DNA from: Mesostigma viride
Lineage: Eukaryota > Streptophyta > Mesostigmatophyceae > Mesostigmatales > Mesostigmataceae
Length of the DNA stretch: 64,000 nt
Assembly (NCBI GenBank): GCA_009746045.1
Contig: RPFO01000972.1
Span: 299,001-363,000, forward strand
Direction: 5' to 3'
Shown: positions 1 through 64,000 of the stretch, in pieces
How positions within the stretch are numbered: position 1 is the stretch's first letter
How the letters are laid out: each line of letters starts with the position of its first letter
Notes under the pieces: model-generated
Database searches by the model: none
What the model saw: only the letters and a program-made list of their open reading frames with translations
Told to the model about the DNA's origin: nothing
Position numbers and translations under genes: made by a program

Positions 1-620
1 GGAGAGCATACACAAGGTGAGCTTAGGAGGGCGCAATGGTGTGACCTTCAAGCAAATAATGACGTAACTGTCATGACAAGGAAATCTCCCAAGAGACAGC
101 CAAGGCCAACTGTTGGCACTGGAGGTCTGGAGCGCATACGCAAGGTTAGTGAGGGATCTGATGCATGGGTATAGCAGTATCTGTGTACTTGTTAGCACGT
201 TATGTTTGTACGCAATTGTTATCATTGTATGTATAGTAGTATGTGTGTGTTGAATTTATTAGCACTGCATGTAGTGGAAGAGTAGTTTCAGGTCCCAACG
301 CAAGCTATAGGCCTTGGAGAGCATCCACAAGCCGGGTGAGGGACGGGCAAAGGTTAAATACAGGAGAAAAGCTTCGGACATAGCTAGCCAGGGAGAGGAG
401 TCCGTAGCCCAAGTCCCAACACAGGCTGCTGTCTTAAAGAGTATTGACAAGGTGGGTGAGGGATGTGAAGGGTATATGTGTGCAAGTACAGCGTATTGTA
501 TATGTGCCATTATAAGCGTGTGAAAGGAAGTGAAATGGTTCGAGTCCTAACCCCAACTGTTGGCCCTAGAGAGCATGCACATGGCGAGCAAGACGAAGGG
601 TGTGGCCTCAAGGCAGGCAG
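1..620 (+). repeat. Degenerate array of exon-end-like units
   Basis: About five diverged copies of a unit of roughly 100-150 bp are visible near 1-25, 128-150, 318-345, 433-460 and 570-590. Each has a core resembling GAGAGCATNCACAAG followed by a splice-donor-like GTGAG or GTTAG. Two are preceded by a related block beginning GTCCCAAC. Read on the plus strand, the cores give similar peptides (LERIRK, LESIHK, LKSIDK). The pattern matches the exon-edge copies in the recognised genes further right, so a real exon may lie here or just left of the window. No product is recognised. Confidence 0.45.
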
Positions 621-1180
621 AAGCATGCTATGGGGACAATGAATAGGTCAAAAGGGTATGACCGTGAGACAGTAAGAAGTATGCCATAGGAACAAGAAAT
701 AGGTCAAATTGTTGTGGCCTGACTGGTTGAGGCTTGAGTGTATGTATCGGAATTCATTATATGCTTTGAAGAGTCCTTTCCCGCCGCGTACATTTCTCGC
801 TAAAGGAGAACTGGATCTTTCGCGCCTGGTAGCAGTCTACGTCGATATGTTACAATGACATTCGGAGCTAGCTAGCTTCACTTTTCAGCGATGGGAGCGA
901 TTTTGCGACGAAATTTCTCGGCATCGTCTCCTTTTATTTAACACGAGCTGCATTGATCAAGGGTAGTCATCACACACCAAAGCCACACAGGCGAGCCATC
1001 AAGCAAAACAAATCCTACGCGTGCAATAGCCTTGATGGATGCAGCTCATAACTAGTGACACCACGCCGAATACGATAAGATTATACAAGAATAGTAGTCC
1101 ATTATACAATACGTTAGTACTATAGTTATACCATAGCACGGCGCAGTAGACTACAGTACGTACTATACAATAGTAGTCCA
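621..1180. other. Non-coding stretch, nothing recognised
   Basis: No supported gene, RNA or clear repeat is seen. Reading frames are short and lack family resemblance. Confidence 0.4.
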
Positions 1181-1183
1181 TGG

Positions 1184-1254
1184 CGCCATTGGTGCTGTTG
1201 GAGCCGTTGGTGCCGTTGGTGCCATTGGTGCCGTTGGTGCCGTTGGTGCCGTCG
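1184..1254. repeat. 9-bp microsatellite (GGTGCCGTT)n
   Basis: About eight imperfect copies of a 9 bp unit, GGTGCCGTT with small variants. On the minus strand it reads as a short Gly-Thr-Asn run (NGTNGT). No coding role is supported. Confidence 0.7.
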
Positions 1255-2040
1255 GACATGCCGGTCGGCACCCAGTGGTTTTTACGTTACTAGTCCAAAC
1301 TCAACGGTTCCAACGGCAACGCCAGAGCGGGAAACACTATCCCATTGTGACGTCAGGGTGTAACACTCCTCCCCCCTCGGGGCACAGAGGGAGCCCTCTA
1401 CCTTCGTCAAAGCGGTATCCATCGGGAAATTGCTCAACTCGGTGATACTGCTTGAAACAGCGAGAACACGGGAGAGCATTTCGTCCTCCTTTTTAAACAA
1501 GCGGGACGTCAGCGGACCTTGCAGAATAGCAGGTTCCCCCGGGCTTCCCCTGTACAACGGACAATAGCAAGTTCCCCTGTACAACGGACAAGTCTCCGAT
1601 ACAGCGGGGAAATTCGACATCCGTCAGGAAAACTATCAGTGGCCATTAAACGCGTAATCGATACCTTTCACGCGTAATCGATACCTTTCTGAACCCTTTC
1701 AAAGCGGCGGTTGCCAGCCTGAGTACTCTCCAGCAGCGAATAGTGGAGAGCTTCCCGTAGGCGGCGAGGATCTGTTGACAAGTAACTACCCTTGCACTCC
1801 CCTGCCTGCTGAACCAGGGACGCCCCTTTGTCCTTGTCTCGTAGCGGAGGCAGGGTGGGGGGCACAGCATGCCACCAAAACTCTTGTCGCCATGCATCAT
1901 GGATCCACTCAGATACCGATAGCCATTTCAATGGCCACTCCTGCTACCTGCAACGTAATGCTGCATTTTTCTTGCTGCTTCGAAGCTTGTAGACTACCCA
2001 AGCAAAATATTCAGGACACACAACCTACGCCACCTCTTGG
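1255..2040. other. Non-coding stretch, nothing recognised
   Basis: No supported gene. A 13-bp duplication (ACGCGTAATCGAT) occurs near 1,650-1,680. Minus-strand reading frames up to 112 codons lack recognisable motifs. Confidence 0.35.
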
Positions 2041-4465
2041 GTGATAGGGTCCGAGGGTTTGCTGGCTTCCATCAGCCTCAGCATGCCGATTAGAGCCCCT
2101 CTGTGCTCAGATGATGGGCATATTGCATCATATAGCTTCCTGTAGCGGTCCACTTTCTGGACTCGCCAGCAGTTTAGGTTGCAGCGTGCAACCTTACCCG
2201 AGTCTGGACAGCCATGCGGATTCCTGACGTCTTTACAACGATGAAGAGGTATCGTGTCTGTGGCGATGTCGCACTGTCAGAGCCTTCTGTTGACTCGTCT
2301 CCACCAGTCGGGTACCGTGATTGACCTCCAACTCAGGCTTTGTGAGGTCCATTTCATGGGCATCGTCAGTCATCAAAACCCTCCTATTGCACGTTACGTC
2401 CACTTTCCTGTCCAAGCTCAACAAATCTGCCATCTGGAAGCCTAAATCACGAGCTTCTCCCGCTTGATGGATGCGAGATCTGGTGTGAACTTGCTCATTT
2501 TCGGATCCATAGACGGATGGAGCTTGTAGACCATGCAAACCGAGTTTCTGTACGAGAGCCATGCAGCCGGCCCGGTTCGAGGACATCTTTTTGTGAACGG
2601 GCAGCGAAGGCGTGCTGACGTGCGACGCTGGGTTTACTATGTCGCAGCACTGGCCCAAGCCGGCATAAGGCCTATGTCTCCTCTGGTCGAGGCATAAAGT
2701 CCGCAGACGTGGGTCACCTTGGTACTCTCCGCGGCCGTCCAGCAGGCGTGTCTATCAGGCGCGTCCAACAGGCGCGTCCAGTACTCCGGATGGTCCTCCG
2801 CGCGTTTGTCGTGAGGGTGGCGCTCGGTATACAGATACACGTAAATTGAATAGTACTGAAATAGTAGTATAGTAAAAAAAGACTTTTGTAAAGCATATCG
2901 ATCGATATAGAGAGAGATATAGTATGTTTATTGATGCACGTCCACGCACGCTCCAAGGAGGCAGGGGACCGAGGGATGACCACGCTCCAAGGAGGCAGGG
3001 GAGCGAGGGATGACCACAGATACATGCGCTCGGTGAGAAAAACTTGGCCCTTCTAGCCTATGTAACCGGCGCAAAACTCCTGTAAAAAGGGCAGTATACT
3101 GAGTACCGCCAGCGGCATAGGCTTTTTGCACGCGATCGCCGGGTCCACCAACGTCAGCTGGCGGCCGGTGACCGAGTCTGGGAACTGCAGCTGGTAATTG
3201 CGGGCATCCGCCGAGCGAATGAGGGCTTAATGGAGTACTCAACGAAAGCATTTTGTTGGAATTTCTCAGATCCCTGACGTTCGCCCTCCTCCCCCCCTGC
3301 GCCCCCCATCCTCCCTGAGCATGGGCTGGGTGGCGGGTTCGCCCCTGGAGAAATCTTTTGAATATGCGCCGCACGGGGACTAGGGTGGGAAGCGAAGCCT
3401 CCTCCATGGGCACTGTATTATTCTACAAAATGTTTATTATTGGGCACTAAGTCATTCTACAAAATGTTTATTAGTCTTGGGCACTAAGTTATTCTACAAA
3501 ATGTTTATGATTCTTGGGCACTAAGTTATTCTACAAAATGTTTATTTTTCTTGGGCGCGGGGCTTGCTGAAGCGGGGTAATGGAGCCTGGCGCGTGGGCG
3601 CCGAGCATAGTCCACACTTTACAGGCGTGACTCCCAGCACGACACGATCCTTTGCTCCCAGTAAATACCAGCGCTTGTTTCCAACAAGATGCTGGCGGCC
3701 GTGCCATGCTCGGCGTCGGCAGTGACTGGGACAGTCGGCCCTGCGAGGAATGTGTATGCACTTGAGCGAGGAGTCGTCAAGACACCGTCACGTAAGACTG
3801 TTAAAATACCATTTCGGATCATGGGGGCACCACAGGGAACGAGGCCCCATGGTGGAGCCATATGCCGCTGGCGGGAGGGGCGCGCCGACATAGTAAACAC
3901 AGCGCCCCACATCAACACGCCTTCGCTGCCCGTTAGTCCTCAAATTGGGCCGGCAGCACGGTCTACAAGTTCCAACAATGTATGGAACCGAAAATCCAAA
4001 AGTTCACCCCAGACCTCGCATCCAGCAAGCGAGAGATGTTTGGGATGGAGGCCCCCAGATGGCAGGCGTGCTGAGCTGGTAGAAGAAAGTCGACGAGGTG
4101 TGGAATAGGAGGTTTTAGATGACCGAGGATGCCCATGAAATGGACCTCACAAAGCCTTTACCTTAATGGCCAAACAGGGTGCCTGACTGGTGGAGACGAG
4201 TCAACAGAAGGCTCAGTGCGACATCGCCACAGACACGATACCTGGCCATCGTTGTAAAGATGTCGGGAATCCGCATTGCTGTCCAGACTCGGGTAAGGTG
4301 TGCACGCTGCAACCTAAACTGCTGGCGAGTCCAGAAAGTGGACCGCTACAGGAAGCTATATGATGCAATATGCCCATCATCTGAGCACAGAGGGGCTCTA
4401 ATCGGCATGCTGAGGCTGATGGAAGCCAGCAAACCCTCCGACCCTATCACCCAAGATGTGGCGGA
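2041..4465. mobile_element. Foldback element with about 0.6 kb inverted arms
   Basis: The sequence at about 2,041-2,650 recurs inverted at about 3,880-4,465. Matching blocks include the outer ends (GGTGATAGGGTCCGAGGG against CCCTCCGACCCTATCACC), a middle block near 2,350 and 4,130, and inner blocks near 2,600 and 3,930. The arms are clearly diverged, with indels. The right arm holds an open frame (about 4,180-4,577) with a CxxC motif and no recognised family; the left arm holds its inverted relative. The spacer has short duplications (about 2,940-3,015) and a 50 bp tandem repeat. It could be a non-autonomous foldback transposon or an old inverted duplication; no transposase is seen. Confidence 0.55.
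3411..3556. repeat. Tandem repeat, about 50 bp x 3
   Basis: Three to four copies of a unit containing TTCTACAAAATGTTTAT and GGGCACTAAG, inside the spacer of the foldback element. Confidence 0.75.
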
Positions 4466-4577
4466 GGTTATGTGTCCTGAATATCTTGCTTGGGTAATCT
4501 ACAAGGTCCGAAGCAGCAAGAAAACTGCAGTTTTGCGTAGCATCAAGCGGGGCACGCCCTCCGAGATGGTGGGGTAA

Positions 4578-5001
4578 CTAGGGTAAGCCATCTTTGACTT
4601 CTCCAACACTCGACATGCGCAAGCACGTGCACAGGTTGTGCCGGTCTTTTCCCCAACACCGCACTGCTGCACCGGCCATTGCATGTGCGACACTTTTCGC
4701 TTTCCCGCTCGCGCGCATTTGTAGTTTGTGGCCAATCCTAATGCAACCTGCTTTCGTTCGGATTTGTTCGGAAAGTCAAGGGGTCACCTGATCAGACTAA
4801 CCAGCGAACTGTACGCCTGCGTTACAAAAAAACGGGTCACCGTATCCTTCTGTGATATCCGTAGAACTTCCTTTCCAAAGCTCAACCTAGATCAAACCCA
4901 ACCACCTGACTCCGACCTAGATCAAAAGCTTCTGCAACCCCCCCTTTTTTAAAGTCCGGGTGAAGAAGACGAAATAACCCCAAGCCGGAACGTGAACTGC
5001 T
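4578..5001. other. Non-coding stretch, nothing recognised
   Basis: No supported gene or RNA. The end of this stretch (about 4,985-5,001) leads into the tandem repeat that follows. Confidence 0.35.
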
Positions 5002-5259
5002 GGGTCTAGAGAGCATTTATAAGGCAGAAGGGACACATTAGGGTGGGTCTAGAGAGCATTTATAAGGCAGAAGGGACACATTAGGGTGGGTCTAGAGAGC
5101 ATTTATAAGGCAGAAGGGACACATTAGGGTGGGTCTAGAGAGCATTTATAAGGCAGAAGGGACACATTAGGGTGGGTCTAGAGAGCATTTATAAGGCAGA
5201 AGGGACACATTAGGGTGGGTCTAGAGAGCATTTATAAGGCAGAAGGGACACATTAGGGG
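5002..5259. repeat. Minisatellite, 43 bp x 6
   Basis: Six essentially identical copies of a 43 bp unit that starts GGGTCTAGAGAGCATTTAT. The GAGAGCAT core matches the core of the degenerate array at the left edge of the window, so the two are probably related. Confidence 0.9.
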
Positions 5260-5420
5260 TCACCGGTGCAGCTAGCATGCCTTTTGCGCACATGACCGTC
5301 CATGCCGTGAGGGAGCGGAATTAGCGCAGGAGTTACACGCGAGCTGTTGGCTCGAAAGAGCACCAAACAGGTGGGCCAGAGGCACCCGTGGGAATTGTGA
5401 TGTAGTTGAATGCGGTTGGA

Positions 5421-5858
5421 TTTATAGAGAGGGTGTACTCTCCGTGCGTTCTCATTCATAGAGAGTGTGTACTCTCCGGGCGTTGTTATTGATAGAGAGT
5501 GTGTACTCTCCGTGCGTTCTCATTCATAGAGAGTGTGTACTCTCCGGGCGTTGTTATTGATAGAGAGTGTGTACTCTCCGGGCGTTGTTATTGATAGAGA
5601 GTGTGTACTCTCCGGGCGTTATCATTGATAGAGAGTGTGTACTCTCCGGGCGTTGTTATTGATAGAGAGTGTGTACTCTCCGGGCGTTGTTATTGATAGA
5701 GAGTGTGTACTCTCCGGGCGTTATCATTCATAGAGAGTGTGTACTCTCCGGGCGTTATCATTGATAGAGAGTGTGTACTCTCCGGGCGTTATCATTGATA
5801 GAGAGTGTGTACTCTCCGGGCGTTGTTATTGATAGAGAGTGTGTACTCTCCGGGCGTT
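5421..5858. repeat. Minisatellite, 34 bp x about 13
   Basis: About thirteen near-identical 34 bp units. Each contains the small palindrome GAGAGTGTGTACTCTC, so a single strand could form a ladder of hairpins. The final bases of each unit alternate between TTGTTATT, TATCATT and TCTCATT. Confidence 0.9.
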
Positions 5859-7393
5859 ACGATGAGGATGCACACTCGGTTCATCGACAAGGACTCAAAG
5901 CGAGGGGCGGCCGGTAGCTCGATCGTGAGTATTGTAGGAGCTCCATGCAGGCTTTGGAGAGTGTTCATCCACCCACAAGGGCAGCGAGAGACGCAATGGT
6001 TTAGTTACACGGTTGGCTGGTTGCCAATTCATTCGGTCGCCTTGTGGATGTTTTTTTGCCCCTGGATGGGACTATACATTTTATCATTCAATACATCGTA
6101 TTGGATTTGTCTGGCTTGAGAGGCGTTTGCATGGAGAATGGGGTGGAGGTATATTATGTAACGACCCGGGATTCGGCCTCCACCACGGCCTCTAACCCAG
6201 TGGCCTCGGCTAACCTGGCCTAAACTAACTAACCCGGTAGATGTAGTGACCCTGTTTTGCTTTTTGAAATATCTTGGAACTCCCGACTCTAATGCTTTAC
6301 GAAAATTTTGTCCATACTGAGCCATCAACACGTTTACTTAGACATCATCGGACAATAATACAATAACGTGGTTCGACTAGCTGTAAGAAGCCATAACTCA
6401 GGTCAAACTATCGACACAAGGAATTTACCACACCTAAATTGGCCAACAGCCTCGTGGGTGCTAGGGCCAAACGTGGCCCTCGCCCGTACGATCAAAGGTA
6501 GGCTAGATCTACGCAAGACAACACTCTATTGCCACGTAGGGCGGCACTGGTCCGGACCACACAGAGTACCAACGGTCACAACCAACGGTCCAGGCCACAA
6601 AGTACGCAGCGCGGCGCCATGGGCACTATGTCACTGAAATCAAATACTAAGTGACCGAACACACGACCGGGACTTCCGATCGGTAGGCCCTAACTTTACG
6701 TAGGATCAACCAAATCAAACGGACGCAACGCCGAATTCACAGCAGAACTAACAACAGTTTGTTAAGAGCCGTAACATATTGTATACATATGGCACTATGT
6801 GCTGGAATATACGTGTCAGGGATTGAGAGGCGTGTGCATGGAGCATGGGGTGGATGTGCATGGGCACCCTGTTGGTTGTTTGCGATGCCTGTTTGCCCAC
6901 GTGCCTCCCTGGTGGGTCCACCCTGTACACGCCCGTGGTGCGGGAGAGCAACTGTTCGAGTTGGCAAACCTGACAGACCAGGTAACATTGAGGAACAACA
7001 AGGAGCCACTCTTCCAGTTGGTAAAACATCCTGCTGAGAGCTCCTACCATCAGGTGGCATTCCTATCCGCTGTGCGCATTACCCATATCCGGTCATGTGG
7101 CGTCCCAGGGACAGGGTCCTGTCTAGCTTTATTGCTCCATGGGTACCAAATTTTCAGCATCAGCGTAACATTAGCTTTACCGTCAATTTTACAATATGCT
7201 TTAAATTTATGTGGATGGGCACGTAAAGTGTACCATTGCGTGCGCGGAGGCATCTGCGTTAGACGTCTACATCTATCTATGTTTGGAATTATAAGCATTG
7301 GCAGGATGAAAGCCACATTCCGGTAATCATATTTATCGCTTGTGTTGGAATGAACCAATTATTGGTGGCATATATGTCTTATCCACACCGCAG
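5859..7393. other. Non-coding stretch with one diverged direct repeat
   Basis: A segment near 6,110-6,160 (core GAGAGGCGTTTGCATGGAG) recurs, diverged, near 6,815-6,865. At about 6,950-7,035 two similar pieces (CTGTTCGAGTTGG and CTCTTCCAGTTGG), each followed by GTAA, again look like an exon edge and its copy. No gene is recognised. Confidence 0.35.
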
Positions 7394-7485
7394 GTGCTGG
7401 AGACCTACATTTGGCTCAGCTTCCGCTTCCCTGACCTATTCCACGAGCGCCAGGTGGCACGCTCCCAGAAGACCATCTGTGAAAA
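7394..7485 (+). pseudogene. Isolated exon resembling the SUV3 (SUPV3L1) RNA helicase C-terminal region
   Basis: A 92 bp block is framed by a good acceptor (CCGCAG, ending 7,393) and a good donor (GTACGTG, from 7,486). It encodes 30 codons including ETYIWLSFRFPDLFHE. This resembles the 'LYLWLSFRFP' helix near the C-terminus of the mitochondrial/organellar SUV3 DExH RNA helicases. No other SUV3 exon was found on either side. If the donor is not used, the frame runs to a TAG at 7,507. It is either a lone exon of a gene extending left of the window or a gene fragment copied here. The family match comes from recall of the motif, not an alignment. Confidence 0.45.
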
Positions 7486-7520
7486 GTACGTGCCTGACGA
7501 TTGCTAGTCATATGTATATT

Positions 7521-7597
7521 GAGTTAAGTAATGCGATACGCGTTACTTTTGCATACTTGCAAGAATGCAAAGGTAATGTGTATCGCATTACTTAACT
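7521..7597. mobile_element. Short hairpin element, 76 bp
   Basis: Nearly perfect inverted repeat: arm AGTTAAGTAATGCGATAC... pairs with its complement across a loop of about 6 bases (CTTGCA). It lies just after the SUV3-like exon. It looks like a very small foldback element or a structured site. No clear target duplication. Confidence 0.6.
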
Positions 7598-7639
7598 GAT
7601 TGATAAGAACACTTGTTCACCGCGGTGCACATCAATACG

Positions 7640-7770
7640 TGGTCTTGTGGAAACAGGAGCATGGTAGCCCAGCGTAGCATGCATAGGAGAGGAGGGGGAT
7701 ATTCGATATCGACACGTACTACCACCCTCCCGTTCAAGTCCACCCAGCAGCCTGCGGCGTCAAATATAGT
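7640..7770 (-). pseudogene. Broken copy of COMM-domain exon 3 end
   Basis: Minus-strand sequence matches the end of exon 3 of the COMM-domain gene at 26,560-26,740. It covers the DAAGG-LLDFDWRVV region, the donor-like GTACGTGT and the following intron bases. Here the conserved DFDWR reads DLNGR. It is an incomplete duplicated gene fragment 19 kb from its parent and in the same orientation. Confidence 0.6.
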
Positions 7771-8570
7771 TATGTGATCGTGTAAGTCGCGCGTCCTTAA
7801 GTTGTGTGTATTAACAGGTACTCTCCGGTAAGTTATCGACAAGATTTAAGGGGAGGGTCCCATAGAAATATATCAAAACTTACCCCCCCTAATAACTACA
7901 GAAATGCAACTGACAACCACTGAATGATGTTTGGGGACCATAAACATGATGTTTGGGCATGCATACCACCACTTGTTGGGGGTACTACCCCCAGCCATAC
8001 ACCGGCTATGAGCTAAAAATAGAAAAAAACGCTGTCCGGGGCACATCTTGCCCAGAACAGTGGGAGAACCAGTTGCATGAAAAAAGCACACCCCATATAA
8101 AAATGTCATGGGACATTGTTTCTACCTAATTGGATCAACAAAATCAGCACATCCCTTTGAGTTATTAATTTTTGGGCCAAAAATACGCTTTTTTAGGCGG
8201 GGCGTCCCCATACACACTCATAACACATCAATTAGGCCTGAAAAGCACAAGTCAAATTCTGTCATGACCATAGAAGGCACTGTCAAAGTTTGGTGGCATT
8301 CTGAGCTCAGCTGTAGCAGTTATTAAGTTTGGCAGTTGGCCACCTGTGCAGACGCTAAGGAAGGCATTAGTGAGTATTAAGGCACACTAACACTTCCTAT
8401 GCCATCCAAAAGGCTCCTGACCATGCCCAATTCGACCACAATGTACAAGGAGGTGGCTGGGCACGTCATGTGCCCTTGCCTTACCTCGACACGGGCAACC
8501 TGTTGCGTGTGTGCACAACAATGAGGCAGGTAGCTCTACATGCCTAGCCAACACTTCTAAAGCATATTCC
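7771..8570. other. Non-coding stretch, nothing recognised
   Basis: No gene, RNA or clear repeat is supported here. Confidence 0.35.
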
Positions 8571-8673
8571 AGGTTTATGGTGTGGGCATCATCCCAAAAC
8601 CAAGCTCAAACACACCCTAGCAAGCCATATCCACTAATTGCCCAACAAGGGTAACAACAGACAGTCCACAGAG
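8571..8673. repeat. Left half of dispersed repeat family X, split by the retroelement
   Basis: Resembles about 56,790-56,900 (for example the stretches reading GTGTGGGCATCATCCCAAAACC and CACACCCTAG). The other half of the same family resumes at 10,814, after the PAT-like element, so that element inserted into a copy of this repeat. Confidence 0.6.
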
Positions 8674-10813
8674 AATCGGATTTCTCTGAAAATAGTTTAT
8701 TAAACAGCATGCGGGAAAGAAAGGGCCGCCACAACCTTGTGGCTGTACATGCAGAAAGGCTTGTTAGACAAATGGGGACGGCTTGTTGTTTACCGGGGAA
8801 TCCTACTGGCAACTAGCTTTGCCTTTTGTAAGTCAGGCGCCGTTTGTTTGAACGGCCGGCCATGTGTTGAATGCTGACGGAAGTTGCGTCAAAAAGCTGT
8901 AATAAAATCTGATGTAACCAGCACTCACCAATTGATTGGTGTGCTGCTTGGTTGGGTAGTGTGTTCAGGGTTGCATTCGAAGAGTACACATGGCCTGACA
9001 GCTCAGACGTGTGACAGATGAGCTGGCTGGCTGAATTATTAAATTGTCAGCGTTAGGATATTTCTGGTTTTGCCGTTTTCCATTTTGACGGTAGGCTTGA
9101 TAAGCATGGTCGGCGGGTTGTGACCCGTAATTGTTTCTTTGAATGTGCTCACTGAAGCAGTATGCGCGGCCTCGCTGCTATGGCGGCGGGGCTAAAGAAA
9201 ATTAGGCAAAGACCCCGTCCTTGCCTGCTATGAAGTCGCGGGCTTTGCGACTTCACGGCAGGTAGGGGCGGTTTGAACGGAACGGAAATTTCGCGTTACC
9301 AATGTGCCAAGTGGTTCTGGTTGGCACCTTGCTGGGCAGCGTCTCGGTGGTCATAGAAAGTGGGCTGGGCGCCCCGCCCCGGCTGCTGGTAATTCCAGCA
9401 GCGGAGCCAATCATGTCGACTAAGAAGTCCGCAGCTGATGCGGAAACTGTGCGAAGGTCAATAGATTAATTTGGATTCCATGAGACTGCGCTGGTAGTCA
9501 GTCAGCGGCCCACCGCCTAGGGCGCTGCATGGCGCTGCCTTCGGCTTGGTGCGCGGCCCTTTTTTGTTATGGGCCAGCGAGGGATATAAGGGTGACGCGC
9601 GGCCGGCTAATTTCTTGCGTTCCGGAAGAAAATATATTTGCAAAATTCCCACAAAAGGAACCGAGTATCGGAAAGGCGTCTCGGCTGACAGTGGCAGTGT
9701 CTGGCCTTGTCGTCTCTCCCTGCTCAGCACCCGGCAGGTAGCGGTTCAAACCCTGGTGGCGTCGGAATGCGAATTTTCTGGGTTTTTATCCGGAATAATA
9801 TTTTGCTGAGGCGGCTCCGCGGATTCGCTAACCTTTTATTGTCGGGCCCCTTAGGGGGTTATTATAGCCTTGTGCGGGCTGAGTCGCCATGAAGGAGATG
9901 TTGCGACACGCCCCACTTTGTGGTCTTTTATGGAAGCGGCTACCCTCGAGGCTGCTCGGAAGAGGGGGGGGGTCTTCTCCTTTTCTTTGTTCACTGTTAT
10001 TGGGGCAACAGTGATCCTATCAAGTTTTGTTTCCTGAGCGGCGACAGTGCGGGGGAGGAGGGTAATGGCGCCAGGGACTGGGGTGGATCGGGGGGCTCTT
10101 GCTCCTGCATGCGAGGGAGACGAGATGACTACTTAAACCTGCCTTTGGCAGGGGCTCTACTCATTGTTTTCAATCAAATGCTGGTTTTCTTGGGAGCTCA
10201 AGTGTCATAATCGGATTTCTCTGAAAATAGTTTATTAAACAGCATGCGGGAAAGAAAGGGCCGCCACAACCTTGTGGCTGTACATGCAGAAAGGCTTGTT
10301 AGACGAATGGGGACGGCTTGTTGTTTACCGGGGAATCCTACTGGCAACTAGCTTTGCCTTTTGTAAGTCAGGCGCCGTTTGTTTGAACGGCCGGCCATGT
10401 GTTGAATGCTGACGGAAGTTGCGTCAAAAAGCTGTAATAAAATCTGATGTAACCAGCACTCACCAATTGATTGGTGTGCTGCTTGGTTGGGTAGTGTGTT
10501 CAGGGTTGCATTCGAAGAGTACACATGGCCTGACAGCTCAGACGTGTGACAGATGAGCTGGCTGGCTGAATTATTAAATTGTCAGCGTTAGGATATTTCT
10601 GGTTTTGCCGTTTTCCATTTTGACGGTAGGCTTGATAAGCATGGTCGGCGGGTTGTGACCCGTAATTGTTTCTTCCCACCCATCCCACCCTTGGGGGGCT
10701 CTTGCTCCTGCATGCGAGGGAGACGAGATGACTACTTAAACCTGCCTTTGGCAGGGGCTCTACTCATTGTTTTCAATCAAATGCTGGTTTTCTTGGGAGC
10801 TCAAGTGTCATAA
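8674..10813. mobile_element. Non-autonomous PAT/Ngaro (TOC1-like) retroelement with split direct repeats
   Basis: The layout is A1 (8,674-9,139), internal region (9,140-10,089), B1 (10,090-10,210), A2 (10,209-10,674), an 18 bp linker, then B2 (10,693-10,813). A1 and A2 are each 466 bp and seem to differ at about one base. B1 and B2 are each 121 bp and identical as far as I can read. This A1-ORF-B1-A2-B2 order is the split direct repeat of tyrosine-recombinase retrotransposons of the DIRS order (PAT, Ngaro, Kangaroo, and TOC1 of Chlamydomonas). The internal 950 bp has no reverse transcriptase or recombinase, so it would need a helper. No target duplication is seen, as expected for recombinase integration. 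A related unoccupied site lies near 56,895. The near-identical repeats imply recent activity. Confidence 0.8.
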
Positions 10814-10935
10814 AGCAGAATTATCATACATGCTGCTTGCCAAGGCTTCTTACCATGGTTACCTTGCCTTGCTAGCATATGAATTAGGGCTCTCCCATTT
10901 TAGTGGGAGAAAGGCCAACAAGACAACGATAACCC
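10814..10935. repeat. Right half of repeat family X
   Basis: Continues the family interrupted at 8,673. It shares a long match beginning AAGGCTTCTTACCATGG with 56,925-56,970. Confidence 0.6.
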
Positions 10936-12489
10936 CTACCTACGTGCAGTTCCACCCATGCAGTATGCCCCTCAGAAAAACCACTGCCACCTTTCTTTCC
11001 AGCGCAATTGTTTGCCAAGAAACAAACTCAAGCTTGTGAGCCTCTAACCACAATGAAGCCTCTGCTAAGAAAGGCCGCGTCAATATTCACACAAAACTGA
11101 GTGCTGTTAGCAATCTCCTTCCAAGAAACCACTCAGCAAATCCCTGACAACTTGACGATATGCCACGGTCACGCTTTGACACATCCCAGCCATGCAACGT
11201 ACATAAAAACCACTGAAAGGTGCCAGGAATCTGGCGATGCGCAGCACGGAATGGCATTATACCTTGCGCTAACTGCACGGAAAGAAGCCGAAAACTTGCG
11301 TTGATAACCCATAAAGGAAGCGAAACATTCATAGGGTCACGTTGATCACACGATCGTACCATTACCGGAATTGTCCTTCGCCCAGCGGCGCAAGAAAGAA
11401 CAACCTTCCATGGAATAATAAGACGCGCATCCCGCGAGCCTGGAGAGTGTCTTACCGATCATGCTGGAAATCTTGCCGAAACCCAGCAAATTTTTTAAAG
11501 CTTTACCAATAACGATTTAAACGCATCCTTGACGCTAGGTAAAGCCCATAAAACCTGACAATCACCGCCGCCAGCGTGCATTCTAATTTATTCCTCTCGA
11601 CGAAAACATCAGATTGGACCCCCGTGGCGATGGTCATCAATAAAATCATCGACACTGCAAAAAACGCGAACTCCGCTACGAAGTAGTATCATTTACTCAT
11701 CGTCTTTAAGATTCGCTCAGTTTCTCTGCATTCCGCGAGCTATCTTTTTCTACTCTGCCTGAAAGCACGTCGCCATGGCCAGCTCCGGTAGGGGTGCGCG
11801 CCCCGTGCACCACTTTTTCACGGTACGGACGGGTACCGCGAATTTTTCGGCGCCAAAATATTCGCGCCGGGACCGTCCCCTTAAGTATGTATGCCTGTGT
11901 GATAGGGTATGTCTATGTGCATGACTGCCTATGATAACAGCCGTTTCGTTTTAGAAAGTTTGTTTCTTTTTGTTCGTTTCCTTTCCGACGGCCATGTGCT
12001 GTGGGTGTGCGACTTGCACCAGCAGGATAAGTTAAAAGCAATGGCGGCATTCTTCAGTGCTAGCTATGCTGTTGCTCCAAATATTGCCTATATGTGAGAA
12101 CCGTCTCGGTGTAAGTGCTTGCATGCCAATCTATACCAATCAATTTGAGGGTGCATTTACCCCACCTAAGACCTGACAAACGAGGGGCGGCCTTTAGCCA
12201 CCCTAACTTGGCCAGCCGCAAGCTGCAGTATATAAACGTGAATACATTCCTCATTTCAACGCTCCGCGAGGGTGACGCCTCAAAAGCTTAAGAACTTGAA
12301 GATGTTTTCAAAACAATTTATCTCCCATTAGTATTGCTTCAACGCTACGCGAGGGTGACCCCAGACGGCATCTGTTTTCGAGCCGCTGTTTCATGAGCCG
12401 TAGATATGCGCGTGCTTACCCAGTTGGCAATCAGTACCCGGTTTAGCCGGTAGGCGGTCCCCGGACACCAAGGCTTGATGTGTAGGTAA
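10936..12489. other. Non-coding stretch, nothing recognised
   Basis: No supported gene. A short direct repeat (CAACGCTNCGCGAGGGTGAC) occurs near 12,258 and 12,339. Confidence 0.35.
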
Positions 12490-12990
12490 GCTAAACCCTT
12501 GGTCCCGAACCCCGAACACTAGAATCTCACGAGAATTGGGCAGTTTTCGCCACGTGGACAGGGGGATCTCATACCGGCCGTACCGAATCTCTGGCCAGAT
12601 CCGGCCAATTTATTGTCTATCGGCCAATCTGTCGCTGCCACGTGGCAGTCACGTGACTGCGGCGCGGCAGCTATATATTTCGTGTCCACTGTCCAGCCAA
12701 TCCACTGTTCACACGTGGCGGGTGCGCTAGACCGAAACGGTCCTGGGGGTGGTGTCAGATGTCGATTATTCGCAGCCGATTGGTGGATACTCAAACCCTA
12801 GTCAGCCGATCCCCTACACCCTAAAACCTAAACCCTAAACCCTAGTTTCCCATGTCACGACTCCCTGTCCATGGCACGCCCTGCCAATCACGTATTGACA
12901 CGTGGCAGTCGCGCCAGACCGAGACGGTCCTGGGGGTGGTGTCAGATGTCGAATATTCGGAGCAGATTGGTGGATACTCAAAACCCTAGT
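12490..12990. repeat. Left terminal inverted repeat
   Basis: The reverse complement is found at 18,335-18,645 plus 20,092-20,283. It contains several CACGTG-type palindromes and one block of CCCTAAA-like repeats. This arm provides the uninterrupted version of the site where the hAT element inserted on the right. Confidence 0.75.
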
Positions 12991-13090
12991 CGGCCGATCC
13001 CCTACACCCTAAACCCTAAATCCTAAACCCTAAACCCTAGTTTCCCATGTCACGACTCCATGTCCATGGAACGCCATCTGTCAATCACAT
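12710..13090. repeat. Two direct units of about 190 bp with telomere-like CCCTAAA runs
   Basis: A unit near 12,715-12,900 is followed by a close copy near 12,905-13,090. Each contains the phrase GGTGGTGTCAGATGTCGA, then CCCTACACCCTAAA and three to five CCCTAAA-like heptamers. One unit is found inverted (TTTAGGG) at about 18,480-18,515. CCCTAAA is the common telomere repeat of the green lineage, oriented here as at a left chromosome end and at 18.5 kb as at a right end. Confidence 0.75.
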
Positions 13091-13244
13091 GCTGCCACGT
13101 GGCGCGAATGTCACGTGACAGGCGGGGTGGTGGGGTAATCCCCATTTCCCGTGGGAATCCCGTACCACCCCTAGCTCAATTATCTATTTACAGTATGTGG
13201 TTTAGATATTTTTTTGGATCGCTCCATGCCGCCACCTGTCACGC

Positions 13245-13799
13245 ACCCCAAAAGTTCGGGCTGATGGGATAGCCCGAACTTTTCCCATAGCCCGAATTTT
13301 TCGCGGAAATCACTAGGGAAAACCAAAACTTTCGAGCAAAGTTTTTGGGATCCCCCAGCCATTCGAAAAGTTGGGTTTGAGGTTCGGGCTGTCCGAAAAT
13401 AGCACGAACCGGACGTATTCCCCCCTTGGAGCGTGTGTTGCTGCTCCTGTGTACTTGTTAATTATTACTATTATTGCTAACACATAAATATACATGTGTT
13501 GGGAATTCTAATATTGTAATACGGTAAATATTTATGTGTTGGGAATTAATTGTATTATTATATCCATAGTCCTGTTAATATAGCACGCACTCGCCACCAT
13601 CTGCATTGCAGGCTCCAAGGGGAGAATATGTCCGGTTCGTGTCGTTTTCGGACAGCCCGAACCTCAGTCCCAACTTTTCGAATGGCTGGGGGATCACCAA
13701 AAGTTTGCTCGGAACTCTTGGTTTTCCCTAGTGTTTTCCGCGAAAAGTTCGGGCTGTGTGAATGGTTCGGGCTATCGACACAGTACGAACTTTTCGCCT
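13245..13799. mobile_element. MITE-like foldback, about 555 bp with about 190 bp arms
   Basis: The arm at about 13,248-13,435 matches the reverse complement of about 13,605-13,797. Shared blocks include AGCCCGAACTTTT, CCCCCAGCCATTCGAAAAGT and GGTTCGGGCTGTCCGAAAA. The AT-rich middle has a direct repeat (TGTGTTGGGAATT). It ends where the left palindrome arm begins, so it probably inserted at that junction. Confidence 0.65.
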
Positions 13800-13901
13800 A
13801 AGTCCTACTCCTGGTGCATTGTGTGTTGAGACTTGGAATTTGGCATGCGAGCGAGCGTCTTTATTAACAAATAATAACAAACTCTTATCTTACTACAGAA
13901 A

Positions 13902-14669
13902 ATGCGCACTCGGCGCCTGTCTACTGAGAGTCCAACGACTCAAGGGAGTCCGAACTCCCGGCGGCGGGCCTCCTCCTCGAGGGACGCCCGCACGCCCGCT
14001 TGCAGCTCCAGGTCCTCCTCGGTGTCCTCCAAGTCCAAGGGGTTGTGGATCGTGCCCCGCCCGTCGCTGGGAGTCTCCAGCGTGTTCGCGAGCGGCACTC
14101 TCGGACGCCACAACCACAAGAAGCACAAGCGGGAGCCGGTGCACACCTTCTCCGCCGTGGGCTGCTCCTGCGAGTGCTGCCCGCACTCCGCCAACGAGGC
14201 GGAGGATCAGCTGAGCGCCTCCCAACGCAAGCTGGCCAAGACGACCTCCGATCTGTCCAAGGCTCGGCGGATCATCGCGGCGGCGAAGGTGTGCTGCGTG
14301 GTGTGCTCGGAGCCCTTCAGCAGCGAGAAGGGCAAGTACCCCATTATGTTCCAGATCCGCGGCGGTCACAACTGCTGCCCCTGGTTCTGCAACGTGTGCG
14401 CCGACAGGATGTTGCAGAACAAGCAGACTTGTCCGATGTGCCACCAGCCGCTGTACCGCCTAGTCGACGGTTCATGGTACACTCGTGACGACGTGATGTC
14501 CGGCGTGGTGTTCGGCCACACGAACATCGTTGTGTGCGACTTGTGCGAGGAGACGCACGCGATGAGGGGCGAGGAGGACCACGGCCGCGTCTGCACGGGC
14601 AGGTTCGAGTTCGTCTGTGGCAACTACCTCGAGTACGACGAGCTTGACTGCGAGGGCAAGGTCCGCTAG
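13902..14669 (+). CDS. RING-like zinc-binding protein, intact copy (gene C)
   Basis: An intronless frame of 255 codons opening with ATG at 13,902, 73 bases after the remnant stop of gene B. The N-terminal 60 or so residues are Ser/Arg-rich and probably disordered. A region near residues 85-115 may be helical. A zinc-binding block follows at about residues 130-180: CVVC, then GGHNCC, FCNVC and CPMCHQPL. The pattern resembles a C3HC4 RING finger, but the usual third cysteine position looks like glycine, so zinc geometry is uncertain. A CDLC-E-H motif follows at about residue 210. RING proteins commonly act as E3 ubiquitin ligases; that role is inferred only. An almost identical inverted copy lies in the other palindrome arm. 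Confidence 0.65.
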   Translation: MRTRRLSTESPTTQGSPNSRRRASSSRDARTPACSSRSSSVSSKSKGLWIVPRPSLGVSSVFASGTLGRHNHKKHKREPVHTFSAVGCSCECCPHSANEAEDQLSASQRKLAKTTSDLSKARRIIAAAKVCCVVCSEPFSSEKGKYPIMFQIRGGHNCCPWFCNVCADRMLQNKQTCPMCHQPLYRLVDGSWYTRDDVMSGVVFGHTNIVVCDLCEETHAMRGEEDHGRVCTGRFEFVCGNYLEYDELDCEGKVR

Positions 14670-14850
14670 GGGTGCTCCCACGTCTCGTAGTCGCGTTCGG
14701 AGAGCGAGGCGCACGCCGGGACATGCCGTCACAAGCACATCCCGACCGCGAGGGCAGTGGAGACCCGCCCCAACCCCCCCCGCCCCCGCCCTGGACTTGG
14801 ACTCCGCGGCCCCGCCGAGCGCTGCCGCCACTTCGCTGAAGTCGGCTGCC

Positions 14851-15000
14851 ATGCACATCATCACCTCGAGCACGAAGGACGTGATGGTGTCCGCGGGCGA
14901 GTGCCTGGCTCAGAGCCTGCTCCCGGAGTGCGGGGGCAACGCCGGGGTGTGGACCGAGACTCGCGTGCGCAACTTCGTGGACGGGGCCGCACCGAGATGA
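14851..15000 (+). other. Possible small ORF at the palindrome centre
   Basis: A 49-codon frame from ATG 14,851 to TGA 15,000, with a longer in-frame extension upstream that overlaps gene C. It contains ECLAQSLLPECGG. It could be the tail of a gene truncated by the inverted duplication. The matching stretch of the other arm is altered by small indels. No family is recognised. Confidence 0.25.
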
Positions 15001-15426
15001 GGAGGTGGGTGCTGGCCAAGGCCCCCGCGTCCGAGCCAAGACGTCCGCCCTGGCTCGGACGCGGGGGCCTTCTTGGCCAGCACCCACCTCCTCATCTCGG
15101 TGCGGCCCCGTCCACGAAGTTGCGCACGCGAGTCTCGGTCCACACCCCGGCGTTGCCCCCGCACTCCGGGAGCAGGCTCTGAGCCAGGCACTCGCCCGCG
15201 GACACCATCATGTCCTTCGTGCTCGAGGTGATGATGTGCATGGCAGCTTACTTCAGCGAAGTGGCGGCAGCGCTCGGCGGGGCTGCGGAGTCCAAGTCTA
15301 GGGCGGCGGGGGCGCAGGGTAGTTGGGGCGGGTCTCCACCGCCCTCGCGGTCGGGATGTGCTTGTGACGGCATGTCCCGGCGTGCGCCTCGCTCTCCGAA
15401 CGCGACTACGAGACGTGGGAGCACCC

Positions 15427-16194
15427 CTAGCGGACCTTGCCCTCGCAGTCAAGCTCGTCGTACTCGAGGTAGTTGCCACAGACGAACTCGAACCTGCCCG
15501 TGCAGACGCGGCCGTGGTCCTCCTCGCCCCCCATCGCGTGCGTCTCCTCGCACAAGTCGCACACAACGATGTTCGTGTGGCCGAACACCACGCCAGACAT
15601 CACGTCGTCACGAGTGTACCACAAACCGTCGACTAGGCGGTACAGCGGCTGGTGGCACATCGGACAGGTCTGCTTGTTCTGCAACATCCTGTCGGCGCAC
15701 ACGTTGCAGAACCAGGGGCGGCAGTTGTGACCGCCGCGGATCTGGAACATAATGGGGTACTTGCCCTTCTCGCTGCTGAAGGGCTCCGAGCACACCACGC
15801 AGCACACCTTCGCCGCCGCGATGATCCGCCGAGCCTTGGACAGATCGGAGGTCGTCTTGGCCAGCTTGCGTTGGGAGGCGCTCAGCTAATCCTCCGCCTC
15901 GTTGGCGGAGTGCGGGCAGCACTCGCAGGAGCAGCCCACGGCGGAGAAGGTGTGCACCGGCTCCCGCTTGTGCTTCTTGTGGTTGTGGCGTCCGAGAGTG
16001 CCGCTCGCGAACACGCTGGAGACTCCCAGCGACGGGCGGGGCACGATCCACAACCCCTTGGACTTGGAGGACACCGAGGAGGACCTGGAGCTGCAAGCGG
16101 GCGTGCGGGCGTCCCTCGAGGAGGAGGCCCGCCGCCGGGAGTTCGGACTCCCTTGAGTCGTTGGACTCTCAGTAGACAGGCGCCGAGTGCGCAT
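15427..16194 (-). pseudogene. RING-like gene C, inverted copy with premature stop
   Basis: Mirror image of 13,902-14,669. A CAG codon of the intact copy is TAG here (near 15,889), ending translation after about 102 residues, before the zinc-binding region. Downstream the frame stays open to the original stop. One residue of the metal-binding block also differs (HNCC becomes HNCR). It follows gene B on the same strand after 72 bases, which suggests this is the ancestral position and the other arm is the copy. Confidence 0.75.
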
Positions 16195-16266
16195 TTTCTG
16201 TAGTAAGATAAGAGTTTGTTATTATTTGTTAATAAAGACGCTCGCTCGCATGCCAAATTCCAAGTC
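16195..16266 (-). promoter_or_regulatory. AT-rich gap between genes B and C
   Basis: Holds TTTATTAACAAATAATAAC on the minus strand. A similar TTATTAACATAT...TTGTTAATG stretch lies between genes A and B (about 17,020-17,062), and the same gap is copied in the left arm (13,829-13,901). A shared motif between compact genes suggests a promoter or 3'-end signal; its role is inference. Confidence 0.4.
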
Positions 16267-16707
16267 TCAACACACAATGCACGAGGAGTAGGACTTGCTG
16301 CAGTCGTTGAGCGCGCATCCCCGGCAGCACACCTTGCCGTCCTTCTCGGCGATGACCCCATTGGGGAGGATGACGTCGCAGTCGACACAGTTCTTTTTGG
16401 AGCACGCCGAAAACCGAGGCGATGGGGGGTAGTGGTATGCCGGAGGCCATGTCCCATCCTCCCGCGAGGGCGAGGACGGCTCCGAGTCGGACATCAGCGC
16501 ATCCAACATGCCGACGGAGCGAACGGGAGGGGAGTCCGGCTCGACATGGGCCGCGGTGGCGATGGCGGCTTTCCTCGCTTTCTTGCAGCGAGCGTCGAGG
16601 ATCCTGGCTGCGAACTCAGGCGGGATCTTGGCATCCTTGAATGCGTTGGTGAATGAGCGCGCCTGCCGCCCTGCGACCGGCATATCGCTAAGGATGAGGG
16701 GCGCCAT
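16267..16707 (-). CDS. Small cysteine-rich protein (gene B), unknown function
   Basis: An intronless frame of 146 codons. I chose the ATG at 16,707 (MAPLILSDMPVAG) over upstream non-ATG extensions. The N-terminal half is basic with a helix-prone stretch (AFKDAKIPPEFAARILDAR). The middle is Ser/Pro-rich and acidic. The last 45 residues carry CSKKNCVDC, VCCRGCALNDC and CIVC, with spacing suited to one or two zinc sites. The final codons and stop lie at the right end of the palindrome. It stands between gene A and gene C on the minus strand, all in one direction, which suggests joint expression. No known family is recognised. Confidence 0.55.
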   Translation of the reverse strand: MAPLILSDMPVAGRQARSFTNAFKDAKIPPEFAARILDARCKKARKAAIATAAHVEPDSPPVRSVGMLDALMSDSEPSSPSREDGTWPPAYHYPPSPRFSACSKKNCVDCDVILPNGVIAEKDGKVCCRGCALNDCSKSYSSCIVC

Positions 16708-17078
16708 AGCTGCTTGTGTGTGTTGGGTCGGTGTGTTGGTTTGTGCGAGAGTACGCCTTTGCGACGGCGGCCACCTCTTTTGTCCTTGTTTCTCGATACC
16801 TCGCCGCCCCGATCGGATCGTGCGGCTGCGATCGCTCCTCTCGAAGCTTATTGTCGGCGCGACTCTCTCACGATAGTTTCGTGTCGGCGCGGCGATGGCA
16901 TGACACTCGCACGGAGTACGGACTCCGTCTACCCGCGATACCAATACTCGTGTGCTAGAATTATCGTGGGGGTCGTGGATTCCTGTCTACTTGTGCATTG
17001 TTTGTTTGAAAAACGAGCAAGAGTGTTATTCATTAACAAATAGATATGTTAATAAGGTTTAATGTTTAGTCTACCACT
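16708..17078. promoter_or_regulatory. Gap between genes A and B
   Basis: About 370 bases without a supported gene. The part next to the end of gene A is AT-rich (about 17,020-17,062) with a TTAACA/TGTTAA inverted motif also seen before gene C. Confidence 0.3.
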
Positions 17079-18091
17079 CTAAGAGCCCTGGTTACGCCCG
17101 AGGGCCACAATGTAGTGAGGGCGGTTCAAGAGGATGTCGGCCACGGGCACGACCCGTCCGCACTTCTCGCCGTCGATCTTGAACCAGTTGTCGGGGCGAG
17201 TGTATGCGGGGAAGTGCATGGCGTCTGCCCTTCCGGCAAGCACGCTCTTGGAGCAGTCGAAAGAGTAGAGGGACACGCCCCCGATGGGGTCCCGCGGGAC
17301 CGCGTACTGAGGTTCTCAAAGTTGAGCTGGACGGTCTTGTTGCAGCCGCCGCAAAGGGTGGGGACCCACTTCTCGGTGACGTAGGGGTCCTCCTTGCTGC
17401 GTACGCAGACGGCCATCTCGTGCGCCTCCTTGTCGAGCTCGAAGTGCTGGCGGAACGCCTCGACGAACTCCGCCTTGAGATCGGTAGTCATCTGCATCCA
17501 GGAGGACGCGAACAGGACGTGGTGCTCGAGGGCGCAGTGGTAACACACGCCGCACAGCAGGATGCCGACGATGATGGGGTCGAATTGCCCTGACTGCTTC
17601 AAGGAGGCGCCGTCCTTGACCCCCCTCCTTGCCTAGACGGCCTGCTTGCGGCAATGGGCGCACCGTGTTTTGGCGGGGTCGTGGTCGTCGGGAACGGAGA
17701 GGGAGGCGGGTGGGATGCGGAAGTACCGGAAGATATGGCGTCGCTTGAGGATGTTGCTCGCCACGCGGACCACATATTGGAAAGGGTCGTCGCCCGGGTA
17801 GCCCTTGACCAGGTCGCTTATCTCTTCCCACAAGTAGGCGTGGCACGCCAGCGATCCGGTCGCCTTGTGGATGGCGAGGGCTTCCTCCGGGATCTCGTTA
17901 CAGCGGTCGCAACTAGGCTGTTGGGGGGTGCCGAAGAGGCTGGGCGTCGTCTCGTTGAGCCGCGGCGATGGCGGGACGGGGACGATGGTCTTTTTCGCCG
18001 AGGGCTTCGTCCCTCGGAACTTGGTCATGGCGGGGACGAGCACCGGCTTCATGGACCGGGTGCGCACGCCCAAAACGTGGGTGGCGGCCAT
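17079..18091 (-). pseudogene. Cysteine-rich gene A, broken by one stop and one frameshift
   Basis: Minus-strand frame from ATG 18,091 (MAATHVLGVRTRSMKPV). It is open to a TAG at 17,633-17,635, then stays open in the same frame. A shift of one base near 17,310 is needed to reach the frame that ends at TAG 17,079. The total would be close to 337 residues. Visible features are CDRC near residue 61, CAHC near 145, CGVCYHC just after the premature stop, CGGC before the frameshift, and a downstream part with YSFDCSKSV and FKIDGEKCG. The repeated CxxC pairs suggest a zinc-binding protein; no family is recognised. Like the broken gene C copy, the stop is consistent with CAG to TAG. Confidence 0.55.
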
Positions 18092-18334
18092 AGCTTGGTT
18101 TGGCTGCGTGTCTGTCTTTGTAGTGGGTTCGGTGAGATCGCTGCCCCTCCGCCGCACTCCTCGCGCATAAGCACTTCCTCCTACCTACACGAAGGCCTCT
18201 GATTGGTCGGCGGCCAACCGATGTCGGTTTCGGTCGGCCCGTCCGCGCCGGTTTGCCGTTTTGTCGTGGAAGGTTTTCGCCGCGTAAGATTTGGTCGTGC
18301 GACGGTTTTGGCGTCCGAAACCGTCGCGATCGGC

Positions 18335-18645
18335 CCACTAGGGTTTTTAGTATCCACCAATCTGCTCCAAATATTCGACATCTGACACCACCCCCAAGGC
18401 CATCTCGGTCTAGCGCGACTGCCACGTGTCAGTACGTGATTGGCGGGGCGTGCCATGGACAGGGAGTCGTGACATGGGAAACTAGGGTTTAGGGTTTAGG
18501 GTTTAGGGTGTAGGGGATCGGCCGACTAGGGTTTTGAGTATCCACCAATCGGCTGCGAATAATCGACATCTGACACCACCGCCAGGACCGTTTCGGTCTA
18601 GCGTACCGCCACGTGTCAGCAGTGGATTGGCTGGACAGTGGATAC
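18335..18645. repeat. Right terminal inverted repeat, inner part
   Basis: Reverse complement of about 12,680-12,990, including a run of TTTAGGG-like heptamers at 18,480-18,515. It is separated from its outer part (20,092-20,283) by the hAT insertion. Confidence 0.75.
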
Positions 18646-20083
18646 CAGTGTTTTTAATTAGGGTTTTTGGCACGCGTCAGTCGGGTGACGCGCCGCCGTT
18701 GGCAGCGCGTCAGACGGCTGACACGCCGCCGTTGGCGGCGGGTCAGCCCATAGCAGTTGGGGGCGGGGCCCAGCTAGGGCCTCCCTATAAGGGGGAACTA
18801 ACCTCAGCCCTCAAGTAATGTACCGGGGGATGGGGGTTGGGGCAGTCACATTAAAGTTACCCTAAGGGCAACAAAACTTTTAACAAAATATTTTTTATTA
18901 TCAAAATGAGCTTGAGATTTGAATGGTAAGTGATTGGTACTTGATGCATCAAGCTCAAACAATTAAAGCTAGCACGTCTGGATGTGTATAAAACAAGAGC
19001 CCTTAGCTACAGATTATTAGACAAACTGTCTAGCCCCTGGATCGAATGTTGTCAAGACTCAAGACAGGTACCAGCGCTGACTGCACCTCCCGGGGCTTGT
19101 GCCTCTAGCCTCACCGCTAGCCACTATCAGTTAGTCAGTATAGCTCCAACTCATCATCCGCGGTTGACCATTTCCTCTCGCTCCGCCTTTCTAGCTCCTT
19201 CACGGCCTGGTTACATCGACGAGAGCGGGACTACCGGGTCCTGCCCGGGCGGCGGTTTGCCTCTTGAAATATGACGAAATCGCCACAGAATGAAACCTTT
19301 TTAGGAATCCGCCTCCTTTCGACCCCATGGCCAGTTGTGCCCAAAGCCCCAAACCTCGCTGAAGATCCGCGAGTCAGGTACAAGACATAGTAATGTAGAA
19401 AAGCGAAAAAAATTTGCGTAGACTTACGAATAGGCCGCTGAGGTTGATCGACGGATTTTATTTCCTACCGCCTCAGCATGATACCTAAACCGACGCAACT
19501 TGCAGGTTGCAAGAAAAGTAGAAAACGCTCCTACGAAATAGCAGCTGCTATTATAATGCATCCATCGTAAGTTTACGTATGCTTTGCTTACAAAGTATCC
19601 GCTAGCGCTGCGATGGCTATCGCCACCTCGGTGGCTGCACCAACCAATTATGTTGTCTCGCGTTGGCAAGCCAGGCAGACGGGCCGGCAGGTCTTAGCAT
19701 ACAGGCACCGAACGTTCCAGAGGTGAGAGGTTCCACACGGCCAAGTGCGGCCCACATTTCAGTCAGTCACAATCAGTTTCAGTCAGTGCACGAAAATCTC
19801 AAGTACGATTCGGTGGGCCTGGATGGGCTTATGCTTAAAACTATGTACGATAAATTCATATAGGCGCGGCGAATAGAGGTTGACGTGGCGAACCTGTGGC
19901 CCAAGCACATGACGCGTGAGGACTTGGTGCACGTCAGACGACTGACGCGCAGCCTAAATTTACGCGTCAGTCGTAAGTTACGCGGCCTAAATTTACCCGG
20001 CTGACGCGCGGGGTAAAATTCCTGACGCGTAAGAGCTGGCGCGTCAGCCCGCTGATGCATGCGTCACGTTACTAAAAACATTG
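18646..20083. mobile_element. Non-autonomous hAT transposon, 1,438 bp
   Basis: It begins CAGTGTTTTTA and ends TAAAAACATTG, an 11 bp terminal inverted repeat with one mismatch. It is flanked by perfect 8 bp direct repeats, GTGGATAC, at 18,638-18,645 and 20,084-20,091. The left arm of the host element carries the same site unoccupied (GTGGACAC). An 8 bp duplication with CAGTG-type ends is the hAT signature. Both subterminal regions are packed with CTGACGCG-like motifs in both orientations, typical of transposase-binding repeats. No transposase frame is present. Confidence 0.85.
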
Positions 20084-20091
20084 GTGGATAC

Positions 20092-20283
20092 GAAATATAT
20101 AGATGCCGCGCCATAGTCACGTGACTGCCACGTGGCAGCGGCGGATTGGCCGATAGACAGCAAAGTGGCCGGATCTGGCCGGAGATTCGGTACGGCCGCT
20201 TCGAGACCCCCCTGTCCACGTGGCGAAAACGGCCCAATTCTCGTGAGATTCTAGGGTTCGGGGTTTGGGACCTAGGGTTTAGC
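20092..20283. repeat. Right terminal inverted repeat, outer part
   Basis: Reverse complement of about 12,490-12,685, ending at GGGTTTAGC. Confidence 0.75.
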
Positions 20284-21300
20284 GATAAACGTATATGATG
20301 TAGAAATAGGATTTGGGTTTTTAAGTTCTTATTGGTTTGGGGGGTTTAGAGACCTACTACGTAGGTAGCAGGTGAGGTCCCATGCTCTTGAAGATCAGAG
20401 GGGCATGTGGCCCCAGCTAATTGGGGCGATATCGCCCCCCAGCTGCCTTACTTTCCTGAACTAATTGTGCACCTGAACTTGGGGTTGCTAATTCTGCAGT
20501 CTGTACCTGAAGATGCGGATGTTAGTTCTGCAGTCAGACTTCTTGATCCCCCAACATCCCCAATCCCTTTGTGTTGAGCCTCTGACGCCAGGGTGCCTGG
20601 GAGGACAGAGAGACGGTCACAACGCTTATAGTTACCGGTCCGTTGGTGTCAATGAGACAACAAGCATGAGCTGTAACGTGCTTTCAGCAACTGTGATCAA
20701 TCCTCGGCTTGCCTTTATCGAATGGTGGTCTGGACACCCAACAGAGGCCCACTACGGCGCTTGTTAAATTGTCGTTCAAAGATTTATTTTAGTAATCATA
20801 TCAGATTCCGTGTTGTGTTATTTTCTTCCCCAGGTTGCTGGAGAAAGGCCTGGAGAACTTGAGCGTGCATCCCTCGAGGAGTCATGGTGCCACGAAGGTG
20901 TTGCAGATACCCGATGAGGGTCATACCAGGAAAAAACGGGGACGGCGGCGGCAGCGAGACAATATCTTCATAGAGGAAGAATTGTAAATAACACACGAGA
21001 AACCACCTAACTGTAACACATAGGCATGCAATAGCAGCAGTGTACAAACGAGCGACACAAATTTGCACAGAGGAATGTGTACGTGAAATGCTGTTCAGCA
21101 TGGCATGCGCTTGTGCAAATTTTGAAAAGTGACCAAGTACCTACCAAACATGCTGAATTCTTTAAAATTCTAGCATACCTTTGCTGGGCCAGGCCTGCCA
21201 GTTGATTGTGCATCACGTGAGAGCATTGAATCGTCCCAGGATGTGACGCTAGCCAGTCGGTCAGTCGGTTGATTGATTACAATTAATTTACACGGAACTG
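20284..21300. other. Non-coding stretch, nothing recognised
   Basis: No supported gene, RNA or repeat. Confidence 0.35.
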
Positions 21301-21339
21301 CGTCACGTGAGCATAAGTCCTCAGGGAAATGAATATGGG

Positions 21340-22215
21340 ATTAATTAATTAATTAATAGACACGTGACTGCGTCACGTGAGCATAAGTCCTAAGTGGGAG
21401 CGGAACATGGGATGGAATGGATGGTATAAGCTATCGAGGTCCTAGTTACAGGGGTGTGGGCACCGCGGCCCGAATCGCTATGAATGCCATACTTGGTCAC
21501 ACGCGGTACCCCCACAGGCTTGGGGGTGGTCTCCTTCATCACTACTTGCCATCTATCCTTGCGCACCATCTGCCTCCATATTACAGACAAACCAGGAGGC
21601 TGCCCGGGCGTGAGCCCGTCACACGTGTCTAGTGTAGCACATGTCTATCAAGGAAAGTCCGAGTCTATCAAGGAAAGTCCACGGGTGGCGGCCCTGCCGC
21701 GTGCGGCCCGGGGCACGCCAGGTGAGGACATATCGATCGCCCAGGCTGGGCGGGCTTGGTGCCAGCTAGTCTACTGGATGAACCTGGAGAATATCAACTT
21801 AATTAATCTGCCTAGCCTGGCACCTGGCCCGCACAGATCAGGTAGACACATCAGATAGACTAGCTGGCACCAAGCCCGCCCAGCCTGGGCGATTATATGT
21901 CCTCACCTGGCGTGCCCCAGGCCGCGCGCAGCACGGGCCGCCACCTGTGGACTTTCCGTGATAGACTAGGCATGGACATGTGCTACCCTAGACGTGACGG
22001 GCGTTGGGCTCGCACCCGAGCAGCCTCCTGGTTTGTCTGTATTCTGTAATATGGAGGCAGATGGTACGCGAGGATAGATGGCAAGTAGTGATGAAGGAGA
22101 CCACCTCCAGGTCTGTGGGGGCTAGCTCCGCGTGTGACCGCGTATGGCATTCATAGCGATTCGGGCCGTGATACCCACAACCCTGTAACTAGGACCTAGA
22201 TTAATGAATTAATTA
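21340..22215. mobile_element. Foldback element of the TTAA/CACGTGAC family, copy 1
   Basis: The arm at about 21,360-21,790 is repeated inverted at about 21,840-22,200, with small indels, around a short centre. It is edged by runs of TTAATTAA. The outermost bases of the left arm read CACGTGACTGCGTCACGTG, a palindrome in itself. No protein is encoded. Related copies lie at 22,220-23,560 and near 36,350-36,600. Confidence 0.65.
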
Positions 22216-22219
22216 ATTA

Positions 22220-23560
22220 GTTTATTAATTAATAGACACATGACTGCGTCACGTGAGCATAAGTCCTCAGTGGGAGGGGAACATGGGATGGAATGGATGG
22301 TGTAAGCTATCTAGGTCCTAGTTACAGGGGTGTGGGCACCGCGGCCCGAATCGCTATGAATGGCCATGCGCGGTCACACGCGGAGCCCCCACAGACTTGG
22401 GGGTGGTCTCCTTCATCACTACTTGTCATCTATCCTTGCGTACCATCTGCCTCCATATTACAGACAAACCAGGAGGCTGCCCGGGCGTGAGCCCGTCGCG
22501 TCTAGTGTAGCACATGTCCATGCCGAGTCTATCAAGGAAAGTCCACGGGTGGCGGCGCGCCCTGCCGCGCGCGGCCTGGTGCACGCCCCATGAGGACATA
22601 TCGTCCAGTCTGGGCGGGTTTGGTGCCAGCTAGTCTATCTGATGTGTCTACCTGATCTGTGCGGGCCAGGTGACCGGCTAGGCCCAGGCGCCTGTGCCTA
22701 ATAATGTGGGAAACATAGGCTAGGGCAAATCAGCGTACAAATCCTCATTACTAATGTGCAAACCAAAGGGGATGTTAAGGGCCTTGCGCAGCATGTTGGT
22801 GACGTTGCCGTGGAGTCGTTGCTCCAGCTTCTGCGTCAGTGTCCAGGTCTCGGCGCCGTAGGTCAGGATCGTCATGCAGAATGACGACCTTGAAGAGGTC
22901 ACGCTTGACGATCCGGGGTAGGGCGGGGTTGCTCCACCAGCGGCGGTGGTCATGGAGTTGCGCCCACGCCATGCCGATCCGTGTCGTCGGGTCATCCTCG
23001 CAGTCGGAAAGCCAACTGCCGAGCATGCAGCTTGAAGCGGCCTGAAGTAGGGTAGGGGACCTCGGTGTCGTCTAAGAGGCGGAGTGTGGGTGGGGGCCCT
23101 GCCATGCCGAGGGCCAGGGCCTCCGTTTTGGGGCTGATTTCTAGACCAACCGCCCGAGCCTCGAGCGCCAGGCAGTCCAGCCAAAGTTGGGCAGACTCCG
23201 GCTTCTCGATGAGCGTGATGTCGTCGGCATAAATGAGGTCAGCTAGTAAATTCTGCTTGTGAGTCGGCCCCCCTTCTCCAAGCTCGTTCGTGATCGCTAG
23301 GCCGGGGGCACGGCCTGCAGTGCTAGCAAAGCGAGCACGTGCCTGGCGCATAACATAATCCACTACAATAATAAACAGGCCGGTAAGGCGACAGGACGCA
23401 AACCTGCCAGACGCCGGTTTGCAGTGGGCATGGCGGGGTAAAGCCGTGTTGAGGACCTAGATAGCTTACATAATCCATTCCATCCCATGCATGTTACCCA
23501 CCCACTGAGGACTTATGCTCACGTGACGCAGTCACGTGTCTATTAATTAATTAATTAATT
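22220..23560. mobile_element. Same family, copy 2, enclosing a LINE fragment
   Basis: The left end (about 22,230-22,670) repeats the copy 1 arm; the right end (about 23,445-23,560) is an inverted, shorter version. Both ends abut TTAATTAA runs, suggesting a TTAA target preference. The middle carries a degraded non-LTR reverse transcriptase on the minus strand. Confidence 0.55.
22730..23363 (-). pseudogene. Non-LTR retrotransposon (LINE) reverse transcriptase fragment
   Basis: The upstream part encodes LLADLIYADDITLIEKPES; YADD (about 23,220-23,231) is the reverse transcriptase catalytic motif, followed by a GLEISPKTEALALG segment as in LINE polymerases. After a frame change the downstream part encodes TYGAETWTLTQKLEQRL and MLRKALNI, the C-terminal thumb-like segment common in LINEs of the RTE/jockey sort. 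The N-terminal endonuclease and much of the polymerase are missing, so it is inactive. Confidence 0.75.
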
Positions 23561-24159
23561 AATTCTGAGGCACATGCGGCTGGGGCCGGCTAGCTGGGCA
23601 CCTGGCCCAGACAGATCAGGTCAATACATCAGATACACTAGCTGGCACCAACCGCCCACGCAGCTCCAGGGCGCTTTGTCGTGGCCGTGTGCGGCAAATA
23701 ATTAATAAGCACGTGACTGCGTCACGTGGGTGCCAATACAGAGTACAGGAACCTTCAACCCTACATGCACAGCGAGAAGGAGGGAGGGCGCCCTAGCGCT
23801 AGCTTCTCTCACTGCCGCAAGTGGGCAGGCCACAGAGCGCTCTCTCCAAGTGTGCGGCAAGGTGGCTAGTATCCCCGGCCGGAATCGACTTTCCACGATT
23901 AGCTAGCTAGGCAGGCGCTCATGAAGGAATTAAATCCTTAGTCAGTGGGCATGTAAATTCTATGAACATGTAATGACTCCAGCTGCGGCACCCGCAAACC
24001 TGCAACTATAGAGACTAGATAGACACAGATCCATCCCATTCCATTTCTTTTCATTCATGTTATAAAGTTACGTGATGCAACACACGTATTAACCCCATAG
24101 CTCACGGGACAAGGCGGCACCCCCAACAGTCCTGCTTACCAGCCTAGTTCCGTTCAATT
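23561..24159. other. Non-coding stretch with another foldback terminus
   Basis: At about 23,700-23,730 the sequence TAATTAATAAGCACGTGACTGCGTCACGTG is another terminus of the foldback family. Nothing else is recognised. Confidence 0.4.
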
Positions 24160-24350
24160 GAGGATAAGCGGCTGTTCCTCTCGTGCCGCAAGAAGCTGCA
24201 CGACCTCTCCTGGACGCTGGACGACGACCTGACCCCCACTCAGCAGCAGCAGCGACGCGACCGGCCAGTGGCTGAGTACCTCCGCCACAAGCAAGATCCC
24301 AAGAAGCCCAAGGTGTTCTGGCGGGGCGGGGCCCCATGATCGTCAACAAC
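24160..24350 (+). pseudogene. LINE ORF2 N-terminal-side fragment
   Basis: A frame of 60 codons with LFLSCRKKLHDL, DDDLTPTQQQQR and VFWRGG. The 'LTP-Q-R ... WRG' pattern resembles a segment before the reverse transcriptase in plant and algal LINEs. Its frame ends at TGA 24,340, while a shifted frame continues. It lies in the opposite orientation to the fragment at 22,730-23,363. Confidence 0.35.
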
Positions 24351-25268
24351 CAGCTGTGGAATCCCCCTAGCTAGGGGCTAGATTAGCCATTTAGTCACAC
24401 CAATGCTCGGGTGATGCAACCTTGACATCGCCATCCCATAGCGCAATGCCAATGCAGGGTAGAACGTACGTAGCCATGCATAGCCCAACCAGCCGTAGCC
24501 AACAGACATCAGCCAGCCTAGCTATGCGCTTCGCCTAGCACTGCTTGTTTGCTCACGTCTCCATAGCAATGCAATGCTCACACGGGACATATTGCACCCA
24601 CACTAGGAGATGCCACGGATCGTTTAGTTAGACGGGTCCGATGAAGCACCCCGTGGCATGCCTGTGGCGTGAGGGAAGGGGGGGGGTCTCTGCGCGCCCC
24701 CCTACCTGTTGTGCACACTCATGGATTAAAAGTACTTAAAGTGCTCCGTGACTCCCCAGCGGGAGCACGTGTTTAATTAATTAATTAATTTAATTAATTA
24801 ATTAATTAATTAATCAATTAATCGTTTAAAGGCAACCAGTGCAGTCATTATGATGATGGCGTACTCCATGGCATTTGCTGCATGCTAATGCATGACAACA
24901 TTGACTACCTCAGGGCCTGTTCAGCATCCATGTGGCCATGTAAACCATGCAACACGACGATGACGACATTCACATCATTTCCTCCCAGAAGTTATAAAAA
25001 CTATAACATCAAAACAGTTTAGTCATTTCATTGCGAGCAGGGTACTCCAGCACTTGCCTATTTATCCACATGGCTATTCCTGCCCTAACCTTCTGTGCAC
25101 CTTCGTGTCTCGCAGTCATGTTGCTGCGAAACGGATCTCCCAACGCTTGGGGGATCCAGACATGGCCCTGCTATTGCCTAGACAACTTTTGTATGATTGT
25201 ACAACTGAAAATTGTTGTCAATTTATTGCGAGCAGCATTACCCGGCGTATTTGGGGGATCAAGTTACA
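24351..25268. other. Non-coding stretch with a (TTAA)n run
   Basis: A run of TTAATTAA lies at 24,772-24,825. No gene is recognised. It follows the 3' end of the COMM-domain gene on the minus strand. Confidence 0.4.
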
Positions 25269-28200
25269 CTAAACCCCAACACTGGGAGGATCCAGATGGC
25301 TCTGCACCTCCTCCAGCTGCATGATCAGGCTTTCCAGGTCACGCTTTGACAGCTCAAACACGTGGTCATTGGCGTCCACGCTTGCAGGGCCCCCATCAGG
25401 GCGGCCAGGCGGTGACAGGTGGAGGTGCAGCTGCAGCAGCGGCGCGTTGATGCCTGCGAGCTTGCTGCTGGACAGGACGTGCTGGTGTGTGTGCGTGATA
25501 AAATATTTTGTGCGCATGATCAACATCGGGAGCGGGAAGCGCGCGGATCAACAAATAAAATTTTTAGAGAATACATGTTTGATAACACATAACAAACAGT
25601 CAGGAGTGGGGATCGCGCGTATCGTGTCTTGGTCGAACAACAAATAGAAAACTAAATGCTGCTCAATGGTGCTATACGTTAGTACGTGGAAACGTGTGTA
25701 TTGGCATGGGGAGCAATCTCAGTGCCACAAGAGCAGTGGTGGAGGAGATGAGCGCAGAGATGCGTCAAGCAGTATCAATGAGTCGACCATCGCAGGCCAG
25801 AGAATCGGGAGAATCCGGACCATGGAAGTATGCCAGCAACTAGCTCGCTGCTGGACAGGGCGTGCTAGATTGAGGAAATGGCGCCCAGAAAACCACTCCA
25901 ATCACAGCGACGGCAGAGACGCGCCAGCAGCCAACAGTAAACTGCCAGCATAGGCACTGCCCATGGAGAAGCAGTTACCCACTGCTTACAGGGTCGGCTC
26001 TTGGCCATCCCTTCCCGGCTGCTATGGGTACAGAAATTCTGATAGCCGCCTTTAATCGCCACCTCTAATAGCTTCAGAACCCCCTTCCCCTACTCGAAAT
26101 TTCAGAGCTCGAACACCGCATCCCCAACAAGGTAGGCGTCCTGGTCATACTATCCCAACCTCCATGCATAGACGCATAGGCAAGGGCCAGCATGATAGTT
26201 TGCTAGGGTACATGGTAATACTAATGCCAATGATCATCCCAGCCAGCCCAACCTCAAGGGCTGCATGTGGGGTAGAACCATAGAGGCAGACCATAGACGC
26301 GGCTGCCAGGCGTCGATCAGCATGCAATCTCCAAACAAGATAAATTCCTGGCTGGAAGACGGCAGTCGAGCTATGGAATTGGCTCTAGAGGACAGAATGC
26401 GTGCGGGCTCAACGGCTATAGGCATCGTGCATGCATGGCACACAACGGCGGCCGTTATCCTGCCATAAGGGCCGAGGGCGCAGGATAAGCGCGCACACCG
26501 CTAATGCAGGATCAACACGAACCATGAATTGGCATCATGGTCTATGTGGACGCACTAGCTAGCATCGTCGCCCAACATAGCATACATTGGAGCAGACGCG
26601 GAGATTCGCTATCAACACGTACCACGCTAACGAAGCACACATAGGAGCGGACGATATTACTATGATATTCGATGCCAACACGTACCACCACCCTCCAATC
26701 AAAGTCCAGCAAACCGCCTGCGGCGTCCACACGCACACTCGCAGCGTCCATCCCGGCTTGTGATGACAGCGGGTCTCTCGTGATCGGCGCCCCCGCCACC
26801 GAGCTCCGCCCCCCTTCCCCCGCTTCCACCCCTCCCTGAGCCGCCGGCAAGGCACCCACTGCTGACTTGCCCGCCTGGGCTTCCACCGCTTCCTCGGAAC
26901 CGTCATGTACAGCTGTGGACTCATCCGGGGTGGCTGCTGAGCCTGCCAAATGTGCCGCCCCTTGCTGCTGCAGCAGCCGGTCTGGCGAGGCAAAGGTACG
27001 GCCCTTTCCTGGGTCCACGAGCCCTTGGGCATCCACCTTGTTAGTGATAAGTGGGCTGTGGGTAAACAGTGGGCCGGTGGTAGTAAGTGATGCGGAGGCG
27101 GTGGACACATGCGCGGAGCGTGCGCGGATGACCCGCCCGTGGGCCGCGACGGCCCCCGCCAGCACAGCACAGGCGCGCGGGTCAAGTGGGTCGGGGCAGT
27201 GCTGACTCAGCTCGTTCAGGGCCTGGGGGGAGAGGGGGGGCGGCAGAGAGGGGGATGTCGGGGATCAGGGAGGGAAGTGTGTGTGTGTGTGGGGGGGGCG
27301 AGCGATACGTCTGGGGATGGTGAGGGAAGGGGAAGGAAATACCATTCCTTCCTTCCTTTCTTCCTTCCTTCCTTCCTTCCTTCCTTCCTTCTTTCCTTCC
27401 TTCCTTCCTTCCTTTCTTCCTTCCTTCCTTCCTTCCTTCCTTCCTTCCTTCCTTCCTTCCTTCCTTCCTTCCTTCCTTCCTTCCTTCCTTCCTTCCTTCC
27501 TTCCTTCCTTCCTTCCTTCCTTCCTTCCTTCCTTTCGCACACCTCCGTTGGGAGAGTCGCGGGTTATCAACTTCGACAGGTGACAGGTGACAGGTGACTG
27601 GTGACAGGTGACAGGTGACAGGTGACAGGTGACAGGTGACAGGTGACAGGTGACAGGTGACAGGTGACAGGTGACAGGTGACAGGTGACAGGTGACAGGT
27701 GACAGGTGACAGGTGACAGGTGACAGGTGACAGGTGACAGGTGACAGGTGACAGGTGACAGGTGACAGGTGACAGGTGACAGGTGACAGGTGACAGGTGA
27801 TGGTAATGGTATCGAACGGTCAGAATGATGCAGCAAAGAAAGGTCGTGTGACATGGTGCGCTGGCGTACAACCGGAGGAAAGGGAGGTACCTGCGACATG
27901 GTGCATTGGCGCCCGGAGGCATCTTCCAGGAAGGTCAGCAGGCAGGGACCCAGCTCGTTGCCGAGCTGTTCCTTGAGACGGGAGGCGGCCTTGGCAGGAT
28001 CCGTCCCGGCATGCAGTGACAGCAGAAGGGCCTCGACTACCTGCAAGGTATAGGGGTGAATAGGGGGGAACAGGGGTGCATAGGGGAGAATAGGAGAGAC
28101 TAGGGGGGTGAACAAGTGTGAAAAGGGACGTATTCAGTCGGAAACAAAAGGACCCAAGATATATACAAACAATTTATACAAGAAAACAATAAATACAAGC

Positions 28201-28500
28201 AAGCAAACAACACAAAGTTTGGCAAGAATAACCAAGCAGCCCCACTGGAATGCTGGCATCCAAATGCCGTTTCTGCTCGCCAGGACACATGCGTCCACCA
28301 AGCGGCCTTTCCCCAAATACAGGGGCCAAATCCTCGATCGAATGCATTGCAGCAATTCCGAGTACTGCGTAAACAGGCATGCACGTTCCAAATTAACTAG
28401 GTGCCGGGCCAGCAATGACTCGACAGCTTACCGTTTTTACTGACGCGGCGTCGTGCTGCCGAAGCAACCCTGAAAGCATTGTAGGACTCGGTTCAGCCAT
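25269..28500 (-). CDS. COMM-domain-containing protein, 4 exons
   Basis: Exons on the minus strand are 28,500-28,432 (starts MAEPSPTMLSGLL), 28,040-27,891, 27,222-26,686 and 25,481-25,269 (stop TAG). All junctions are phase 0 with GT-AG ends, giving 322 residues. Residues 24-73 form the helical N-terminal part (VVEALLLSLHAG). The COMM domain is split by the last intron: LLDFDWRVV before it, HVLSSSKLAGINAPLLQ and FELSKRDLESLIMQLEEV after it. The WRV-x-L-SSS pattern is closest to COMMD4 in my memory, but the subfamily is not settled. COMMD proteins form the Commander complex in endosomal recycling. About 120 residues of Ala/Gly/Ser-rich sequence in exon 3 make it much longer than the usual 200. 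Introns contain copies of exon edges and long satellites. Confidence 0.75.
25843..25866 (-). repeat. Copy of COMM exon 4 acceptor edge
   Basis: The stretch reading GCTGCTGGACAGGGCGTGCT (plus strand) matches the real exon 4 start at 25,460-25,483 with few changes, 383 bp upstream within intron 3. Confidence 0.7.
26604..26626 (-). repeat. Copy of COMM exon 3 donor edge
   Basis: CAACACGTACCAC (plus strand) at 26,613-26,625 is identical to the real donor region at 26,677-26,689. Neighbouring bases are also similar (ATTCGCTAT against ATTCGATGC). It lies within intron 3 in the same orientation. Confidence 0.65.
27345..27535. repeat. (CCTT)n microsatellite
   Basis: About 190 bp of CCTT with a few TTTC interruptions, in intron 2 of the COMM-domain gene. 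Confidence 0.95.
27576..27800. repeat. (ACAGGTG)n heptamer array, about 32 copies
   Basis: An almost pure 7 bp satellite in intron 2 of the COMM-domain gene, with one ACTGGTG variant near its left end. On the plus strand every unit contains GGTGA, but the gene runs on the minus strand, where the unit reads CACCTGT. Confidence 0.95.
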
Positions 28501-29145
28501 GCTAATTGTTCAGTGCAGGTTGTCACCAGGACTTGAAGAGATGGGAAATTGATTTGTAAAATCCTGTCAAACTGCTGCTTTAGTCCGAATGCCCAACTGA
28601 TTTAGCGCTGTGAGAGTCAGGCATTGGCTAGAGAATTCCAGGCGGCCATCAAATTCTCATTCTAACCCATGCCTGCGATGGTGCCACAGTATAAATCGGT
28701 TCGGACGATATTCTCGTGAATTGCAAAGACTTCACCACCACGTTTGATAAAAAAAATTGACCTCCACGTTGATCAATTCTGGTTATTAAATCATAGCACG
28801 GTGTGCGCCAACTGCCAAGTGCTAATTAAATTATTACGAGGCCCCGCGTACTACTGTACCTACGTAGTAAAATTTACCAAGGGCACGGACGTGAGGATGA
28901 CAGGGCGACCATACTATACTGTTAGGAAATGGCTGAATGGGAAGAATTTATTAGGCCGGGCAGGGGCCGGGCAAAATTTGCCCAATAATCGCCCAGTAGC
29001 TACTAGCTACTGGTCAGATAGCCGAATAGCCTGTTTCAAGAGTACCTATTAAACCATAACGCAGGCCACATGCAACCATATTGCAAACGACCGTCGAAGT
29101 GGTTACCAGTGAATTACCACGGACAGAATGATCTGAATACCGGTA
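28501..29145. other. Intergenic, nothing recognised
   Basis: Upstream of the COMM-domain gene. No second gene is supported. Confidence 0.4.
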
Positions 29146-29557
29146 CACCCCCCCCCCCACGTTTAAGATTGGGGTCCGGCCAACCCAGGGCTGCGATCTT
29201 AAACCTAAAATCAAATCCAGGGTTGACGATCTTAAACCTGAGAAGATCTTAAACCTGAGGGGGCGCGGCGCGGCGCGCCCCGCCGGAGCCCGCCAATAAT
29301 TGATGCATGAGTCCTGCAGTGTAAGCCATGATTGGAAGTTTTTGACATTAATAACAACACCGCCAATAAATAATAAAAAAAAATCAATACCGTTGCTCGT
29401 GGTCTGTACACTGGGCACTGGCCGGAACTTGGCAGCTTTTTGTACCAACTTTAAGATCTTTTTGCCCAAAACCAGCCCTGCGATCTTAAACCTAAAATTT
29501 CAAAATCCAGGGGCTCATGATCTTAAACCTGAGAATCTTAAACGTGGGGGGGGGGTG
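29146..29557. mobile_element. MITE with TA target, 412 bp
   Basis: Ends are inverted repeats of about 22 bp (CACCCCCCCCC then ACGTTTAAGATT), flanked on both sides by TA (29,144-29,145 and 29,558-29,559). Inside are four or more copies of GATCTTAAACCT. TA duplication with short inverted ends fits a Tc1/mariner-type non-autonomous element; the superfamily is inferred. Confidence 0.65.
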
Positions 29558-29559
29558 TA

Positions 29560-30139
29560 ATCTGACCGGTGACGTGACTAGTAGAAACTACGGTATGTGG
29601 TGCCGCCGAGCAAACGCACGTGCACGTGTGTGCACGTGCGTTCGCGAAGGCACGTGCGCGTGCGTTCTTACGTCTTCGGGTCCAGTGAGGAAAGCTCCAC
29701 TTACCCCACTGCATGACCGCAACAACCTGGTAGGTACGTAATAGGTAAGCCTGCACGAAATTGCTAGCTGCGAATTGAGGTACAAAGTCGTGGCATATGG
29801 CATGCCGCATGTGAAGCTGGGAAATTCGAGCTCGACGTATCCGTGGCTTTCAGCATTTTTGTGAGCAGAGGAATGGGGCTTGAATCTGTACGCCTAAGCT
29901 GAGTACTGCGCGCGATGATTTTTACAGGGATACATGCCGATATAGGTAATTTGGGTGGCTAGAGTCGATGACGATCTGACGGGGTCAATTTATTGTCATT
30001 TCGAACCCGTGGCTGTGTCCAAGTAGTACCTCTTGTTTACGGAATGCCAACTTGAACCCTTTTGCATAACGAGGATGGCTTTCCTGTAGACGTTTTTCTG
30101 GAATATTAACCTTTCTAGGTTGACTACCAGAGGATCAGA
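29560..30139. other. Intergenic, upstream of THG1
   Basis: Contains a region of alternating CACGTGTGTGCACGTGCG-like sequence (29,620-29,660). No gene is seen. The THG1 promoter must lie here. Confidence 0.4.
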
Positions 30140-35761
<5,622 letters not shown>

Positions 35762-38028
35762 CAGGAATAGTTGTCTCACATAATACTGTCATCATGACCA
35801 GAATTCGGTAGTATATACGTTTAGTATATCTGTTAGAAACTACCTCATGATTTTGAAAACAGGTTGGTGCGCACCTCCTAGGCTCCATATTCCAAGGTAC
35901 TCTCCATCGCGAATAGGCATTGTGGCGGGAAGGTTGGATCCATCTGGCATGCCTGCTAGAGGGTCCCAAGAAGTCAGTAAACCTGGTTTTTCTGCAAGGC
36001 AGTTAGAAGACTGGACTGAAGTTCCAAGCATGCAGGTGCTGGTTGTCTTTTTGACACTGGTGGGCACTCCTGTCCGCTGTCCTGAGGGAGTCAGGAACCT
36101 TGCTTCATTCACATCGGGGGATGATCGACACCAAAAATGCCTCCGCCACAAAAATCATGTGACAGGAACCTGCCTCAAACTATGTCTGGCCGGCTAGCTT
36201 GGGGAGGGAAGGGGGGGGGGGCAAATCGTCACTACTGCAAGTTATTGAATGTATGAGCGCCATGCCTGGTGCCCATGTCACATGCCTGGTGGACTACACC
36301 TGATCGAGGCACAATATGATCGATCGAGCAGACTCTAGTATTGGACTGCACCTTATATGTATCCATTAATTCATATTAATTAACGTGTGACTGCATACAT
36401 GCACATGCATGCTTGCATGGGTGGGTTAGCTAATCCATAATTGGGGACATGTCCCCCTCCCGAGTGATTCGGGCCGTGGTGCCCACAACCCTGTAACTAG
36501 GTCTTAGATAGCTAGCTCGATCCATCCATCCCCTCTCACTCGACTGTACTGAGGACTGATGCTCACGTAATGCTGTTACGTGTTAATTAATATACTACTA
36601 TTAATTAATGTCCCCCTCCCACTAGAATCGAAGCTGCCCATGTGGCAAGTAGTCACCCATGCATGCATTCACGCGCCTCCGGGTTGGGATCAGTCGATCA
36701 CGGGGTACCAAATTTTGAGGAGGTACCTTTCATCCCTGTTTGATGCACAGAAAGAAGGGGGCATGTGACCCCCCCCCTTCTTAGTAGTCACCCATGACGC
36801 ATTGTATTAAGTGAGACGACTACTTATATAACTTTGATTTGTCAACTTCAGTACTCATGTGATAGGCTAACTAATGTCCTTATATGCCCTAGCACATGTC
36901 GCTGTCGACAGCACCCCATGCAGAGATAGTGGCTTTGGACCTGGGTAAATTGAGCCACCGAAGGGGCACTGGTTCAGTATTGACCGGCCCCCATCGTCCC
37001 CTATTCTAGATGGAGCACCTGGGAAGCAGCCCAACGGCCCCAAAGCCATGACCACAGGGCCACATGCCTTGATGGCCTTGCCAACTGAGTGGCACCGTCC
37101 CATCCAGCACAACAGGGCTTCTACATCTTGACATAAGGGCCCCGAAACGGTACATCGCAAGAAGCAGGGCCAGCCAGATGGCGATGCCATCAACTGGCCA
37201 TAAGCATGTCGAGGAGACGCCATGGCCAGCTACCATGGCTGATCCCATGAGCGCTTCATCAGACCGGCCCATGGCAAGCCTATGCCGTCCTTTCACTGCT
37301 GCAAGTGCCAGAAAAATATATCCAGACCTGCCCACCCTTATCGCCCATCATGGAGGAAAAAGATAATGGACAGCAACGTCCACTGACGATGCCTCGTTGT
37401 GCAATGGGTTAGGCGCTTGGCAGTAGCATCTCAACGCTGGACGATCCTCTTGCCGAACAGGCCCACCAGATGCGGAGTCGCCGTGACAAATGGTGGCTGT
37501 CAAAAGGCTCCCCATGCTGTGCCCACCTGCCTCTCTGCGACATCCTATAGAAGCAGACGGCCTTCTGATGACCTTGTGAGGCGTGGCCTGTGCCCCTTGT
37601 CAGGTGACATAGCCCCACGCACTGGCCATGATCCCCAGGGCCCAGGCCCCAGGGACACCTACTTCCCGCAAGCATCCTCGACGCAATTCAAACTCGGTCC
37701 AACACCTTGTCGCACTTGTGCATACTTTGAGTGCCTCTCTCCTCAACCACCCTCAGCTTATCATATTCTGGATAACTGTGTCTCTCCTTCCCACGCCCTT
37801 CTTCCCATGGAGACGTCCTCTTTAAGCTTTCTTCCCTCCAACATCCTTGACACGCCTCCCTTCCCGAACGTCATTGATGGGCCCTCCCGCACCGTCGACA
37901 AAGCCCCCCAGGCAACGATCCCCCCAGAGGGGTTTCCATTAACAAGCGAAAGGCCCTATGCTGTAACGGCACGCATGCAAAGAAGATCCCTTCTGGCCAT
38001 CTTTGACAAGCTTGAGAGCCCTTCGTTC
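35762..38028. other. Intergenic region with a foldback fragment
   Basis: Between two convergent genes (THG1 plus, SPATA17 minus). About 36,350-36,600 contains a partial inverted copy of the TTAA/CACGTGAC foldback family (shared GATTCGGGCCGTGGTGCCCA and CCTGTAACTAGG). An open frame from about 37,399 on the plus strand runs antisense into SPATA17 exon 7. It has no recognised motif and I do not call it a gene. Confidence 0.45.
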
Positions 38029-41000
38029 TCAAACATCTTCGAAGAGCACTACCTTCTTCACCGTGGTCAAAAAGGGCTTGGAGTGCGGCGACAGCGGCGT
38101 TGGCGAGCCCAGCATCCCCCGAGCGCCCATCATGCCCGTGGCCCCGAGCGCACGGCGGCTAGGGGAATCGAGCGCCGATAGCCCCAGGGAGGCCCCTGCC
38201 TTGGGCGACGCGACGATCTCGGGCAGATCCGGCGCGGACATGGATAGGGAGGGCGCGCGCTTGAGGGGGAGCGCGCCCGTGGTGGGCACGAATGCCCTGT
38301 GTCGGATAGGGGAGGGGCGGGCAGGGGAAGGACGGGCAGGGCAGGGGGAGGGGAATACGGTGAGGGACGCAAGCATGTAATAGACAAAAGCACAAGGCAT
38401 CAGTTTCATAATAAGCACGAGGGTCAGAATGGACACAGGCATCAGTTTCATAAGGAGCACGAGGGTCAGAATGGACACAGGCATCAGTTTCATAAGGAGC
38501 ACGAGGGTCAGAATGGACACAGGCATCAGTTTCATAAGGAGCACGAGGGTCAGAATGGACACAGGCATAATGGGTGATGACCAGCCCACGTATGGACCGC
38601 AGGAGGAGAGGGTGATGACATCCTGATGGACGCAGGAGAAGAGGGGGCGAGGATAAGCGGCACAGAGATAAGCGGCACAGCGATAAGCGGCACAGACTTG
38701 TTCTACCATGGGAAACTCGAGGCGGGACAGTGAAGACACCTATATGAGAGGATGCCCACATAAGAGTACGTTGTACTCTACCATGAACACTGCGCCCACC
38801 TCTGGCGAAAATGTTCCCCTGCATTCGCTGGTCCACCACTTGGTCACTGTATCCCAACCACCCTATACTATACTACAACTATTCTATACGATGATCTGAC
38901 CTCACCACAAACGCACCTCTGGCTGATATTCCCCTGCAGCCGCTGATCCACCGTGCGCGCTCACTATATCCTCATCATCTCTATACCGTACCACAATCAT
39001 CCTATACCACTATGACACCACCACAACCCCCACCGCACACACAAACGCACCTCTGGCTGATGTTCCCCTGCAGCCGCTGATCCACCACACGCTCGATACG
39101 GGCCGTCTCCTCCACGATGCCGTACGGTGCCGCCGCGCGCACCGTGGCCTTGACCACGCGCGGCGACCCCTTGGCGCTGCCCGCGCCGCTGGGGGGCACG
39201 ATGCTGCTGTTGAGCGGGGCGCCCATGCGTGCGGACCCATGGGGCGACGGTAGCGGCTCGAGCGTTCCGGGGGGGGGGAGCTTCTGGGAGCGGGGCGGGC
39301 TGAGTGGCCCCAGCGGGTAGCCCGTGTGGCCCCCCACGCGGAGCGAGCGCATCTCGGCCTCAATGCCAGGCATGGTGCCGGAGACCAGCGTGCGTCCGCC
39401 TGGCAGGAGGTCATGTTTGGTTCGATGGAAGAGATTGTGGGCGGGAGGTAAGGGTAGCCGTGGGGCAGGGCAGAGACCGTTTGGAGCCAGCGAACACGTT
39501 CATGATGAGAATGACAAGGTTGACGGTCATGCTAACATTGATGACAGAGTCCCCGTTCCCGCACCCCTCCCCCCCTTCCTGCCCCCCTTCCTGCCGCACT
39601 CCTCCCCCCCTTCCTGCGCCACTTCCTGCCTCAACTCCTGTCCCCCTCAGTGCCCCTTATTACCTGCCCATTACCTTCCTCGTCAAACAGGTCTCTCCCT
39701 GTTCCTCATGAACCTGGGCGTGAGTTCGGGACATTCTCTCCCCCCCTCCTCCCTCCCCCATTCCTTGACCCCTCTTACCCTCCTCCTCTCCCTGTTCTGC
39801 CCCCTCCCTAGCCCCTTCGTGCCACACATTGCCATGCACCCATGGCCTGAAAAGGCGCGTTGAACCCACCCGGTACCCGGTACCGTCCTCCCTCGAGCTT
39901 GAAGTCCTTGTGCTATATATCAAGGAGTCTTTGTGCTTTATATAGCCTCTTCTTGCCACATTTTGCAACCTACCCGTGGTGCCTAAAGGACATGTTGAAC
40001 GTGTACCCATGGCCTCGAACGGCGGGTTGAACACGCCCGGCATGGTCGCCCCATTCTGCCCCTTCCCTAGCATATTGGCACCGAGCCTGCACCACACCCA
40101 CTTATGGGCTCGAAAGGCGAGTTGAACACGGCCGGCACGGTCGCCCCATTCTGCCACTTGCCTAGCCTATTGGCACCAAGCCTGCCACCCACCCATGGCC
40201 TCGAAAGGCGAGCTGAACACGCCCGGCACGGTTGCCGTGCTCAGCAAGTGGTGGCTCTTGCGCATGAACTCCTGCTCCTCCGCCTGGCGCGCCGCCTCTG
40301 CCGCCGCCTCAGCCTCCGCCACCTGCGGGGTGGGCGATGACACGAGCAAGGAAGGAAGCAAGGAACGCATTCAGCACATCCGTGCCAATATATGTATAGA
40401 GAGTGCGGTGGAACTCAGGGATAAGCATGCCTGATTAGCCTCAAGCATTACAAGCCATAGACCTAGTTGTGGCAGCTATCCATCCGTCCATCCGTGGCTC
40501 CTGACCAAAAACCACGTTCAAGAAACACACTTTGTGTGAACGCGTGACAGACACGCACGGACGACACGTACATGCCACCTGCATTTGTTCATGATTAGAA
40601 AAAGTTGCTCGTAGATTCACTGCTCATCGTAAGAAAGTGATGGAAGCCGTCGCCCCTCTCCCAGTTTCCATGTGCAGTACTGCCATTCACTGTGCATGCA
40701 TCACACTGTGCATGCCCCAACCATCTCTGTACCACACACACTCTTACCACAAGCAACTAAGCAGGGCTCCCTGCCATGGAATCCCCCCTCTCACCTGCGC
40801 CTGGTACTTGGCCTCCATCTCGCTCTTGAGCACGTCGGTCTTGGCCAGCACGCTCTGGATGTACGCCTTGCGCGCGAGGAAGCTGTGCTTAAACTTGCGG
40901 CTGTGGTAGCCGCTGCGGGGTCAAGGGGGGAACGGGAGGAGTACAGGGATGGGAGGAGTGCGGTGAAGGGAGGAATGAGGTCAAGGGAGGGATACGCGGA

Positions 41001-43798
41001 TGACACGCAGACACGGTGGCTTATGTCAGCGTGGATGCAAGGCACGACCCGTGCTTATGTCAGCGTGGATGCAAGGCACGACCCGTGTTTCAGGGGTGTA
41101 TGAGTGGGTACTGGTGAGACGCAATACATGTGAGGTCAAAAACCGAACAAGTGACAGAATCACTCACCACCTAATGCATAGGCAGGGAAAGGAATCACGA
41201 GCTAGCAGCTGTGAGGCCACCCACTGGTACTGGTACTGCCGCTGTGTTTTTGCGCCTTCCTACGTCCCTAGTCGCATGACCTACAGATACCCGACGGGGC
41301 CACTGTCGCATGACCTACAGATACCCCATGGGGTCATAGTCGCATGACCTACAGATACCCTATGGGGTCATAGTCGCATGACCTACAGATACCCTATGGG
41401 GTCATAGTCGCATGACCTACAGATACCCTATGGGGTCATAGTCGCATGACCTACAGATACCCTATGGGGTCATAGTCGCATGACCTACAGATACCCTATG
41501 GGGTCATAGTCGCATGACCTACAGATACCCTATGGGGTCATAGTCGCATGACCTACAGATACCCTATGGGGTCATAGTCGCATGACCTACAGATACCCGA
41601 CGGGGTCATAGTCGCATGACCTACAGACACCAGGCCGCGGGGTCGTAAAACAGGTTAAGGGGCCACCCTCAATACAAAACAGGGTATTGCAACAAATAAG
41701 GGCCGGCTACTGGTAGCGCCGCGTCATCGTGCGGCGTGCGCAGTACTATCCTGATAGGACCATGGCCAACAGGTACTAGATGGGGCCATAAGAGGCCACT
41801 ACTGCCTGATAGGAGCATGGCCAACAGGTACTAGATGGGGCTATACGAGGCCACTACTGCCTGATAGGAGCATGGCCAACAGGTACTAGATGGGGCCATA
41901 AGAGGCCACTACTGTGTGATAGGAGCATGGCCAACAGGTACTAGATGGGGCCATATGAGGCTACGGGGCCACCCGCGATATCGAACAGAGTGTCTCAACA
42001 ACGTGAGACTACTATATGGAGACTACTAGATGGGGCCACCCGCCCGACGAGGCTAAGGGGCCACCCGCGATATCGAACAGTGTCACGACAACGTGAGAGC
42101 CACCTACCGGTACCAACGCTGTATCGTGCCCGCTGCATGGTTGAAGTACTGTGTCCGCATCCGGCGGTTGTACTCCCTGCGCGCCACGTCAGCGCGGTCC
42201 CGGCCCAGGTGCCCCCGGTACATGCGCTGGATGAGCGTGGCCGTGCGGTGCAGGCGCCGCAGCTCTTCGCGAACCATCACGCCGCGCCACACGCTCTGCT
42301 TGGGTGAAGGGGTGGTCATGGTGGGTGATGGGCGAGCGGTATCCCATGGAGGGTGGTCGATTTTCCATAAAGGGGAGGGGGGGGGGTATGGTGGGCAGAC
42401 TTTGGCATAAATGTGATGAAAACTTTGGCATAAATGTGATGAAAACTTTGGCATAAATGTGATGAAAACTTTCCCACGTTGGGTGGGTGTTGGCATTCAT
42501 GTGCAAGTGGTTTCCCCGTGGTTGCATGGGTGGCTTCTCCCATGCTAACGATGGCCATCCCAAGGGGGTATGGCCATGGTTGGTGGGTGGGCAGGGCGCA
42601 TTCTTGGTGGGATGGATTGATGTGCGAGTTTTTCTGGCATCTTTGGGTGGCGAGGAGTAATGCAGGTTCGGATGGCAGGAAGGGTGCAACCAAGGCTTAC
42701 ACAACCTCCCAAGGCTGCATTGGGTACCTGGGATGTTTCAACGATGGTGATCAATGACAGACTCCCACAAACCAAGTAAAACCTACTCGTTTAGATGCTG
42801 CCAAATGCACAATGTAGATACTAGGTACTACCTTAGACACGGTCTCATGTAGTAACGAAGAGGTTCTGCATTTAGTTCATATGATAATTCTGCATTTACT
42901 TACACAACAGTAACACACGGGTACTCCAATGATGAGGATGTGCCACCAGCTGTGAATTCATACCACAAGATGCTATGTCACCAGCATGCCCTAGCCCGAG
43001 CCATCGCCAAACATTACCACCACAACCTTGGATGCCATAATCACCACCTTCAGTGCCCTAGACAGGCCACAAACGTCATAAGACTGGAGGGGAATGACAC
43101 GAGCGGCGCATGGTAGTGGTTAGGCCTACCTGGATGCGGATGGCGGCGGCGGTCTCCCTTTGCCGGCATTCCTCCGCAACCCTGATGGCCAGAAGCAGCA
43201 GCCAACATTTATAGGGCCAGGGGCATGGGCAGGGATAGGGATAAGTGCCACATCACCAGGCTCCTGAATCATGCCACATGCCACATGCCCTAGGATTACA
43301 GATTGCTGCAGATTCTGCAAAAACGCTCCAGCAGCGGAAAAGACCCAAGACCCAGGACTCAACGTGCAATGTCTGCCGGCTGGAGACCCATAAATTGGGA
43401 AACAAAGTGTGTGGTACATTTTAAACTCATGCTAGCGGCAGGCTGGTGAATCCAGAAGAGCTGCTTTGAGCTGGGACGCCTCAACTCTATCGAGTGCCGC
43501 ATTGCAGCACTACAAAACACTTCAACACTACAGAATGTCATGCCGCACATCTCTAGATTTGAATCTCACCGCACGCCCTGCCCCAACTTTCACAAACAGG
43601 CCGGTTCCCACAGGCAGACAAAGGGGGCGCCAACACGTGGGCAGAGCAGCCTGTACACTTCAGTCAGGTCACAGCTATTTGCTGACACGGGCGAAACCAG
43701 CAGCAGCGCCACGCTGACGTCACCACGTACCGCGTTCGTTCGAAATACATGTCGATCAGGTGCTCCTTGTCTGCTCGAAGCACGGCGGCCGTAGCCAT
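38029..43798 (-). CDS. SPATA17: SPATA17-like IQ-motif axonemal protein, 7 exons
   Basis: Minus-strand exons are 43,798-43,731 (starts MATAAVLRADKEHLIDMYF), 43,181-43,130, 42,295-42,108, 40,912-40,795, 40,322-40,193, 39,399-39,051 and 38,296-38,029 (stop TGA). Phases are consistent, giving 390 residues (human 361). Three IQ-type calmodulin-binding segments appear at about residues 35-110: AAAIRIQSVWRG, TATLIQRMYRGHLGR and AAGTIQRWYRGYHSRK. A coiled acidic stretch follows, then RKSHHLLSTATVPGVFSSPF, the best family signature. The Pro/Ser-rich C-terminal 200 residues are unlike the vertebrate protein. The family associates with axonemes, so this supports a flagellated cell. The last exon could instead splice at AAG-GTAGTG near 38,045. 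Its introns carry copies of three exon ends. Confidence 0.88.
38398..38572. repeat. Tandem repeat, 42 bp x 4
   Basis: Units contain GCATCAGTTTCATAAGGAGC and lie in SPATA17 intron 6. The 42 bp length (14 codons) makes open frames on both strands that are not genes. Confidence 0.9.
38789..38965 (-). repeat. Two copies of the SPATA17 exon 6 end
   Basis: The true exon end and donor (39,040-39,100) include CTCTGGCTGATGTTCCCCTG (plus strand). Copies start at 38,907 (CTCTGGCTGATATTCCCCTG, nearly identical for over 40 bases) and about 38,789 (more diverged). They lie 133 and about 250 bp into the intron. Confidence 0.85.
39842..40146 (-). repeat. Three copies of the SPATA17 exon 5 end
   Basis: The real end at 40,195-40,236 contains CTCGAAAGGCGAGCTGAACA (plus strand). 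Copies start at 40,105 (CTCGAAAGGCGAGTTGAACA), 40,009 and 39,842, spaced 90, 96 and 167 bp, progressively more diverged. Confidence 0.9.
41221..41745 (-). repeat. Weak copies of SPATA17 exon 3 end, and a 34 bp minisatellite
   Basis: About 11 near-identical 34 bp units (CGCATGACCTACAGATACCC) fill 41,271-41,629. On each side, 41,221-41,255 and 41,706-41,745, the sequence resembles the true exon 3 end (42,100-42,140; minus strand CAGCGTTGGTACCGGTAGG). Confidence 0.6.
41749..41960. repeat. Tandem repeat, 55 bp x 4
   Basis: Units contain ATGGCCAACAGGTACTAGAT. Located in SPATA17 intron 3. Confidence 0.9.
42408..42476. repeat. Tandem repeat, 23 bp x 3
   Basis: Units of ACTTTGGCATAAATGTGATG in SPATA17 intron 2. 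Confidence 0.9.
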
Positions 43799-45626
43799 GC
43801 CGCGCCGTGCACGCTGATGCAAAGCTGGGAACCTCTTCTCTACCTCTAAATGCTAGCGCCTGCTGATCTATCTGGTAGCAAACGAGCGCCACATGATGAT
43901 GATGTCAGCCTCATGCTGCCACACTTGGGGTCGGATTCATGCCCTGAGGTCCGAGACAACAACGGTTCAGGTGATTTTCTGGCCCTCCCTTGTCTGCGAT
44001 TCCAACATGACATTACAGGCAAACCATCAGAGAAGGGCATTGAGATGCACAGGGCTGAATTGTTTTCATTATGCTTGGAAGCCCAAGAGGGGCCTTGCAG
44101 GGAGTCGGTCGAAATGAAATGACAGGAAAGGATATTGTGAGCTGGAGCCTGCATGAATGACAGAAGCGAAAGGGTTGCCTATGGGTTGGATGAAGAAATG
44201 CCAGGTGGGTAATGGAAGGGGCACGAGAGGCCAGTGCAGGGACTATGGCAAACGGGGAGTCCATGGCGTGCAGGACTGGAATGTTCACTAAGAATAGCTG
44301 ATTGCTATCGCTACTCTTAAAGTCCAACCAGACATATCCTCCGCACTCACGTACGCTCAGGGCCGAACAAACATGAGTCGGTTCGCACTTGTAATTCAGC
44401 AATGGAGCGATATTCGACTACAGTTTAAGGCCCCAGAGCCAAACGGGCTCGCTTTGCGTAACTCGTTACAAAAACACAAAACAGAAGCAAGCGACTGACA
44501 GGGTCGGTTGTGGGGTATAGGCTCAATGCAATGCAAGAGGGCCATGTATATCCGAAAACGAAAAAAAAGCAACGAGCTCTCAGACGCTAAGGCTATCCTA
44601 AAGAGACATCCTCATGACCTTAACTTCACCACAGCATCGTCTGTGGCAGGACTCTTACACATGCATAGCTAACATGGTAGCCACATTCTCTCCCTTAAAT
44701 GTAATTGTTTTCTTACCTGCGTTCGCGAAGGGCGTGGCTCATGATTCACGTCTGTCTGCCTCGGTATATCACATGGACTTGCATATCTGCAATTCCACAT
44801 GGGTTCAGACTACACCCTTGCATGCCTTGACGTCGCTACAAGTTCATGCATCCTTAAGCCGTACGAAACCTCTCCATACACCTTTTTAAATTGTCCTTCC
44901 GAAAAATTTAGCATCGCCATGCACATAAACCAATCATCATTGTAAATGCCCCTGTGATGCTACAGCCGGATGGTACGTCAATCATTAAGTGTCTGCGGGG
45001 CCGAAACATATGTGATGTCGCCTATGAGCGCTTTGGTTGCTGTAGCTTAAAAATAAATAGAACGAGGGCAGCTCTATAACCTGCTGGACTCGACGTTATT
45101 GTTCAAGTATGGCTCCATCGCAGTTGTATTTTGCACCATGCCGCTCATCAACGTCCAGCCAATTTTAGACAATACGTACGGTACAGTAGACGGAGGTAGA
45201 CGGGCCACTTGAGCGTAGTCGTTAACCCAGGAGCATGCCGGTAAAGTTAACAAAAGCGCGCCAAAGTATATCGTCCGTCCAACGAGCAGATCCCAAATTG
45301 CGTCCGTCACGGAGTCTTTCACAGACAGATGTGGCAGACAGATGTGGCCATGGCGGTCGACAATATTTCAACGACCACATTGCTGCATTTTGGTAACCAA
45401 AGCATAGGGCAGGGTTGTAATTTCGGTCGCTATTTCTGTCGGAAAAGTCCGGAGACGTTTGCCTGATAATTTGCTGCGTACCGATTACCCAGCAGTCGAT
45501 TCAGACATATTCAGAGGAGTTGGCTTTGCGAGCCTCGTCCATACGTCAACCTCTCAACGTTTACACGCTAGATATTGAACAAAGTTTGTGGTTAATACAT
45601 TGAGCATTTGTCCTTAGAGGCGAGGA
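43799..45626. promoter_or_regulatory. Shared upstream region of SPATA17 and HLTF
   Basis: A 1.83 kb gap between two genes transcribed away from each other; promoters of both must be here. I see no distinct TATA box or repeat and no further gene. Open frames here lack family resemblance. Confidence 0.4.
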
Positions 45627-48092
45627 ATGTCCAACCGCAAGCGTAAGAAGCAAACCGACTCGCTCGTTGAAGAGCCTCAGCCCGTGCAGGCTTCCAGGTC
45701 CGTCGCCGGCGTGACACCAGCAGTAGCTCCTACCGGCTCTGCTGCTGCTGGCTCGAGTCAGGTATCCAGACTCGCCCCTGCTCTCGCTGGCCCATCGGTA
45801 GCTTCTGGCTCGGGAGCGCCAGCCAATCGAGCTACCTATCGCCGCCCTATCCAAGATGACGACGTGGATGCACAGGAGGACGACGCGAGCGAGGGTAAGC
45901 TGTCCGTCCTCGCGAGACTATGGAACAGCCTCCCTGCCGTGGTTGTGGAAGCGCAGTCCGAGGGATGGAATCGGCATCCAGCTTAATTGCCGATAATGTC
46001 TCACGTATGGGTTCCTGTCATGGCTGTCGCGCGCAGATAACGGCCTTACCTGCATCGGCAGGGTTGAAGTGAAAATCGTGGGGATTCAGTACTACACGGG
46101 CACCGTGAACAACAAGGTGAGCGCTGATTTCCGATGCTCGTACGGATCCACTCACTATGGCCGGAGGAAGCTGAGGTCCTGCCCTGGCAGTGGCCAAAGG
46201 GAAGTACGCAGATGGGTTGCATTGAAGCCTTGGGGTTCATACCTGCCTACGGCATTTCAGTAGTATAGCTTTGCCAGATCTCGTATTGGAAGGCACGCAG
46301 CACCGTTTGGTCCTTTTGAGCTTGCCCCCTTTCGGTAGCTCACGAGTGCCCAGCCAGTGATCTAATGAAAGGCGCGTGCCCGGCCAAGCCTTCAGCTTTG
46401 CCTGTTACCCACTTCGGCTGTTACTCATCTACTTGCTTTGCATAGAGTTCCTGTGCATGATTCACGGCACGTGCCGCATCACATGGTTCTACGCTATATG
46501 TGTGATAATCCTACACTGTATGATGTTTAATGCTATGTTTATGTATATATAGATTTCAGAAACCGCCGCCATCACATATTTATCCCACAATTAACTATCT
46601 AATAAGCAAGGCGTACACAATTTTCGAGATCCTTTTTTTTCCCCCGACCGCACTTGTTTAATCTGAGTACCAACCACGACAATAATGCCAATTATACCAG
46701 TGATAACGACCACTTTTCCCTATTGTATAGATGATAATGACCACGGACCACCGCTTGTAGAGCACTAACGGAGTTTTAAAGAAGAGGTGGTGTTGCTGCG
46801 GGTGCTCGCCTAGTTTTGGCACCCATGCCCAACATCAGCTGGTACAAACATGCACATGCCCAACACGGGTAGCCGCCCATGTCCCTAACAAACAACTAGC
46901 GTGTGCACAGTAGTAGCTGGTACTTATCCCTTTCTTGTTGTCTCGTGTAGGAGGGCGGATGGTCCGCCTGTCTCTTGTAGGAGATGGTCCACCTCATGCG
47001 CGAGCATCACAGCCATGTTTTTCGCTGACAAGGACAGGACCTCCTGCTTCTTTCTGCATTTGTGTGGTCAATCTTGCTGTCTCTTGCAGGAGATGGTCAA
47101 CCTGGTGCGTGAGCCGCAAAACCCCTATGACCGCAACGCCATCCGCGTGGACAACATCCTGCGCGTGCAGGTACGAGTGCAGGCTGGCTAGTTACCTAGT
47201 TGGGTAGGTAAATAAGTAAATATGAAGTTTGCAGGTATTGCCATCCTTGTGGACAACGTCCCGCGCATGCAGGTGGGTGTTGTCTCGGTGATGTTGTGTC
47301 CCATGAGGAGGGAGCTAGTCTCGTGCGTGCGTGGTTGTACAGTTATGGACGACGTCCTGCGCATGCAGGCGGTGACGCAGGCTATTCTTTAATTAACAAG
47401 CTAACAAACAAGTATATACAGAGTTGGCAGGTGTGGGTGTCTGCGTGGACAACATCCTGCATGTGCAGGTTAGTGGAGCAGTTTTCTAGAATGGCACTGC
47501 GCTCCGGTTCCGCTAAAACAGTTGGTGAATCAACAAAGGAATCCTTGTTGATCGGTGCTGCACGTGAAGGCGACCGTGCCAGTTGCTTTACTGCTTGCCG
47601 TCTTGGTCCGCCTCCCATTCTTCATCCTCATCGCACCCCCCCTGCTTCACGGCGCGCCGTCTTGGTCCGCCTCCCATTCTTCATCCTCATCGCACCCCCC
47701 CTGCTTGGTCCGCCTCCCATTCTTCATCCTCATCGGGCCTCCCCCTGCCTTTGTTTTCATCTCGCTGCTGTTTTTCTTGAATATATTTGAACTGGCTGCC
47801 TTGTCCGGGCCATTTCTCCCGACTTTGCCTGCCTGTGAGTTCTTCCACCCAGCCACTCAGCGACCCAGCCAATCACCCCCGCATGCCTGCTCAACTATTA
47901 ATTAATTTTAAACTCATTTAGTAGAGACCCCCGCATGCCTTGCTGAGACGCATGTCTTGGGTGCATCTCGCCAATCGCTGAACTGTTTGGACAATGGGCA
48001 CATGGCCAACTTGCACCTGTGTGCTTGTAATATTAGCATTCTTCTTTGGTCATGCCTGCACCTATGTGCCCCCCACATACAACCGTAGTCCC

Positions 48093-48186
<94 letters not shown>

Positions 48187-51100
48187 GTGTCTCCCCTAGC
48201 ACGCCTTGTCTAGGGGCTTCAAAGCAAGTGGTAGGTTGCCATAGGCCTCCGACAAATGCTCATGACTTCCTTTTCTATTTATACCTGCCATCAAATTGAT
48301 ACCTTTCTATTATTTCTTGACATACTAGAATTACTAGCTGGTGGTATTTACTAATGTATGCATGCCATTTATTTGATCCATCAATTACGTTCTGCTTCCT
48401 GCCCGTGAGCGCACCTGTCGCAGGTTGGCCACGTGGAGCGCTACAAGGCGGCGGCGCTGGCCCCCCTGCTGGACGCGCAGCTCGTCCGCTGCGAGGCGGT
48501 CGTGCCGCGCGGCAGCAACAACGTCTACAAGATGCCCTGCAACGTCTTCCTCTTCACCGCGGATGCCAACAAGGATGCCGTCGTGCGCAAGCTGGCCAGC
48601 GCAGGTGGGAGGTCTCTCGCTGATGTTTTATTTAGTCACGTGCAGCGTATCGAAACCTTGCCATGTCCTGGGACACTGTCATCCTTATGCTGGCGGCCGC
48701 AGGTGGGCCAAGGCGCCTGTGGGCCCTGGCGCATGTGGGCCTATGGATTTGAAAGGCAAGGCAACCCCCTTGCGTGGAGCCGCGGTCGTGTGGGTGGGCG
48801 CGGTCGTGTGGGTGGGCGCGGTCGTGTGGGTGGGTGCGGTCGTGTGGGTGGGCGCGGTCGTGTGGGTGGCTGAAGCTTTCTGCGCCGCACAACATTATCG
48901 CAGGCCAACCTAGCATAGTAGGTAGCAGTCACATAGCAGGTGCAGTACCTGGGGGCACAGTGGTGTAAATGTGGCTCTGTCAAATATGTGTAAATGCGTA
49001 TCTTGGCTGGTGAGTGTCTGTTATCGGCTCTGTCAAATGCCAGAAAGTCTATACTACTGTCTGTCAGATTTAATCTGCGGTCACCATGTCACAAGGTTTC
49101 TGTTGCTCCGTCACTGATGCATTGGTTAACCTGCTCCCTGCTGGGGGCACCAATAGCCTGTTGGTTTCTGTCCGGAAATTTTACAAGTCCTTTCCTTCTG
49201 TATTCCTACCTTTTGGGTTTCCACCGCAGGGCTCCCTGTCATCCCCCTCACGGGCGCGGACGCCAGTGAGTATGGCGACGCGATGGCCGGCTCTCAAGAG
49301 GAGCGGCGCGCGAGTGGGGGCCCGCTGCCACCGTCGATGACGCAGACCGTCACCATTGCTGCGATGGAGGATGAGCTGGACATGCTGTTTGAGAATCTCG
49401 GTAAGTTGGGGTGAACAACTGCGGTTGGGGTGAACCACGTGGGGGTGAGAGGGTCTATTCGCATGCTGGTCTGCAGTGGTCGAGAGGGAGGATGAGCTGG
49501 ACGTGCTGTTTGAGAATGTTTGGAGGAAGTAATGATTATTGCACTGGGGATGTGAACATTGCAGCACGACGTGGGGAAATCGGGGGGAATCGGGTTTGGA
49601 TGGGGGAGCAAACCTGGGCGCATTAGGGTGTGTTAACCTGATTGCTAGCCGCGGTAGCCCTGGAAGGTGGTTCGGAGGTATGGCTTACAGAGCTTGGTAC
49701 GTGGGGGGTTGCATGAGGTATGAATATAATAATATAGAAAAATAGGGTTTATTGGCTACGGTGGAAAGACATGTAAGATGGGCTGGTCTGGTGGATTGAG
49801 GAGCGGGCTGAGCAACAACGGGCGATAAAAGACTTAGCGTTGACTTCATTGACATGATTGTTAGGGAGGAATGGTGTGGGGGGGGCGGGGGGGGGGCGGC
49901 AAGTCAGGGGGGTACATTTGTTACTCTGAATACGGTGGGGTGGGGCCTTGTTTTTTCCTTCCTGCAAAGAAGTCCTCCTTCCGAGCGTGGGGTCATGGAG
50001 CTCGTGCTGCCGATGCATGAGGCGGTGTGCACGGGGCTGTGCTACAGGATCCAGACGCTAGAATAACAGTTGTATATTTTTTTGCATGTACGTGGTAATT
50101 TCTAATGAACATTCCTGCTCTGCTATCTATTCGACTGCAGAGGCGGACCGGGCATTTACGGAACTGATGGAAGCAGACGCCAGCATCATCCAGCGGACAC
50201 TCTTCCCGCACCAAAAGGAGTGCCTGTCCTGGATGTGAGTATAGTGGAGAGTGGTGTAGGCAGTATAGGAGCGCCTACAGTGGGATGGATCTACGAGTGC
50301 CTGTCCTGGATGTGAGTATAGTGGAGAGTGGTGTAGGCAGTATAGGAGCGCCTACAGTGGGATGGATCTACGAGTGGCCTGTCCTGGATGTGAGTATAGT
50401 GGAGAGTGGTGTAGGCAGTATAGGAGCGCCTACAGTGGGATGGATCTACGAGTGCCTGTCCTGGATGTGAGTATAGTGGAGAGTGGTGTAGGCAGTATAG
50501 GAGCGCCTACAGTGGGATGGATCTACGAGCGCCTGTCCTGGATGTGAGTATAGTGGAGAGTGGTGTAGGCAGTATAGGAGCGCCTACAGTGGGATGGATC
50601 TACGAGTGCCTGTCCTGGATGTGAGTATAGTGGAGAGTGGTGTAGGCAGTATAGGAGCGCCTACAGTGGGATGGATCTACGAGTGCCTGTCCTGGATGTG
50701 AGTATAGTGGAGAGTGGTGTAGGCAGTATAGGAGCGCCTACAGTGGGATGGATCTACGAGTGCCTGTCCTGGATGTGAGTATAGTGGAGAGTGGTGTAGG
50801 CAGTATAGGAGCGCCTACAGTGGGATGGATCTACGAGTGCCTGTCCTGGATGTGAGTATAGTGGAGAGTGGTGTAGGCAGTATAGGAGCGCCTACAGTGG
50901 GATGGATCTACGAGTGCCTGTCCTGGATGTGAGTATAGTGGAGAGTGGTGTAGGCAGTATAGGAGCGCCTACAGTGGGATGGATCTACGAGTGCCTGTCC
51001 TGGATGTGAGTATAGTGGAGAGTGGTGTAGGCAGTATAGGAGCGCCTACAGTGGGATGGATCTACGAGTGGCCTGTCCTGGATGTGAGTATAGTGGAGAG

Positions 51101-54100
51101 TGGTGTAGGCAGTATAGGAGCGCCTACAGTGGGATGGATCTACGAGGGCCTGTCCTGGATGTGAGTATAGTGGAGAGCGGTGTAGGCAGTATAGGAGCGC
51201 CTACAGTGGGATGGATCTACGAGTGGCCTGTCCTGGATGTGAGTATAGTGGAGAGTGGTGTAGGCAGTATAGGAGCGCCTACAGTGGGATGGATCTACGA
51301 GTGCCTGTCCTGGATGTGAGTATAGTGGAGAGTGGTGTAGGCAGTATAGGAGCGCCTACAGTGGGATGGATCTACGAGTGGCCTGTCCTGGATGTGAGTG
51401 GCCTGTCCTGGATGTGAGTGGCCTGTCCTGGATGTGAGTGCCTGTCCCCGAAATGAGTGGAAAGAAGCCGTTTTATGGAGAGCAGGAGAAAGAGTAGGAG
51501 CGCCTGTACTGTTTAGGGTTTCAGAGCGCCTGTCCTGGATGTGAGTCGGCTCAAAGATAGTTAGGCGGAGAGTTATGGGGGGAAACTGTGGTGTCATGTT
51601 CCCAAAAAAGTGGTGGGTTATGGTTCATTTGCATCTCCTGTGGCTAACTTCGTGGCTCATCGGTAAGCCATTAGCCTAAGAGAGTGCCGGGCTATCGCCT
51701 GTTTCTGTGTATGCGTATCATGTCGGCTGAATAGGCGCCGGGCGATAGTTTGTTTCTGCGTAGGCTTATCCTGTCTGCTGGTTATGGGTGTGCCTAACTG
51801 CTGAATATGAGCATGTCTATCTGCTGAATAGGGGCATGTCTATCTGCTGAATATGAGCATGTCTATCTGCTGAATAGGGGCATGTCTATCAAATCTAAAC
51901 CATGCGGCCATTGGATTTCGACAGGAACTGTTTTGGAAAGCGCGGGCACTTACATGCACAAGGAGCATCGGTTACTGCACTATTCGTGTCGGACCTACTT
52001 TGTCGCACTGAACTGAAATGAGTTGGACTTGACGCCCAGTTCCAGATAGAGAGTCAAGAATCTTGCTTTCATTTTCCTCCTTGTTAGTTCCTTCCCAGCC
52101 TTTCCAACCTTCCCAACGTTCCTACCCTACCTCCGCTTCCTCACCTTCCAAAGCTTCCCAGCCTTCCTCATATGGTTGGGAAGGGTAGGAAAGTGTAGGA
52201 AGCTTGGTCCCTACCGTTTTACTTTGTCACCGACATCTGATATCATTTTATCCGGCATCTGTCACCACCACCCTGCACTCTGCAGGGTCGGGCGGGAAAA
52301 CAATAGCAGCCTGCCTCCCTTCTGGCAGCCCGTCAACGAGGGCGGCAAGGTGATGTACTTGAACACCATCACCAACCACGCGACACAGGCGCGGCCTGCC
52401 AGCCTGAGGGGGGGCATCCTGGCAGGTGCGTGCTGCGTCCATGGGGACGTTGGGGAGTGTGCGCTTGTCTCTTTGCAATAGGCTCGTCTCTTTACAGTAC
52501 GCTCGCCTCCTTACAGTACGCTCGCCTATCACAGTGTGCTCATCCCTTTACAGTACGCTCGCCTCTTTACAGTACGCTCGCCTATCACAGCATGCTCATC
52601 CCTTCATAGTGCGCTTGCCTCTTTACAGTACGCTCGCCTATCACAGTGTGCTCATCCCTTTACAGTACGCTCGCCTCTTTACAGTACGCTCGCCTATCAC
52701 AGTGTGCTCATCCCTTTACAGTACGCTCGCCTCTTTACATAACGCTGCCAAAGTGTCTCTACTTCAGTATTCCGCTTCTCATCGCGTAATAATGTTTTGC
52801 TGGTTTGTTAATTCACGGCCGGATGGCATGCGCCTGGGCAAGACGCTCATCTAGAGTCCGTGTGCCGATTGCACTCGGTTGCCCTCCATACGCTGTTTGT
52901 AGTATCGCCAACGTACTTGTCTGCTGCTGGTATTCCAACGGGCTTTCTGTTGCGTCGTGTCCAGACGATACGGGCCTGGGCAGCAGGCCCGTCACTTAAC
53001 CTAGACTTGCCTCTTCTTGTCAAGTTACTAGTATTATATATTTGTTAGTTTGGCGTCATGTCCAGACAATACAGGCCTGGGCAGCAGGCCAATCACTTAA
53101 CCTAGACTTGCCTCTTCTTGTCAAGTCATTATTTGTTTGTTTTGTGTTTTCCCTCTTGTTATCAATTTATTGCTGATTTGTTCGGTGTGTTTCCTCTTCT
53201 TTTCCAGTCATTATTTGTTTGTTTGCTGTTGTGTCCCGACTCCAGACAATTTGGGCCTGGGCAAGCCCTGTTTCTTTTTTGACATTCTTATTCTTCTTAT
53301 CGGCTATGACCACTTCCTCTTTGTCGCATCATGACCAGACGACATGGGCCTGGGCAAAACGCTCACTTTGCTGGCTCTCATCGCCACCAACCGGCCGGGG
53401 GCGCAGCTGCCGCCCGTGGAGCGGGTCCCACGGAGCATGGTGCCCACTGCGGAGGCTGCTGGGTCGAAAGGGAAGCGGCCCAAGGCAGCGGAAAAGGTGT
53501 GTGCACAATATTAATGATGTTGAAGTTCCCCGATACCAAACATGGAGCAACCCTTGGGTGTGCCGAGGGTTTTGCCGGCGCTCGCCAGTTGGGACATAAA
53601 ATCAGCAGCAGTGCCTTGCCGTGGGCGCAAGGAGAGCAATCTGCTTTTGCACTCCTTTCCCCATGGCCAGTTGGAGCTAAGAGCATTGCTCCGACGTAAC
53701 TAAATCATACAATAGTTGCTGATCTTAGCAGGTGGTTCTATTCCCCATACCGATTTGCCCCGAAGGGGACATGTTTCTTATTCCCCAGACAGGTGCCTTC
53801 GGTCTCCCTGGTCATTGCTGCTCAATATTGCTGTTTCCTTTTCCTGTTGTATTTTCCGCTTTCATAATCCTGTAATATTATTTTTACTTATAACAGATTT
53901 TGAAATATAACTCCCGTTCTTTCTTTTTTACTCTCTTTCCTGCTTTCTAGGAAGCTATGAACCTCCACAGCTGCCCAACCGGCAGAATTCTCTTATTCTA
54001 ACCCTCATTGTTATACATTAGTTTATTTCTATTTTCTATCATTTTTTTTCACTCTCCTAGTTGAGTTCCACAGGATGCTGCAAACCCTCGGTTGCCTAAG

Positions 54101-57100
54101 CCGTCCTATCTATTCTCTGGTCCAATCCCTCAACGTTCCTATCTATTCTCTGGTCCAATCCCTCAACGTTCCTATCTATTCTCTGGTCCAATCCCTCAAC
54201 GTTCCTATCTATTCTCTGGTCCAATCCCTCAACGTTTCTATCTATTCTCTGGCCCAATCCCTTAACCTAATCTACCGTTTCCTTTCTCCTCTTTACCATT
54301 GCCCGTTTTCCCCAGAAAGCCAAGCCCGCGGCTGACAAGCCGTTGAAGAACGCGGTTGAAGTTGCTGACCCGCCGCCGCAGGTGCCGGCTGCCAACGGAC
54401 CCAAGAGCACACTCGTCATTACCCCTCTCACGGTAGGTGACTTCCTGTGGAGGGTTCTCGCAGATTAGACTATCCTTGAGATTAGATCCTCAGCCCGGAG
54501 CACTTGATTTCATCATCCAGTCTACAAAACAGTTCATCATTTCATCATCCAGTTAACAAAACATTGCAACGGTGCAAGCAAGATGTTGTCGACACAAATT
54601 GTTTTTCTTGTCGCACATATGATGGGGCTTGTCGCGTACTATGATGATGGGGCGACAGGAACGTAACGATCGCTTTCATCCTGCCTTCAGTCGTCAACCT
54701 GTTGCACCTGCTTACGTGGCAGCACTGCCTTCACTCCGCCAACCTTTGGTGCATGGTTTCTTCTCTTCAGCAGTGTGTTTCTTTTCAAATAAGCAGTCCT
54801 TGTCATTTGGGTGGTGTTGAAGCAGAAAGACAGGAAAAGTAAGCCTTAGCAGACTTTATTCGAGGTTTTTTTGGGGGGGAGGGAAGGAAATGCCATTCGC
54901 GAGGTCGACCAGAAAAAAAAATGGAGGCACGCCGTGCATTTATTGCAAATCACACGTGCACAGCTTTCCTTCTCTTGTCTCAGACATCCCAAGTCTCAGA
55001 CATCCCAAGGTGTGTGAAATCTGTCACAATCATCTGACAGGGCAGCTCACATCAAGGCCTCTTCCTGCTGCCTTGTACCTCACATCAATGCCTCTTCCTG
55101 CTGCCTTGTACCTCACATCAAGGCCTCTTCCTGCTGCCTTGTACGGCTCCGCCACCTGCGTGTGTCCTCTCTTTACATTGTGTCCATCTACGCGTACCCT
55201 GGGAGCCAGGTTCTCTCAAATTGGACGACGCAGCTGGAGGAGCACACGGCCTCAGGCCGCCTCTCTGTGTGAGCAAGCTTCTTGGGTGGATTGACATGCT
55301 TCTAGCTATTGGTTAGTCGTTTTGGGGTCGAGTTAACACTGCCAGTAGCTGTTAGTTTGTTTGTGTCGAGTGAATATGCTTCGAGGTAGTTTGCTAATGC
55401 TAGCATGTAACTTGCTTTGGGGTCTAATTGCTCTGTATTCTACGATTTGGGTGCGCAGAAAGTTTGCGCGAACTGGTGCTGCAATCTTGTGCCGCGTGCG
55501 AGTAGCGTGCCGCGGGTCGCGATTGGGTGGTCGACCGTAGGGGTTCCCTTACATGCGTGCCCTTGGCTTGGTTGCGTACACTGCTTGCGTGCCAAAGTTG
55601 TCGCCAAAGTGTGCTACCATTGCGGCAAAAAATTTCAGACAGCAAACAAATTTCATGGGCTCCGGAGGACGTGGTTTATTTGCCCAAACTCTTGCCGAAA
55701 GTGTTGCGCAAACTGTTCCATATTCAAGTTGCGGCTGTAGCGTGTCTTTGTGACCACAGAATCGCGGCATTTCAAACGATTCTAGCAGGATGCGCCGCAC
55801 GCACCAACCTAGCTGCTCGAATTATTTGCAGCAGACAAGTACGGGAGCAACGCGATGGGGCCCCTGCTACTAACCAAAGCCCTTGAGCAAAAGAACCGGT
55901 CATTAATTTTGGTACTACTATAACCATGGTACACCGGTCGTTTACTGTCAGTGTCAAGTGGCGTGTGGACTTTGGGAGTGGCGATGCGCAAACACGTGGC
56001 CTGGCGTGAGCGACGATTTTTGGCTGCGAGGATTGCGACTTGGGTTCGGGCCGGTGGGCACGATATGGGGACTTGGGCTCCAAGTGCTCGAGAAAGGGAC
56101 CAATTGACGTTGGGTTTAAAAGGATTACAACACTTTGTGAAGCATATTCTCAGGGCAGGGTAGATGGCATTCAATTGCTACGGCCTGTACAGTCAGCATG
56201 GGTGTGGACGGCAGGTGGAGGATGCTGATGTGGCACGCAAGCTAGAGAAGATGCCTACTTTTTCCTTCCTGTTGTCTTTGGAAAAGGGTAATTGTAGGAT
56301 ATATTCAAGAGTGTGTCCGCGAGAGTAAGGTAAGAGTAGGATATATTCAAGAGTGTGTCCGCGAGAGTAAGGTAATTGTAGGATATATTCAAGAGTGTGT
56401 CCGCGAGAGTAAGGTAATTGTAGGATATATTCAAGAGTGTGTCCGCGAGAGTAAGGTAATAGTAGGATGTATTCAAGAGTGTGTCCGCGAGAATAAGGTA
56501 ATAGTAGGACATATTCAAGAGTGTGTCCGCGAGAGTAAGGTAAGAGTAGGATATATTCAAGAGTGTGTCCGCGAGAGTAAGGTAAGAGTAGGATATATTC
56601 AAGAGTGTGTCCGCGAGAGTAAGGTAATAGTAGGATATATTCAAGAGTATCTAATGGTGCCACCTGTGAGGGCTGCCTACCTAAGTGAAGCGCCAGAGGC
56701 CATCTGGGCACTTCACTTATCCTTATACGCATGACGCAATATGCGTACAAGGCTGGTAGCTTTACATGCAGATCCCTCGCATGGCCCGGGTCTAAGGTGT
56801 GAGCATCATGCCAAAACCATGCACATCAAGAACACCCTAGAAAGCTCTATCCACACTGCCCAGCCATCGTGGAGAACGCTGGTCCATCCACAAAGAATCT
56901 TAATCATTCATTCTGCTTGCAAAGGCTTCTTACCATGGTTACCTTGCCTTGGTAGCCTATTGTCTCATCCATGTGCTTGGGCACTACCGTTACTACACCG
57001 TAAACACTTTTATTTACCCAAAAAAGAATAGAAAAGAAAGGCCATAAACCAACAACTCATGTCCCCATTTATCCATACCCTCAGGTTCTTGAAGAATGCC

Positions 57101-60100
57101 GCAGCATCCGTATTTGTGCAGCGCTCATCACCATGGCTAGCTTGGAAAAAGAGGCGCCAGTGGCCATTGCTGTACGTTTTCTATGGGTACGCTGCACCCG
57201 CGTGCACGTGGCACGAACGAGACATGATCCGGTGCCCTTGCCAAGTGTCACGTCACTCTTCTTGACACCATCGCTGCCGCGAATGACGAGGCCACGACCA
57301 TGCTCAATGACCCCAATTGCTTGCAAGCCTGCATCATAAGAAATCCACGTTGCCTTTGGGTCCAGAGACAACAGGAAGGAAAAAGTAGGCATCTTCTCTG
57401 GCTTGCGTGCGACGTCAGCATGCTCGACCTGCCGGTCACACCAAGTCCGACTGCACAGGCCATAGCAATTGAATGCCATGTACCTCACCTCGAGAATATG
57501 CTTTACAAAAGTGTTGTAACACTTCGTGGATCCACGAGTCAGGGCTGCCTGAATAAAAGAACACCTTGTAGGCTGCCCTTTCCTTCTTCCCGAAGTCGTT
57601 AGGCCCCTCACAACAGCGGGACACCCCGTAGTCCTCGATGCCCTTGAGTTGTATCATTCTTTGCTTTACATCGTGAAGACCATGCGGGATAAAGAAACCT
57701 TTGCCCTTGATCTTGGTGTAGCCCTGATCCCTTATGTCCTTCAGGTACTTCTTAGTTTGAGAACGGGCCGCAATAGCGTTGTCAAGGCCTATCAAGAGTC
57801 GGCCCGCTGTCTCCACCCCCTTAAACTTCTTCGCCACTTATCCTTTTCTCATAAGTTTCAGGCGACTCAGTGATGCGTGAATTGTTTACCCTCTCTCTCT
57901 CTCTCTTAACAGCGTCGTAGGCCGCCTTCTGCTCATCATTTATGCCCTTGACTTTGTTTGCTTCGCAATTGGCCTGTTGTGTATTCCTAGCCCCTCTGTG
58001 TTCCTTGTAGCAAGCAATGTCCAACGGATTATTCGATGTCTTCAGAGACGTCATTCTGGCCGAGTGACTGAGCTTAATGCTGGATGAAGCAAAAGCCAAG
58101 TTAACAACCTGGAGATTAAAATAATATGTATATCGATATTGACAAACATAGCTTTCTAGCTGAATGATTTCATTTTTATTAATCATTGCACAACATAAAC
58201 TGCAAGTCCGTGACTGAACGACCTCACGCCCTGACTGGGAAAGGGCAATTCTGTAACTTACCGAGTTACGTCACCTAACTTGGACAGGGGTAGTTCTGTA
58301 ACAATAGGAGTTCTGTAACAAGACCCCGTCGCTTTCTCCTTATTGGAGGGCGCATGACCCGCGTTGTTGGGCGTGGATGAGCAAGTATACTGTGACTGCA
58401 TTGGTGATGGCCGCGGGACGGGTGGTTGTGGTCTTCCTACCTTGTGAAGACGACTGCGGAAAGGTGTCTCCCTACTGGCCTCCGCCACCTCATCCTCATC
58501 CTGTATCTCATCATCATCCTCCCCATAATCTGCATTACGTCTATCTGTTCCGCATCCTCCTCTGCCTCGTCATAAAGGCGTCACCCTCTACCTCGCCATC
58601 AACACTGATGCATCGCACCTTCTTGCCTAGGAGCACTGGCACGCTCCCTACCCCCCGCTGCAGCCATGTTCCCCCCTTCCCCCCTCTTCTTCTTGCTCTG
58701 GTTGCCGTGTTCGCGCTCCCCTTGCTTCCTGCCATCCATCCCCTCGGAGGACCAAGGCTTGCAGCTCTTCGCGGGAGCTGTCAGAGCAGGCATGGAGCTG
58801 CTGCTTGGTGCAACGGGGGGCTCCTTCTTGACCCCACCTGCGCTTGTGCCGCGCGGCCAACAGACAGGACGCACGCTCGGGAGCTCCGTGTAGGATTCAC
58901 TCGTGCCGCGCGGCCAACAGACAGGACGCACGCTCGGGAGCTCCGTGTAGAATTCACTCGTGCCGCACGGCCAACAGACAGGACGCACGCTCGGGAGCTC
59001 CGTGTAGAATTCACTCGTGCCGCGCGGCCAACAGACAGGACGCACGCTCGGGAGCTCCGTGTAGAATTCACTCGTGCCGCACGTCCAGCAGACAGGACGC
59101 ACGCTCGGGAGCTCCGTGTAGAATTCATCCAACACATATTCGGGGTTCGCATCCTCTCTCCTGTTGTACATGCATGAGGACCGCTGACTGTCCATGATGG
59201 CCTCCCGCATGAGCTCATAGGGACACTGGGATTTCGACCGCCGGCTGATCTTCCCCCTCAGCTTAGAAATGATGATAATCACGCGGCGGTCATCCAACGG
59301 ATCTAATGCCTCCAAGTATTCCACCCCTTTCTCCATCTGCACATGGCAGTTTGGGACAGAGTCCTCACATGCCAACTTACACACCTCGGATATGATGAAT
59401 TCTGATTACTCTTCCGACTCCAACACATCATTATTCTGGCCCTCAAGGCAGGTATCCAGAGTCTTATTCCACATCTTCTCCCATGGGTCAGGGGCGTCAT
59501 CGTTTATCGAGGGGATGTGTGGTGGCGGGGTCTCCAGAAACTTGAACAAATGGAGCTTGTGGTCCTCCATTCTCTCGAAACAACCGCTCATCATCTAGGA
59601 AATTGGCTTGTGCGCCGAAAATTGGCCTTCAGTTGGCTGCAATCAAATCCTTGCAGCGAACCTGGCGGTATTGATTCTTACACGGCGCGGGATTCCTCCG
59701 ACTGGGACTGACACGGCGTCTACCTAGAACGCGGTCAGACAACCGGCGCGGGAATACACTCAGCTCAACTCAACTAAGAACGCGGTACGGCAGTCGCTCA
59801 AGCGGACAACTTCCACTCAAGTAGTCAAGTTGCTTGCCCCAACTGGAACATTTGCTCGCGTTCAGTGGGCCCTAAATGCGCACACACTCCATGGACAGTT
59901 GTTGTAGACTAGGTGACGTCTCCGGCCGGAGCCCGGCCACAAATGCCGAAGAGGCACTGTATCGGTTTGCAGCGGGGGCCCGGGGGCGAAACCCCCGTAA
60001 TTGGCCATGTACTACTACCATGCTTCTCAGGTTTAGTCGTATTACAGCCTACTTGAATTACTACCAGTTGTGTTTAAATTGGTTGCCTGCTGCACTAGTT

Positions 60101-63100
60101 TATGAATTCTGGGACCATAGAATTCCAGTGCCATATCGAAGGCAGTAAGTCTTCTATTCTACTGGTCCCATTCCTCCCTTGGACGTTTCCGGCATGCTGC
60201 TATTCCCTTTACAAAGGAGAGTCCAGTGGCTGCTCGGGTCTGACTCACTGCCTTGCTTTTGGTGGGGCGTGTGGGCTTGCACATGACGGATTCAGGTACC
60301 AGCATTATGGACCGAACCGATCCAAGGACCCTGCCTTCATCGCCAAGCATGATGTTGTCCTCTCCACTTATGGGTTAGTACATCAATGCGACAACCAGCG
60401 CAGGCCAGAATCTTGAGAATGCGGATCACGGTAGCGCGAGCCTGCTGTTATCTTATCCGCTGCTGTTATGTTACCTATTTGTTACTCTTGCAAGCATAGG
60501 TATGCCCCCTCTACTTATGGGTGGGTAGCTCACCCGCATTTGTATTTTCTTTTCATGAACTAGTATGAGAATATGGGTGGACTATCCCTCTTTCCTTATC
60601 CTGCTACTCATATTCGAACTAGTATGAGAGTATGGGTGGACTATCCCTCTTTCCTTATCCTGCTACTCATATTCGAACTAGTATGAGAGTATGGGTGGAC
60701 TATCCCTCTTTCCATATCCTGCTACTCATATTCGAACTAGTATGAGAATATGGGTGGACTATCCCTCTTTCCATATCCTGCTACTCATATTCGAACTAGT
60801 ATGAGAATATGGGTGGACTATCCCGCTTTCCTTATCCTGCTACTCATATTTGAACTAGTATGAGAGTATGGGTGGACTATCCCTCTTTCCATATCCTGCT
60901 ACTCATATTCGAACTAGTATGAGAATATGGGTGGACTATCCCTCTTTCCTTATCCTGCTACTCATATGCCCACTTGTGGTTGGGTAGCTTGATGGTGTGG
61001 CAGTGTTTCGAGACAACTGCCGCGCACAATTACTTGTGAGAGGGAACAACGAATTTTTTTTTTTTGCACTCGTAATTTTTGTACATGTCCAGCTATTTGT
61101 CTCGCCTCCGTCCTTGCTGGTTTAGACAAGCAATCGCGTTGCAATGTTTCGTGTGTTCTCTGGCTGCATGTGTGTGTATGCCCAGCTGCATGTGTGTATG
61201 CCCAGCTGCATGTGTGTGTATGCCCAGCTGCATGTGTGTGTATGCCCAGCTGCATGTGTGTGTATGCCCAGCTGCATGTGTGTGTATGCCCAGCTGCATG
61301 TGTGTGTATGCCCAGCTGCATGTGTGTGTATGCCCAGCTGCATGTGTGCATGTGTGCATTTTTGCCCAGCTGATGCACGCTCGACCAGCTATCGGCTTAT
61401 CGGGGGTTGCCTCTCGAAGCAGACCCATTGGTCACTGTACTGGTCACTACAGTGCATGGGGGGTTGCCTTGCAAACCACTAATACACTGTACCAGACCCA
61501 TTGGTCACTATACTGGTCACCACAGTGCATGGGGGGTTGCCTTGCGAAGCAGACGTATACTGTACGAGACCCATTGGTCACTATACTGGTCACCACAGTG
61601 CATGGGGGGCTGCCTTGCGAAGCTGTAGAGCAGCCGTACTGCGCAGGGAGAACATTTATAAGGGAAACGTTTGTTGGCATACAGGCTATAAGTAAGTTTG
61701 TTTGCTTGTTTGCATACAGGCGCAGCTATCAGCAGCAGCCTGTCATTGCTGGGTGGGTGGTGGACATGCCATCTAAGGTTCTGCCTGCCCAGAGGCATCC
61801 AGCCATTTGTCTGGTCCACTAGAGTTGTGAGGCTTGAGGCCATAGTATACGCTGTCGGCTCTTTGTCAAGTGTTTGATCCCAAACGCTGTCAGCTCTTTG
61901 ACAAATGTTTGGTCCCAAACGCCGTCGGCTCTTTGTCAAGTGCTTGGTCCCAGGCAAGATTGCTAGCTTTAAAACCACTATCACTGTCTTTAGCTTGTAA
62001 GACCATGACATCGTGTTTGTTATAATGGGGTCATGGTTTCGAGTTTGGACTTCTTGTTTTCATGGTCACACCCTTTTGTCCGCGGATTTCTTCCCAGGAT
62101 AGGATCGAGGCTCTTCCTACTACTAGGATCAAGGCTCTTCCTACTACTAGGATCAAGGCTCTTCCTACTACTAGGATCAAGGCTCTTCCTACTACTAGTA
62201 TCAAGGCTCTTCCTACTACTAGGATCAAGGCTCTTCCTACTACTAGGATCAAGGCTCTTCCTACTACTAGGATCAAGGCTCTTCCTACTACTAGGATCAA
62301 GGCTCTTCCTACTACTAGGATCGAGGCTCTTCCTACTACTAGGATCGAGGCTCTTCCATAGTAGTACCGTTTTTGTGGTTTCTGTACTCGGCATTCTCTT
62401 CATCATGCCCTCTCGGCATTCTCTTCATCATGCGCTCTGACTCGCTGTTTCCTCTTCACTGTTTTCGCTTTCCAGGATACTGTCCTTATTCTGTCCTCTG
62501 TATCCTCCTCTGTCTGTTTCATATTTCTAGCTAGGGTCTTCTTCTGTATGCTTTTTACCCTGTAGATGTTTGTTAGTCTGTCTGTTTCATATTTCTAGCT
62601 AGGGTCTTCTTTTGTGTGCTTTTTACCCTGTAGATGTTTGTAGTGCTGTGGGGGGGTCTGACTCGGTGCCCTCTTGACCGCAAATGTTCTCATGACCTCG
62701 CTCTTCCTCCACTGGTTTCCCTTGCCAGGATTCTTCTCAGCGACGGCCTCACAGGGCCCCTGCAAAAGGTCGACTGGCTGCGTGTGGTCCTCGATGGTAA
62801 TGACAGCAGCGACAGCACACTTTCCTCTTCTCTTTTCCTTTGGATGTGCTGTCAAAGTCCCCTTTTCTGCATTCTCCTGTCGCAAACGCGCGCGCTTTGG
62901 TTTCAGTTTCGATCCAGAACACATCGGATGGGTCCAGTCATACAAAGGAGTTGACAATCAGCATGCTGTGGCAATCGTGTTGTGGGCATTGTTGCTTCAT
63001 GGCGTGGTGGTCTGATGCCACCGAAAACAGAGGCTCACAATATCAAGTCGACCAAGGCATTGGTATCGAAGGGTAAGTTCCAGCATTGTTTCCAACCACA

Positions 63101-63704
63101 ATCGCTGGCACCCGTTACTGCAAGGTTGCTTTGAACATCGGCCTGGTGCGTGCATCCCATTCTTCTTCTCTTCCATCTACCTCTCTTGCTTTTGCCGGGC
63201 CCTTTACAAATTTACCGCACTCTCAGTGCAGCGATCTACATTAAAATCGGAGGAATGAGAATTTATACGCTTAAATGCCACTATGACCTTCTGAGTCGCC
63301 TAGCGTTTGAGCATGCTACTTGCCACACTCTGGCTGCTGCCAGGCATGCATTCAATTAAAGCCACTTTTCATGGCATTGTGCCTTTTTCTGTTTCCTGCA
63401 TCTTCTTCTCCATTTCCCCTTACTGCTGCTTCTCGCTTATTCCTGCAGCTGCACTCGCTCTCCAATGCGCGACCTTTCCTCTTATGTATAGCTGATAATA
63501 GCTATAGGGATAGTATAGCTGATAGTTGTATCTGCTTCTTGGGACCATCCTCTTGTGGCCAATCTCGTCACTCCCTTGCTGCTTTTCCTTTCATCCTCTC
63601 CCTGCAGCCGCGTACGCACTCAAGTCCGAGCGCCGCTGGCTGGTGACGGGCACCCCCATCCAGAACCAGCTGTCGGACCTGCAGTCCCTCATGCAATTCC
63701 TGCG
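45627..63704 (+). CDS. HLTF: HLTF/RAD5-type SNF2 helicase, 3' end outside window
   Basis: Exons: 45,627-45,894; 46,037-46,116; 47,090-47,170; 48,424-48,604; 49,230-49,400; 50,141-50,234; 52,286-52,425; 53,339-53,496; 54,316-54,432; 55,210-55,268; 60,296-60,373; 62,729-62,796; 63,031-63,072; 63,608-63,704. All phases agree (544 complete codons so far). After a low-complexity N-terminus comes a HIRAN domain (about residues 95-205: [35 protein letters not shown]), which in HLTF binds 3' DNA ends at stalled forks. SNF2 motifs follow: [20 protein letters not shown] (Walker A, about 339-346), [16 protein letters not shown] (about 495-502, split by an intron before a 42 bp exon) and [10 protein letters not shown]. 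The RING finger and second helicase lobe expected in the family lie beyond 64,000. The introns carry the exon-edge copies described separately. Confidence 0.92.
47240..47470 (+). repeat. Three copies of the HLTF exon 3 end
   Basis: The real end is GTGGACAACATCCTGCGCG then TGCAG and GTACG (47,146-47,175). Copies at 47,240-47,274, 47,346-47,372 and 47,445-47,470 keep GTGGACAAC or ATGGACGAC and end in a donor-like AGGT, spaced about 105, 106 and 99 bp. Confidence 0.9.
47590..47745. repeat. Tandem repeat, about 40-60 bp x 3
   Basis: Units contain TTGGTCCGCCTCCCATTCTT. Located in HLTF intron 3. Confidence 0.85.
48088..48187. repeat. (CATAGTC)n heptamer array, about 13 copies
   Basis: Pure 7 bp units in HLTF intron 3. 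Confidence 0.95.
48783..48870. repeat. Tandem repeat, 18 bp x 5
   Basis: Units GGTCGTGTGGGTGGGCGC in HLTF intron 4. Confidence 0.95.
49487..49517 (+). repeat. Copy of the HLTF exon 5 end
   Basis: GGAGGATGAGCTGGACGTGC, then TGTTTGAGAAT, matches the real exon end (49,365-49,395) with about one change, 124 bp downstream. The copy lacks the GTAAGT donor (it reads GTTTGG). Confidence 0.9.
50211..51440 (+). repeat. Splice-site minisatellite: HLTF exon 6 end and donor, 77 bp x about 15
   Basis: Each unit carries the last exonic bases (GAGTGCCTGTCCTGGAT), the donor GTGAGTATAG and about 50 bp of intron. The first unit is the true exon end at 50,218-50,244. Some units have one extra G (78 bp). The array then decays into three or four short 20 bp repeats (51,379-51,440), and one more copy lies at about 51,525-51,546. 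Each unit also holds CTACAG, a potential acceptor, 31 bp before the next donor. Confidence 0.95.
51780..51895. repeat. Short tandem repeat (CTGCTGAATATGAGCATGTC)
   Basis: Four alternating units of about 23 bp in HLTF intron 6. Confidence 0.8.
52485..52745. repeat. Tandem repeat of TTTACAGTACGCTCGCCT, higher-order
   Basis: Short units arranged in a higher-order repeat of roughly 57 bp with TATCACAGTGTGCTCATCCC, in HLTF intron 7. Confidence 0.9.
52823..53275 (+). repeat. Four copies of the HLTF exon 8 start (Walker A codons)
   Basis: The real start reads CCAG, ACGACATGGGCCTGGGCAAA (53,335-53,358). Copies at about 52,825 (ATGCGCCTGGGCAAGACGCT), 52,963, 53,062 and 53,241 keep GGCCTGGGCA or GCCTGGGCA, three of them with the preceding CCAGAC. 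All lie upstream of the exon in intron 7. Confidence 0.85.
54105..54262. repeat. Tandem repeat, 33 bp x about 5
   Basis: Units contain TCTGGTCCAATCCCTCAACG. Located in HLTF intron 8; the last unit is diverged. Confidence 0.9.
55037..55145. repeat. Tandem repeat, 33 bp x 3
   Basis: Units contain AGGCCTCTTCCTGCTGCCTT. Located in HLTF intron 9, shortly before exon 10. Confidence 0.9.
56090..57525. repeat. Inverted repeat with a 42 bp minisatellite and repeat family X
   Basis: About 56,095-56,280 recurs inverted at about 57,355-57,520 (shared block TGGCATTCAATTGCTA and a GAAGATGCCTACTTTTTCC stretch). Between them lie 42 bp tandem units x 8 (56,287-56,650, core TATTCAAGAGTGTGTCCGCG) and an intact copy of repeat family X (about 56,790-57,060). 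All of it lies inside HLTF intron 10. Confidence 0.7.
57430..58186 (-). pseudogene. Unrecognised minus-strand coding remnant in HLTF intron 10
   Basis: Two overlapping minus-strand frames read [20 protein letters not shown] and, after a frame change near 57,830, [19 protein letters not shown] and [20 protein letters not shown]. The composition is that of real protein, but no family is recognised. It is probably part of a mobile element lodged in the 5 kb intron, with the remnant at 58,599-59,594. Confidence 0.35.
58599..59594 (-). pseudogene. Unrecognised minus-strand ORF with 19-residue tandem repeats, one stop
   Basis: The minus-strand frame opens at ATG 59,594 ([13 protein letters not shown]) and is interrupted by one TAA near 59,406. 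It then stays open in the same frame to at least 58,600. The central part includes five copies of a 57 bp unit (58,850-59,128) giving [19 protein letters not shown]-like 19-residue repeats. A basic Ala/Gly-rich tail follows. The frame through the repeats argues for past selection or recent expansion. No known family is recognised. Confidence 0.4.
60503..60990 (+). repeat. Copies of the HLTF exon 11 end around a 59 bp minisatellite
   Basis: The real end is CTCTCCACTTATGG then GTTAGTAC (60,360-60,381). Copies are CCTCTACTTATGGGTGGGTA at 60,508 and CCACTTGTGGTTGGGTAGC at 60,970. Between them about seven 59 bp units (60,545-60,966, core GAGTATGGGTGGACTATCCC) occupy the intron. Confidence 0.75.
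61158..61350. repeat. Tandem repeat, 22 bp x about 9
   Basis: Units CTGCATGTGTGTGTATGCCC. Located in HLTF intron 11. Confidence 0.95.
61425..61625. repeat. Tandem repeat, about 70 bp x 3
   Basis: Units contain CACAGTGCATGGGGGGTTGC and GACCCATTGGTCACTATACT. Located in HLTF intron 11. Confidence 0.85.
61835..61952. repeat. Tandem repeat, about 37 bp x 3
   Basis: Units contain CTCTTTGTCAAGTGTTTGAT and AAACGCTGTC. Located in HLTF intron 11. Confidence 0.85.
62100..62358. repeat. Tandem repeat, 24 bp x about 11
   Basis: Units AGGATCAAGGCTCTTCCTAC plus TACT. The 8-codon length creates long spurious frames on both strands. Located in HLTF intron 11. Confidence 0.95.
62505..62642. repeat. Duplication, about 68 bp x 2
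   Basis: The unit contains TCATATTTCTAGCTAGGGTC and is repeated with small changes just upstream of HLTF exon 12. Confidence 0.85.
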
Positions 63705-63772
63705 GTGAGTACACCAAGTGTCACAGTATGTTACATGACCTACATCAAGTACGCAGGTTCTGACCATTAAGC

Positions 63773-63898
63773 AGTCCCTCATGCAGTGCCTGGTGAGTGC
63801 ACCGATTGGTTTAGTGACCTTACAGTACCTTGCATCCTTGGCAGGATGCAACCTGGAGTCAGTCCCTCATGCAGTTCCTGCGGTGCGTGCACCCTACA
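63773..63898 (+). repeat. Two copies of the HLTF exon 14 end
   Basis: The real end is CAGTCCCTCATGCAATTCCT then GCG and GTGAGTACACC (63,682-63,715). Copies at about 63,773-63,805 (CAGTCCCTCATGCAGTGCCT, GTGAGTGCACC) and 63,860-63,892 (CAGTCCCTCATGCAGTTCCT, GTGCGTGCACC) lie about 90 bp apart and keep donor-like bases. Confidence 0.95.
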
Positions 63899-64000
63899 GC
63901 CGATCACTGTAGCGACCTTACAGCGCAGTACCTACGCACCAGGATAATAATTATTGATTGGTGTAACTAATAAAGGATGAATTTTAAGCTTACATACGCA

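Follow-up and report, generated by a model that had tools for sequence, protein, structure and literature searches.

The window that we analyzed, a 64,000-nucleotide stretch of the Mesostigma viride assembly (contig RPFO01000972.1), carries four modelled genes: a THG1 gene of seven exons and an HLTF/Rad5-like gene of 14 exons, the latter continuing beyond the window end, on the + strand, and a COMM gene of five exons (with the end of exon 2 provisional) and a SPATA17 gene of seven exons on the - strand. The modelled proteins contain Thg1/Thg1C, COMM, IQ, HIRAN and SNF2 Pfam domains, and GT is found at 28 of the 29 modelled donors. The THG1 protein aligns over its full length with its best PDB entry, 3otb, which we take to be human; this alignment is gap-free at the e2/e3, e3/e4, e4/e5 and e5/e6 boundaries, and eight residues are missing from the query one residue past e6/e7. 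A fifth gene is represented by a single SUV3 exon. Searching this DNA for RNA families and tRNAs returned none; its GC content is about 53%, and plant-type telomere-like repeats are present, both of which argue against a lancelet. Positions 40000-48000 matched no plasmid, and the THG1 relatives found were two distant bacterial ones among genome contigs and none among viral contigs.

At 16 of the 58 exon edges tested (29 donor and 29 acceptor edges; the COMM exon 2 donor was left out), and in all four modelled genes, the adjoining intron holds a same-strand, diverged copy of the edge that scores above every null (Table 1), confirming that duplicated exon edges inside introns are a real observation. 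For each edge, the adjoining intron, taken to a maximum of 2 kb, was searched by alignment with 36 exonic nt, and a match had to exceed same-length chunks of other introns (300, 150 or 200, depending on the run) as well as its own reverse-complement score. The 300-chunk run alone gave seven acceptors at p ≤ 0.01, among which the HLTF exon 11 acceptor was dropped for its higher reverse-complement score. Dinucleotide-shuffled introns matched in 19/580 cases (a chance rate of about 3%), the reverse-complement control matched at 3/58 edges, and donor edges compared with non-adjoining introns matched in 0/161 cases. Varying the query (24, 36 or 50 nt) and the distance limit (500, 1000 or 2000) gave 9-12 donor and 5-6 acceptor edges. 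Exon-interior windows, at least 36 nt inside the exon, matched in 6/252 cases vs. 16/58 for the edges. No match was obtained at the two edges of the SUV3 exon. All nine tested edges of introns shorter than 280 bp (n = 5) lacked a match vs. 16/49 matching elsewhere (p = 0.05), a comparison confounded by the fact that duplication itself lengthens introns. We also considered whether the higher donor count (10/29 vs. 6/29 for acceptors) might be a trace of first-come-first-served splicing, and rejected this idea (p = 0.38).

Table 1. Copied exon edges in the window and the positions of their copies.
Edge	Span	Strand	Copies and remarks
COMM exon 5 (last), acceptor	25269..25481	-	25830-25866
COMM exon 5, stop codon		-	~25139-25170; score 37 vs. 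21 for the highest null and 20 for the reverse complement
COMM exon 4, donor	26686..27222	-	26601-26625, across the junction (exon -3 to intron +22)
COMM exon 3, donor	27891..28040	-	27832-27878
THG1 exon 2, donor	30588..30719	+	last ~32 nt at 30780-30810, 31529-31556
THG1 exon 2, donor, further copies		+	weak gapped match 31579-31617; copy-of-copy near 31400 (by eye)
THG1 exon 4, acceptor	34009..34178	+	33720-33747, overlapping the start of the 56-bp minisatellite 33733-33958
THG1 exon 5, acceptor	34662..34747	+	34549-34595, AG retained
THG1 exon 6, donor	34978..35085	+	35106-35162 (exon -65..-8, short of the junction)
THG1 last exon (35630-35761), stop codon	35630..35804	+	~35775-35804, within the 3' flank; score 27 vs. 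24 for the highest null and 17 for the reverse complement
SPATA17 exon 6, donor	39051..39399	-	38899-38962, 38797-38839
SPATA17 exon 5, donor	40193..40322	-	40073-40145, 40005-40050, 39830-39890
HLTF exon 3, donor	47090..47170	+	47240-47274, 47346-47384, 47440-47478
HLTF exon 3, acceptor	47090..47170	+	46968-47014 and, weaker, 46933-46953
HLTF exon 5, donor	49230..49400	+	49469-49517 (exon -52..-4)
HLTF exon 6 (50141-50234), donor	50141..51546	+	edge is the start of the 77-bp minisatellite 50218-51399; 17 intronic matches in total, the final three short
HLTF exon 8 (53339-53496), acceptor	52804..53496	+	52804-52849, 52943-52997, 53049-53098; fourth near 53240 (by eye); also a match in the final 150 intronic nt
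HLTF exon 9 (54316-54432), acceptor	54066..54432	+	54066-54104
HLTF exon 11 (60296-60373), donor	60296..60532	+	60491-60532
HLTF exon 14 (63608-63704), donor	63608..63893	+	63738-63808, 63860-63893

The edges that had been listed from an earlier inspection of the sequence were mostly recovered. That is, the listed donors of COMM exon 3, THG1 exon 2, SPATA17 exons 5 and 6, and HLTF exons 3, 5, 6, 11 and 14 all match, as does the HLTF exon 8 acceptor, while the SPATA17 exon 3 donor matched neither in the exon-edge test nor in the junction-spanning alignment. The listed acceptors of COMM exon 4 and THG1 exon 3 give no match in the present numbering, and those probably meant (COMM exon 5 and THG1 exon 5) do match; depending on the numbering, four to six matching edges were missing from the list, and the acceptors of THG1 exon 4, HLTF exon 3 and HLTF exon 9 and the donor of THG1 exon 6 were absent from it in any numbering. 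Four copies each had been counted for the THG1 exon 2 donor, where alignment gives two clear copies and one weak one, and for the HLTF exon 8 acceptor, where it gives three. The copy of the COMM exon 4 donor was found in the junction-spanning alignment only (the exon-only test gave p = 0.07, not a match), and two further donors that had looked copied by eye, those of HLTF exon 4 and THG1 exon 5, had no match in the exon-edge test, the former having none in the junction-spanning alignment either. The shared orientation of the copies was borne out not only at the edges but also across the introns, where direct local copies occur in 392/1132 tiles and inverted ones in 12/1132. A spacing of 75-130 bp holds for 7/11 first donor copies (the full range is 41-147 bp). 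A steady rise of divergence with distance was not borne out, being seen in 3/7 multi-copy families (the HLTF exon 6 array and the weak THG1 exon 2 copy excluded).

The copy continues at least 5 nt beyond the junction into intron sequence at 11/16 edges, stops no more than 2 nt from the junction at three, and falls 4-8 nt short of it at two. Among the 12 edges with a clear period, a sample of low power, the exonic share of the unit averages 0.43 and fits random breakpoints (KS p = 0.45). Copies outside the 77-bp array are 74-94% identical to their edges, many with indels, and some decoy copies are identical to their own splice-site edge over 42 nt. The acceptor copies of THG1 exon 4, COMM exon 5 and HLTF exons 8 and 9 lie 242-516 bp away, perhaps due to later insertions or to nearer copies that fall below the threshold. 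Three minisatellites (at HLTF exon 6, SPATA17 exon 5 and THG1 exon 4) overlap exon-derived sequence.

We consider it likely that these structures are the product of tandem duplication that is blind to position, followed by differential survival. Under this hypothesis, segments of about 40-150 bp would be repeatedly duplicated without regard to splice sites, possibly by slippage or unequal exchange. Duplications of coding sequence would be eliminated because they alter the protein, those lying wholly within introns would persist, giving rise to the minisatellites and to some of the intron length, and those straddling an exon edge would persist as well since their copy becomes intronic and splicing may continue at the outermost site. 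The exon half would then be held by selection while its presumably neutral copy decays, making exon edges the places where old duplications are easiest to spot. The part of the original prediction that invoked tandem duplication at the junction, with the exon kept by selection and the other copy decaying, is supported, whereas its preferential placement of duplications at junctions is supported neither by the rates in intron tiles nor by the stop-codon edges.

Specifically, a local copy was found in 29.6% of all intron tiles and in 10.8% of those outside arrays (a tile set to which the intronic halves of these junction duplications also belong) vs. 27.6% of edges. When the exon side is decayed equally to its copy, a correction that considers substitutions only and uses the divergence of the aligned part, the edge count drops from 16 to about 10/58 (17%), which is within the intron background of 10.8-29.6%; this background, coupled to one-sided decay, would explain the edge rate. 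Outside arrays, the uncorrected edge rate exceeds the intron rate, so that there may be a mild preference for junctions. Further, two of three stop-codon edges (those of THG1 and COMM) have a copy in the 3' flank, showing that splicing is not needed.

Alternatively, duplication might be tied to transcription or splicing, which would restrict it to introns and 3' flanks with frequent starts at junctions, so that exon edges are truly preferred. The distribution of tandem arrays is in line with this alternative: 39 were found in 28.4 kb of intron vs. one in 7.0 kb of adjacent intergenic DNA (p = 0.0025), and none was centered in the 4.6 kb of exon. The near-absence of arrays in adjacent intergenic DNA also counts against full position-blindness. 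Similarly, direct and inverted copies are equally frequent in intergenic tiles (15/269 each), and start-codon edges are duplicated in 0/4 cases as opposed to the two of three stop-codon edges. However, the intergenic sample is small, includes two divergent promoter regions that are perhaps constrained, and may hold further genes. Outside the four genes (positions 1-12500 and 18600-24000), in stretches that may themselves contain genes, direct copies do occur in 133/740 tiles vs. inverted copies in 56. Given also that intron background and one-sided decay could account for the edge rate and that the donor excess is not significant, we regard a link to transcription or splicing as unlikely. It is about as doubtful, and perhaps slightly more so, that in this lineage such coupled duplication would be nearly confined to introns and 3' flanks, seed minisatellites at exon edges and have become a main route of intron growth, with exon definition as the enabling condition. 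The position of arrays along introns showed no significant trend (KS p = 0.06).

Among the copies, the authentic site lies outermost, and GT is kept in 11-13 of the 16 decoy donors outside the array (13 if two decoys at THG1 exon 2 that need a 2-nt shift are counted) and in 17/17 within the HLTF exon 6 array. At five of ten donor edges (HLTF exons 3, 6 and 11, COMM exon 4 and SPATA17 exon 6) a decoy scores at least as high as the authentic donor, so that local strength does not choose the site. On the other side, every decoy at the remaining five edges scores below the authentic donor. Protein homology suggests that the decoys are probably unused and that splicing proceeds normally. Use of the outermost site in spite of strong decoys would be as exon definition predicts, and in an alternative splice-site database, preference goes to the sites closest across the exon where flanking introns are large (PMC9225289).

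The retention of GT or AG in many decoys could also mean that selection maintains the copies, whether as reserve or decoy splice sites or to provide alternative exon ends, and the decoys of COMM exons 3 and 4 would indeed leave the frame open, although the former has lost its GT. Nonetheless, retention of GT in at most 13/16 decoys is, by our estimate, about what would be expected free of selection at 74-94% identity, and every other decoy examined has a stop codon in the retained stretch, making maintenance by selection quite improbable. Even less credible is the gain of introns through tandem duplication of AGGT-containing coding segments (the Rogers model), which shares with our case a tandem duplication that takes in splice signals (PMC4974935, PMC2891723). 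Under that model, the intron should begin with a copy of the start of the next exon and finish with a copy of the end of the previous one; this arrangement was found in 0/46 tests (23 introns of at least 400 bp) as opposed to 13/46 for the opposite one observed here, no new intron was seen, and intron gain by duplication was rejected here. An assembly artefact or chance similarity is equally far-fetched since, while the near-identical 77-bp array may have an incorrect copy number, the other copies carry a divergence and indels that assemblers do not invent, and chance matches are rare.

The original prediction that no such process had been described does not hold, as the duplicated exon edges have a close counterpart in the amphioxus mirages. 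According to the reports on the globin genes BflGb6 and BflGb9, Adh3 (originally Canestro et al. 2002, as cited in PMC3087553) and PGBD5, mirages are minisatellite-like tandem duplications across 5' and 3' intron-exon boundaries, with units of 10-160 bp, AG/GT retained in many, imperfect copies in PGBD5, and splicing apparently unharmed (PMC3087553, PMC3902484). As in mirages, the repeat unit in the window crosses the boundary, both boundary types are hit, and the first donor spacings fall within the reported unit lengths. Unlike the lancelet cases, which were reported gene by gene, all four modelled genes of one window are involved, with many old, diverged copies and with stop codons affected too. 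The arrays are otherwise those of ordinary intronic minisatellites, in the same introns, except that the unit contains an exon edge and splice site. Among the literature matches listed, mostly from outside subscription journals, we recognized none that described the structure in organisms other than lancelets.

With decoy copies of the splice site at about a quarter of exon edges, these genes offer a natural experiment in splice-site choice by the spliceosome when sequence cannot discriminate. Further, the exon half provides a fixed ruler for the decay of each copy, by which intron growth could be dated. Finally, our results suggest that mirages are not peculiar to lancelets and are rather the expected residue of local tandem duplication wherever introns are large.

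Diverged same-strand duplicates of exon edges (i.e., the exonic nucleotides at a donor or acceptor) were found in the adjoining introns far more often than in controls, as the original prediction had claimed, although with some corrections. That is, when 36 exonic nt per edge were aligned to the adjoining intron, 16/58 edges had a copy there (10/29 donors and 6/29 acceptors, falling in 16 separate introns of the 30) vs. 19/580 with shuffled introns, 3/58 with the reverse complement and 1/58 with the reversed sequence, and these counts were little altered by query length or search range. No match (0/161) was obtained when donor edges were searched in other, non-adjoining introns of their own gene. 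Moving the query inward in 12-nt steps, matches fell from 10/29 to 7/27, 4/25 and 0/22 (at 36 nt) on the donor side, with 2/15 at 72 nt, and from 6/29 to 1/27, 1/24, 2/23, 1/20, 1/18 and then 0 on the acceptor side. Exon interiors, proposed earlier as the decisive comparison, provided only 6/252 matches (all windows at least 36 nt inside exons); however, few interior copies are to be expected of any tandem process, because a unit lying deep in an exon would be inserted into coding sequence.

These edges come from four gene models built from the sequence, encoding THG1, a COMM-domain protein, a SPATA17-like IQ protein and an HLTF/Rad5-like helicase, with Pfam matches to Thg1, Thg1C, COMM, IQ, HIRAN and SNF2. 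The names SPATA17 and HLTF are presumed by us, Pfam supporting the domains only. For THG1, protein homology identifies the outermost copies as the authentic sites, since the alignment to the best PDB match is full-length and gap-free at the exon 2/3, 3/4, 4/5 and 5/6 junctions; the query lacks eight residues of that match, one residue past the exon 6/7 junction. Domain matches and open frames suggest that the outermost copy is probably the authentic site in the other three genes as well.

Realignment with 25 nt of intron added covered 19 edges, namely the 16 matches and three borderline donors, and recovered a copy at COMM exon 4 but none at HLTF exon 4 or at SPATA17 exon 3, where a copy had been predicted. 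Copies contain 17-65 exonic nt (just 3 at COMM exon 4) at 74% to 100% identity, and the match extends at least 5 nt beyond the junction at 11/16 edges, terminates no more than 2 nt from it at THG1 exons 2 and 4 and COMM exon 5, and stops 4-8 nt short of it at THG1 exon 6 and HLTF exon 5. At donors the first copy lies 41-147 bp from the original; acceptor copies lie 106-139 bp away at THG1 exon 5 and HLTF exon 3, and 242-516 bp away at THG1 exon 4, COMM exon 5 and HLTF exons 8 and 9. The clearest case is HLTF exon 6, where the last 17 exonic nt and about 60 nt of intron start form a 77-bp unit repeated as a 15-copy minisatellite. Divergence was expected to rise with distance from the exon, which was true of only three of the seven multi-copy families.

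Junctions were compared with intron tiles of equal length under the same one-sided test. A downstream copy was found for 316/1067 tiles (29.6%) and an upstream copy for 315/1067, or 80/743 and 79/739, respectively, outside annotated arrays, these tiles taking in the intron halves of the junction duplications themselves. The raw edge rate was 27.6%, but the edge test is favored over the tile test because its exon half is spared decay. When every exon query was given as much divergence as its best copy shows (substitutions only), detection averaged 0.62 across the 16 matches, for a corrected edge rate of about 10/58 (17%), which falls between the two tile rates (all tiles and those outside arrays). 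Among the 12 edges whose period was clear (10 donors and 2 acceptors), the exonic share of the unit was evenly spread. Further, stop-codon edges were copied downstream, into the 3' flanks, in two of three cases, and start-codon edges in 0/4. Edge duplication is therefore not limited to splice sites.

Tandem arrays (period 9 or more) numbered 39 in 28.4 kb of introns vs. 1 in 7.0 kb of adjacent sequence taken as intergenic (p=0.0025), with none centered in 4.6 kb of exons. Intergenic tiles showed no excess of direct copies (15/269 direct and 15/269 inverted). Elsewhere in the window, seven arrays fall within the 7.4 kb preceding the SUV3-like exon, two within 18750-24000 and none within the 5.0 kb that follow the exon, and tiles gave 133/740 direct and 56 inverted copies, in stretches that may be partly intron. 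The contrast could reflect constraint in promoters and UTRs, or a process coupled to transcription could have produced it; with so small a sample, neither can be preferred.

Regions compared for arrays, and other features of the window
Feature	Positions	Remarks
Intron span compared	introns of 25269-64000	
Intergenic stretches compared	24000-25268, 28500-30139, 35761-38028, 43798-45626	
Stop-codon edge copy, THG1	35775-35804	
Stop-codon edge copy, COMM	25139-25170	
GC donor, THG1 exon 6	35086-35091	GCAAGT; sole non-GT among 29 donors
Trinucleotide repeats	30865-31263	~400 bp, ACG then ACT; separate two THG1 exon 2 decoy copies
Possible mobile element	12793-18603	terminal inverted repeats of 207 and 121 bp (94-95%) bearing telomere-like repeats of the plant type, (CCCTAAA)n on one side and (TTTAGGG)n on the opposite side; cysteine-rich ORFs in an interior inverted repeat of 980 bp (99%); no Pfam match in the 4/6 frames searched
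HLTF intron 10	55269-60295	5 kb, minus-strand ORFs; perhaps an inserted element
Minus-strand ORF in HLTF intron 10	58602-59405	57-bp repeat translated in frame
SUV3-like helicase exon	7394-7485	partial PF12513 match; no copies at its two edges; remainder of gene not found

Many intronic copies (decoys) retain a donor dinucleotide: GT is kept in 17/17 decoys of the HLTF exon 6 array and in 13/16 outside it, two of these (THG1 exon 2) only with a 2-nt shift. Scored with a weight matrix from the window's own 29 donors (leave-one-out), decoys exceed the authentic donor at HLTF exon 3 (+102, +298) and HLTF exon 11, equal it at HLTF exon 6, COMM exon 4 and SPATA17 exon 6 (+134), and fall below it at the remaining 5/10 edges. 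Read-through to a decoy would meet a stop codon except at COMM exon 3, where GT is lost, and COMM exon 4, where the added 63 nt are in frame. Because decoys score at least as high at half of the edges, the choice there must be positional or depend on more distant sequence. According to a database study (PMC9225289), sites nearest across the exon are favored when flanking introns are large, and the pair so favored is the pair needed here, for both donors and acceptors. We infer that exon definition operates in this organism.

The interpretation in the original prediction, tandem duplication placed preferentially at splice junctions, was half right: the duplication fits, while a preference for junctions gains no clear support. 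Nor is the structure undescribed, being already known from amphioxus "mirages", tandem duplications spanning intron-exon boundaries (PMC3087553, PMC3902484). The structural features of mirages are shared here, at the level of sequence. The Rogers model, intron gain by tandem genomic duplication, was rejected, with 0/46 tests in its favor. We class the exon-edge copies as a further case of the mirage kind, dense within this window; what makes them valuable is this density, together with the problem they pose of how splice sites are chosen.
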